Of a stretch of DNA of 64,000 nucleotides, positions 1 to 64,000 are shown in pieces. This DNA is from Enchytraeus crypticus (taxonomy: Eukaryota > Annelida > Clitellata > Enchytraeida > Enchytraeidae). A model generated the notes under the pieces. The model was not told the origin of the DNA, ran no database searches, and saw only the letters and a program-made list of their open reading frames with translations. The stretch lies in the NCBI GenBank assembly GCA_905160935.1, contig CAJHZI010000741.1, positions 338,501 through 402,500 on the forward strand. The letters run 5' to 3'. The translations under genes were made by a program, and so were the position numbers. Numbering within the stretch: the stretch's first letter is position 1; the number at the start of each line of letters is the position of its first letter.

Positions 1-3000
1 CTGCTCCACTGGGAGGCGTCCACGAGAGGTCCCATGTCGATGTCCTTCTCCAGGCTTCCACCCAACTGTAGATGAGTCATTCGCTCCTTCACGCGTCTCA
101 CAAACTCCGCCATGATTGTCTCCTGAACCAATAGTCGTGACCCAGCGCTGCACACCTACATAAACACACACAATAGTCGTGACACAGCGCTGCACACCTA
201 CATAAACACACACAACAGTCGAGACCCAGCGCTGCACACCTACATAAACACACACAATAGTCGGACCCAGCGCTGCACACCTACATAAACACACACAATA
301 GTCGTGACCAAGCACTGCACACCTACATACACACAAACAACAGTCGAGACCTAGCGCTGCACACCTACATAAACATACACAGTTTTTTTCTTCTCTCTCT
401 ATTTCTCTCTTTCTTTGTTTCTCTCTCTCTCTCTCTCTGTCTCTTTCTACCTCTCTCTCTACCCTATCTCTCTCTCTATCTCTCCCTCTCTCTCTCTCTC
501 TATCTCTGATATTCTGACAAGAGTCAGGGTACACAGTCTGCCTGTGCAATATGAAAGAACACAAGCTGATGCAGTCGGGAAGGCACACCCGTTGGCCTAT
601 CCAAAGAGTAAATTCGAGTTTGAGACACACTCATATAAGTGGCTTTCCTTTTCTGAATCAGCATTTAGAAAAGGTGAAAGGTTTAATTTCGTTTTATTCA
701 ACAATTTCTCGACTCAAACAATTTATTTGCACTTGTAATTATAATGGATTTACCAAAAAGGAATCAAGAGTGTATATTTAGAACACTGAAGGTAAATTTT
801 TGAGATAGGGAGAAGAGAACAGAGACTGCATTAATTATAATTATAGATTACTATGAGTTCATTCTGGTGCACGAATTACTTCTAAAATGTTAACATAAAT
901 ATGGTAATACCACATTACTCTAAAAACTACTAAATCAGCAGATAAAACTAAATTCTCTAAAAATACAAAATGTATTTTACTTTCCTATTCACATATTTCC
1001 TTTTTATTTTTTCTTCAAAACTTAATGTCAGTCAGAAATTGTTATATGTCATGTCATCAGATAGTATTAATTGTTTAGGTTAAAGAAATGTCCTGTTGAT
1101 AAATTACAGAGATATAAATACTGATTAATTGCAATGAAGACACTAAGGGAGAAGACAGCATGTAGTATGTTCAAGAAACCTGTCCCTGATTGAACCAAAT
1201 AGCGTCCACCACTCCCTCCACCGTACTGTCCAGATCAGTCGTGTCAAACACCACCACCGGTGACTTACCTCCAAGCTCTAGAGACAGCTTCTTACCAGTG
1301 CCAGCTGTCTCTCTACGCAACACCTGCCCTATCTAAATATATAGACACAAACACATACATACATACATACATATACATACACACAATACGCAAGCACATA
1401 TATGTACATGAAAGAACATACATATAAAATGATGTAAATATACATCAAGCTACTTAACATCTAGTGCAAGTGAGCGCTTCCTTAGAGAAGCATCCAGGTT
1501 AAGATGTGATTAAAAAAACAGTGGTTCTCAAACGAACAATTGATTTTGTTACCAAATAATTTGTTACCAAATAATTACTAATAACTATAAAATCATTCAA
1601 AAGTCATGGCAAAGAATCAGCGATTACGTCAGAAAAAATACTAAAATGAGCAACATCTATTTCAGACCAACCTCAGTGGATCCAGTAAAGGCAACCTTAT
1701 TAATGAGTTTGTGATTGGCCAGCAGACTGCCAATAGAACCAGGACCTGTCACCACGTTGAACACGCCAGCAGGAAGCCCCGCCTCCGCACATATCTCAGC
1801 GAATAGAAGTGCAGAGAGACGCGTGTAGGTGGCAGGCTTGAGCACGACCGTGTTGCCCATGGCTAGGGCTGGGCAGACCTTCCATGCCAGCAGCATCAGT
1901 GGAAAGTTCCATGGAACTATCGCCCCCACGACACCTGTCGAATGAAATAAATATATAAGAATTTAACATTCGGTTCCTCGCCATAAGGCAATGTCAAATA
2001 GAATCAACAGTCTATTAGAAAATATCAGAAAACTTATGAGTTACAGTTTAAAAGCACAAGATTGTTTAACTTTCACTTTATCTTCTGACGATGATATCAA
2101 GAAAGTTTCAGAAAACAATTGGCATCAGTTCATCCACACAAAGTATGATCGCACAAGTAGATGGTAAGAGAAATTAGGAGTTAGACAAGCATGATGCAAG
2201 TCCACCTACCTTACATAATCCATTAAAAGCGTGGGCACTTAAGAAACATAAATCAGGCTGTGCTAAACTTAAAATTTAGTAGTCAATCAACCAATAAATC
2301 TACCAAAACAATGTAATAGAAACAGTGCAATAGAACAGTGTTTGCAATAGAAATAATGAAATTATAAAACTTAAAAAAGAAATATTTGTAATAGAAACAA
2401 TGTAATAGAAACTGTGTTTGTCAGTACGTCAACAGTAGCTTGTCATTATATTTTTTGTATGATTGTGACATGCAAATATTTGAACCACACTGTACAAAAT
2501 AAATGACATCATGCATAGTCACAGAATTATTTGAATGCTATCGGGTTTCTTAATTTCTAGAACTACAGATCAACATTTAATCCATCTGTAAATGACTCAA
2601 TGAAAGTAGCTAAGTAGAAAGCATGTAAACATTTAAAAAACAAATTTTTACACAATTTATGATGAATAAATAATAAAACCTTTACCATTTAATGATAGAC
2701 ACATAGTTTGAATCCTACATTTTATTTTAATATGTATATATGTACAAGAAGCAGCATGCTAAAGTAGTAAGGTAGTACGTCCCCTGCAAGCATAGTTATA
2801 CATGCTTTAAAGAGCTGCTCATATTTGTAGGGAGTCAGATGGTGGGTCAAGGTTCAAAACCAGTGTTCGCCAAAGCACTCAAATGCATCGGAGATAGGAA
2901 ACTCACATTATACTTGGCCTTACCTTTTAGTTTGTGCAACTCCAGCATAGCTGTTGATCTTGAATACCAAGCTAAAAGCACAGTTGAGAGCTGAAAAACA

Positions 3001-6000
3001 GACGAAGTGAGAATAAGAACTGGACTTGCACTGTTTTGATCTCGCTTTCTCTTGTGGTCTCTGTGTACTTAGTTGTCATCGTGTGGTGCTTTGGCGCCTG
3101 TTTGTGTAGTCTGCACGAGACTTCCCTGACATTTCCTTATGGTGAAAAACTGGACGTTAAATTCTTATTGATTGATTGAAGAATAAACAAGTTGTTGATG
3201 GAGGACTGTTCGACAGACAGACGTAGATAAGACGCATACCGACAGGTTTCCATGCAGACATTTCAGTGTCACAGAGCTGAGCCCAGCCTGCGTGATGATA
3301 GAGATGTCTGACGACTATCGGTATATCGGCATCCCTCGTCTCTCTGATGGATTTACCGTTATCAAGACTCTCAACTACACTGATCACTCTCTGGTGCTTC
3401 TGCACATGACGTGCTATGCTGGTAGAGTGTAGAGAACAATGCATTTAAAGTTAAATATACCTATATGGGAACATGGCATAATTCTCACATATTGATATTT
3501 AACATATAATTTCTTTTATTATTGTGCATAACGTTTAAAAATATAGTTTTATAACTTTATTTTAAAACTTTACGCATAATAAAACAATAAATTCTTCTTC
3601 TTCTTCTAGTGCACTGCCTAACGGCAGGTCCATGGCATAGAATTCTTCCAACCAATTCTATCCTCAGCTTTTCTTTTCATCTATATAGGCCTAAAAGACT
3701 TTTTTTAATCAAACCATCCAACACTCAATGTCTTGGTCTGCCTTCAACTCTTTCCCCTACAATCTTCATTGTACCTCATTATTCTGCAAACCATTCCCCC
3801 TTACCTAATAAATTTTAATATAATAATACAGTAAAAATAGGTTCATAAAGTTAAATTATAAAGTTATTTGACCTTAGTTAAACTGGGATTCAAGAGAAGA
3901 TAATGATGATGATGATGATTGTGCATAAAGCATTAAATTGTGTCTGGGATGCTACACAATATATCAACCATTAACTGCACGTGTCGTAAGAGCCATCTAA
4001 GAAAGAACTGAGGAAGGCAAATGGAAACCAGCTCAGTGGCCACATTTTTCCAGGCTATAGGTTACATAAGGTATGGATAAGAGTAGCCTTTTACGAAAGG
4101 CTTAACTTGTTGACCTATGGAGTTCTCTCTTTGGAGCGTGAAAGCAGACTTTGACTATGAATAAATACCTTGGATCTGTCACTTGGCAAAAGACTAGAGA
4201 GAGAAATATAGTAAGAATTATATATCTGTATAAGATTGATATAAGCTACATACTTCACTAGCAACCTGAGATTTGACTTACGCTAGCAGGTCTAAATCTT
4301 ATTTCAGCATAACAGAGGAATACAGCGTTAGAAAGAATCAGAATTGCAGCTGCTGTTTAATGGCATTTATATATTTTCAGCTTTAAAAGCTAAAAAGCTT
4401 AGGTAAAGCTAAGGTTAACGTCAGTTTCCTCACTCGAAAGCGATGTCAGTGATGGGCGAGCCCAGGATTTGAACCCGCACCTACTGATCAGCGGTCGAGT
4501 ATCTTACCGACTTCGCCATTGGCTGGAGCCAATGGCGAAGTCGGTAAGTCAGTAATATTTAAATATTATCTCAGAATATTTAGAAGAGGATGTTCGCTCG
4601 ATTATGTTACGTTTATCATTGTAGTCAGAAGCTACCCTTAAAATCACGTATAATAGCGCCTAATACCTGTAGAGAATCCTGGCCCTATAGTGACCTGATG
4701 TCTTACTCCAACTGTCAAATGCTTTGTGGGCAGCGGCCACAGCTTGATTGACATCTTCCTCTTCACCCTGAGTGGTCGATGCTAAAACTTGACCTAAAAC
4801 AATCATCTTACTATCTATAAAAGGCAAAATCTTAACTACACTTAAAATCACTTTTAAAATTGAAATTTTAAAATTTGAGACAAATTTACCATCAATTAGC
4901 TTATAACAATAGACAATGCCATAACATAAGAGCCAAATTCTTCAACTATATTGATACCAGCTGTGGTATCTAATATTCTCAGCAAAAAGGCAACAGTGTT
5001 GCCTCATGACAAAATTCCTAACTTAAACATAGTTCTGATGGTAAATAACGAGATAAAAAATAATACTAAATACTAAAAGGTTTATTCAAATTAGCAGAAA
5101 ATTAACACTTTCATTTTTTATCTACACGTATGTCATTCAACATGTAAATTAATCTACAATCACATGTTGCACAAAGTAAAAAATTAGTTTCCCGCAACTG
5201 CCATGTCTCTAGCGTATTACCTGTGGCAGGACATTTTGTCTCGTAGGTTTTTCTGCCTTCCGGTATTACCCACTGGTTGTCTATAAAGTGACCAAACCTT
5301 CTCTTGTGATCTTCTAGCCACGCCTGCAATAAAACAAAACAACAAATCTCATGAGAAATTTGTATGGGCTACCATTTCCTTTGGATAAACAGTGACGAGT
5401 CTCAAACCATAGGTGTAGAGTGAGTGGAATAGTCTGAGTCCACAAATCTTGAACCTATGAAATAATTATCTGTAAAATATGGAGCTTATGCAGTAGAGAT
5501 TCCCACATATTTAAGGAACATGATGTGAGGCCACAGACCCATTTTGACTGTCAATGAAAGTATGCTATATTACTATAATACACCTAACTTAAACAGTAAA
5601 TTTTCTGGCTCCGTAACCTCTGATAAATATTAATGTTTCTTGTTTAATAGAGTATATCATGCAAAGGCATCTCAATACTTTACAACAATTAAATATATAA
5701 GTAAAACAAGTAAAACACAATAAAATGCACATATTAACAAGCACAGCAATGTCAAAAAACTCTAATACATAATCTAGAATTATCTATTTTGTAGAATAAG
5801 TGTCACTCCATTTTTTAAATTAAGATTCTATAATAAATTTGAATGGGCTATTCAAACGACAATAATCTCTTGTTCAATCAAACTACGTAAGTACTGTACT
5901 GGCTGGAGCCAGTGGCGATGTCGGTAAGATACTCGACCGTGGATCAGTATGTGCAGGGTTCAAATCCTGGGCTCGGCCATCACTGACATCGCTTTCAAGC

Positions 6001-6292
6001 GATGAAACTGATGTTAACATTCACCTTAGATTTTTTAGCTTTTCCTTTTACTAACCAAATCAGGTTTTAGATTAATAATAATGTAACAAAAGAAATTTGC
6101 AGCCAGTATTATGACTGTTATAACATAATAGCAGCATGCCTGAGCCACGTTGTCAGCTTCAGGGCAAGGCCCGTAGCTCAAATTCTCAAAGATATCTCTG
6201 ATGCTATCTGAAGTCTTCTTGTCAACAATGTTCTTGTTCCTTTGCTTGCCACCACTTTCGACAGAATTCACTACGACTGAATCAGCAGACAT
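1..6292 (-). CDS. ALDH16A1: ALDH16A1-type aldehyde dehydrogenase, 5' part (cut by window edge)
   Basis: Seven coding exons on the minus strand: 6292-6140, 5323-5221, 4793-4667, 3418-3240, 1934-1672, 1332-1180 and 155-1 (continues off the window). All phases agree, giving about 377 residues. The N-terminus ([18 protein letters not shown] then [19 protein letters not shown]) and the segment [21 protein letters not shown] align without gaps to the first domain of ALDH16A1 as I recall it. Catalytic landmarks are visible: PWNFP with Asn near residue 197, FTGSTE at 270-275, LELGGKSP with the general base Glu near 294, and GQVCSAGS with the nucleophile Cys near 328. Mammalian ALDH16A1 is reported to lack this Cys, so this copy is more likely to be an active NAD(P)-dependent enzyme. 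ALDH16A1 has two ALDH domains; only most of the first lies here. Intron 1 has a GC donor. Substrate unknown. Confidence 0.95.
129..385 (-). repeat. 42-bp minisatellite copying the ALDH16A1 exon 7 acceptor
   Basis: Six copies at a 41-42 bp period. On the minus strand each has an intronic TTTATGTAG acceptor followed by the first ~27 bases of exon 7, which encode VCSAGSRLL around the catalytic Cys. The real exon begins at 155. Decoy exon starts lie at 197, 239, 280, 322 and 364. A TAG in each intervening intronic segment would stop translation in the exon 7 frame if an upstream acceptor were used. Confidence 0.9.
386..508. repeat. (CT)n microsatellite
   Basis: Imperfect CTCT/TCTT tract, interrupted by short non-repeat segments. 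On the minus strand it reads (GA)n inside ALDH16A1 intron 6, just beyond the exon 7 decoy array. The short reading frames across it are compositional artefacts. Confidence 0.9.
3005..3178 (+). mobile_element. LINE 3' end with (ATTG)n tail
   Basis: A 3' untranslated fragment ending CGTTAAATTCTTATTGATTG. The same sequence recurs at 42030-42205 and 44730-44880, each time in plus orientation with an ATTG-type tail, so these are 5'-truncated copies of one non-LTR family. The 44.4-kb copy shows that the family encodes a reverse-transcriptase C-terminus. Confidence 0.75.
3598..3825 (-). mobile_element. LINE 3' fragment (WTLRKED family)
   Basis: Begins with the conserved 3' end of this family, whose plus-sense form is GGCAGTGCACTA followed by a GA-rich tail. 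It matches copies at 9600, 17375, 39216, 41570, 46993, 53665 and 57760. Inside ALDH16A1 intron 3; degraded, with no open frame. Confidence 0.7.
3955..4175 (+). mobile_element. Dispersed repeat (CACGTGTCGTAAGAG family)
   Basis: Shares long stretches (CTGCACGTGTCGTAAGAG, AAGAACTGAGGAAGG, CCAGGCTATAGGTTACAT) with 48475-48720 and more weakly with 55365-55615 and the reverse strand around 8520-8720. No coding capacity is seen. Probably a nonautonomous element. An adjacent GAT tract at 3895-3920 is the tail of the related (GAT)n family. Confidence 0.55.
4392..4531 (-). mobile_element. tRNA-derived SINE, family A
   Basis: On the minus strand this reads as a tRNA-like head: GGAGCCAATGGCGAAGTCGG (A box TGGCGAAGTCGG) and a B box within GGGTTCAAATCCTGGG, then a tail shared with copies at 5901, 28140, 28678 and 29636. 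The 5' head has been duplicated in inverse orientation immediately beyond it, making a hairpin. Confidence 0.85.
5901..6030 (+). mobile_element. tRNA-derived SINE, family A
   Basis: Plus-strand copy with A box TGGCGATGTCGG and B box GGGTTCAAATCC, ending in the shared AAACTGATGTTAAC segment. It sits in ALDH16A1 intron 1, about 110 bp from exon 1. It is SINE-derived, not a functional tRNA gene: the body continues well past the tRNA end and copies are dispersed. Confidence 0.85.
6138..6142 (-). other. GC-AG splice donor, ALDH16A1 intron 1
   Basis: Exon 1 must end CAG|GCATGC to give ADNVAQ|AWLED, which matches the family in length and phase. The nearest GT upstream would delete residues of this stretch. 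The paired acceptor is TTGCAG at 5329-5324. Confidence 0.8.
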
Positions 6293-6416
6293 TACAGATA
6301 ACTACTCCAACTCAGGATCAGTATGCTGAAACTGTCAAAACAGAAATTATTAACTAATAATTTAGTGAAACATAGAAGACAGCCTGTAAAGTAGCAAATG
6401 TTCACACACATTTTTC

Positions 6417-6418
<2 letters not shown>

Positions 6419-6462
<44 letters not shown>
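6419..6462. repeat. (TA)n microsatellite
   Basis: About 22 uninterrupted TA dinucleotides, 130 bp upstream of the ALDH16A1 start codon. Confidence 0.95.
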
Positions 6463-6465
<3 letters not shown>

Positions 6466-9283
6466 TCTTTAAGATTTGCAAAGACACGTACATTTAAACT
6501 GATTCAAGAAAATAATCAAATAATGCACCATTGAAAATTACCAGTTTTTTGATGAATTGCAACTCACGCTAGTTCCTACAAAACTTACGTTCATAGGAAT
6601 GAGATCCCTTCGGTTACTTCTTTAGACCTCGTTTTTTGTAATGCAACCCATTTTTTGTTTTTCATATCATAATAAACAACAAATACAGCATACTTAACTA
6701 GAAACAAATAGTCAGGAACATGGTAACACAAAAGAGCCTAAGCAGTGTGACGTAATACAGAGCTTGGTAATACATTTGATCATCTTCTACAAAATGTCAA
6801 GTACTCAGAGTAAAAATGACCTTAGTGATGTAAGTATAAATTTAAAGATACATACAATAAGGTATTGCATAGGACTGTAAAAGATATGTACGTAAAATCT
6901 TTGTCAGATGGCAAAATGTGAAATACAAATTATCTAAATTACTTAGCAATATTAAGGAGAAACACTTATAACTTATCTAAATACAACTCCTTAAGCACAA
7001 TATGCCGTAACTATTGAATAAAGCTAGGTGAAATTTAATGAAAATTATGCTATAAAGTCTAGAAAAAGATTAATTCTGATAAAAATTCTGCATTACTAAA
7101 AGAAAATTTTAAATCGGTCAGTGACATTTCAACTAGCTAGAATTTGGACGAATGGCTGAGCGTCATAAAATTCATTTATTAATATATTACTTTACATACT
7201 AATCCCATATTCTACAATTAAAGATAAGTATAGCTGTATTAAATGGCAGAGAACGCAAGATTACTGATATTAAGTTGACTCTATATTCAAAATTTCTTTC
7301 AATATTTAATATGATATAATTGAACTTTGATCCAGATTAAAGTTCAATTAGCCTTAGCCACGTTGTTTTATTACACTGATATGCCATAATTTAAGAATAT
7401 CATACTAATTGCTTCAATTAGTTTGTTAATGGCAGCGATTAGCGACTATTACATTGGAATATACATACATTTCAGAAGTAACAATTATGAATCTAGATAT
7501 CTGTAACATGGTATCCACATTTAAACAATATTTTCGCAAATTAAATGTATTATGAATTCACATTATCGAAAATTAAACAAAAGTTTATAACTTCAACTTA
7601 AATGCTATTTTGAATCAATTTAGATGGTCGAACTTCAGGGAACTAAAATTCTTATACAGTGCAACAAGCATCGACTGGGCGAAATTTTGCACACTTTTCA
7701 GTTTTATTTACACTACTCTTGCTTATATTGCAAGTTTTATGACTGAAGTTGTAAATCAATAGAAAACAACTTAATCTGCAAAACAAGAAGCATTTGCAAA
7801 CCCTTTGAATTCCGAAGTATATTAACTCAATACTGATCCCCGTAACTAACTGCATATACCAAAAATTTAGGCAAAAATAAAAACTGTAAATAAATCATAA
7901 ACATTACAGTTTTGGCATGAAAACGATAAAGATAACTTACTTTACAAGTTTAATCAGCTGATCCATGAGAAGCTACCATTTGCATAGAAAACTACACTTG
8001 CGAAAACTGCGGCTAATAACAGCAACAACGAATCTAAGAATATTAAAACCTGTTCAAACACATTTCTTACTCTATTTCTGCACTGCTATAGTGAAACACG
8101 TTTGTAAATTTATAATTTTATAGATTTGAAGCTCTTTGATGGCTTATATTCATTCGTCTGGATCTAGTTCAATCTTGATTAAATGGTCAAATTGCGTTGA
8201 AAATACTGTAGTTAAGAATTTAAATTTTTGCACTGTTGTGTCGTGATCATTCATGATACTATCCAGTGATTAACATGCATGGGCACTAACTCAATTTTTT
8301 ATTTGCCAGTCATTCAAAATATTCATTATTCCTAAATGCTACTTTCTGCATCATGTATATCTGCACCATGGCCTACAGTACAGACTAATGTCTATAAAAA
8401 TTCTTTATTGTATGGTAGACCTTCGATATCAACAGGTCCCTAATGGATCTCAGTACGAGTGAATTAATATAGGCCAACACCTTAAATTTCAGGATCTCTC
8501 CAAACACGTCTTCTTCTTCAGCGCACTGACAAGTGGCAGCTTCAAGGTACATATTCATACTCAAAGTCTATTTTCTCGCTCCACAAGAACACTCCTTAGA
8601 TAAACAAGTTTATCCCTTCACAAAGTCTATGCCTTAGCCATACCTTATTTAGCATATATCTTGATGAGAAAAGTATGGCTTCTGAGGTGGTTTCCCGTTG
8701 CCTTCCACCCATACATATGTAGCCTCCTTTAATAAAATTTCACTAATGTTGAAGAAAGACTATCGAAAATCTCTACAATGAGGCACGTGGGCAGTGTTTT
8801 CCAAGAGATGGCGATTCCAACGATCCTCCAACTCCGTGTACCTGCTTTTGTAAAAACCGAAAACTATTTCTTTTACATTACAAAACTATTAATATAGGTA
8901 TTTATTTTTAATATAGACAGATTTTTTTACAATTCTTGCATAAATTAAAGAATAACTATGAATTTCTTTTACTGTTTTACACCTTTGTTATAAGCCATTT
9001 AGCATAAGGTACAGTTAGAGTGCTTTTCAAGCATCCCAATCCCATACAGTCAGCACTCCATATCTCATTTACAGATAATGATAACCCATGAGGACAAAAT
9101 GTATGAGGAATTTACAAAGGGATCATAATCTTGTTATTATTTATCATTCTGAACCTTGGGTAATTTTAATGATCGAATTCTTACATTTTCGCTCGCTGGA
9201 TTGAGTTTTGGATGCAAATGGTTGACACGATTTCGTATATAGTACTCGATATTGTCCAGTTACTGTACAGGCAAGGTATAGGT

Positions 9284-9470
9284 AAACACGCATTGTTGTG
9301 AAATGATCAACTATGTTGGTGTCTATCACTTTTAATACCGCATGCATAAACCGTTAGGCAATTTAGACCATTTTCCGTAGTTGAACGATGGCTCAATTCA
9401 CCTTAGGATCTGTTATTTAAAAGTTCATGACGCTAACCCTACGCTATTAAGACATTCTATTAGGCCTACT
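9284..9470 (-). mobile_element. tRNA-derived SINE, family B (internally deleted)
   Basis: Shares ATGATCAACTATGTTG, ACCGTTAGGCAATTTAGACC and CCCTACGCTATTAAGACATT with the fuller copies at 23930 and 26084. The B-box segment between these blocks is missing. Confidence 0.75.
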
Positions 9471-9599
9471 CTTCTCTCTCTTGCTGTGACTATCATCGAG
9501 AGGACAAGGAACTGCTATGCGAAAAGATTCATTTAGCAAACAACACCAAGAAACTCAAAAGTGTAATTCCGACTAATTCGCCGTGAATTACCACAGCAT

Positions 9600-9940
9600 C
9601 GCAGCTCTGACAGCTGGACGGAAAAGACTAGTTGGACTGACAAAATTGCACATGAAGAAGTTCTTGAAAGAGTCGGTACAGATAGACAATTAATGAATAT
9701 GATAAGAAATAGAAAGAAAAGCAGGATAGGACATAGTAGAAAGGGGATGGTTTGCTGAATGAAGTGATAGAAGGAAGAATGCAAGGGAAAAGAGTTAGAG
9801 GAAGACTGAGACATGGGATGCTGGATGATCTGATAACAAACTCATATAGAGAGATGAAAAGGAAGGCTGAGGATAGAAGGGTTGGAAGAGCTATATGCCA
9901 TGGTCCTGCCGCTAGGGAGTGCACTAGAAGAAGAACTTCA
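9600..9940 (+). mobile_element. LINE 3' fragment (WTLRKED family)
   Basis: Plus-strand remnant of the ORF2 C-terminus: residues like SWTDKIAHEEVLERVGTDRQ, then LNEVIEGRMQGKRVRGRLR and LDDLITNSY, ending in the family's GGGAGTGCACTAG. It matches the same region of the copy at 46993-47515. Frameshifts break the frame. Confidence 0.8.
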
Positions 9941-11085
9941 AATCTAAAACAACTATAAAATGGTTTCCGTTATCTCTTACTTCAGATTTAGTTTATATGT
10001 TTTACTTTATCAAGGGAAATGGGCATATACAGATGCAGTACGTCGATTGTTTGAGTAGGCACCACAAGTGACTTACTTTAATAATAAAACATACATTACT
10101 AACGGGTACCAATAAATGACAATAAACATATTGAATTTCATTACGCAGTTATGCTTGATTAGCAGAATGTTGAAAATAAAAGGAAATAAAATGCATAAGC
10201 ACTAAATTGATCACTAAATATGGCGAAATGTTCACCAAGGCGGTGATGCACAAATATATATGTACTAGATGTAACCGTGTGCAAAAATGAACAAATCTAG
10301 GAAAAATGGCCAATTTTAACTGAACCTGGCCTTAGAACCTTAAGCTCTTAATCCTAAAACGAATGTTCTACCAATGTAACATACGTCTCTCAAGAAACCA
10401 ATATCTGAAAATTTATTACAAATGAAGAAGGTGATTTTGTTAGGAATTATAAATATAAAGCTGCGCGTAAATTGATACTTGCCAGATCACAGCGCTGTAA
10501 CAAGCATTACTTCGGACAGACAGAACTGATCCATTATATTTATAATATAACCTCAAACAGTGTTTGCAACCCATCCAAGTATACAAGATAGAGACACATT
10601 AATTTAATACTTCGTTTTGGAGGTGGAGAACTTAGAAGTTAAAAGTACAGTTCTCTATAATTCTGGAATTAAATTTGGCTGGCGGGCAGAGTGGAGGCAA
10701 CATCCATTCGTCTTGAACGTGACAAACACGGTTAACTTACGGGTGAATCAGGAATGCCAGTACAAAAAAGTTTGTCAGAGACTTCGGAGAAAAAGATAAG
10801 TATTGCATAAATCGGTGATAAATATTCTTAAATATGAAAGATTAATTTTCAAAATAGTATGATAATTATATATAATCAAAGTTAATGGTGTTACATTATA
10901 AAGGTGTGTTACAATAGGTACAGCCATAATTAATAGTCTAATTAAACGTTGGTTATGACACTTTAAATAATAACTATGATGAAGATACATAGAGAATATC
11001 AATCTACGAAATGATAACGATGATAACGAAGAAGATGAAGATAATTACTATCATCATTATCATCATGACAATCCGCAGAGATTAC

Positions 11086-11091
11086 TTTATT
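11086..11091 (-). terminator. Candidate poly(A) signal for RNFT
   Basis: AATAAA on the minus strand, 195 nt beyond the RNFT stop codon. Position and sequence fit a polyadenylation signal; no transcript evidence. Confidence 0.5.
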
Positions 11092-11285
11092 CTGCAGAAA
11101 AACGCTGCTGAAGTTTGTCACTCTTGAGATTGATGCTAAAGATGAAAAACTACAGAGTAGATATAATTCTGATGATTAACTGGAATTGAGAGACCATCAT
11201 GTTACAGTGCTCCATGTTGCGTGGACAACGGTTTCACAGTTATTGTGTTGTTGTTGTTGTTGCTCTCGATGAAGATGACTATGAA

Positions 11286-14200
11286 TCAGTAGATCTGAAA
11301 CCCGCCCCACGTTGAGCCGTCCCTCCACAGCGGGTCATCGGCGATAGCCGTGCGGCACATGGGACACGTGCGATCACGATCAAACCACATAGCAACACAT
11401 TCCTCACAGAACACATGCTGTAACATACAAACACATGGAAAGATTAAATCACATAGCCATACATTCCTTACAGAACACATGCTGTAACATACAAACACAT
11501 GACAAAATTAAATCACATAGCCACACATTCCGCACAGAACACATGCTGTAACATACAAACACATGGAAAGATTAAATCACATAGCCATACATTCCTTACA
11601 GATCACATGCTGTAACATACAAACACATGACAATATCAAACCACATAGTAACACATTCCTCACAGAACACATGCTGTAACATTACTGTAACAAATTTACA
11701 TGTGTGATCAATATCAAGTCAGCAGATTATATAGTCTTCAGATATCTGCATAAAGCACAATCTTATTAACACACAGGCTTTAGAAATAAGGAGAAAATGC
11801 GTCTATTGTACTTTGAGAAGCCTATCTACACAATCTTGACATACAGTGGATAGGCTAACCTTGCAGTTGAGTAGGACAGGGTCGTTGAACTTGTCCTGAC
11901 AGATAGGACAAATATTATCATAGGACTCCAGTAAGCTTCTGTCAGCCACCGATCCGTAACTCTAGACAATCCGTAAGTTGATCAATCAGTCACAAATCAA
12001 TCAATCACTCATTGTAATAACACAGCTGATATGACGACATGCCGGCTGATATAGAACCTATAATATATAATTATTTACAAAGAAGAAACTGATTTTATGC
12101 ATTCTATAGAAATTTTATCATATATTATTATTACATAGAGAACTTCATAGTTTATCAAAATCTTGATGACCAATATACGAGAGTCTATAAGGACCAATGA
12201 AAGTAATACCAAATATTAAATGGATAAATAGGACTAGACTTCGTTTTATATAAATTGTACACAAATACTAATAAATGATGCACCTGTTTATTGCATCTAA
12301 AGGTAATGAGAGAGCACAGGCTATGTACTAATATTGAGGCGTCCTGATTACAGGTTAAAGAATAAGTACACTGTCGATTGCTCTTGTATGATCTCTCTTT
12401 AAGCTTGGAATTCGGAATAATTTTAATTACGAAATGAAAAAACAGAAAAGCTACTCACGAAATTCATTCTGAACTTTGCAAGGGCAGCCATGAATTCTTT
12501 GACTTTCTTTAAAAGATGAAGAAACTGAAAAAAACATATGTATATAAATCGCTTGGCATGAAAATCTTATATGATTATACATACATAGAGGCTCAATTAA
12601 ATTAATCAAAATGGCTTAATAACCTTTTGAAATTGTTTAAATAGTGATAAAAAGATATTAAAATTATATGTCTCTAATTCTCTATCGTCTTCAGTACATT
12701 AAGAAAAAATAATAATAATATAACACTCAGAATCAAACCAGCCAGTTTATTAAGTAAGTTATCAAACGTACAAGCTTATTTAACCTAATAAACCTTACCT
12801 TACCTTTATTAATTTATCTTTTTTTTAATTTTAGAATTCACTCTGGAGTGCATTCCAGAAAAAAAATAATAGATATAAAATTTTCACTTCTGCTTAAGTA
12901 GAAGTCATATAATAAAGCAGATAGAAACCTCTGCAGATAGTTTATCTTTTCATTCTTGAAAAACAACAGAAAAACTCGTGCTAGCATAGCTATAAAGTAA
13001 CTGGTAACAAAAGCTTACACGTGTTAGTTGTTTTATTTATTTATATTTATTTGATCACATTCGGGGGTCTTAGATCCATGCTCGATCCCTCACACTGAAA
13101 GACAAACTGACTCTCAAGGGGGGATGGAAGACTAGTGGTGACGTCACTGTATGGGGGTGCCTCACCGTATTTAGCTGCTTCGCTGCTGAGGACTATAAGC
13201 GGCTTGCTGATAAAGTGTTTGTTTATTTGATTATTTTTATTGGTGGTGTTTTATATCCTAAATCACTGGCATCATAATCAATCAATCAATCAATTACCTC
13301 TTCAATTTAATAAATCATACAGTCATCCGCTAAATTGAGTTGACTGATTGATTTCCTAACCAACATTTTGATAGAAATCGTTTAACAGATGCGCAGATGG
13401 ATGTCTTCAGGTCAAAGATGATACCTTAGCAATGGCGTAGAGAACGACAAGCATGGAGGCGACCCACTGACCCCCGTGCTTCTGGTCTGTGATGAAATAG
13501 AACCACGGCAGAATGGGCAGCAGACTTCTGTACAGCTGGCTTAGTGTTTCTAGCATCATGTGATATCGTCCCTAGCGACAGCAACAACAACAACAATATT
13601 ATTTATACCAGACGAGTAGCAAGTGCTGTATGCATGAAACCTCAGAACAGCAATATTTGGATACACGGGTAGTAGCAAGAAGCTTAGCATGACATAGTGA
13701 CCAAGCTCCAAGATGAGCAAAACCCTCGTTAGAAGGGCAGCCGTTCCTCTGACTGACTAATTCTAAAATTACAATACTAAATTAAAGATTAGCAGCCACT
13801 GAAAAATTGAATGAAATGGCACATTAATTACTAGAAAAATAGTTCAAGGTTTACTTAATAATAATTAGTATTTTGTTAATTATGAGTTCATATTGAATAC
13901 TTAATTTATGGTCAAAAAATTTCAAAAAGATATCTTATAGAAAAGTAAAGACCACAGAATAAGGAATTATACAAAAAATCTATTCATTCGCTCTTCTGAT
14001 ACCACCACTGACCATCAAAACTTTCTTATTGGAAGGTTTTGCACTTTCCGCAACATAAATGATGCCTTCGTTTCAAGAAAATTAGCTTTCTAACGGTCTC
14101 TTCAGTACTTGAGTCAGTTGCCACTCCCCAAATAACAAGAAAGTTTTGTTGATTTTTACATTCTCTGACTCAAGATGAAACGAACGACTTTGACGTGAGC

Positions 14201-17200
14201 TTCACTTTCTTCACTAGTACCTGCTAGTCAGTAATTAAAGAGTGCACATTTTATATCTGGCGCACCTTATTTCTTAAATCTTCATGACTGCTTACCTTTT
14301 GACTGTAAGGCATGCAGAATCGAGGCAGGGCCACAACCATTGTTTTGAGCAAAACAGTGGAAAACTTGACAACGTAGTCAGTTGTACCAGTAATCCACAG
14401 CATAGTCCATAGGTTTATCTCATCAAAGTGAGGGCATGTAAAGTATAGCCTAAAACATACAAAAAACTCATCAAGTGGCGGAATGTAAAATATAGCCTCA
14501 AACGTAAGTACATATTCAAAGTCCAAGTCCATACTCCTCAGTTTTTCTCCTTCAATTTGATGAGGTTGAATACCCGGGGGGGGGGGCACTCGTACTCAAG
14601 TCAGGGGAACACGTACAATCCTACATTTGTTTTGGAAAAAGTAGGTTAATTTTTCACCTCTGAAGAAACTCAGCGGATTGGACGAATTACAAAAAGACCT
14701 AATTTGGCGGTGGGGGGGGGGGGGGCTTAAGCCCCCCCCAGCCAAGACTGTTTGCACCACTGCTCCGGGACAGAGTTTACATTTTTTACTTACACCCTTT
14801 TTTCTTCTTATACAGTGGTTAAAGTGAAAATTGAGAGCTAGTGAAACGGTCAACATTTTATCTTTCGGGCCCCCGTCCATTATACAGGGCTCCTAGTATA
14901 CGAAATATGGGCCTCTAGTGGGACCCATACTTGAAAAAAATCGAGCTAATGGAACTGTTCGAGCTTCCTCTCGTCCCCCCCCCCCCCAACCACTGCCCTC
15001 ATAGACATATTTACACATAGAAATTTCCATAGAAACAATGAAAATATAGTGTAAAAATTTTTTCGGCGAGCCTAAGGGGGGGAGGGGTCCGGGTCCCCTG
15101 GATCCGCCACTGCATGACTGATACTTATTTACTGATGCTCACTGGATGCTCATTAACTGATTCCTTTATTTCACAACTAAATTGAAGAATTTCGGCCACA
15201 GTAGTTTTACCAGTCACTCATATCACATTCCCCAGTCAACTGAAGTCAAAACGATGGTTGAACGAGTGCGACACACGCTAAAAAGAAAAATGACTGTTTA
15301 TAGACCAATATATACTCGGATACCGAACTCTACAACTGCCGGCATACATAAATGGAAGTCCAAATATCCAGTATAAAACAATAAAAAGAAAGTTTATTCA
15401 AATGTACCCTGTATAACTTAGAAACTGCCAACATAATGCCATGTCTTTTAAATTACACTTTATATTTCTACAAATCCTCAATTCGTTACACCTCCACATA
15501 TAGCATTAACTCACCCAATCTAATCTAATATTGAATCCACTATAATCATATCAAATTTAATCTATTCTAATAAAATAATAGCTAATCTATTCTAATAAAA
15601 TAGTAGCTAATCTACTCTAATAAAATAATAGCTAATCCATTCTAATATAATAATATATAATCTATTCTAATAAAATAGTAGCTAATCTGTTCTAATAAAA
15701 AAATAGCTAATCTATTCTAATATAATACTAGTTAATCTATTCTAATGAAATAATAGCTAATCTATTCTAATAAAAGACTAGTCAATCTATTCTAATATAA
15801 TACTAGTTAATCTATTCTAATGAAATAATAGCTAATCTATTCTAATAAAAGACTAGTTAATCTATTCTAATAAAATAATAGCTAAGCTATTCAACATAAC
15901 CAACACGTCCGACATGTAAGGGATACTCAATTGAAAGTGGTACATATGACTAGAACGGACTAATCATATTATTACTAAGCAATACTAGTCAACAAAAGAC
16001 TGACGTAAATAAACTATACTCATTCAATCAATCAATCAAAGATGCACAGACAAGTAAAACTATTATATATTCATCCGTGTATAAAGAATAGTATAATTGA
16101 AACCATTAAGCATTTAACCATAAATAAAGTACTAACAGTAAGAAAGCAAAAATTCAAGATAAAAATGATAAATTTTCCGAGCTGCATGTTGAGCGAGAAA
16201 TGATTGCTTTGAAGCATACGCTTTATATAGGTGCTGATCGCTGAAGAAGTAATATATAGAGAAGATATTGAGAGCTAAAAAGAAGATAAGCCAAGCCATG
16301 TTCTTTGCATGCTCTCCAGCGTTTGTATTGTCCTATAACATATCAATCAATCAATTTGACAGTCAATATATCAATTATGAATCAGTATATTAATCAGATA
16401 ATGAAATTAATCTAAATTAAGGCTAAAAAGTTAAACATACACTATAGAGGACTAGGGCCACGGTTGTCAGGCAATTTTTGGGTCCTAAAAATATAGAATT
16501 GAAAAAAATGATCATTCGAGATGACATGTATTACAATTAATATTACATGCTTATAATATCAGGCAATTAAGTCAATTATCTGTGCCCCAGTCTAGTGAAA
16601 GTCCAAGATTTTATTCTGTAACCAGTTCGCCTAGGAATCTAAACCACGAGGACTGAAATCACTGCAGGATTGCCCGTTTAGAATTTCATGACGAGCCCTG
16701 AGGCTCACAGCTTTGGAATGTGCTGCAAACATAGTAACATACCCTATTTACGTCTTAACGGAATAGACGCTAACACGTTTTGAATACAGTTTCGATTGCA
16801 AATTATAATTATAAGGGTCTACAATTTTATTATTCCGATACAGTATAGAAATTTAATAATAAGCTTGATATCATTATCAAAGAGCTTAATACAAAACCTA
16901 TTGAATGTGACAATATACACAAAAATTTATCAGAGATATTGAAAAAGTATATCTTGCATCACTTTTGCCATTTGTCAGTCAAAAAATAATTTATAGTATC
17001 AGATTTATATATGACGAATGTAGAGTTGTAAACACTAAGTTTTACTGAAATCTTCCTGCCTTCTCATTTCAATTACACTGAACAGCTTTGACTATTAAAT
17101 TCTTCAGTGAGATAAGCCTGGGAGAGCTTTGCCTTCAATGGGCAAGAGATTGGGCACTGACAAGCTTCTAGCCAGACTGTGATTGACTGTGCACTTGAAA

Positions 17201-19533
17201 TGACATCAGATGGCAAACATAGGATTGTATGGGTATACAGGATTGTTTTCTCAGGAAATGACGCCCCTGCCCAGTAAATGTTAGTCTAAGCAGAGAAGGC
17301 ATAGGGGCCCACCTCATCATAAGCAGAATTCCCCAAGAATTATGGTATATCACGAGGAATGTTATAAATAATTTAAAGATTCATTCGTACGTGAACATGA
17401 AGATAAAGACGGTAGACGGAGATGGGTAGAGGCGTTGTATGTCATGGACCTGCCAGTAGGCAGTGCACTAAGAGAGAGAGAGAGTAAACAGATCTATTGT
17501 AAACATAGATCTATTGTTGCTTTTCACTATTCTTACAGATGTAGGCTACTCACTCTTCGTGTTGCCAGCTTGCAAAGCTTGCTGTTAACATGGTGAAACG
17601 TCCCAAACAGTCCAATAAACACCAATATACCTGTGAAGACGTTATAAAACAAATGTAGAATCAATAAATGAGTACAACAAGAATTCAATTAATTTAATGA
17701 ATTAATCAATTTGGAAATCAATTAAGTGATTTATAAGTCTTTGTGTTAATTAGAAATAAATTAAGCAATCATTAATTATCAATCATCCATCTATTATAAT
17801 CATCGTTTAAATCGATTTACCTCATAAATTATTGTATTTATTTCTTATGTATTTACAAAAGTCAATTGTTACTTTAATTTCCTCAATATTAAATGACAGG
17901 TCAAACATGAACCAACTCAGAAACTGAGGTCACAAGGCCAGCGCTTACTCGCGAAACCTGCTGGACTTAAGTCAGCACTGGCATCAAGGTCCTTCACAAG
18001 GGCAGCCGAATCAATATGAATTAAACTACCGGCATCGCTGCGAAATGAACTCGGAACTTTTTTGTTTAAATCCAAGCTTAAAACATTTGATTTAGTGGAG
18101 TGGATTAGGGACTAGTGTGCTGCCTTCTTTTCCCATACCAACGATTGCAAGTGTTGCTTGCACACATCGGTGCGCAGAAGTGCATACTACTATTACTACT
18201 ACTACTACATAGCAGAGGCAAATAAGACTGATATTTATAAATTACAATAATAATATTAATTATACATAATTTTTTACTGATTTTGTGCACAAGTTGATTT
18301 GTAGGCCTAGGCCTACTTCTCAGCTCAGTTTATTTCTTAACTAATTTATTGTAGTTATATCCACTGCATTGTTTGTATGTTTGTTTGTATGAGAAGCATG
18401 ACTAATCACACTAAAAAAATATAAATTATTACGCCAATATATTTATAATCAGATGCATCTAGTAATAGCGAACCTAGTCTGTGGTCATACAAGACTTTGA
18501 CCAACACGAGCAGCAAAAAAGGCAGGAAATCTTCGACGGCTTTGAAGACCGTTTTGAGAATGGTAAAGATTTGACCTTGTAGTCCTGCAAGGTCACCAAG
18601 CTGTGTGGCAGCGCCTGATTGGCTGGCTCCTCCACCAATCGAAGAGCCTGATGGACTGCTGTTTGGCTGATTAGAACTCTCAGCTAGAAATGTTCCCAGA
18701 TCTATCACCGTATCCTGATAGCACAAAATAGGACGAAATATCATAATGAAAGAATAAAGAAAAAAATTTCAGCCAAATGCTAGCCATCCAAAATCTAGTC
18801 AAGCCTAAGCAAATTTTAGTAATGGTTTAGCCGATGGTTAGATCAATTCAGTGTTCGACTGCTGATCAATAGCTAAAGGGTTCACATGCAGTAGGACTCA
18901 TCACTGATGTTGTTTTGGGATAGAAACTGACGCTAAACTAGGCTTTACCTTTAACCTATAACAAAATAAAAGTTAAAATGAGGCATCCTTAGAGGCTTAA
19001 AACTCTTGTAAGTATTTCAGTAAATACTTTGATAAACAGATAGGCATCTGTTGCAGCAGAGCCTCCTAGAAACGTTCCTGACGTTGTCTTACGATGAAGA
19101 ACACGACACTAGATTCTTACTGATCGATGGATTCATTAGTTTAGTCGTTTAATATTTATCAGATAAGTATTTGATGAAATAGCAGTGAAATAACAATATT
19201 TACCTGCTCATCATGTTGATGCTGATGCTGGTGATGATGAGCTGAGTGATGTTGATGATGATGATGTGACGGTTGCCCGACAGATGGCCGGAATGCTATC
19301 CTCACTGGCTGCATCTGCCCACCAACATTAGTCATGTAGACCGTACTAGGCTGCCCCATCAATTCACCTGAACCCACTGCAGCAGGACGCACCAAGCCTT
19401 GATTTATAATCTGTGTGCGTAGAGCGTCCTGAGCCATGTTTGCCAGTTGTCCACGGGCTCCTTCAAACATGGCCGCCACGTTCTGTCCAGATACATTCAA
19501 GAACCTATGCGTCTGCCCCGGAGTGTCTGCCAT
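11286..19533 (-). CDS. RNFT1/2: RNFT1/2-type RING finger transmembrane E3 ubiquitin ligase
   Basis: Nine coding exons, minus strand: 19533-19204, 18714-18474, 17630-17554, 16332-16220, 14449-14296, 13571-13425, 12524-12459, 11961-11860 and 11417-11286 (stop TGA). All phases agree, giving 453 aa, close to the vertebrate family length as I recall it. The N-terminus is disordered and His-rich (HHHHQHHSAHHHQHQHQH). Hydrophobic segments follow in exons 2-6 (for example FLPFLLLVLVKVL, ILVFIGLFGTF, MAWLIFFLALNIF, LWTMLWITGTTDYVV). The C-terminal C3HC4 RING is split between exons 8 and 9: C394, C397, C409, H411, C414, C417, C428, C431. The end GGFQIY matches the family. Known role: multi-pass membrane E3, with RNFT1 linked to ER protein quality control. 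Exons 5 and 9 have copied acceptors upstream. Whether it is nearer RNFT1 or RNFT2 is unresolved. Confidence 0.95.
11379..11690 (-). repeat. ~64-bp minisatellite copying the RNFT exon 9 acceptor
   Basis: Five copies at 63-65 bp spacing. The real exon starts at 11417; decoy starts lie at 11481, 11544, 11609 and 11673. On the minus strand each reads GTTACAG followed by about 39 bases of the RING exon encoding HVFCEECVAMWFD. The decoys have diverged (HVFCKECMAM, HVFCAECVAM, HVICKECMAM), and two end in a stop after AM. Confidence 0.93.
14400..14510 (-). repeat. Duplicated acceptor of RNFT exon 5
   Basis: The acceptor and first ~35 bases of exon 5 (start 14449) occur a second time 47 bp upstream in the intron (decoy start 14496). 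Real: ALYFTCPHFDE. The decoy carries a similar but indel-shifted version. Only one extra copy. Confidence 0.85.
14575..15112 (-). mobile_element. TIR element beginning CAGTGGCGGATCCAGG
   Basis: On the minus strand the element starts CAGTGGCGGATCCAGGGG near 15112 and shares most of its length with 54098-54668, including poly-G runs and the block AGCTAGTGAAACGGTCAAC. No transposase frame, so it is a nonautonomous DNA element. The left end is uncertain because of G-runs. It lies in RNFT intron 4, just upstream of the duplicated exon 5 acceptor. Confidence 0.75.
15535..15900. repeat. ~25-bp AT-rich minisatellite
   Basis: About 14 imperfect copies of a unit like TCTATTCTAATAAAATAATA plus GCTAA, inside RNFT intron 4. 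No splice acceptor or exon sequence in the unit. Confidence 0.9.
17215..17490 (+). mobile_element. Composite LINE 3' fragment with (GA)n tail
   Basis: First part (CAGGATTGTTTTCTCAGG, GACGCCCCTGCCCAGTAAAT) and second part (GACCTGCCAGTAGGCAGTG then AGAGAG) recur in the same order at 53665-53930, and inverted at 46165-46460. The second part is the 3' end of the WTLRKED family. In RNFT intron 3. Confidence 0.7.
18831..18955 (+). mobile_element. Degenerate SINE, family A
   Basis: Weak but ordered similarity to family A: GTTCGACTGCTGATCA, then ACTCATCACTGATGT and GAAACTGACGCTAAAC. The tRNA boxes are eroded. RNFT intron 1. Confidence 0.45.
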
Positions 19534-20660
19534 CCTTATGGTGGCTGTTGTGAAGCTTTAATCACAAACAGACTAACTGAGACTGTCAGTGACTGACTAT
19601 CCTGATTTATCTCGATAAGACACTGAATTGCTGCTAACACATAGCCCCACATATATACATGTTTATAATGTACAGAATGCAGCATGAACAAACCATGTAA
19701 AATATTAAAACTGAAAATTTCTTCACAAAATGTTCAGTTATTTTAAGTAAGATAACCAGACTTGGTAGCTTAAAATTTTATTGAAAATCTTAGTTCATCA
19801 GAGAGTTAAGGCACTTTAATGACATAACTCTTGTATAATACGATAGGTAAAGATAAGTTAAGGTAGCTAAATTAAAATAAAACTTTATAGTTATTAGTAT
19901 ATTTTATATATTGCTTAGAAATTTACACAGTCGTTCCTTAAAACTGCTTTTAGACATTTGTTGGGCAACTTGGCGGTGGTTGATGTAACGGATTACACAA
20001 CAATGAAGAATACATCTGTAATTCACTTTATATAAATTTAATATATTAAATATATCAATACAGCATGGCTGAGTCTGCAGCTCAACTACGTTCATATTCA
20101 TAATAGCCAAAGTTAAATAAAAAAATCATTATTACTATTAGATTTTAATTTATGAAAAATTCAATTAAAGACATTCTATTTAATATTATAATAATTTTCT
20201 AATGTTATAACTTATAATAGTATTTTAGAGGATTGACTGATGATAAGGTATGGTGCAGAGAAGAGTGGAGAAGGTCTATTTGTATCCTGACCCTAGCTAA
20301 ACTAGGATTCAAGGGAAGATGATGATGATTATAATATTGTCAAATTACAAAAAGGATCAGCAAAAAATGCACTTCAAATAATAAATAAATTCAGAAGGTG
20401 TTTAAAAAAAGCAAACAAAAACCGAAAAAATCACAGAAGAATAAAGGCAGAATTTTATAGAGTACTAGTTTACATCCTCTTGAATCTAGTACTCAGTAAA
20501 ATTCTAGCATTCGATTCAAATTAGGCTCCTTTAGTATGCACATGTTATAGATCTTCTTGCTAGAGCCACCTACAATCATAGCTCTGTATCTACTAATAAT
20601 TACTACTAAATTTAATAAAGATTCCGTATACCGAAGACTATGATTACGTATTTCCAACAA

Positions 20661-21530
20661 GAACCAATTGAATTCTTTAGACGAAGGATAAATTGAATTC
20701 TTTAGACGAAGGATAAATTGAATTCTTTAGACGAAGGATAAATTGAATTCTGTAGAGGAAGGATAAATTGAATTCTTTAGACGAAGGATAAATTGAATTC
20801 TTTAGACGAAGGATAAATTGAATTCTGTAGAGGAAGGATAAATTGAATTCTTTAGACGAAGGATAAATTGAATTCTTTAGACGAAGGATAAATTGAATTC
20901 TGTAGAGGAAGGATAAATTGAATTCTTTAGACGAAGGATAAATTGAATTCTTTAGACGAAGGATAAATTGAATTCTGTAGACGAAGGATAAATTGAATTC
21001 TTTAGACGAAGGATAAATTGAATTCTTTAGACGAAGGATAAATTGAATTCTGTAGAGGAAGGATAAATTGAATTCTTTAGACGAAGGATAAATTGAATTC
21101 TTTAGACGAAGGATAAATTGAATTCTGTAGAGGAAGAACCAATTGAATTCTTTAGAGGAAGAACCAATTGAATTCTTTAGAGGAAGAACCAATTGAATTC
21201 TTTAGAAGAAGAACCAATTGAATTCTTTAGAGGAAGAACCAATTGAATTCTTTAGAGGAAGAACTAATTGAATTCTTTAGAAGAAGAACCAATTGAATTC
21301 TTTAGAGGAAGAACCAATTGAATTCTTTAGAGGAAGAACCAATTGAATTCTTTAGAAGAAGAACCAATTGAATTCTTTAGAGGAAGAACCAATTGAATTC
21401 TTTAGAGGAAGAACCAATTGAATTCTTTAGAAGAAGAACCAATTGAATTCTTTAGAGGAAGGATAAATTGAACTCTTTAGAGGAGGGATAAATTGAACTC
21501 TTTAGAGGAAGGATAAATTGAATTCTTTAG
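20661..21530. repeat. 25-bp satellite with 75-bp higher-order repeat
   Basis: About 34 units of 25 bp, each starting GAATTC. Block 1 (20670-21120) has spacer GGATAAATT and repeats as triplets: TTTAGACGAA, TTTAGACGAA, TGTAGAGGAA. Block 2 (21120-21460) has spacer GAACCAATT and triplets TTTAGAGGAA, TTTAGAGGAA, TTTAGAAGAA. The last units revert to GGATAAATT. A 171-residue minus-strand frame across it is an artefact of 75 being divisible by three. Confidence 0.95.
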
Positions 21531-23929
21531 AGACATCTAGAAATCTTCTACTAGGTTAATTTGTCATGCCTTTTTTTTTTTTTTTTTCCTCAACTCTAGA
21601 GAATGAATAAAACCTAGTAAATAAACTTCAAATGGTTCTGATTAACACTTAAAACTGGTCAAAGCTGATCAGGACAAGTTCTCATTTTGGATATATAGCC
21701 TTTAATAATTTAAAAATTAACACTTTGCTAAAAAAATTGGATAAATTGATACGATATATTTAAAGAGCATCTAATTGATGTTTCTTAGGAATGATATAAA
21801 TTTGCAATTTAGAGAACAAATTACAAAAATCTATAACAGAGAGGAAAGGATCACCTGAAATTAACTACTTATTAAATACCTATTACATTTCCATAAGTAT
21901 TTTATGCAAAGTTGTAGGTTATTCAAATAAGATAGTAAGCTTTATCAGAGGTAGTTTAGAAACCATAAGCAGCAACAGCACTTAACTTACTTGAGGGTCG
22001 AACATAAACAACACTATCTCATTATTTGAATAATTCCACCACTATGTCACATTCGTGAAACTTGTAAACATTGATGATACATGTATTCTCATAGAAGGGT
22101 GATAGTTATGAAATGCTCTAATTAAATACTCTCTGCCTCCTGATCTTCGCATATGTTCTACTATTTCCACTTTCCGTTGTAAGTTAAAAACATATCTGAT
22201 GTTAAACCTTTATTATTTATTATTATAAAGGGGTATTAGCAAAAAACTTTAAGCTACATGTTATGTCTGATAAAGAGAGAATTAATTATAGGCCCGTCAT
22301 TCACTCTGAATTCTTTGTTATTGCAAAACAAATATTTAAAATATGAACATTAGAGAAACGACATCAGATAAATCTAGTAAATTTTAATAAAATGTAAAAA
22401 GGTCTACAATCAGCTGGCATTTCATACAGACAAATACAGCTTCAAAAAGTTAACAAATAGGCACTCAGCCTTTGTATTCAACCGATAAAAGAGTGTAAGA
22501 ATTTCAGTTAGGAAAATCGTCAAAAATACACAGGATTAATATCTTTAAACGAGAGAAGACTGAGAAGAGTTATGGATATCTTATAAATCTGGAATTGTTT
22601 ATTTAAAACTGTAAATAGATTTAGTAAAGTTTACTGTAACATTTGGTTTACTTTCCCAAATTGCTAGAACTTGAGGTCATAAGTATAAACCTATTAAATT
22701 TAGAAGTAGGCTAAATATATGAAAAAATGGCAGCGAATTGTTGATATTTTGAATGGGCTCTCAGAAGTGGTGAACATATTATACACTGCATGGCCTAGAT
22801 ATGTGACATTCTAAATTTCACATATTTAGTTGGTTATTTCCTTATTGATAAGAACTTTAAGTACCTATATCTTACTGAGCTATGTATTTGCGTCGGCTTA
22901 GTGTATTTAGTGGGTCTCAAATAAGCATTTAATTGCTTCTGATCCAGTTGTCTACCGTTATGTTATATTTATTGTTTTAACTCTTTAATAAAATATTGTC
23001 CTCGATATCAACATATTTAAAGTTAGGTCACTATACTTGTATTAACAATTTCATTAGTCTAACTTTACTAATTACTCACAAAATTTAATCGAATTTAATA
23101 ACTTCAAGGATCGTTTGTCTCATTGAAGTATATCTTAGAAATAAAGTAAAATACTGTTATAAATAAGGAATTTATAAATTTCAATCGTAAACAAACAACA
23201 ATACCAAAATAGATCGGCGGGTTTTCCAAATCAAACTTCCGCCGCAGTTAAAAGTCATGTCGATTTTCAATCTCTTCGCATTCTCACTATCCTACACCAG
23301 GATTGTAATCAAATAGTATGATAATTATAATCAAAGTGATAAAATAGCAACAATTAAGGTTTATATCATATGATATAGTTTACTTACAAAAGTAGGTTTT
23401 AGTGCTAGTCTCAACTATTGATCATTAACATTAGAAGAAACTGAAACAACGAAAGGAGAACGTATGTAAATACGTGATAGCATGAGAAAGTCTCCAATAT
23501 GGGCAGGCCTGAAGATCAGGATACATGGGCGTCTAAACCACAAGTGTAACTTAATAGCACGATGGTCTAAATGATCCACTGGGGCTATTATAACGGTTCA
23601 GCACGTATCAGAGATATAGAATTATAATTCTTTATTATATGGCACGTATACACTATGCTCGAGTGGTATCGACGAGGAGGACGTTAATGCGCCAAAGATA
23701 TACCTTATGCACTTAAAGCAGTGCTGCCTGATTTATGGAACAATTTACTCTACAAGATCTAAAATAATGTAATTTATGACTCAACGAAAAATTAAGAACA
23801 CTAACGCTGCCTCCAACTGTTTATTGGAGTGCAAATTATGACTAGAGTAAAACACGCATTATAGTGAAATGATCAACTATGTCGATATCTATCACTTTAG
23901 ATACACATACTTGCACGGTCAAAGTTAAA

Positions 23930-24168
23930 AAAAGTAAACACGCATTATAGTGAATAATCAACTATGTTGATATCTATCACTTTTAAAACCACATGTTTAA
24001 TCCGTTAGGCAATTTAGACCATTTTCCATATACCAGTCCAGTGAATGTCCGAGATTTTACTCTCAGATCAGCGCGACCGGGATTCGAACCCACGAGGATT
24101 CAAATCACCTTAGGATTTGTCATTTAAAACGTCATGACGTTACCCCTACGCTATTTAGACATTATTAT
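23930..24168 (-). mobile_element. tRNA-derived SINE, family B
   Basis: On the minus strand: A-box-like TAGCGTAGGGGTAACG, B box GGGTTCGAATCCCGG, then a body ending ACTATAATGCGTGTTTAC. A further partial copy of the 3' half precedes it at 23848-23905. Ends about 275 bp before the NAA25 start codon. Confidence 0.85.
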
Positions 24169-24442
24169 TTAATCATTATTATTTAATATTTACACTGCAA
24201 TCTTGTACTAATTAGTAATTACTCTTGTGCGATCTAGCATGCCGTAGCACTGCAATCTTGTTGTCTGATTGACAGGTCCAAAAGCGACAGCGGCCCGGGA
24301 GTTTTTACTCAAATTAATCTTATGGATGGAGATCCTAAGCTCGTATTAATTATTGTTTGTTTTTTGTTGTTACTTGCTGTGAAAGTGTGCTAGAGTGATA
24401 GTTTGGTGGATTAGGCGATAATATTTCAAGCTCTGTGAAATA

Positions 24443-24515
24443 ATGGCCGGACGTTCTGCTACCGGTGGATCGGGGTCTTCTGATGTCAATGAACGTCGAT
24501 TGCGCCCAATTTATG
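24443..24515 (+). CDS. NAA25: NAA25 exon 1 (start codon exon)
   Basis: Encodes MAGRSATGGSGSSDVNERRL then RPIY and one base of the next codon. The NERRLRPIY end and the following exon's (D)CLDSGNNK reproduce the NAA25 N-terminus. The 3.1-kb first intron explains why this 73-bp exon is easily missed. Confidence 0.93.
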
Positions 24516-27500
24516 GTTAGAATTTTAACTGAATGGTCAAATGCGTTCAGTGAACTTAGTATTTTTACTACACCGGCTTTATTTCCGTCATAGTAAATAA
24601 TTGGCAAAAAAGTAAACACGCACTATAATGAAATGATCAACTACGTTGATATCTATCACTATTTAACATAACATAACATTTACAGAGTCAGGAAGCAATT
24701 GTATGCTTGTTTAATTTTAAGAGCATTCTCATCAGAATGCTCTTAAAATGTAAATGAACCTAAAATGAATCTAAATGAACTAAAATGCTCTTAACTAAAA
24801 CCAATTAATATTAATCAACTCATACAGACTTCATGTCACCATGTCAAATTTATACATAGCCTATGTATAACACTGAACATGCAATTAGCTTCTAATTTAC
24901 ATGTTCTTATGTTTATCATATTTATTTTTAAAATCATTCACTGATTTTGCTTCCACAACTTTGCTTGGCAAACTATTCCAAGCATTTATAACTCTCTGAC
25001 TAAAGAAAAATTTCCTTAAATCTAGTCTATTTTCTAAATTTATTAAGTTTATAAATATGTCCCCTTGTGTTTCTGTTGTTTGATAAATTAAACCAAATAC
25101 TATGGTTAACTTTGCTGAAGCCTTTGAGTATCTTAAAAACTTCTATAAAATCTCCTCTAGTTCTTCTCTCACTTAAAGAGGTTAATCCTACGAATTTTAA
25201 TCTATTCTCATAACTAAGTTTTTGACAGTCAAATACCAGCCTTGTTGCTCTGGCTTGTATCCTTTCTAATTTGTCGATATCTTTCTTAAGATATGGGCAC
25301 TAAGCCTGAACGCAGTATTCAAGTTTGGGCCGTACAAGAGCCTTATATAGCCTTACCACAGTATCTTTATTTCTACATGCAATTGTTCTTTTAATCATTC
25401 TTAATACACAATTACCACTATTTACAACTTTATTACAATTTTCACTAAATTTAAAAGAGCTATCCATAAAGACTCCTAAACCCCTCTCACTGTTTGTGGA
25501 TTTTAGTTTAATATTGTTCAATGTATACTCAATTTCTAAATTATTATTCCCTATATGCATAACTCTACATTTCTCAGCATTGAACTCCATTAGCTAATCG
25601 CTAGACCACTTCTGTAATATTTTATATCATACTTTAAAATCTCAGCATCTTCAATGTTATTTACTACCTTTGCTACTTTAGAATCATCTGCAAATTTACT
25701 AAATTTAGATACAATATCTATGTCAATGTCATTGATGTAAACTAAAAATAATTAGTTTTCTATTGCTTAAACAATTACCTATCCACTTTAAAAGATTGCC
25801 CGTTATTCCATGTGCTTCCAACTTACTAGGTAATCTTTTATGTGGAACTTTATCAAACGCTTTAGCAAAGTCTAGATATAAGATATCAATGCTATTATTA
25901 TTATCTACTTCCTTTATAATATATTCTAAAAAATCTAGCAAATCAGTTAAACAAGAATGCCTACCAATAAAACCATGCTGACTATTTCTAATTAAGTTAT
26001 ATTCTTCCAAGAAACTAATTATTTTATCCTTAATAATGCTTTCAAATGTATTACCGATTATACTTGTTAAGCTTATAGGCTTTTAATACCACATGTTTAA
26101 ACCGTTGGGCAATTTAGACCATTTTTCGTATAACCAGTCCAGTGAATGTCCGAGATTTTACTCTCAGATCAGCGCGGCTGGGATTCAAACCTACGAGGGT
26201 CCATTCATCTCAGGAACTGTCATTTAAAACTTTATGACGTTACCCCTACGCTACTAAGACATTCTAATTGGCGTAGCAAATATCATATCAAGGCTGCATA
26301 GTGAAAATAAGAATTTGTCAGAAATAAATATTGATAATATATCAATCTGAGGATCATATAATTTATTAATTTAATGGTTTTGTAATCTTATATGAATACT
26401 AAATTGTTCTTTAAATAGTATTTTAGGCTAAGCTAATTTTTATAGTTTTGATGCGAGGCGAAGATCTTTCGTTCGGTGATCAAGACAAATGGTACACCTG
26501 AACCTTCAAGTTCTACGATGACCCTGGATGAGACTACGGACTGAACTTCATGCCGGAAGATGGTATTGACCTCTGCAAATAGAGATTGATTTGTTGGCAG
26601 TCGCTGCTATACAGGATCAACGCTACGACTGGAGATACTAAGCACTTAACTATTGAGCTGTGCTACCTACTCCTTGAGACAGCTGCTTACTTACTTTGTA
26701 ATTTCATTAGCACGCTAGCTTAGGAGTGGTCAAAACAATTTGTTATAGAGTGATTACTCTTCTAGAAAATCTGTAAAAGTCAGGAATTTGAGAGTGGTCA
26801 GGGAAATGTCAGGGAAAATGAAAAAGTCAGGGTAAGGTCAGGAGGAGCAGAATTAGAATTAGTTAACATTTTCAGTATATAAATTTAAAAAAATTTAAAC
26901 TCATGCATTTGAAAAAATTCACAGGCTATGTTGGTATTGAACTAAAACGAATATTAATCAAGATATCAATGGCAACACTTCAAAACCTTCAAAAAATGTT
27001 GGCATTGTCATTCTATTCAGAAGTCGATGCTGCCACGACAATAGAAATATCGAGACACACGGACTGTCAGGAAATAAGGTAGAAGTCACCCTCATTAGAG
27101 GGTCAACTTGTTGTCAGCAGCAGAGCTCGATGCAGTGAGAGTCAAATGCAGATATTTATTATGATAATTGGAATTTATTCTAATTGTATTTAATTATAAT
27201 TATCCCCTTCATATTCTTGTTATGTCCTGAATTTGATGAGTCACCAGTACACATGTATAATGTTTCTATGAGTTATTTGATGAGTCACCAGTACACATGT
27301 ATAATGTTTCTATGAGTTATTTGATGAGTCACCAGTACACATGTATAATGTTTCTATGAGTTATTTGATGAGTCACCAGTATACATGTATAATGTTTCTA
27401 TGAGTTATTTGATGAGTCACCAGTACACATGTATAATGTTTCTATGAGTTATTTGATGAGTCACCAGTACACATGTATAATGTTTCTATGAGTTATTTGA

Positions 27501-30500
27501 TGAGTCACCAGTACACATGTATAATGTTTCTATGAGTTATTTGATGAGTCACCAGTACACATGTATAATGTTTCTATGAGTTATTTGATGAGTCACCAGT
27601 ACACATGTGTAATGTTTCTCAATTATATTTTAGATTGTCTGGACAGTGGAAACAACAAGAAAGCGCTGGCAGAAGCTGAGCGTGTGTTGAAGAAGCAGAA
27701 AGATTTGTATTGTGCCAAGGTATGCCTCTTATGTGATTGTTTGGTTTAAGACACTTGTAAAAGTCTAGTAATGATTTCTATGTTTTAACACCAATTGAGC
27801 ACATTGCAAACTTGAATACCACTGGGCTGCTTGACTTTCATTGTCCATTTAGCGCTACTCTGTGACGCTTTACATAGAGCTTTATAAATTAATTTATTGA
27901 TGGATTATGCTAGAGATAATAATTTAATATTTAAAGGATAGTGCAATTACTAATTAGAGATACTTTTAATATTTTTTATAGGGTACATTTTATTGTTTGA
28001 TCGCTTGTTATAAATAAACTTTTTGAAATTGGTCTGCAGTGCTAAAATAATGTAAGACGACTCTTATGTCATCCTCAAAGACGAAAAGAATTTAAAGTTT
28101 GCATAAACTGATTGATAAAAGCTAAAGCTGGTAAAGCTAGTGTTAACGTCAGTTTCCTCACTCGAAAGCGATGTCAGTGAGACGAACCCAGGATTTGAGC
28201 CCCGCATATACTCTCCGCGGTCGAGTATCTTACTGACATCGCCACTGGCTCCAGCCAGTGACTGATATTCACTTATTGAAATTCATGATACTGCTGATTG
28301 AGATGCTATTCAATGTCTAAATTTAAAAGCATGGTAATTTACAAGTAAATTATGGCGAAACCAAGTAACTGTATTAACAGAGTTATTATTGACTTTCTTT
28401 TAGTTAAATGTTGAATTAGTGATTTGACATATATTGATACTTCTTAAGCCTACTAATAATTGTACCTGACACTCAACAGTGTTTGTTGGTGTTCTAAGAA
28501 GCTTGTTCTCATGTTGTAGGCTCTCAAGGCGTTGGCAATGATAAGACTGGGCAAACGGGATGAGGCTTTGCCGCTGTTAGATGAGGTACAGTGCCAAAAG
28601 CCCTCTGATGACAACACACTCACAGCCATGTCCATATGCTACAGGGAACTTAGCAAATGTAAGTAAAAAGCAAACTGGTAAGGCTAATGTTAAAGTCAGT
28701 TTCCTCAACCGAAAGCAATGTCAGTGACGGGCGAGCCCAGGATTTGAACCCCGCACATATTGATCCGCAGTCAAGTATATTACCGACATTTCCACAAACT
28801 CTCCTGTAGTTTAAGAGCTCAAACTATATTCCTTTTATAATAAGCTCCGTGATTTGATCTAATTTTAATAATATTTTAGTAGACTCACTGGGTTACGTAA
28901 TGTCTGCTCACTGTCCTTTTCTTATCTATTGGTATTGTATGAGATTATTTTATAGTATAAAATCCTTTGTATATGGTCTAATTTCTGCATTCTTAATTTT
29001 AATCTTCTTAAAATTCTTCCTTATATTAGTTGGAAACTTGACATTTCAAGATGTAGCTTCTGCGATATAAGTTAATTAAAATAAAGGTAAATTTAGTTAT
29101 TTAGACTAGATCTTCAAATGTTCCACCAATGTAATGATTGTACTTCGGGTGCTAACCTACTTTCTTTTCCGGACAATTAATCTTTTCTCAGTAGCTGCTT
29201 ATTAAATTTTGTTATTTCTAAACTGGAATTCGTTATCAATGGTTAATGGCATAAACTTTATGTGACATTCAAGTGCAAGTTTAAGACTAAAATCTTTTCT
29301 CTATGCTCTTAAGATTTTTTGTTTACTATTTTTACCTTATCTACCTTGCAGTTTTGCATCGTGCAGTAATGGTGTGATATACCTGTAGTAGTATAGTTTT
29401 AAAACGTATTTATATTGTTTGCTTCAATGTAGTTGTATAGTTTGCTTCAAAGTAGTCATATAGTTTACTTCTAAGTTATTGTATTGCTTGCTTCATTGAC
29501 ATTTCCTTTGGGTGAAGGGTTTTGACTTTTAAAAATACATTGACAGGCTGACTGATTGATTAATTGATATATTTTCTGCTTTCATAGCTGATAAATTGAA
29601 TGATCAATTAACTAATAGCTTCATTTGCCATTCATATGGCTGGAGCCAGTGGCGAAGTCGGTAAGATACTCGACCGCGAATCAGTTGGTGAGGGGTTAAA
29701 AACTTAAAATCCTGAGCTCGCCCGTCATTGACATCGCTTTCAAGCGAGGAAACTGACGTTACTTGATTTATTGGCTGACCGGTTGTACAGTCGACATGAT
29801 TGATTTATTGGCTGACTGGTTGTACAGTCGACATGATTGATTTATTGGCCGACCGGTTGTACAGTCGACATGATTGATTTATTGGCTGACCAGTTATACA
29901 GTCGACATGATTGATTACCGGTTGTACAGTCGACATGGTTGATTTATTGGCCGACCAGTTGTACAGTCGACATGATTGATTTATTGGCTGACCGGTTGTA
30001 CAGTCGACATGATTGATTTATTGGCTGACCGGTTGTACAGTCGACATGATTAATTTATTGGCTGACCGGTTGTACAGTTGACATGGTTGATTTATTGGCT
30101 GACTGGTTGTACAGTCGACATGGTTGCGGTCCTCTATGAGAACGCTCATGCAGTGAGACCAGACTCGGAGGAAGTACTGAAGTCGCTGTTCTTTGCCTAC
30201 GCGTGGCTGGGTAACTATAAGAAGCAGCAGCAGTATGGCATGGTCCTGCACAAGCTCAAGCCTCTCAAGAATCCCTACTACTTCTGGGCGGTCATGAGCA
30301 TCGTTATGCAGGCATGTGGCTTCTCTTAACTAATTTTATTATTATTATTTTTGAGTTAATATTGTTTGTCTTTACAGATCACTGGTTAACTTAACCTGGC
30401 GGCTCGTTTTGGCACAGCATGCATGTTTACCGGCATCTGAAAAGTATAGATTTTAAGTAATTAATTTAATTCTTCTTATATATGGATTTAGACTAATCAT

Positions 30501-33500
30501 TTGGTCTTAGAGGTTAGGTACCTATTTTATTTGCTTAGGGCAAAATATATGGGAATAATTAATTGCACTACTAAGTATTAAGCTACCGATTTTTAAGACT
30601 TTTTGAAGTACTGAGGTGGTTTGTATATCGACATTAATAAATGAACATCGACTGTGGTGCATAGTACTATCAAACGTCTTTTCTTAATGTTTGTATATAG
30701 TAAAAATGTAGGTTCTTAAAAACATGAATTGGCATTTAGTCTGCTCAATAACAATAAAAATATATATATTGCCTAATTGATGGTTGAATGGTTGCATTTT
30801 AAAAGCTTCTTTCAAAGTTTAAATGATTGATTGGTCGTTGATTAATTATTTAGGCAGAGGATGATAAAAAGTTAGGTCAGACCATGTTTCTGCCGCTAGC
30901 TGAGAAAATGACTCTAAAATATATACAGGATGGAAAGCTTGAGGTTGAAGCAGGTTTGTGGATCACTTTACTGTTGAACATGAGTTGATTAATTATAATT
31001 AGTTAAGTTATTCTGTTGCCGCTCACTCTTCAATCCTGTACTATGATTGGTAGTATAGTTTTACAAATCTTTGAGGATACTGATATGGACATTGCATTTA
31101 TTATTGTTTTGCATTTGCTTGCGGGGTCAGACGGTGCTGAACTGCTTGTAGTTGTATGTTACGTTTGAGATGTCCCTGACATCGCATTTGAGCTAGGTAC
31201 TGGACATTAGATCTTGGTATTGCACCATATTGTATATTTGAGTGATGCCTTGTTATTGAAGAGTTTTAATTTATACATGTATAACTAGCATTCTTGTACC
31301 TACAAAGACCACATAGTGCATCAAAATTAATTTTTATGTCTGTTTTCTATGTTTAAAAATGAAAGTTCATACTTGAATAGTGTTTGTATAATGTAAATAG
31401 ATATATTGGATTGATTGATGATATCTGATAGGAGTACATCTTTTTTTTACTGATTTTATATAATTAAACTTTATTTTCTTTTCTATTAAGGATATAGTGT
31501 TATTTTATGGAAAGTTCAAGATCGGATTGATTGATTGATATCTCTCTAGTTTTTTTCTAAGTAGCATATTCTAGGTAAATTTTCCTACTAGCATTCTGCT
31601 TTTGCACACCGTAAGGAGCACTTCTTTGATTAAGGAGCTAATCCATTCACAAAAAGGCTATGCATAGCCACTCCTTAATGCAGCCTGTATCTTAGGAATT
31701 GTATGGCTTCCAAGGTAATTTCCCTTTTTCGTCCTTATTTCTTGCTCAGTTGCTAAATTATTTCACGCACAGTCTTGATTGGTCTATAATTCAGTCTACC
31801 ACACATAACGAAGGTAAATTGAATGATATATTGATGCTATTTAATAGAACTGCTTCTGTCAGTATTCTTCATCCTATCGTTTGTCACATTTTTCAATTAT
31901 CATTTGGACGTCACTTGTCTGATAATATTGTCGTTGTATTACAGAACTGTGTGTGATAGTACTCTCGTTGTATACAAAGCTGTGTGTGACAGTATTGTCG
32001 TTGTATGTGTGATAGTATTGTAGTTGTATTACAGAGCTGTGTGTGATAGTATTGTCGTTGTATGTGTGATAATATTGTAGTTGTATTACAGAGCTGTGTG
32101 TGATAGTACTCTCGTTGTATACAAAGCTGTGTGTAATAGTATTGTAGTTGTATAACAGAGCTGTGTGTGATAGTACTCTCGTTGTATACAAAGCTGTGTG
32201 TGATAGTATTGTAGTTGTATTACAGAGCTGTGTGTGATAGTACTCTCGTTGTATACAAAGCTGTGTGTGATAGTATTGTAGTTGTATTACAGAGCTGTGT
32301 GTGATAGTATTGTCGTTGTATACAAAGCTGTGTGTGATAGTATTGTCGTTGTATTACAGAACTGTGTGTGATAGTATTGTCGTTGTATTACAGAACTGTG
32401 TGTGATAGTATTGTAGTTGTATTACAGAGCTGTGTGTGATAGTACTCTCGTTGTATACAAAGCTGTGTGTGATAGTATTGTCGTTGTATAACAGAGCTGT
32501 GTGTGATAGTATTGTCGTTGTATTACATAACTGTGTGTGATAGTATTGTAGTTGTATTACAGAGCTGTGTCTGATAGTATTGTAGTTGTTTTACATAACT
32601 GTGTGTGATAGTATTGTCGTTGTATTACAGAACTGTGTGTGATAGTATTGTAGTTGTATTACAGAGCTGTGTGTGATAGTATTGTAGTTGTATTACAGAG
32701 CTGTGTGTGATAGTATTGTCGTTGTATTACAGAACTGTGTGTGATAGTATTGTCGTTGTATTACAGAACTGCGTCTACTAGTATTGTCGTTGTAGTACAG
32801 AACTGTGTGTGATAGTGTTGTCGTTGTATGTGTGATAGTATTGTAGTTATATTACAGAGCTGTGTGTGATAATATTGTAGTTGTATTACAGAGCTGTGTG
32901 TGATAGTATTGTCATTGTATTGCGTCTGATAGTATTGTCATTTTATTACAGAGCTGCGTCTGATAGTATTGTCGTTGTATTGCGTCTGATAGTATTGTCG
33001 TTGTATTGCGTCTGATAGTATTGTGTTGTATTGCGTCTGATAGTATTGTGTTGTATTGCTTCTGATAGTATTGTGTTGTATTTATAGAACTGCGTCTATT
33101 AGTATTGTCGTTATATTGCAGAGCTGCGGCTCTACCTGATCATACTGGACTGCCTGGCTAAGCACGCAGAGGCTGTGGAGGTGCTGCGAGGACCTCTCTC
33201 AGCCAAGCTCACGTCTGAGCCTGACTTTGTGCGACGCTATGAGGCTGAGCTCCTCGTTAAGCTTGAGCGATGGTCCGAGGCGTGCGAGGCTTATAGGAAA
33301 CTTCTTGTTGACAGGTTAGTTAGCTTGATAAAAGCCATGACTTGTAAGACATTGATTTATACACAGATATGCAAACATATAGTTAAAGTAATTATGTATG
33401 TTAATCAATTTGTATACACTTATGTGAAACTTCTTTTGCGTTTTGAATATATTAAAATGCATAGGAAGTGATTTTGCCATTAACGAACAGGACACCTAAA

Positions 33501-34704
33501 GCAGGCAAACTTCTAGTTCGTAATAGCTCAGTTAAATTGATTAGGTTATAGTTGCTTCTTAATTGCTTAAACTTATTTATGTAATTTCTGCACTTATATT
33601 GTTTGTTATGTCCTACTGCATGTGTCATTATTTTTCTTTGTGTGCATGTGTTTTTGTGTTTGGCTATGTGTACTTGTCTATGTTTGTAGTTTGAATGTAG
33701 GCTAGTGTTAGTATGTAAATCCTATCTCGAGAGCTAATCTTTCTTTCTGTTAATGCAATGCCTACTGGCAGGTCCATGGAATTGAAAGCCTTCACTCTTC
33801 TCTATCTTCTGCTTTCAAGAGCTAATGTCATGGAGTTAATGTGCACTCACTGGCTATCATTGTTCTCGAAGCACAGCTATTTTAGTGTAGCTATGCTACT
33901 TTCTAGTTTAGTCTAGGTGCTATATAGTAATAATAATAGTAGTAGTAGTAGTAATAATGATAATAATAATAACAATAATGATAGAAATATGTGGAGGAGT
34001 TATATGCCATATATCTACGAATAAGCAGTACATTCACAGAGAGAGGCCAGCTAATCACAGAGCAAACCGCCAATAGGCGTCAGATTTTCTTTCTCTTAAA
34101 ATCTTGTCTGTGACCTTGCAAAGGTTCAATGCTATTTGCTTCAGCAGTTATTTTCAACTGCAAGGTCTTCAGTAGCAAGGCAGCGCTTCGACATATCTTG
34201 CTAAACTTATTTCTAATAAACGCTGTACTTTTTGCACCTGGGTTAAAAAAGTAATTGATAAAATTATAAGAATAATGATAATGATGACAATAATATTGCT
34301 GCTGCTACTAATAATAATAATAGGGTCTAGAGTCTACTGATTTAAGAAAATTTTTATGAAACAGATACGACTAGGTTCGCACAATTTTAGCAAAATTTTA
34401 GAGAAATTTAGCAATAATTTCATGAGTTAACTGAAGTTTTAATTCATTAAAACTTTTTATTTTTAGAATTTTTAATCTTTTAGACTAATTAAATCAATTG
34501 AGTCGTCTATCTAATACTTTGTGCCGTTATTATCATGCATTGTAAATTTTTATTGTATTTTGTGTAGTTTAATCGAAACATGTAAGTGCCATTGTTGGCC
34601 TTTGTTTTTCCGTTCACGCATACACTTGATAGTTTTGCACGCAAGAATTGACACGTATAATTACATGTATGATGTGATAAATGAAATAAATAAATAAATA
34701 AATA

Positions 34705-34739
<35 letters not shown>

Positions 34740-37700
34740 TAATAATATTTATAATATAATAATATAATTATAAGTACTTGCTAAACAATCTGTTGATCTC
34801 ATTGAAACTTCTTTCCATTTGTAAAGATTGTCTATCAACCTGCTAGGATTTAATGGAGCGTGCTTTCACAGCTTAGTTAAACGAGACAATCTTGAGTAGC
34901 CTGGCTGTGGTTCAACCCTTTCTTTCTATTTTTAATCTCTTCCATCGAGTCCCACGGCCGTTACAGGATAGGTTTTTTATTTTACAATGTAAAATGTTAT
35001 AATTTAAAAATAATAATAACAATGTAAGGGCATTCTATGAAAGCGTAATGTTTTTTATTTGAATGAAGGTTATTAGGGTAGCAATTATTTTATGAAATTG
35101 GGGGTTCTTTTTTCATATTTTAAGTTTGAAACTTCGGATCAGATAAGATGCGGGATTCAGATCCTCTGTTCACTTCTTTGCTTACTTGTATTCAATAATT
35201 TAAACAGACACTAAATTATATCATTGAGCCTTTTATATATTATAATTATTATATCTTACTGTATGCTGCATAACACTGGATTATTATTTGTTGTAGTCCA
35301 GACAATTGGTTGTTCTATAAAGAATATCTGAGATGTGCAGTTGAGTGCATACAGCCTAAGGACGACAGGTACTTTTGTCTTATCTTCTTTTTGGAATGTG
35401 CTGAATGTACATAGGCTCTCACGTGCAAATGGCACGAAGTCAATTTTTATTAATTTTAGTTTATTGCAGTCGTAATTACTTTCTTTAACAAAAATAAATA
35501 TGCACATGCAATGGTAATTTGTCATTCACTGAATTAATTATGTAGTATATTTCTAATTAAATAAAATTTTTATGTTAAATATTAATTGGTTGTTTGATTT
35601 ATTTACTTGTACTGGATATATTAAAGCCAAAGACAAGCCGCCAATATACTTAAAGCTATCTTTAACTTTTTGTAGTTATTGCAGTAGTTATGTCAATTAA
35701 TGGAGCGTTTTTGTATACTAAGTTATTAAAGGTGTGTACTATACAAATTTGAATCAGTAGACCTAATGTGTGCTTCAAGGACTTTTTTGATTTTATTAAG
35801 AGTTTCTTTATCTATGGGTAGAAAGGCTACAGCTGAGATTTATCTCAGTTTCCTGACTGAAAAGTATGCCAATGATGAGGCGAGTACTGAATTTGAACCT
35901 TGAACCTACTTCGTTGAAGTTGAAAACCTAGCCGATCTTGTTACTTGATGTTTAGCTCGTTAAACTGATTGATTGGCTCGCAGCACTGCGGCCACTGACG
36001 CAGTTTCTTTGTCGACTGTGGTGGAGTTTTTGAAGAGTCAATTGGCAGCATCGTCAGAGGCTAGCTATCCACTGCGCGGACCCTACCTGGCTCAGCTTGA
36101 ACTCATCAGGGTTTTAAAACAACATGGCAACTCTACTTGGTCGACGTTACTAGGTTTGATTGACATTCACTCTAATATATATTCTGCATAGTAGATTTAA
36201 TATGAATATTGTATTCATTTTATACATGAGGTGATCAATGTCCTAATTAATGAGGTGATCAATTACCCGACTATAGCTAAAAACTGGGATTGAGGGAAAG
36301 ATGAATCTGATTATATTCATTTTATACAATATTATTACAATCTTAAATAATTATTTGATTGTAATAATATTGTATAAAATGAACTTATATAAAATATAAT
36401 GATTCGATCACATCAATATCATAGTTATGATAATTATGGGTTCGAGCAGTACTCCATAGTGGGTCTGACGAAGACAGTAAAAGAAACCTTTAAAAGCTCT
36501 AGCAGGAATTTCATACCTGGACTTAAAACAATTAAGAATCTTTAAACTTAGAACAATTAAGAACCTTTGGACTTCAAACAATTAAGAATCTTTGAACTTA
36601 AAACAATTAAGAATAATGGAAGCTTTTCCAAATGATAGAGACGATTGGATTACCTCTAATAGTAAGTGTGTCTCTTTGTGGCATTATGATTGCTTACTAA
36701 TTCTTAATCAAAATTCATCTTCTCGTCAATAATTTCGGTTGCTTGAAATTATGAGTTTCTTAATCTAAAGAATGAAACAAGTTACTCTAATTTTATATGA
36801 GCATAATTAATTGTATTTTTCTTGATCAACTCAGACGCATAGTTATTAATCGATTAACTGATTTATCTCTAGAAACTTTCTAGAGGTGATCTTTTTTTAG
36901 ATAATTTGCTAGCAAAGTGGCACCAAATTTTGACTGACTAATTTAGTGATTGTTGAATTGATTTATTTATAAATTGATTGCTGATTAATTATTGATATAT
37001 ATTTATAGGCAGTCCATTAGATCTGTTGGGTCAGTATTGTGAGAAGTTTGGCAGCAAGGCCTGTTGCTTTGCTGATATCTATGAGTTTATACAGCTTCTA
37101 GAGAGCGATCAACTCAATAAGGTATCAAATAATAAACAAGAATCTAATATCTGACTTCCAATACAAAATAAACTGACCTTTACAGTAACAACATTGAACT
37201 CCTAAGTTATTGTTTAGCATCCATTTCCACATCTTCTCTTCCTAATCAAACTTGTGTCACTTTCAGATTTATGCTATTTTTTTATAGTCTTGCCTCAGGA
37301 TGAGAGTTTTTTTATTCACTTTTGTTTTAACTGTGCTGCTAAGACGGTTGAGAGTATATTGTGTAGAATGATTTCACGGATTTTGATTGCACTCACACGC
37401 TTACAGCAATTCACTCTTGACACATTTCATCAGTTATATCATGATGGACAATTGGAAATGAAACATATGTAATGGAAAAGTTTTGAATATAAATTTTAAT
37501 TTTTTGAGCTTATATTTATACATTCACCTTATATTTATAAATTCACCTTGATTCATCTAAGCGCTCTAATTAATGTACAAGTTGGTGAAGCTATCCCATA
37601 ATGCATTAAATGCACTGCAGTGGAGGTTGATCAGTTTGTTGTGAAGCATTTCTATGGGAAGTTTCTAATTAAATTCCGTTGGTGCATAATGATATTACTG

Positions 37701-40638
37701 GACCTAGTAGATGTGTGGAGGGCAACAGCATCATAGCTGACCTTCTCAATTTCCATAAAATAACTAATCACTTTAGTGTACATTATCTTAAAAAAATGTC
37801 TTACTGTTCAATCATCATCTGTAGCACTTTGATATATTTGATCTCATTTCTGTCTATTCTGCTTCGTAGGGCTTAGAATTAGATCATCATCATCATCCTC
37901 CCTTGAATCTCAGTTTAACCAGAATTACATAATTTTGTATATTTATATGGCTGGCTGATTGGTTGATGAATGCGGGATGACTATAATTGATGTGCATATG
38001 CGTCGTATAATTTTGCTACGATTGTTGGCACATTGACAGGATTTTTACTTTGATTAGTTAACGTATCATGTATTTTTTGTGCACCAGTGGGTTAGTGACA
38101 TGTCAGCCAAAGTCAGTCTTAGGAACCCAGATGATACCATTGTCTTTCCTGAAGATGTATGTAACACATTTTCTACATCTTTTTATGCGAGATTAGTTTA
38201 TTAATTATTTATTGATTAGTTACTGATGTTGTTTTAGAAATTTACTTACAACAAACATTATCTAATGTCAGTTTTCTATGTGACAGTGAAATTATGTGGA
38301 ATACCGTACGGTACTGTAGCTTTGATGTTAAGACCGTATACATGTCGTAATGTGGTAAAGTAAAGTAAATACGTATTATAGTGAAATGATCTTTGTTGAT
38401 ATCAATCACTTTTAATACCACATGTTTAAACCGTTAGCAATTTAGACCATTTTCTTTTATTATCTTGGTGTCGTTAGTGAATCAATATGTTACTTGCTGA
38501 GGATGGTAATTGTATTGCGAAAGCTCAAGTGAGATTAAAAATTTATTTCTCAGTGTTACATTCCTTTTGCAATATACTTCAATTTTATTGAAAATTAACG
38601 CAATGAACTACATGCACAGCAAAATGTACTTCTAATAAACTATCATGCTTAGCGAGTCATCAGCAGACGAACTTGACTGACTGATTGACTGATGATTGAA
38701 TGATGGACTGACTGATTGATTGAGTGACTGACTGATTGATTGAATGTTTGACTGATTGATTGAGTGACTGACTGATTGATTGAATAACTGACTGATTGAT
38801 AGATGGACTGACTGATTGATTGAATGATGGACTGATTGATTGAGTGACTGACTGATTGATTGAATAACTGACTGATTGATAGATGGACTGACTGATTGAT
38901 TGAATGATGGACTGATTGATTGAGTGACTGACTGACTGATTGATTGATGGACTGACTGATTAATGGACTGACTGACTGATTGACTAATTGATTGATTGAT
39001 TGGTTGACCGACTGATTGATTGATTGATAGATTGGAGGCGCACAGCGTCATATCCTCTCTGTGCAGCTCTCTCGCTATGCAGGACAACACGCTGGGTTGA
39101 GCCTGAAGGAAACACTTAGTCTGGTCAATGAGCTCTTACAAAGATACAGAGATGGACTGAGATTTGGTATGTTAGTCACACTGTGGTATTGCGTCTAAGT
39201 CAAATATCTCTCTCTTAGTGCACTGCCTACTGGCAGGTCCATGGTATATAACGCCTCCACTCTTCTCTGTCTTCCGCCGTCCTCTTCATTTCCACATATG
39301 AGTGGGTCTTTAAATCATGTAACATACCTAATCTCGGCTTACCTCTGCCTCTATTTCCTTCCATTCTGCCTTCTTTGACCTCTTTTAGTAGACCTTTCCC
39401 CCTTAGAATGTGTCCTATTAATTAGAATGTGTTTATATTAATTGTTATTGCACCAAATTCACATAGATTGATGGTTATTGCAACTAAGTCACATACACTG
39501 ATGGTTATTGGACCTAAGTCACATATGTTGATGGCTATTGCTCCTAATTCACATGCATGCATGGTTTGAATCTTTGAACTGCTGCTACTGGTGATTCAGA
39601 TTTACACTAAAGAAAATAAAGCCTTTTTTCGCTTGACAGGTGTAGTTATGTTGTTTTTTGCTACCACTTACTAAGGTAGATCTATGATTTTGTTTATATG
39701 CCTACTGTATATAGGTCTAATTGAAATTTACTGATAGATGAACAGGTCTTGTGCTGTCTTTTTGTTTGTAATATTGTATTATAATATTTTCAACGTATAC
39801 AGTTGCTGATATATCTAAAACAAGCACAGTTTTAAATTGGATTTTGCAGATGGATTCTCTTGTTATATTATGTGTGTGTTTCATAGTGTAGTACTGTGTT
39901 GTGTTATGCAGGTGCTGGTATATCTAAGACAAGCATACAGTTGGTAGATTGGAATATACAGATGGCCGTTCATCTACTGCATGATCTCTATCAAACTAAC
40001 CGACAATCTGATGGCAAGTGTCGTAACTTTAATTATTTAAATTCCATTTTGTTCATCTGAAGTCAACGAGGTAGGAATTGGTTATTGATTATAATTATCT
40101 TAAACCTCGTACATTCATAGATTTAATGACATCAGTTGATTTACTTTCGCATATTTGAAATAATGTTGATAGAGGATGATGATGATGGTGAAGATGATGA
40201 TGGTTGAAATAATGTTGTTAGATGATGGTGATGATGGTAAGCTTGGTAATGGCAGTGATGATAATATTGTTGGCAGTGGTGATTGGTGGTAGTGGCAAGT
40301 TTTATTTCCCTTTGATTAATTTAGTAGTTTTGTTGTTTAACTGTTATATTGATTGATTGAAAATTGATTAATTTATTGATTGTAGGTTGGCAGTATTTGT
40401 TTTCGGCGGTAACTCTGCTAGAGGACGCTCTGAGCAGAAGCCCGTCTAATGCTCAGCTCACTCTGCTGCTCACAAAACTCTACACTGAGTTAGGGGCTGC
40501 TGATGCTTGCCGCGTGACATATGAAACCATGGACGTCAAACATATACAACACGACTCAATGGGGTAGGATATCTTAGCCTTTCTGTGTTCTCTAGACTTG
40601 CAGATCTCTCTCTCTTTCATTCATTCTCTCCCCCCTCT

Positions 40639-40685
<47 letters not shown>

Positions 40686-41071
40686 CTACTAGTAAGTGAT
40701 ACGTCGATATGGGTTAGTGCATTAGGTATTACACATTGATTGGTTGTAACGCATTCACATGTTTATATATGGGTTATGATGCATTCACACGTTTATATAT
40801 TATCCTAATTTTTCTATTTGATTGAATTAATTTTAATTAACGATCTATGACTTAAAACGTTACAATCTTTTTGTTTCAGCTGGGTCATATTTAACCCGCT
40901 GTTGAGGTTTGGTCACTTATCATCTGCTAATACTCATTTAGATAACATGCTACAGTTCTTCAGTGGTGTTCGCAAAGAGGTCAGTTTGATGCATTATTTT
41001 ATTTGCTATATAGTACGGTTAAGAGTACTACTTGTAATGTAGATTTGTGACGCTTTTGAAAGTATAGTTTG

Positions 41072-41120
<49 letters not shown>

Positions 41121-43269
41121 CCTCTCTCTCTCTCTCCCTCTCTCTCTCTCTCCCTCTCTCTCTCTCTGTCTCTGCTTGGTCATAGATATTCATATCATGT
41201 TGTGCTTTCATGCTCCTGAAAGAGCAGTCCATTTCCCTTTGCCTTCCTGAGCTTTTGATATGTCGCCTCCTAAGGCACTTGCAGCTTTACGGTTTGTATA
41301 TCCTTCAGTTGCCCAGTGACAACAAGGAAATTACAGTTATGGGTATTAGATGAAAATCACAAGACAATTCCCCTTTCTTTCTTAACAGCGTAAGAACGTA
41401 AATGGCCGTACTGTTGCTAATGAAAAACTGTATAAAGGTAAAGGTATTGATACCTTTTGAAATGTGACATCCTGTTGCCTGACATCTACCTCCTATTTGT
41501 CAAAATAGTGTTTTTAGCTAGTGCTTGTAAGCTGTAACTTTTATTCCTAGTTTCTTTTCTTTGAAGTTCGTATGAATTGTTGTTTATTATGTGCGCTGTT
41601 ATATGGATGTGAAACATGGACCTTGAGGAAGGAAGATACGAGGAAACTGGAAGCGTTAGAAAAGATTAGCTGGACCCAAAATGCAACAAATGAAGAAGTT
41701 CTGGAGAGATTTAGTACAGATAGACAGTTGATAAATGCATTAAGAAATAGAAAGAAGAGCTGAATAAAACACATTCTAAGGGTGGAAAGTTTATTGAAGG
41801 AGGTCAGAGAATGTAAAATGGCAGGAAAAGAAGCAGATGCAGATCGAGATTAGAAATGTTAGATGATTTAAAGATTCACTCATATGTGGACATGAAGAGG
41901 AAAACAGAAGACAGAGAAGAGTGGAGGTGTTATATGCCTTGGACCTGCCTGTAGGCAGTGTATTAGGAGAGATAGAGAGACGTCTGTTTATTTACTGAGC
42001 TTCCTGTAGCTAATTATGATAGGTATTGCCTTGGATCTTGGACTTGCACTGTTTTGAACTCGCTTTCTCTTGTTGTCTCTGTGTACTCAGTCGTCATTGT
42101 GTGGTGCTTTGGCGCCTGTTTGTGTAGAATCTGCAAGAGACGTCCCTGACATTGCCTTATGGCGAGGAACCGGACGTTAAACTCTTATTGATTGATTGAT
42201 TGATATTTGTTGATTGATGTTTCAGACGTGCGACTATCTCATAAATGCCTACAAATTCGGTTCATTTCCTAAGGTAAGCCACTATGCTGCTTTGTTGAGT
42301 ATTTTCAGTTATATACTTATCGTCTACAATATATCTATCCAACTGATTTGGTAACCAATCGCTTATATATAATTCTTTCTATAAAACATGACAAAATATT
42401 CTATTGCACGAACAAAAGGCAAAATTAGAACTGGTAAGTTGCTATCTGATTAAATTCAATATTATGGTACTGTTAATTGATTGATATTTAACTGGCTGAT
42501 GGAATGACAGATCGATTGATAAATTGACTGATATATATTTGATGGACTGTTTGTTGAAGATCAAGGAGTTTATCAACTTCAAAGATCGTTTGGAGAATTC
42601 TATGCAGTTTGCTTGTGCCACCACTGAGAAGCTAATACTGGACGTTATATCGGAACCCAATAAGTGAGTGAAAGAATAGAATTAATTGTTATTTTTAATT
42701 ACTCTTGTTAGTAGCAGTATTTAATTAATTATTATTAGATTTAAAGTTAGATATAAATATAAGATTAAAAATGATTAACATTAGTACATTAGTTACTAAA
42801 ATTATTCTATAAAAGTGCCTGGCTTAATATATGGTAAAATTAAGTATCAGCTATGAAAATCATCAGGTATAAAGTGGTAACAATAAAAATGTAATAAGTA
42901 GCTGCGTGGCCTATTGCATCAGTTGATTGGCTAAGTTGATACCATGCTTATCTGATGTTAGAAGGCTTTCAGGTCTTATCATAGCCAGACCGACTCTGAC
43001 AATGTCATTGTGATGGCGATACGTACAAACTAAGCTTTAACAGTATCTGTTGATCGTGCCTTTCAATTTTACTAAAAAAATCATTTTAATCAAATGTTAT
43101 AAAGATCTATTTAAATTAATAGATTATTTTAACTTTTTTCTTACTTGATCATGCTAATCACTTTAACTGTTATGTCTCTTTTCACAAAGTGGACATTGTG
43201 ATATATTCATGTGCCATTAATATATTAAAATAATTATATCAGCACTGGGAATTGTGATGTATATTGTCC

Positions 43270-43303
<34 letters not shown>

Positions 43304-45526
43304 TGCTCTCATATATGTTATGTGGCAGGTCCAATTTACTTAGTTCTATTCATTTTCAGCTTTCATGCTACATAAGAGAACTCCATCGATCAACTCACTT
43401 TCATCAATCTTCTCCATCTGTTTGGTTAATCCTGTTACAATTATATTTGGCTTATCTGTGCTTGTAACTTGGAATTGTGTGACCACCGAGGTGGTTTCTC
43501 GTTTTCTTCCTAAGTTCTTGCTCAGTAGCCTCTTCAATAGCATATGCTGTTTATGTATAGTCTATTATTGAGTGGCTCGAATTAGACATGAATGATATAA
43601 TGTAGTGTTCATATTGTAGCTGTTGTTGTGTCACAGTTGTTATTGTTGTTGTATCAGTCACAGTGCCACAGTTAACGAGGTGGTCAGAACTTCTATTAAC
43701 CTGTTGTTGTTGTTGTTGTTGTATCAGTCACAGTGTCACAGTTAACGAAGTGATCAACTCTTCTATTAACCTGTTGTTGTTGTTGTATCAGTCACAGTGC
43801 CACAGTTAACGAAGTGATCAACTCTTCTATTAACCTGTTGTTGTTGTTGTTGTTATTGTTGTTGTATCAGTCACAGTGCCACAGTTAACGAGGTGGTCAG
43901 CACTTCTATTAACCTGTTGTTGTGTATCAGTCACAGTGCTACAGTTAACGAAGTGATCAACTCTTCTATTAACCCAGCTCTGGAGAAGATCAACGTTGAG
44001 CTGCTCTCTGATAACAGAGACCTAGACGTCGCCTTCTGCTGGGATCCTCAGTTCAGGTATTGACTTCTGTTTTTTGTCATAAGACTTTACTGACTAACTT
44101 TTTTTTTTGTCTGTCAAGCTGATTTACAATGCATTTGATTTTTATAAATTTGTGTGTTTTTTGATGATTAATATTACGTTACGGTGACTTGATATATGAC
44201 TGCTTGCAAAGCTACATTAGTAATATTTTCATTCTGATTATACTAAACATTGCCCAATGAAACATTTAAACCAAGGCTGTACGCCAGTTTTCCTTTGCGT
44301 CAGTGCTTTCTCTTGTTACAGTAACTTTATTGTCATCATTTTATTTTACATGTTATCTATCTATCATGACTGATAGAGATCACTCAACGTATGAAATTCG
44401 ACATAGTTTCTTTATCTTTCAAAGGATTAAATTACAGTAAACAATTCTACATAGTTTCTTTATCTTTCAAAGGATTAAATTACAGTAAACCATCTTATCT
44501 GTCTGACCTGTTTTCAATCTATAAATCTTCGCGTTGTAATCACTCCTCCAGTAAAAATCTACTTACTGTACCGGACACTAGATCTGCCATTGGCAGATGC
44601 TACTTCAAGTTTTCTGCTCCATCATTATGGAATTCTCGATCACAATATCTTCAATATTCTATTGTATTAGCACTTTCCTGGGCAATCTAAGAACCCATCT
44701 CTTTCCGCCAATAGTCGGTATTCTGACTCTCTTTTCATTCTCGCTTTCTGTTGTGGTCTTTGTAGTTAAGTTGTCATCGTTTTGTGCGTTTGAGTATGTT
44801 GATGCTGAGTCTGCTTGAGACGTCCCTGGCATTGCCTTATGGTGAGTGACCAGATGGTAAATTCTTATTGATTGATTGGTTGACTATAATTTATGTTTTG
44901 GAATATGTAAACGAATTTAGGAAAACTTTTCGGTTCTCTTGCTCCATCTAAGTCAATCATCAGTGACCTTCTTTCTAGTTTATGTTTCTATTGAAAGTTA
45001 TGTGAAGAGGGTAATTTCTACAGAGCGTGTTGGTGCCTTGAGGCCTTTATGTCTTGTATCATATTCTCTGAGTCAAATGTATTCAGTGTTGGATTATTCT
45101 TATTTTCGTGATCGCTATTCTCTTTCTATTCTGTTCTATCTTAAATTTAATGAGGGTCTTGTTCAACATACTTGTTTATAAAAACTATGTAAACTTATTC
45201 GTTTTACAGGCAAATTATTGAAGACTTCAAGCAGAAATCGTATAAAGAAGAGGTATTTATTTTTATATATTATTCTCATACTTTTCTTTTTGTTTAACAA
45301 TAATATATTTATTTTACAATAGTGTTGACAACGTGGCAGTTTAGAATTTTTTACATGACAATTATTTTTAGCTAACATTTTCTATTGAATTTTATGTTAA
45401 ATCTTCTGTTTATTAAAAGCTTATTAAAGTTTTAGTTGCAGATCTAGCATATCTTATTATATCAACAAGGATTGCGTCAGCATTAATATTATTAAAAAGT
45501 GACACTAGGTTAACTTTTATATGCAG

Positions 45527-45558
<32 letters not shown>

Positions 45559-48500
45559 ATATATACATACATACATATATATTAGTACACTGCCTACCGG
45601 CAGGTTCATTGTATATAACGCTTCCTCTCATCTCTATCTTCCGTTAATCTACACACAATATGATATATACACGCACAATATTAATATCTAGCTAACAGCA
45701 ATTATCAAGTGTTTGCTGCTGTGGTGAAGTTAAGATCAGATTGGATTCCGTTTTCCTTTTTGTGAATGGCTATGGTGAGGGTAAGATCTGATCAGATTCC
45801 ATTTTTCTCTTTGGGAATGCTTTGCTACGCTATGTGGACATTTTTGATAGTTCATTAATTTTAAGATTTCTATGTACGTTGTTCAGCTGTCGTGGCTACA
45901 GCTGCGCCACCTGATGATACGATGTGTCATTGCCGCCGTGCTGCTGAGCGAGTCTGAGACAAACCAGCCTGGGAAGGGTCCGAATGGGGAAGGGAGTCCC
46001 ACAGAGAGCTCTAAGGGATTGATGAATATGCTGAGTCAGCTGATCGATGAGCTGAGTCAGTGCCTCCAGCGGTTGCAGGCTGAGGCGGGGAATCAGTCTA
46101 CATCTTGCGTAGGTGCTTCATAGTAATAATGTAGATGATTAGTTGTAAAATTTAGCCCTAGATGTTCTCTCTATCACTGCACTGCCTACTGGCAGATACA
46201 TGGTATATATCGCCTCTACTTTTCTCTCTCTCTCTTCCTTTTCTTCTTCATGTCCACGGACTAGTAGATCTTTAAATCATCTGTAACATTCATATTGATA
46301 TACCATTATTCTTAGGGGTTTCTGCTTATGACGAGATGGGCTCCCTATGTCTTCCTCAGCTGGACTTATATTTACTGGGCAGGGGCGTCATTTCCTGAGA
46401 AACAATCCTGTTTACCCTACATGTTAACTCTAGTTATATTGGGATTTAATGGAGGCTGATGATGATGAATAGTTGTAACATTTCACTTATTATATACAAG
46501 GCGCATGTTTGCCAACTCTATAGTTACTTTTATATTCAGTTTACTTTTGCTCCACTCTTTATCTCGCGACTTTTATACACTTTTAGTAATTGCCACTTTG
46601 CGCTATAACTTTTTTACATTATGATATATTTGCAGCAAACAGAGCTTTTTTGATCAACCTTGGATTTGATCTCGGCAGTTTTCAACGCATTTTGCAGTGC
46701 ATAAATATCATAAAGAGATATAGATAATATTTTGTTAGTAAATTCATTTCACAATCAGGTCACAATCAGGTTCTTCTACTAATCTTCACAATCAGGTTCT
46801 TCTACTAATCTTCACAATCAGGTTCTTCTACTAATCTTCACAATCAGGTTCTTCTACTAATCTTCACAATCAGGTTCTTCTACTAATCTTCACAATCAGG
46901 TTCTTCTACTAATCTTCACAATCAGGTTCTTCTACTAATCTTCACAATCAGGATCTTCTACTAATCTTCATAATCAGGTTCTTCTACTAATCACTCCCTT
47001 AGTGCACTGCCTACTGGCAGGTCCATGGTACATAACGCCTCCACTCTGTCTTCCGCCTTCCTCTTCATTTCCACATATGAGTGGGTCTTTAAATCATCTA
47101 ACATACCTAATCTCGGCCTGCCCCTGCCTCTTTTTCCTTCCATTCTGCCTTCTATGACCTCTTTTAATAGACCTCCCCCCTTAGAATGTGTCCTATCCAT
47201 CTCTTCTTCTTATTTCTTAATACATTTATCAACTGTCTATCTGTGCCAACTCTCTCCAGGACTTCCTCATTTGTAACCTTTTGCGTCCAGCTAATCCTCT
47301 CCATTCTTCTCCAAATCCACATTTCCAATGCCTCCAGTTTCCTAATATCTTCCTTTCTTAAGGTCCATGTTTCACATCCATATAACAGCGTGGTCCAAAC
47401 CAAAGTTTTATCTTTGTGTCTTTCTTTAGACTTTTTGTTAATAGTTCTTTTCTACTACCAAAGGCCGCTTTTGCTTGTGCAATCCTACTGCATATTCTAT
47501 TAATCATGAATGAAATATAAGCAATATTGCTGAATTTCCCTTAAGTTGGACAATTTGTAATTCTAATTTTTCATAAACAAATTTATAGTAGGCTGTAATG
47601 CTATCCGTAATGTTTTTGGCTATTTCTATATTGTCTGCTGTAGTTACTGTAATGGAATTGACTAGATTTGTGGTGAGTTACTGATAATCTCACTTAAGAT
47701 GATTGTTTTATTTTGTTACTTCAGTCAGAGCCTCTAACTGGTCCAAGTAGGAATGGGCTGTCTTCATTTCTGACTCTGGATATCGGTACACATTTACTGA
47801 ATGCTCTCAACCTGGTCATCTACTTCTGGTCTGCTGTATATGATAAAGGTAGTCTTAATAGAGATCAATATGATAGGTCATTAAGAAATTTTTACCGAGT
47901 AAAATGTGGGTGTTGATAAACATGTATGATTGTAAGAACTTCTTTAGATAAATGTATAGGAGGTAAAAAAGGATGCCCGTGTTTTGTCTGTGTTACTGAA
48001 GAATAGACCAACCGTAGACTGTATGGGTCATAAAAGGCGACGTAGCACTAAGATCCAAACCAGCATCAGAAAGGGATTCAGTTGGTGAGCACCTAGTCTC
48101 CAGAAATTGCTGTAAAATTTTCTAAAACGAATAGGAAAGTGAGATCTGTTCTTATCCCGACTCTAGCTAAATTGAGACAAAGGAAAGATGATGATGACGA
48201 TGATGATGAAAGATAATGAATAACGATGGTATAAAAGGGAATACATTTTATCGATGATATTTAATTAGTTGTGTAAAAATGAATGATAAAAGAAAATAAT
48301 AGTATAGTAAAAGCTGCTAAATATTAAAAGATCTCTAATTCTAGTAAATATTGTACTTCGTTTTATAGAACTTACAATTGGTTTGATTATCAAATTAATT
48401 GTTCACAAATCTCTGATGCCCAGTTTCAATAACAGATAGGGAAGATAAACCTGTTGATAAATCTTTTGCTTATAGCCATATTGTGTCCGTACCATAAACT

Positions 48501-51500
48501 GCACGTGTTGTAAGAGGCGACGGAGCAAGAACTGAGGAAGGAATCGGGAAACCACCCCAGAAGCCTTAATCCCAAGCTATAGGCTGCATTAAGGTGTGGG
48601 TGAGCATAACCTTTTATGAAAAGACTAACCTGTTAACGATGGAGGGTTCTTTAAGGAGAGCAAAAGCACAATATGAAGAGGAATATGTACCTTAAGCATG
48701 CTATTTGGCAGAACCAGCAGTTCTTAAAATAGTTTTGAATTATCATAGAATTGCTGCTGTTTATGTGATACAGGCAGCTCGAAGATTGAGGAATCAGCTA
48801 AGTCTTTGCCAAAGCTTGATATGAATCGGTTATGTGGTTAGTAGATTTGTATTTGTTATCTAACTACATAGCAGTTGTGCTGTGTCTACCAATGTATTTT
48901 CTCTAAATGTATAATTTAAGTCAATTGACTGCAAAAGCATCGACTGGCATGATTTCTAGTAAAGATTATAGTGAATGGCTTGTGATACATTTTGATCTGT
49001 GAGTTGAGCTCTTAGCTGTGACTTGAGTATGTCAAAGTGAGCGAGTCTTGCAGTTCTATGTTATTTTCAGTTATAATTAATGATTGGCCTTTCTTCAGCC
49101 AACCCGTCTTTGTGTTCTAGAGTCTAGGTGTGTGAGTCATGTAAGAATAAACCCACCTTTATACCCACTTTTACTAACTTTAATCAATTGATCACTTACG
49201 CATCTGTTGTTGGTAAACTATTGCTGTTGCATATCTGTTGTTGTAAACTATTGTGCAGAATTTTTGGTAATCACTAAAAATGTTGCGTGGTTATTAACTA
49301 CAAGGACAACTGCCAAATTATGTCGCTCATTAGTTTACGCAACTGTTTAGGTTTAAATACTTGAGATCTCACTAGTAAGTATGACCATTAGTGGTATGCA
49401 TTAATATGAGGCTTTGCACGCAGTGAAACCCATTCAGAACTGTATCGTATTAGGTATCATTGTTAGATCATGTACTAACTCTTCAGCAAGATGTAATTAT
49501 TCATTTAATACTTACATTGAAACGTCTCTCTGCCTCTCTTTTGTGCTGCCAATCTTCTGGTAAAAGACATGTATTACTACCCCGCTGTACAACAATATTT
49601 TAACTAAAACTTAGACCACTTAGGGCTTTTAAGAAAAAACTGATAGCAGGTGACAGGAGTTGATGGAGAATATGCTTTCAAAAACTGACTTAAACGATGA
49701 ATTTAACAGTGAATTGGTTGTTTTGTAGAATAATCAAAGCCGAATGAATTATTTTACTATTTCGTAGAAATGATCGAAGCTCAACATCGCCCTATAGTAA
49801 CGTGGCTGGACGATAATAAGACATTAGAGAACTGTAGGTTCCACTCAGAGACGCTCGCGAATCTCAACCTCTGTGTAGAGGTAAGTCTATCATGGTCCAA
49901 CTATATGTATAAACGTAATCATTGACAGGTTTAATGTTTACCCTGTCACTGATGTGCTATAAGACAGGACACTGGCTTTAATTTGCCTGTAATTTTAAAC
50001 AGGTTATCCTAAATCAATCTCTAGTGTGATTCTCTGTGTTGTATCCGGGTTGCTTGGAGATAGACCAAGTGTGTAAAAACTGTAAATATGTACGTATCGT
50101 AGAAGGCGACATAAAAATTAGATCTAAATCAATGTCAGAGAGGGCATTCGGTCGGTGAGAGCCTAGGCCCCAGAAATTGCTGCTAAAATTGAAATGTATG
50201 GATAAACCAGATAATATGGTGTGGAACAGAGAGGATTTTAGAAGGTCTATTCGTATCTCGACCAATATGAAGCTCAATTAGAATATTTAGTGGCTTCAAA
50301 ATGCACATCATTGTTAACTTTGAATTAGTAATATAAAATGCTGTTAGTAAGAGTATTCAAGTAAACTATTATTTTAGAATTTTCATTATTTCTTAATTGC
50401 TTTGATTTCTCATCCTCGTCTATTTTAATATGTCATTGACTTTATACCTGTGTGGTCTGTGCTTATTTCTTAATTCTTAATTGCATAATTTCTTTAGTTT
50501 TCTCATTAAATAAGCATAATACTGTATCTTTGATATTTTTTTCTTCCCAAATAATCAGTATATCTAATATTATGATCTAGTTTTGTCTGTCTGTCTGAAG
50601 TAACGCTGGCGTATTATTCCGTCATATTTAAAAGCGTGTGACGTGACGTAGGGTGTGACGTGACGTAGGGTGTGACGTGACGTAGGGTATGACGTGACGT
50701 AGGGTGTGACGTGACGTAGGGTGTGACGTGACGTAGGGTGTGAGGTGACGTAGGGTGCGAGGTGACGTAGGTTGTGAAGTGACGTAGGGGACAGTGAACA
50801 GACAGAAAAAACAAAGTCTGCTAGAGTCTCTGATTGTGCAATTGAGCAAAATGTAACACATTATATTGGAGAAGATTTTAGTTCTCAGAAAAAATATTGA
50901 ACAGTAACTAAAAACGTTAGAGAGTCGCTGATGTAATGCAGCGATATCTTTTAATTGTATTATTTTACATTTGCAGGCAGTGTCAGTTTTAACGGTGCTA
51001 TCTGGTTGCCATTACACAATTCTGAATCCTATCATATCGGCTGTGAGTAAAAAAGGGAAGAAGAAGAAGGAAGTGGATTCTGCCATGGTTTATATCTTAG
51101 CAATTTTTGTATTAGCATTGCCCTGAATTATGGTATACTTATACAAATTCATATATTAGCTGTTAATAATGTATTAAAGAATGGATAAATGTCAGCAGAA
51201 ACTAGTTTAAGTTCCGTCTTTTTACCACGAGGTATATTGTCATAAACGATCCAGCTGGGATTCAAACCATTGGCCTTCTGATTCTCTGGCGAACTTGCTA
51301 TCTATTGGGCCAGATCTGACATAGTGTCTAGTAGAATGGAATTCTTCTGCCTCTGTTAATTGTCGCTGTAATTCCTTCTTCCTCTCTGTTATAATTGATG
51401 TTAGTCATACTATTTATTCCTTTGATACTCCTACAGAATTTTTATTGTATCATGTAGTCTTTTAATATTGCTATAGAATCTTTATTTTACTATTTCTGCT

Positions 51501-53110
51501 ACATACTGCTGCTCTTACTATTACATGGCTCTTACTATTACATTGCTCTTACTATTACATTGCTCTTACTATTACATTGCTCTTACTATTACATTGCTCT
51601 TACTATTACATTGCTCTTACTATTACATTGCTCTTACTATTATACTATTTCAGCTTATACTGTTTTCTGTTCTATTTACACAGACCCGTGTCTTAGACGT
51701 ATATATACAGTATCACGCAGATCTGCTGAAAGCTACAGAGCGGCTGAACACAGCTGTCCAGCATGTTGTGCCTGAGGAGTATCTCATTCAGATGGTCAAT
51801 AGTCTTACTATCAGCAACGGGGTAAGTCTAGCACTGTAGCATTTGGACGTGCCATTTGGCAATACTCGCTTAGTGTTTGCATCGACGCACTCACTTATTG
51901 TGTGCATCCACTTTCCTTTAAAAATACTTTACTATTCAACTGGCTTTCTTTCTGTGACATCCGGCTATACTCTTTCTTTTCAAACTCAGCATTTACCTGT
52001 GGATGATCTAACCTGCTTAAGATTTGTGACTTTTCCTGATAGAAATTGTCTACATGATATATTTGTTTTCGACAAGGCATTTGCTCCTGTTTGAATCTTC
52101 ATAGAAACTAAGGCAAATGGAGCTTCTTTGCATCGACCACAGACACTTTGATGTAGACTCATTTTAATTTGTATGTAATTTATTATTTAAACCCATACCT
52201 ATTTAATAACTTGAATTACTATTGAAATCTATTCCTATTATACCACAATACTTAATACCTTACGCGTCAAGAATAGGAACAAGAAAGAATAGACAATAGT
52301 CTTCAAGGAACAACAGCATTGTTTACCAATTGAAGCACAACTGGTAGGTCTGGTTGACTAATTGTAGGATTGGTTCCCAATTCAGTTTCATTGGCGTACT
52401 TTGATATTATGAATTTCATAATGATACTATGAATTTCCCCGTGTTGTGTCCGGATTTGCCCCGTGTTGTGTCCGGGTTGTTTGAAGAATTGACCAACCGG
52501 TGACTGTACGTGTCGTAGAAGGCGACTAAAGCACTAAGATCCATACCAACGTCAGAAAGGGCATTCGGTTGGTGAGCGCCTAAGCTTCAGAAATTGCTAC
52601 ACAAATTTAAACGAATAGAAGTCTCAAATAGGGGAATGACTGGTGGTGCGGTGTAGGACGGAGAGGATTTGAGACAGATTATTCGTATCCCGACCCTAGT
52701 TAAACAGGGATTCAAGGGAGGATGATGATGATGATGACTTTGATATTATGAATTCTACCATGTAATCTTTTTAATAATTTCGATAATTTCAGACTGAAGC
52801 CGGCGCAGAAGACAACGTAAACAACAGCTCTGCTTCCTCGCAGCGTGCCATGGGGTCAGAAGCAGAAGGTGCTGGATTAGCAGGCAGCAGTGCATTGGGG
52901 AGCAGTGGTGTCATGGGGAGCAGCGGTGCAGGAGAGAGCTGTGTGACGGGTGTTGAGATAGGGACAGATATTTGGAAAGCGGTGAGAGCGAATGTGGAGA
53001 GGAGTGTGTGGATCAAGATAGAGACGAGCTATCTGAAAGCTAAGGCAGACCTGACGAGGGTAATTAGTAGAAAGCTTGAATACCAGAAGCTGATCAGAAT
53101 ACAGTGCTGA
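24443..53110 (+). CDS. NAA25: NAA25 (MDM20), NatB N-acetyltransferase auxiliary subunit
   Basis: Twenty-five coding exons: 24443-24515, 27634-27719, 28520-28658, 30115-30311, 30854-30953, 33122-33314, 35297-35368, 35984-36153, 37009-37121, 38088-38156, 39031-39166, 39912-40013, 40386-40563, 40880-40979, 42226-42273, 42560-42663, 43931-44056, 45210-45252, 45887-46108, 47725-47848, 48774-48836, 49768-49880, 50977-51087, 51684-51821, 52793-53110. Phases agree throughout: 1045 aa versus 972 in human as I recall. Family hallmarks in order: RRLRPIYDCLDSGNNKKAL, CAKALKALAMIRLGK, NPYYFWAVMS, TMFLPLAEKM, LRGPYLAQLELIR, GLRFG, SRSPSNAQLTLLL, VKHIQHDSMG, DNRDLDVAF. TPR-like helical scaffold that holds the catalytic subunit NAA20 and acetylates Met-Asp/Glu/Asn/Gln N-termini at the ribosome. 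The start ATG has A at -3 and G at +4. Exons 19 and 25 contain Ser/Gly-rich, probably disordered stretches. Introns 4 and 12 have GC donors. Confidence 0.97.
24611..24662 (-). mobile_element. SINE-B, distal piece split by a LINE
   Basis: Matches the 3' part of family B up to GATATCTATCACT. The element resumes at 26084 after about 1.4 kb of LINE. Confidence 0.85.
24663..26083 (-). mobile_element. 5'-truncated CR1-like non-LTR retrotransposon
   Basis: Minus-strand reverse-transcriptase remnants in order: QHGFIGRHSCLTDLLDFLE, YLDFAKAFDKVPHKRL, GNLLKWIGNCLSNRK (25729-26010), then KFADDSK (catalytic FADD, near 25690), MEFNAEKCRVMHIG and YKALVRPKLEYC (25300-25590), then RRTRGDFIEVFKILKG and NNRNTRGHI (about 25040-25170). 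Frames are broken. The 3' end has a perfect stem-loop at 24715-24748 and a (TGTTA)n tail at 24665-24680. Inserted into a SINE-B within NAA25 intron 1. Confidence 0.9.
26084..26275 (-). mobile_element. SINE-B, proximal piece split by a LINE
   Basis: Resumes at TTTTAATACCACATG and runs through a B-box relic to CCCCTACGCTACTAAGACAT, completing the copy begun at 24611. Confidence 0.87.
27232..27610 (+). repeat. 44-bp minisatellite with TGAGTCA in each unit
   Basis: Nine near-identical 44-bp units (starts about 27235 then every 44 bp) containing GATGAGTCACCAG and ACACATGTATAATG. It ends 24 bp before NAA25 exon 2. The last unit runs into the exon 2 polypyrimidine tract. The unit does not contain exon sequence. 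Confidence 0.95.
28140..28260 (-). mobile_element. tRNA-derived SINE, family A
   Basis: Minus-strand A box TGGCGATGTCAG and degenerate B box GGCTCAAATCCTGGG, tail GTTTCCTCACTCGAAAGCG in plus sense. NAA25 intron 2. Confidence 0.83.
28678..28800 (-). mobile_element. tRNA-derived SINE, family A (head eroded)
   Basis: Tail and B box (GGGTTCAAATCCTGGG on the minus strand) are well kept; the A-box end is degenerate (AAATGTCGGTAATATAC). Starts about 20 bp downstream of NAA25 exon 3. Confidence 0.78.
29636..29762 (+). mobile_element. tRNA-derived SINE, family A
   Basis: Intact A box TGGCGAAGTCGG. The B box is disrupted by an insertion (GGGTTAAAAACTTAAAATCC). Its 3' end abuts the 37-bp array in front of NAA25 exon 4. 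Confidence 0.82.
29763..30126 (+). repeat. 37-bp minisatellite copying the NAA25 exon 4 acceptor
   Basis: Nine decoys plus the real site. Each unit reads TTATTGGCTGACCGGTTGT, then ACAG and TCGACATG. Decoy exon starts are 29791, 29828, 29865, 29902, 29930, 29967, 30004, 30041 and 30078; the real exon starts at 30115. The period is 37 bp apart from one 28-bp unit. Each unit holds a branch-point-like CTGAC about 13 bases before the AG and the first 8-12 exon bases. Confidence 0.95.
30309..30313 (+). other. GC-AG splice donor, NAA25 intron 4
   Basis: Exon 4 ends CAG|GCATGT. Only this junction joins VMSIVMQ to AEDDKKLGQTMFLPLAEKM in frame. The next GT, 5 bases on, would create a stop with the alternative acceptor or a frameshift with this one. 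Confidence 0.85.
31590..31760 (-). mobile_element. Dispersed repeat fragment (CACGTGTCGTAAGAG family, inverted)
   Basis: Contains AAAAGGCTATGCATAGCC, CACTCCTTAATGCAGCC and the CCAAGGTAATTTCCC block, reverse-complement counterparts of parts of 48475-48720. NAA25 intron 5. Confidence 0.45.
31925..33128 (+). repeat. ~34-bp minisatellite copying the NAA25 exon 6 acceptor
   Basis: About 1.2 kb, roughly 35 units such as TTACAG, AGCTGTGTGTG, ATAGTATTGTCGTTGTA. The array runs without a break into the real acceptor TATTGCAG and exon start AGCTGCGG at 33122. Most units hold an ACAG acceptor followed by an AGCTGTG or AACTGTG mimic of the exon start. Units near the exon use the GCGTCTGATAG variant. Confidence 0.92.
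33753..33830 (-). mobile_element. LINE 3' fragment (WTLRKED family)
   Basis: Contains GCCTACTGGCAGGTCCATGG and CTTCACTCTTCTCTATCTTC, the conserved last ~80 bp of the family. NAA25 intron 6. Confidence 0.6.
36316..36383. repeat. Perfect 27-bp inverted repeat, 14-nt loop
   Basis: Left arm 36316-36342, right arm 36357-36383, exact reverse complements (TTCATTTTATACAATATT... against ...AATATTGTATAAAATGAA). NAA25 intron 8. Could be a foldback element or the product of a recent inversion-duplication. Confidence 0.9.
38365..38455 (-). mobile_element. SINE-B fragment
   Basis: Covers AAATACGTATTATAGTGAAA to AATTTAGACCATTTTC of family B; the tRNA-like part is absent. NAA25 intron 10. Confidence 0.75.
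38680..39030 (+). repeat. CTGAC/CTGAT minisatellite abutting NAA25 exon 11
   Basis: About 350 bp of GACTGACTGATTGATTGA-type units with ATGATGG and ATAACTG variants, running directly into the exon 11 acceptor GATTGATAG|ATTGGAGG at 39031. There is no polypyrimidine tract. Each unit offers branch-point-consensus CTGAC or CTGAT. Several internal units contain TGATTGATAGATGGA, very like the real junction. Confidence 0.9.
39216..39425 (-). mobile_element. LINE 3' fragment (WTLRKED family)
   Basis: Nearly identical to the right end of the 46993-47515 copy (TTAGTGCACTGCCTACTGGC, CCACATATGAGTGGGTC). NAA25 intron 11. Confidence 0.82.
39795..39862 (+). pseudogene. Decayed intronic copy of NAA25 exon 12 start
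   Basis: ATACAG followed by TTGCTGATATATCTAAAAC... aligns with the real exon 12 start (GTGCTGGTATATCTAAGAC at 39912) for about 60 bases. Conceptual residues ADISKTSTVLNWILQM parallel AGISKTSIQLVDWNIQM. It lies about 110 bp upstream of the real acceptor. Confidence 0.8.
40011..40015 (+). other. GC-AG splice donor, NAA25 intron 12
   Basis: Exon 12 ends GATG|GCAAGT, a perfect GC-type donor. Phase 1 is required to read QSDG then WQYLFSAVTLLEDALSRSPS. The GT four bases later gives the wrong phase. Confidence 0.85.
40600..40682. repeat. (TC)n microsatellite
   Basis: Long CT tract within NAA25 intron 13. A similar tract with CCCTC interruptions lies at 41072-41172 in intron 14. Confidence 0.9.
41072..41172. 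repeat. (TC)n microsatellite
   Basis: About 100 bp of CT repeats with CCC interruptions in NAA25 intron 14. The Arg/Glu-rich minus-strand frame across it is an artefact. Confidence 0.92.
41570..41985 (+). mobile_element. LINE 3' fragment (WTLRKED family)
   Basis: Plus-strand ORF2 C-terminus remnant: LLYGCETWTLRKEDTRKLEA then SWTQNATNEEVLERFSTDRQ. The tail ends GGCAGTGTATTAGGAGAGATA. Several small deletions. NAA25 intron 14. Confidence 0.87.
42030..42211 (+). mobile_element. LINE 3' end with (ATTG)n tail, next to NAA25 exon 15
   Basis: Same family as 3005-3178. The (ATTG)n tail ends about 15 bp before the exon 15 acceptor (exon start 42226), so the branch-point region of intron 14 is made of LINE tail (TTGAT, TGATGT). 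Confidence 0.82.
43640..43975 (+). repeat. 60-79 bp minisatellite copying the NAA25 exon 17 acceptor
   Basis: Five copies of (TGT)n, GTATCAG, then about 44 bases of exon 17 (TCACAGTGCCACAGTTAACG to TTCTATTAACC). Decoy starts are 43658, 43728, 43792 and 43871; the real exon starts at 43931. The nearest decoy is 60 bp upstream and open: using it would add 20 residues in frame. Confidence 0.95.
44395..44880 (+). mobile_element. CR1-like LINE 3' end with (ATTG)n tail
   Basis: Plus strand; encodes a reverse-transcriptase C-terminus remnant (VPDTRSAIGRCYFKFSAPSL then WNS), followed by the 3' UTR shared with 3005-3178 and 42030-42211. A 63-bp segment is tandemly duplicated at 44397-44490. NAA25 intron 17. 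Confidence 0.82.
45528..45580. repeat. (TA)n/(CATA)n microsatellite
   Basis: AT dinucleotide tract with a CATA stretch, directly followed by a 45583-45640 relic of the WTLRKED LINE 3' end (minus). Confidence 0.85.
46165..46460 (-). mobile_element. Composite LINE 3' fragment
   Basis: Inverted counterpart of 17215-17490: the GCACTGCCTACTGGCAG end first, then AGGGGCGTCATTTCCTGAGA. It begins about 55 bp downstream of NAA25 exon 19. Confidence 0.7.
46738..46992 (+). repeat. 26-bp minisatellite
   Basis: About ten copies of CACAATCAGGTTCTTCTACT plus AATCTT, very homogeneous. It ends exactly where the LINE 3' end at 46993 begins. Contains TTCTACTAAT, a fair branch-point match, but lies 730 bp from the exon 20 acceptor. 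Confidence 0.93.
46993..47515 (-). mobile_element. LINE 3' fragment (WTLRKED family), best preserved copy
   Basis: Minus strand reads LLYGCETWTLRKEDIRKLEA, LEMWIWRRMERISWTQKVTN, EEVLERVGTDRQLINVLRNK, RWIGHILRG, LLKEVIEGRMEGKRGRGRPR, LGMLDDLKTHSYVEMKRK in two frames, then the GGCAGTGCACTAAGGGAG end. This is the ORF2 C-terminus of a non-LTR retrotransposon. 5' truncated. NAA25 intron 19. Confidence 0.92.
47975..48212 (+). mobile_element. (GAT)n-tailed dispersed repeat
   Basis: Shares GAATAGACCAACCGTAGACTG, GGCGACGTAGCACTAAGATC and AGAAATTGCTG with 50035-50262 and 52437-52735, and ends in GATGATGATG. Noncoding; perhaps a SINE-like element. NAA25 intron 20. Confidence 0.75.
48475..48720 (+). mobile_element. 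Dispersed repeat (CACGTGTTGTAAGAG family)
   Basis: Counterpart of 3955-4175, with better preserved blocks (GGCGACGGAGCAAGAACTG, CCAAGCTATAGGCTGCAT, AACCTTTTATGAAAAGACT). Ends about 50 bp before NAA25 exon 21. Confidence 0.6.
50035..50262 (+). mobile_element. (GAT)n-type dispersed repeat, tail lost
   Basis: Same family as 47975 and 52437 (GTATCGTAGAAGGCGACAT, GGGCATTCGGTCGGTGAG), but ends at TATCTCGACC without the GAT tail. NAA25 intron 22. Confidence 0.7.
50636..50790. repeat. 17-bp minisatellite rich in TGACGT
   Basis: About nine units of GTGACGTGACGTAGGGT, with GAGGTGACGTAGG variants at the right end. Each unit holds one or two TGACGT (CRE/ATF half-site-like) motifs. NAA25 intron 22, about 190 bp before exon 23. 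Confidence 0.93.
51522..51655 (+). repeat. 17-bp minisatellite
   Basis: Eight copies of CTCTTACTATTACATTG, just upstream of the NAA25 exon 24 acceptor (exon start 51684). Supplies pyrimidine-rich sequence but no copied exon bases. The overlapping minor frames are artefacts. Confidence 0.93.
52437..52735 (+). mobile_element. (GAT)n-tailed dispersed repeat, fullest copy
   Basis: Starts GTGTTGTGTCCGG and runs through GGCGACTAAAGCACTAAGAT and TCCCGACCCTAGTTAAACAG to GGATGATGATGATGATGA. Tails of this family also end relics at 3860-3920, 20225-20335 and 36235-36310, and inverted at 37880-37930. NAA25 intron 24, ending 57 bp before exon 25. Confidence 0.78.
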
Positions 53111-53549
53111 CTAACTGGATGGCTCTGAGGACTATGAGAGTGTGACGAGTGGACACGGGTTCACGTTACTCTGTGAAGATGAGCCGTTTATTAGAGTATG
53201 TGAAGAGGTTGAAAGGAGTAAAGATAGAGAAATGTAAAAGATGGATAAAATTCTAATTAGAACATAGGAATTTTAGGTGTGAGAGAGGGAGAGAGAGAGA
53301 GAGAGAGACAGAGAGAGGAAGATGAGTAATGGGAATTGATGAGTATTTTGTAGGCATAGAATTGAAACAAGGCATTTCAAGTAGTGATAGTAATAGTTTA
53401 AATGACGATATATTGCATGACTGAATACAACGCCTGGGACTAAGAGATGCGGCAGTTTATAAGTTTATTATTATTATCTATTTATTATTATCTGTCTATT
53501 ATTGTTTATTTATTATTATCTGTCGACCAATTAATTATCATTAAATGAA

Positions 53550-53555
53550 CAAACG
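53550..53555 (+). terminator. Candidate poly(A) signal for NAA25
   Basis: ATTAAA 440 nt after the NAA25 stop. It is a plausible variant signal but not the only one; AATAAA occurs much further on near 54935. Confidence 0.3.
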
Positions 53556-53664
53556 TATAGACAGGCGGCTTAGAATAAGTGATCTCAGTCTCTATAGAAA
53601 CAAACCTCTTATGTTTATATAATTCGTCACTTGATTATACTACCGATAGTTAATCGACGTTGGA

Positions 53665-53892
53665 TAAACAGGATTGTTTTCTCAAGGAATGACGCCCCTG
53701 CCTAGTAAATGTTAGTCGAAGCTGAAGAAGGCATAGGGGGCACACGTAAGGAGAATCCTCCAAGAATAATGGTTAAAGGAATGTTATTGATGATTTAAAG
53801 ATCCACTCGCATGTGGACTTTTTGAGGAAATCGGAAGAGAGAGATAAGTGGAGGCGTTATATACCATGGACCTGCCGGTAGGCAGTGTACTA

Positions 53893-53927
<35 letters not shown>

Positions 53928-53930
53928 TTC
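53665..53930 (+). mobile_element. Composite LINE 3' fragment with (GA)n tail
   Basis: Same order of blocks as 17215-17490: ACAGGATTGTTTTCTCAAGG, GACGCCCCTGCCTAGTAAAT, then GACCTGCCGGTAGGCAGTG and a long GAGAGA tail. Confidence 0.78.
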
Positions 53931-54097
53931 GACGTTGAACCTTTATGCTGTTAAATATATAAACGGCAGTGGTTTAGGCGTTGATTTTTATAAAAAAGGT
54001 ACGCGGCGTAGTTTCCTTATTTCAGAGTTTTAACAGATATGGTATGTTTATGATTATAACTTTAAGATTGGTTTCCTGCTTAATGAGCATATGTACC

Positions 54098-54668
54098 CAG
54101 TGGCGGATCCAGGGGGCCCCGGCCCCCCTAGGCCCGCCGATTAAAAAGAGTTAAAAATATTGTTTCTATGGCAATTTCTATGTGTAAATATGTAAGAGCA
54201 GTGGTTAAAGGGGGGGGGGGGGACACGAGGGAACTCAGTTCCACTAGCTCGAATTTTTTCAAAGTTTTTCATATTTGATACACTATAGGCCCTGTGAAAT
54301 GGAAGGGACCCGAAAAATGTTGACCGTTTCACTAGCTCTCAATTGTCACTTAACCACTGTATAAGAGTAAAAAAAGGGTGTAAGTAAAAAATGTGAACTC
54401 TGTCCGGGTGCAGTGGTGCAACTGATCTTTGCTGGGAGAGGCTTAAGCTCCCCCTACTGCCAAAGCTATGTCACTTTTACAATTCTTCCAGATCCACTAA
54501 GATTCTTCAGAGTTGAAAAAATTTAACGTACTTTTTTAAAAACAAATGTAGGATTTTAGGCATGTTGCGTCACATGTCCCGAAAAAAGCAGGGTGTAAGC
54601 AAAAAATATGTAAACTGACAAAATTAATTTCAGGCCCTCCTCTTAAAAAATTTCTGGACCCGCCGCTG
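54098..54668 (+). mobile_element. TIR element beginning CAGTGGCGGATCCAGG
   Basis: Left end CAGTGGCGGATCCAGG; right end is the inverse of CAGCGGCGGGTCCAGA, so imperfect terminal inverted repeats. The internal sequence matches 14575-15112 in the opposite orientation. No transposase frame. Target duplication unclear. Confidence 0.8.
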
Positions 54669-55364
54669 CATGTGTCACTAACTCATCACTGGTACCTACG
54701 TTAGATAGATAAATATAATTATAGTAAAGCAGCTTTGGGCAGCTGTTTTGGTGAGAATAACGGTTATGAATTTACCGTTTTAAGGCGTAAAATGAAATAT
54801 TGTTGAAGAATATTTTAAAATGATAATTAAGAGAACTTACCTGTGATGTACACGTATATTGTATTGCTGACGGTTACAAAATGGTAATTATTGGTAATGT
54901 TAATTGAACATTTATACTAGTATGGTTTGCAGAAATAAACTCGCGTGAGATTTTCGATTAGTGGAAACTTCTTGATTGCAGTTGTATACTTTTTTATTTG
55001 CTATGTTTTGTTACATTAATATTGCTGTGTCCTCTTTGCTGGTAAATCAAATATAATGTGAAATCTGCCTTGTTCTCTTTCAGGGTAATAATTATTGGCT
55101 CAGAATTCAAAAACATTAATTAAAATACTAATAATGCCCTGGTTCTTTACAGCGGTGATAAAATATTTTGTATTTGCTATTGTACTGCAATTGAAGCTGT
55201 TGCCAATGCTATATGACAAAGTCGTACACTACGTAACTCAGTTTATTTGAAAAATTATATTCTATATATCTTAGGCCTATTCCGTGGTATGAGACTACGG
55301 CCCAGAACTCAAATTCCATCTTTATAATCCTACTTAGATCTTCTTGTTGTGCGCTTCTCGTTTG

Positions 55365-55615
55365 ATCTCGTGTTGTGCTCGGGTGTGGTTGGACCACTGC
55401 AGAATTGGGCAACCGCAAACAATCTGCCGCGTGTACGTAAGAAGCGACTAAGGCAGGAGCTGAGGATGGCAAGAGGGGACCCACCTCACCATGAAATATT
55501 TTCCCCAGGATTAAACGGTAATTAATCCACCTAACTGAGGAAGCAACGGGAAACCACCTCAGAAGCCATACTTTTCCCAAGCTATAGGCTACATAAGGTA
55601 TAATGGTAATAATAA
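55365..55615 (+). mobile_element. Dispersed repeat relic
   Basis: Contains GTGTACGTAAGAAGCGACTA, GGAAACCACCTCAGAAGCC and CCAAGCTATAGGCTACAT, parts shared with 48475-48720. Confidence 0.5.
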
Positions 55616-55802
55616 TAACAACAAAGGTTTAACGTCCGTTTCCTCATCCAGGGATGATGTCAGGGACGTCCCCACTGCACACATCACTATAGATCAATTC
55701 ACCCAGACCAATCTGCAAAAGAAATGTGGTCCATCAATGTCTTAGTGCGTTTTATGGAATGTTTTTTTTTCTAATTTTTAGGCTCAATGTGTGAAGTTGG
55801 AG

Positions 55803-57720
55803 GATTGTGACAGGGTTGGCAAGTTTTTGCCACTAAGTGGAAAAACCCGGTTTTTTCCATGGAAAAAACCGTCTTGGCAAAAACATGGCAAAGACTGCAA
55901 AAACTGTCTAAGCGGCAAAAATCCTCCTGGCAAGTCTTTCTTGTCTAAAACATAAAAACTAGTAACAACTACATTAAATTGCAGCCCCATTAATTGGTCA
56001 CACACAGAGTTATGAAATTTCTGCCAGCACATGTTAAAAAACTAGTAGGTTACCACCCTATAACAAAAGCAAATCCCTGAGGCATAAAGTTACAAACTCT
56101 AAAAACTAAATTACAAAAAGTAGCACACAGTGGTCAGTGGTGACATTAAAGATATTTAACTGGTTAAATTAAAGGTTAAATTTGGATGTAATGTAAAAAA
56201 TTTAGTCACCGATAATGCTAAGAATATGGTTAAAATGAGACGACTTTTAAAGGAGGAAGATCAGGGATAAATTGTGTATGGCTGTGCGGCACATACATTG
56301 AATTTGCTTGGACATGCACTCACACCGGCTGCTATATTAAAGAAGATAATTGAAGGGCAAAATATTTCAGGAACCATCATGCCCCTGGTGCATGGCTGAA
56401 AGAGTATCCACTTTCAGTGAAGCCTCTGCTACCTGGTAACATCAGATGGAATAGTCAGCTGACATATATTGATACATTTCTTCGCAATCGACAAGCTTAT
56501 ATCGGTATTGTAGAAGAGTATGAACAAGAAATTGAACCAAAAATTTGTCACCTAGTTAATGATTTCAACCTTTACAGACAAACGAAGGACTTGATATCAA
56601 TGCTTCGAGCAGTTGCTGCAGCTCTGGATGGATTACAAAGCGAGTTTAGCAGATGCTCTTCATGAATAGTTTTCACTTTTGAATACAAAGAGTTTGCAAC
56701 CACATCGAGCAATCATTCAACTGAGACTTGATCAAGTGATTGAACCATTCCATTGTCTTACTTATATACTACATCCGCAGTATATGGGTGAGAAATTGGA
56801 CATCACCTACAAGGTAAACAACAGGCAGAGGCTCTTGGACTTGAATCCAGCATTACTCCCTCTAGTGATAGCACATGAAACTAAATCATTACCATTTAGA
56901 CATCTTTCTTTTCAGATGCAGTATTAAGTTCCTTGCAGCCAACTGTTTGGTGGAAAGCAGCATTGCTATGCAAGGACTCTACTGTAGATTCACCAGAGAC
57001 TCAGTTAACATCTCTAGCAGTTCGCTTGCTTTCAGCTCCTTGCAGCTCAGCAGCCATCGAGCGCATCTTCTCTAACTTTGGTTGGATACATAGCTAAATT
57101 CGTAACCGTCTTAGACAAGAGACTGTTGCCAAGTTAGTTTTCTGTCATAGAATGCTACACAACACTGCTAAATCTCGACATGTTGATGGTGATGGCAATA
57201 CTGAAAACAATTTTTTGTATGAATATGGAAAAACTGAAAAAGTTGATAGAGGTGACACAAACACAGAAGAAGGTGGCAGCATGATTGACAGAGATTAGAA
57301 TCAACACAGGTCAGCAATTTTGAAACTACACTCATTGACAGTAATAAAATAACTGATAGAAATCATAGAACTGCAGATAAAAAAATCTGCTAACAGCCTG
57401 TTCTATAATTAATATAATTACCAGTAATTTTGTGTTAACATGCTAGTTAAGTTACAGTAACCTAGAATATCAAATACTTTGAAGCTAGTTCTACAGAATT
57501 AGTTTCCTTTTTAAATTTAAGGTGAGTGGAAAATTGATATTAAATTGTTCGTTAACATTTCTAACATCAAATTTAACTTATAAAGTTCATGTTATAAACG
57601 ATATAATACATTTACAAGCATAAAATATTTATATTCCAGTCTTGGTGTTATAGCCGATTTTTGCCATTGTCCTGGCAAAAACCCTTTTTGCCATGGCAAA
57701 ATCCCAACCCTGGTTTGTGT
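55803..57720 (+). mobile_element. hAT-superfamily transposon remnant
   Basis: Element 55811-57712, with ends CAGGGTTGG and CCAACCCTG flanked by a decayed 8-bp target duplication (GATTGTGA / GTTTGTGT, 6 of 8 matching). Subterminal GGCAAAAA-type motifs cluster at both ends. The transposase is broken across frames: an RWNSQLTYIDTFL segment (56417-56665), then near 57020-57170 the C-terminal dimerisation motif LSAPCSSAAIERIFSNFGW, a stop, then IRNRLRQETVAKLVF. Length about 1.9 kb; inactive. Confidence 0.9.
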
Positions 57721-57759
57721 CTTATATTATACCGTGTAGAGTATATTAGTATTAGGGTA

Positions 57760-58315
57760 TATAGGGAATGGTAGCGGGCAGCGAGACTGGACTGCAGATG
57801 ATATTGCACAAGCAAAAGCGGCCTATGCTAATAGGAAAGAACTTTTAACAAAAAGTCTGAAGAAAGACACAAAAATAAAGATAGTGAAAACTTTGGTTTG
57901 GACCACGCTATTGTATGGATGTGAAACATGGATCTTAAGGAAGGAAGGTATTAGGAAACTGGAGGCATTGGAAATGTGGATTTGAAGAAGAATGGAGAGG
58001 ATTAGCTGGACTCAAAAGGTTACAAATGAGAAAGTTCTGGAGAGAGTTGGTACAGATAAAGAGTTGCTAAATGCATTAAAAATAGTTAGAAGAGTTTGAT
58101 ATGACACATTCTAAGGGGAAAGGTGTATTAATAGAGGTCATAGAAGGTAGAATGAAAGGAAAAAGGGGCAGAGACAGGCCAAGATTAAGTATGTTAGATG
58201 ATTTAAAGACCCACTCATATGTGGAAATGAAGAGGAAGCTGGAAGACAGGGAAGAGTGGAGGCGTTATATACCATAGACCTGCCAGTAGGCAGTGCACTA
58301 AGAGAGAGGGTATAT
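57760..58315 (+). mobile_element. LINE 3' fragment (WTLRKED family)
   Basis: Plus strand: AQAKAAYANRKELLTKSLKK, LLYGCETWILRKEGIRKLEA, then a stop, SWTQKVTNEKVLERVGTD, and the 3' end GGCAGTGCACTAAGAGAGAG. Longest 5' extent of the family here. Confidence 0.88.
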
Positions 58316-58462
58316 TTGATATTAACCATATTTCCAATACTACATCATCTAATGGGTTCACAACAGTAATCACCAGAGAGTTCTATCTACTTCAGCAATG
58401 AGCACATAATCGACCAATCTAAAAGATGATCTCATTATAGTGGCTTTGTGTCGTGTAGTATG

Positions 58463-58493
58463 TAATATGTGTTGTGGTTAACAACACATATTA
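58463..58493. repeat. 13-bp perfect stem-loop 3' of SLC45
   Basis: TAATATGTGTTGT, a 5-nt loop GGTTA, then ACAACACATATTA. Lies about 465 bp beyond the SLC45 stop codon on its transcribed strand. Confidence 0.85.
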
Positions 58494-58957
58494 TACGATA
58501 TTGAAGCTGATTCATAATTTAAGCGAATGTTGACTGCAAGAATTACGCAGTAACGCTTAAGTCATAGTTGTGTATTGTCCTAGGCTATACTTTTTAGAAA
58601 TTTAAACAGTCGTCTCTTTACTCCACCAAAGAGTAAAACATTTTTCCGCGCAAAATAATCCCGCAGTTATTGATATTGTAGCTTGTTTTCGAATGTTCTC
58701 TCGATGTCTTCCATCCTGTCTCCCAGTGAAAGCATGTAACAACATAGCATCCTTAGAGTAATGATTGCAATATAACCTCCTAAATAGAATATCTTCACCA
58801 ATCTGTTGTACTGACCAGGTTGCCATGGTTACATTCTGGTTGAACTGAAGTTGTTACGTGTACCGATAATTTCAACGGTTTCACTATTTCAGTTGTCGTG
58901 AATGGCTTCCGCGATTTCCATTGCCTTGGATACGGAAGTCTTCACTAGTTGCCATGG

Positions 58958-59495
58958 TTACAGCCCAGCATACGTCAGCCTGGTGGCGGTTAGAGCTCCG
59001 CACGCGCTGAACAGTGACGCCGTTACCATGACAACTGACGGGCTGCCCACCCAGTGCACGAGAGAGCCGAGAAAGGAGGAGAGAAAGAACTGAGCCACAA
59101 ACACCATGCTGCTGACCTGCGTGTGTGGATCAATCAGTGACAGTTACTGTCTACAGTATTCTCTAGAAATGAATCAGAATACTGGCAGTTACACAGTTAG
59201 AACAAGTGAACAAGAACAAGACATTGTTAGAGAACAAGAGCATTACTAGAGAACAAGAGCATTACTAGAGAACAAGAGCATTACTAGGGAACAAGGGCAT
59301 TACTAGAGAACAAGAGTGTGTGAATCAGGATATTAAACGACGTCTCAGGTTTTCCTGACATCTTATTCCACTGGGGAACAGGACGTTCAATATAAACTAA
59401 TTTATTACCTTATATATTTAATATACATGTATAAATGTGTAATTATTGTGTGTATAAATATATATATATATACACATATATATATATTTATACAC

Positions 59496-59546
<51 letters not shown>

Positions 59547-59567
59547 GTATATATATATATATATAGA

Positions 59568-59603
<36 letters not shown>

Positions 59604-59612
59604 CATGTATAT

Positions 59613-59650
<38 letters not shown>

Positions 59651-62600
59651 CATGTATACATATATATATCGGTATGTATGTACGTATGAATTTATGTATG
59701 TATGTATGTATGTATGCATGTATGTATGTATGTATGTCTGTCTGTATGTATGTATGTATGTATGTATGTATGTATGTATGTATGTATGTATGTATGTCTG
59801 TATGTATATGTATCTATAAGAGAGAGAAAGTGAGAGAGAGAAAGAAAGAAAAAAGAGAGAACATAATTGCTAAACATATATATACATGTATATATATGTG
59901 TAAACATATATACATGTATGTACGTATGTATGTATGTATGTATGTATGTATGTATGTATGTATGTATGTCTGTCTGTCTGTCTGTCGGTCTGTCTGTCTG
60001 TCTGTCTGTATGCATGCATGCATGCATGTATGTATGTATGGTATGTATGTATGTATGTATGTGTATGAATGTATGTATGTATGTATACAGTATATGTATG
60101 TATGTATATATGTCTGTCTGTATACATACTATGCGTATGTATGTATGCATACATACTTTACTTCAATTTCTAAACTGCTTTTTAAAATAATTTTATTTCA
60201 GAAGTGACACACTCTAGCTATTTACCACTGCCACGTCTGTGCCCAGGCCACGCGGATGACGTAAAGATGACGTCACAGAGCCGCCATCTTGATTTTCTTC
60301 AAACTGCAGCACAGCATCATTGCAGACAAGAGTGTTCAGTAAATCAGCTACAGTTAAGCTTAATCTGCCCTAATGTCTAACTAAAGGTGTTAAACCTACG
60401 GTTATAAGGTTATATACATGTATATGAATGGATTTAAGGGAAGTTTAGTGTTAGGCTTAGAGTTAAGTTGTAGTAGTAGAATATAAAGTAATAGTAGAAT
60501 ATACAAGATTTTTCGGCCAGATATTTAACGATTGGTATAGTGTGGACTTGGCCATCACGTTAGGTAGCTGCCAGTTCCGTTTGGCAACTGTTATTAATAG
60601 AAACAGATGAAGGATTAATACTAACTTATTTCTGGTGCTATGTGGTATTCATCAATTGATTTGATATCTGACCTGTTAAGTGGTGTGAAATTATACTAAT
60701 TGATTAATTAATTAATTAATTGATTGATTAATTGATTGATTGATTAATTGTTTAATTTATTAATTAATTGATTGATTGATCGATTGATTGACAACTGACC
60801 TGCTTGCTGGTGTGGTAGTGAGCTAGCATCAGGTAGGGCATGGTGAACAATGTGGCGTACATGACTCCTGGACATACTGAGAGCAGAACAGAGGACCACG
60901 GACTTCTGATCCAGTAGATCAGCAGAGAGCCAAGTGTGTAGACCAGTTGACTACACACATACGTGTTGCGTGCTCCTATACAAATACGCACACACAATGC
61001 AGTACCATGCAGTAGTAGGCCTACATATGTTATTTTTTAAAAACATTCATAAAACATCGTCATGTAGCAAGAAACTAAAATGGTGTGCCAAAGCAGTGAC
61101 ATACAATAAAATGCAATACAATGAAATACAACACAGGAAAATATAACACAACACAATTCAATATGCGAAACTATAGATCACAATACATCACAATACAATA
61201 CAAATATTCCAATAACAAATTTGTGGTCGACGCCACTTACCACACTTCAGGACGATCCTCTCTATGAATGAGGAGTATATGGAACAGGAAATGGAATACA
61301 GCGACATCCCCAGTGATCCCAATCTCACACCATCGTCGTAAAGCCGATGTTCAGGCGACGAAATGGGCGCCTCAGGAATTCCACGATACACGACCTGTCC
61401 TACGAAGTCCGTGAAATAGAGGGAGTAGGAGATGAGAGAGGCCCAACAGAAGAAATTAGTGAGACATAGGAGGAGAAGAGATCTGGGCATATGGAGAAGA
61501 GATTTGAGATAGGTGCTGGCTGATACAGAGTCATTTATCTCTTCCCACGACCTTTCTATTTCCATTCTTTCTCTTAACATTCCGCCATTTTCTAGTCTGT
61601 CTGTGTCCATAATTCCTCCTTCTGGAATATTTAACTTTATAGATGTTTCTTTATCATAACCATCCAAACAGTGACTCGGGTGTTGACTTCTCACTCCGAC
61701 AGACTCATGAAATGTCTGGGAATGCTTATCGTCTGTGGTATGTTTTCCAATATGTGATATCCTGTCTTCTGGTGGTGTCCTTCCAGTGCTGGATGACTCT
61801 TTCAATGAACTGCCACCTGCAGATGATCTCTGACCGGCTTGATCTCTTCTAGCCACCTGGGTGGAATGCTCCAGCTGATGGATATAGTCAATCACCGCCT
61901 CTCTGTCCTCAGCCAGTCGACTTCTTCTCGAAGGTTCTGACGTGGTTTGGTATTGGAAGTCGGTAGAGCCTAAGGACATGGGCAGCACAGAGGTAATGGA
62001 AGTGGAGCTTTTGGATGACCTCAGTGGATTGTCGGCTTTCTGTCCGGCGAAAACTCTGTTTATAAAACTGGAGTCAGAAGTTAGACTTGATTTTCTTGCT
62101 GGGCTGTTCTCGTAGAACTTTGCCATTTCCAGTTTATCTTCACAGAATCGAAACCCCTTTTCTCTTTGCTGTGACATATCCTGTGTTGAAATGTGGGAAG
62201 CAGATTTGCGCAAGCTTGCTGCTCCAGCTGAGTCGTGATTTCTGCTACTACCTCTGTGACCTCCCTTCTCCAGGACCACCTTACTTGACTTCGCAGCATA
62301 CATCTCCGATGAGATTCCTTCTCTTGAGATATCCTGAACCAAATCAATCTTGATAGAAGGACGGACGGTCTCACGTGACCCATAATCCACAAAGCGATCA
62401 ATCCTCAAACTCTTCTCCTCGTTGTGTCCGTGAATTGAAGGAGCACTGATCGGTTTGCTTGGACCTCTATCTTTTTCCATATGGTCACTGGATGAATACC
62501 ATTCAGCACACTCACTGGGGTTTTGTTGCTGTTTTGTTGAAGAAGGTTGAAGAGGAATTTCTTTAACAGAGAGCATAGTTAAAGTGACCAGTATCAAGTA

Positions 62601-63755
62601 GCAAATAGTTACACATCCGAACACGACTTTGACATGACCCCACAAGGTCGAGGCATTGTCATGACCTACATGTTCAAGGGCCCGCTGCCAGTTAATTCCA
62701 CCAATCACGTAGCCGACTGAACCACCCAATCCGGCCATTACGGTGAAAGTACTCAGCCCACGGGCGTGATCAACAGGTTGACTGACGTCCAGAAGATAGG
62801 TGCGACACGGTGACTGACAGGCATCACAGCAGGAATCCAAAAAAGCTACGCCTACTACTGTGATGAATATACCCCAAATACCACGCTTATATGATTCCGA
62901 TTGGTCGGTTTGAATTGTTGTCATCCAATAATATTCTGAAGTGGTGCTTACATCGTGTTTTGACTTTTCCAATGAAATATATTTCGGAGCTTTGTTTAAT
63001 TTTAGTTTTTTATTTAAATTGTCTAAATTTATTTCTCTTTTTCTTCTATGGACTACTCTGTCAATATGACTGTTTTGTAATGGGTAGCTGACACTGAAGT
63101 TAACTCCGTTTAATGCGTAAACACCTACCAGAGACAGTTTAGCTTCATTTGAAAGTGTTTTCTTCGAAACAGTTGATTTGATATACTTCTGCAACGTTTT
63201 CTTCACTTGTGTTCCATTAACTTCAAGTTTCATCTCTCTAGGTTCATTATTCCACACTGTGGAGGGTCTATCTATCCCAGTCTCAAAGGCGGACCTGCTA
63301 TTAAGCTCACGATCTCCCAGCATCACTCCAACCTCTCTTCCATACGGCACGAGTATCAAACCCAACAAAATCCCGACTGATAGCAGCAGAATGAAAGGTC
63401 GCCTTCTTCCGAGACGTGACCTACATTGATCGCTGAACGAGCCAATCAGAGGGCTGATAAATAGGCCAAGCAGAGGACTGATGCACCAGACTAGGGTCAT
63501 GTAGGTCACGGGTAATCCCAGTTTGAGGAGTATGGGACTGACGAGAGCGGTCTCAGCGGAGTAGCACAGCTCTATGCCGCACACAGCGCAACTTAGCAGG
63601 ACCAGCTCTAGGCGGGTCTTGGGTCTGCAGGTGGCGGTAGGGTGATCTGGTGGATGTAGCAGCAAAGAGGACATGGTGCCACCAGCGCGGTCCACCTGAG
63701 TGTGGAGGAACCTCCTGATGATGAAGAGCTGGGAGGTCAGGAGGTCAAGAGCCAT
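58958..63755 (-). CDS. SLC45A: SLC45A1/A4-type proton-coupled sugar transporter
   Basis: Four coding exons, minus strand: 63755-61241, 60975-60800, 60303-60226 and 59116-58958 (stop TAA); 975 aa. MFS membrane protein. The [11 protein letters not shown] and [10 protein letters not shown] segments, the loop motif SRLGRRRPF (residues 114-121), [19 protein letters not shown] and [18 protein letters not shown] match SLC45A1. A long Ser/Thr-rich cytoplasmic loop (about 400-755) lies between the two halves, as in A1/A4. A second insertion of about 140 residues (149-292) between TM3 and TM4 is unusual. SLC45 proteins cotransport sugars with H+. An in-frame TAG precedes Met1, and a likely 5' UTR acceptor (TCTTCTCTCAG) lies about 30 nt upstream. 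Met28 is an alternative start. Confidence 0.95.
59190..59320. repeat. ~19-bp minisatellite in SLC45 intron 3
   Basis: About six copies of AGAGAACAAGAGCATTACT, 75-200 bp upstream (on the minus strand) of SLC45 exon 4. No exon sequence copied. Confidence 0.88.
59447..60135. repeat. Composite (TA)n, (TATG)n, (TCTG)n microsatellite
   Basis: Mostly TA from 59455 to 59670, then TATG tetranucleotides with TCTG blocks to 60135, interrupted by a GAGA-rich patch at 59820-59860. All long frames here (up to 224 residues on the plus strand) are repeat artefacts. SLC45 intron 3. Confidence 0.95.
60226..60303 (-). CDS. SLC45A: SLC45 coding exon 3 (26 codons)
   Basis: Phase 0 at both ends: acceptor GTGCTGCAG, donor GTG|GTAAAT. 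Encodes [26 protein letters not shown]; the RGLGTD core parallels RGMGVD at the same place in SLC45A1, restoring the loop between TSKQ and [11 protein letters not shown]. The exon also contains AAGATGGCGGC (YY1-like) and TGACGTCA (CRE). Confidence 0.9.
60693..60795. repeat. ATTA/ATTG tract
   Basis: Tetranucleotide-like ATTA and ATTG repeats beginning a few bases beyond the SLC45 exon 2 donor (GTCAGT at 60799). Possibly the (ATTG)n tail of a LINE. Confidence 0.8.
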
Positions 63756-64000
63756 GGGTTCAGTTGATAAGAGCTATGACACCTGAGAGAAGAGTGCTTG
63801 ATCTAAGAAAGTCATATAGTACATACGAATACATATACAATGTACATGTACATACACATATATGTACACAATAACTCTACATATCCCTCTCCCTCGCTCT
63901 CTCTCTCCGTCTCTCTCTCTCTCTCTCTCTCTCTGTCACAAAACTGGTAACTCTTGTGTTCTCTCTCTCTCTCTCTTGAGTTCTCTCTCTTTCTTTCTCT
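63756..64000. other. SLC45 5' flank with (TC)n tracts
   Basis: Contains the probable 5' UTR acceptor at about 63785 (minus strand), then intron-like sequence with CT-rich microsatellites at 63885-63935 and 63960-64000. The first noncoding exon and promoter must lie beyond the window. Confidence 0.7.

Follow-up and report, generated by a model that had tools for sequence, protein, structure and literature searches.

Tandem copies of intron–exon boundaries at acceptors in a spiralian genomic window resemble the mirages of amphioxus

Why should tandem arrays in unrelated genes repeatedly copy the end of an intron together with the start of the following exon, and why at acceptors? A preliminary description of one 64 kb window, by which we mean the whole stretch of DNA analyzed here and which was picked for this acceptor-array pattern, had tentatively attributed such arrays either to a recurrent process that gives rise to minisatellites at 3' splice sites or to retention because they buffer or diversify splicing. 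Following scrutiny of the boundaries in the window, the process reading is partly supported overall. The account that we favor, with a probability of roughly 0.55, is that the arrays are minisatellites of the type called mirages in amphioxus and that their birth is favored at the repetitive 3' ends of introns.

Four genes occupy the window (Table 1), and 31 acceptors and 33 donors were placed in them by reading frame, consensus, and homology. Sites of unsure placement were excluded, namely the acceptors of ALDH16A1 exon 5, SLC45-like exons 2 and 3, and NAA25 exons 10, 15, 16, and 18, and the donors of RNFT exon 3, SLC45-like exon 2, and NAA25 exons 10, 15, and 18. The draft ALDH16A1 protein matched a solved aldehyde dehydrogenase chain (E 5e-143), presumably that of bacterial ALDH16, while the names RNFT and SLC45 are our assumption beyond the RING and MFS domains themselves. 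The transporter corresponds to a minus-strand open frame of 861 residues at 61188-63773, in which MFS matches cover parts only, so that a long insert is likely. GC replaces GT at three of the 33 donors (6140, 30311, and 40013), above the roughly 1% usual in animals. Open frames at 25000-26100 (minus), 56350-57100 (plus), and 46990-47450 (minus) contain what we take, from the letters, to be putative reverse transcriptase or transposase fragments, and an array of about 35 copies of a 25 bp unit (95% matches) lies between RNFT and NAA25 at 20666-21532.

Table 1. Genes, acceptor arrays and copies, and other minisatellites in the window (positions count from its first base)
Feature	Position	Strand	Details
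ALDH16A1	up to ~6300	minus	homology
RNFT	~11290-19600	minus	RING domain match
NAA25	~24440-53110	plus	matches NAA25 chains and proteins so named; naming based on 120 listed of 448 matches
SLC45-like transporter	~58950-63770	minus	MFS domain matches
ALDH16A1 exon 6 acceptor array	129..381	minus	42 bp unit, 5 decoys, 27 exon bases copied; real exon start 155
RNFT exon 8 acceptor array	11378..11682	minus	64 bp unit, 4 decoys, ~40 exon bases; real exon start 11417
RNFT exon 5 degenerate single tandem copy	14419..14506	minus	shift 47 bp, 31 exon bases; real exon start 14449
NAA25 exon 4 acceptor array	29763..30126	plus	37 bp unit, 9 decoys, 12 exon bases; real exon start 30115
NAA25 exon 6 acceptor array	31916..33131	plus	34 bp unit and shorter variants; real exon start 33122
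NAA25 exon 12 decayed copy	39796..39965	plus	shift ~109 bp, 54 exon bases; copy ~39796-39855, original ~39905-39965; real exon start 39912
NAA25 exon 17 acceptor array	43636..43974	plus	60-79 bp unit, 4 AG decoys, 44 exon bases; real exon start 43931
NAA25 TTGA-based 20 bp array	38674..39027	plus	ends 3 bases before exon 11 (39031); not counted as exon-copying
44 bp minisatellite	27231..27619	plus	ends 14 bases before NAA25 exon 2 (27634); near, not spanning
17 bp minisatellite	51510..51642	plus	ends 41 bases before NAA25 exon 22 (51684); near, not spanning
19 bp minisatellite	59213..59316	minus	ends 96 bases before SLC45-like exon (59116); near, not spanning

Each acceptor, from position -10 to +60, was aligned locally with the 1500 bases upstream, and the best alignment was scored. 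Controls comprised 425 mismatched pairs of site and intron, with a maximum score of 31, and 128 reversed or reverse-complemented own flanks, with a maximum of 27. At six of the 31 acceptors the intron end and 12 to 54 exon bases were repeated upstream, with scores above every control: NAA25 exon 17 (99), RNFT exon 8 (91), ALDH16A1 exon 6 (69), NAA25 exon 12 (57), RNFT exon 5 (44), and NAA25 exon 4 (44). At NAA25 exon 6 the score was 26, a value that 4 of the 425 pairs also reach, because the copies take in just 10 exon bases, one of them mismatched; with 22 boundary copies, 20 of them carrying AG, this array was accepted on anatomy as the seventh case. When boundaries were shifted against their own introns, strong copies were found at ALDH16A1 exon 6, RNFT exon 8, and NAA25 exons 4, 6, and 17. 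Two further candidates were not counted: at NAA25 exon 11 the alignment reaches five bases into the exon and scores 25, and the SLC45 alignment scoring 30 covers exon bases only, from +27 to +48, and does not exceed the controls.

All six cases given in the preliminary description for ALDH16A1, RNFT, and NAA25 therefore exist, five of them scoring 44 to 99, above the controls, and NAA25 exon 6 on the anatomy just described. At RNFT exon 5 a copy was confirmed, although it is one degenerate copy 47 bp upstream and not the tandem array that had been described. The decayed case placed in NAA25 intron 11 was not upheld, since the TTGA-based array stops short of the exon, whereas the decayed copy at NAA25 exon 12 is an addition to that list. 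Five arrays and two single copies thus carry 10 to 54 exon bases, a range that replaces the 8 to 45 first given. Unit lengths vary by locus (34, 37, 42, 60-79, and 64 bp), the units differ by inspection, and copies range from 97% identity to decayed, in agreement with the earlier view of a recurrent process and no single repeat family.

The variation among copies also bears on the quality of the sequence. Long tandem arrays are difficult to assemble, and according to the globin paper (PMC3087553) the amphioxus draft contained a misassembled mirage; yet the copies in the window are not identical to one another, and some are single and decayed. We consequently judge it very improbable that the arrays were produced by the assembly or are genuine coding repeats mistaken for intron. 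Against the coding version, homologous proteins lack an insert at the five junctions checked. In NAA25, junctions 3/4, 5/6, 11/12, and 16/17 are gapless against 15 animal homologs when the last copy is used, and at the ALDH16A1 junction the last copy is in step, gapless, with one solved aldehyde dehydrogenase. In RNFT, the joined exons give the C-K-H of the RING domain, the H coming from exon 8. On this indirect, comparative evidence, the last acceptor would be the one used in RNA.

Given that placement, 47 upstream matches were recognized, from which one weak match without AG was omitted to give 46 decoys, and AG is retained in 44 of them, for which reason the idea of inactivated decoys was rejected. 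Their use would add 37 to 1177 bases, with a frame shift or stop predicted from 43 of the 44 that bear AG; the single in-frame, stop-free insert would come from a decoy 60 bases upstream of NAA25 exon 17, and this scarcity also argues against coding repeats. On a small acceptor weight matrix, built from the 23 acceptors that lack boundary copies, the real site was outscored by each of the four AG decoys at NAA25 exon 17 and by some of the decoys at ALDH16A1 exon 6 and at RNFT exon 8. At RNFT exon 5 and at NAA25 exons 4, 6, and 12, no decoy scored higher than the real site. Many decoys therefore look usable by appearance and would be harmful if used. Such features could suit decoys kept because unproductive splicing lowers or tunes expression, or as a source of protein diversity: AG is kept almost throughout, some decoys outscore the real site, and the predicted shifts and stops would act like poison sites. 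We nevertheless hold this to be quite improbable, as no decoy outscores the real site at the remaining loci, decayed copies resemble drift, and diversification would have one open in-frame insert in total to draw on. Likewise, the suggestion in the preliminary description that the arrays buffer or diversify splicing is unsupported by the reading-frame analysis, in which a frame shift or a stop is predicted for nearly every decoy with AG.

Whether acceptors are preferred over donors was addressed by several counts, all of whose p-values are optimistic because the pattern was chosen from the same single window. The alignment scoring found donor-side copies at none of the 33 donors in the window (best score 24), as the preliminary description had stated, and Fisher tests of 31 acceptors against 33 donors gave p=0.022 for 5 v 0, p=0.0098 for 6 v 0, and p=0.0042 for 7 v 0. 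For a placement null, 33 repeat stretches with a period of at least 12 (shorter periods excluded) were merged to 32 arrays, which were put at random while covering at most 45 exon bases; the ends of 14 exons were approximate. By repeat-finder ends, four arrays spanned acceptors versus 0.73 expected (P=0.0055), none spanned donors versus 0.75 expected (P=0.47), and the acceptor minus donor difference had P=0.0028. The 100 bases before acceptors were overlapped by nine arrays versus 2.53 expected (P=0.00025), and the 100 bases after donors by three versus 2.63 expected.

These acceptor figures argue against an absence of site bias, in which common intronic minisatellites would duplicate any boundary equally and the acceptor-only pattern would reflect chance or a difference in survival between donors and acceptors. 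Other counts fit that account better. Zero donors is not clearly below the expectation of 0.75 and so is unsurprising. Arrays near but not spanning acceptors numbered five versus 1.8 expected (P=0.027), including NAA25 exon 6, which truly reaches the exon and which a repeat-finder end at 33082 makes near, not spanning, in the placement tests; without it there were four (P=0.097), and at donors three (P=0.28), such that the excess of arrays other than boundary-spanning ones is weak. Under a coverage null, in which a 24/30-base upstream copy within 1.5 kb is found for 8.3% of 30 bp positions, the interval from -20 to +10 qualified at 4 of 31 acceptors (ALDH16A1 exon 6, RNFT exon 8, and NAA25 exons 4 and 6) versus about 2.6 expected and at 0 of 33 donors versus about 2.7, a contrast weaker than that of the placement null, with a small excess. 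Amphioxus mirages, moreover, are reported at donors and acceptors alike. We regard the absence of bias as a live if doubtful alternative. The preference for acceptors proposed in the preliminary description is accordingly supported within this window, by the exon-copying cases (6 or 7 v 0) and by the arrays lying before acceptors, and is qualified by the small numbers and the weak excess of nearby arrays.

To characterize the intron ends themselves, we scored TTGA runs, a motif picked after inspecting the sequence. Of the 31 acceptors, 10 had a sense-strand run in the 100 nt upstream and none had an antisense run, and runs followed 1 of 33 donors, relative to a baseline of 6.9% of random gene-body stretches (contrasts, p=0.0008 and 0.0023). 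Sense runs lie near acceptors at, for example, 16342-16355, 30824-30833, 36973-36980, 39013-39028, and 40348-40360; many runs also lie elsewhere. They look like repeated branch points, and TTGAT and CTGAC are, we assume, matches to the branch-point consensus. Among the seven exon-copying loci, TTGA runs were found at one, NAA25 exon 4, the other six having TG- or TTG-rich tracts by eye; TTGA tracts are thus not a general source of the duplications. Self-similarity was higher in the flanks of the 23 acceptors that lack boundary copies than in those of donors (autocorrelation, 0.425 v 0.381, p=0.021), and 3-mer entropy was lower (4.57 v 4.80, p=0.016), with arrays overlapping two of those 23 flanks, at NAA25 exons 2 and 22.

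The account that we favor would run as follows. A short tandem duplication would begin within the final few tens of bases of the intron and stop within the first 10 to 54 exon bases, so that at its downstream end the acceptor and exon keep their original form. Because they remain intact there, splicing at the last acceptor, the one adjoining the exon proper with its downstream donor, would yield a correct mRNA. Copies farther upstream may then expand, shrink, and decay as ordinary minisatellites do. Birth would be favored at intron 3' ends because these are repetitive in this genome (TTGA runs, TG/TTG-rich tracts), promoting slippage or unequal exchange; slippage as the cause, the bias of birth, and the neutrality of the decoys are what we infer from the patterns above. 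A stronger version, a lineage hotspot in which branch-point-like TTGA or TG-rich tracts on the sense strand drive acceptor duplications and spare donors, with the splicing signal shaping where repeats are born, is put forward tentatively and is in our judgment rather unlikely. Should acceptor arrays prove common genome-wide in a spiralian, mirages would be a general by-product of intron-end sequence and no cephalochordate oddity. They would also offer natural tests of how the spliceosome chooses among near-identical acceptors and of whether splice signals direct the birth of minisatellites and perhaps the gain of introns.

The phylogenetic setting was examined with NAA25. In a quick tree, with several open forks and a chosen outgroup that does not form a single side of any branch, the window sequence stood beside one other sequence (99) and grouped with three annelids (SH-aLRT 88), and this group was nested among 15 spiralian rows (99), Branchiostoma lying beyond them. 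The window is on this basis spiralian, perhaps annelid. A literature search of limited depth found no report of mirage-type arrays outside amphioxus, which is weak evidence of absence.

Three known systems invite comparison. Ordinary intronic minisatellites share units of 34-79 bp with variation among copies; unlike them, the arrays in the window have units that include the exon start and a placement skewed to intron 3' ends. The Rogers model, in which introns are gained by tandem duplication of AGGT proto-splice segments (cited in PMC3087553), likewise involves tandem duplication around splice signals, and the globin paper proposes that mirages can feed intron gain of this type (PMC3087553). 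Unlike in that model, at the junctions checked the segments duplicated here fall inside an intron that is already present, and the protein runs on with no insert, as at the four NAA25 junctions.

The closest parallel is with amphioxus mirages, for which the founding paper, on Adh, is said to be Canestro 2002. In two later papers, mirages are described as minisatellite-like tandem repeats that span an intron–exon boundary, many units carrying splice signals, with gene-specific unit lengths and reportedly no interference with regular splicing; they occur at both exon ends, with length variants between haplotypes (PMC3087553, PMC3902484). The genes concerned are Adh3, globin, TnC, and PGBD5, the PGBD5 paper adding cases (PMC3902484). 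Set against these reports, the arrays in the window differ in their spiralian host, in their restriction to acceptors within the sample, and in a boundary copy number of as many as 22 at a single site; they agree in a boundary-spanning unit, an AG that is mostly kept, and a unit length specific to each locus. Judged from their sequence, they are of the same kind as amphioxus mirages, now seen outside the cephalochordates, in a spiralian.
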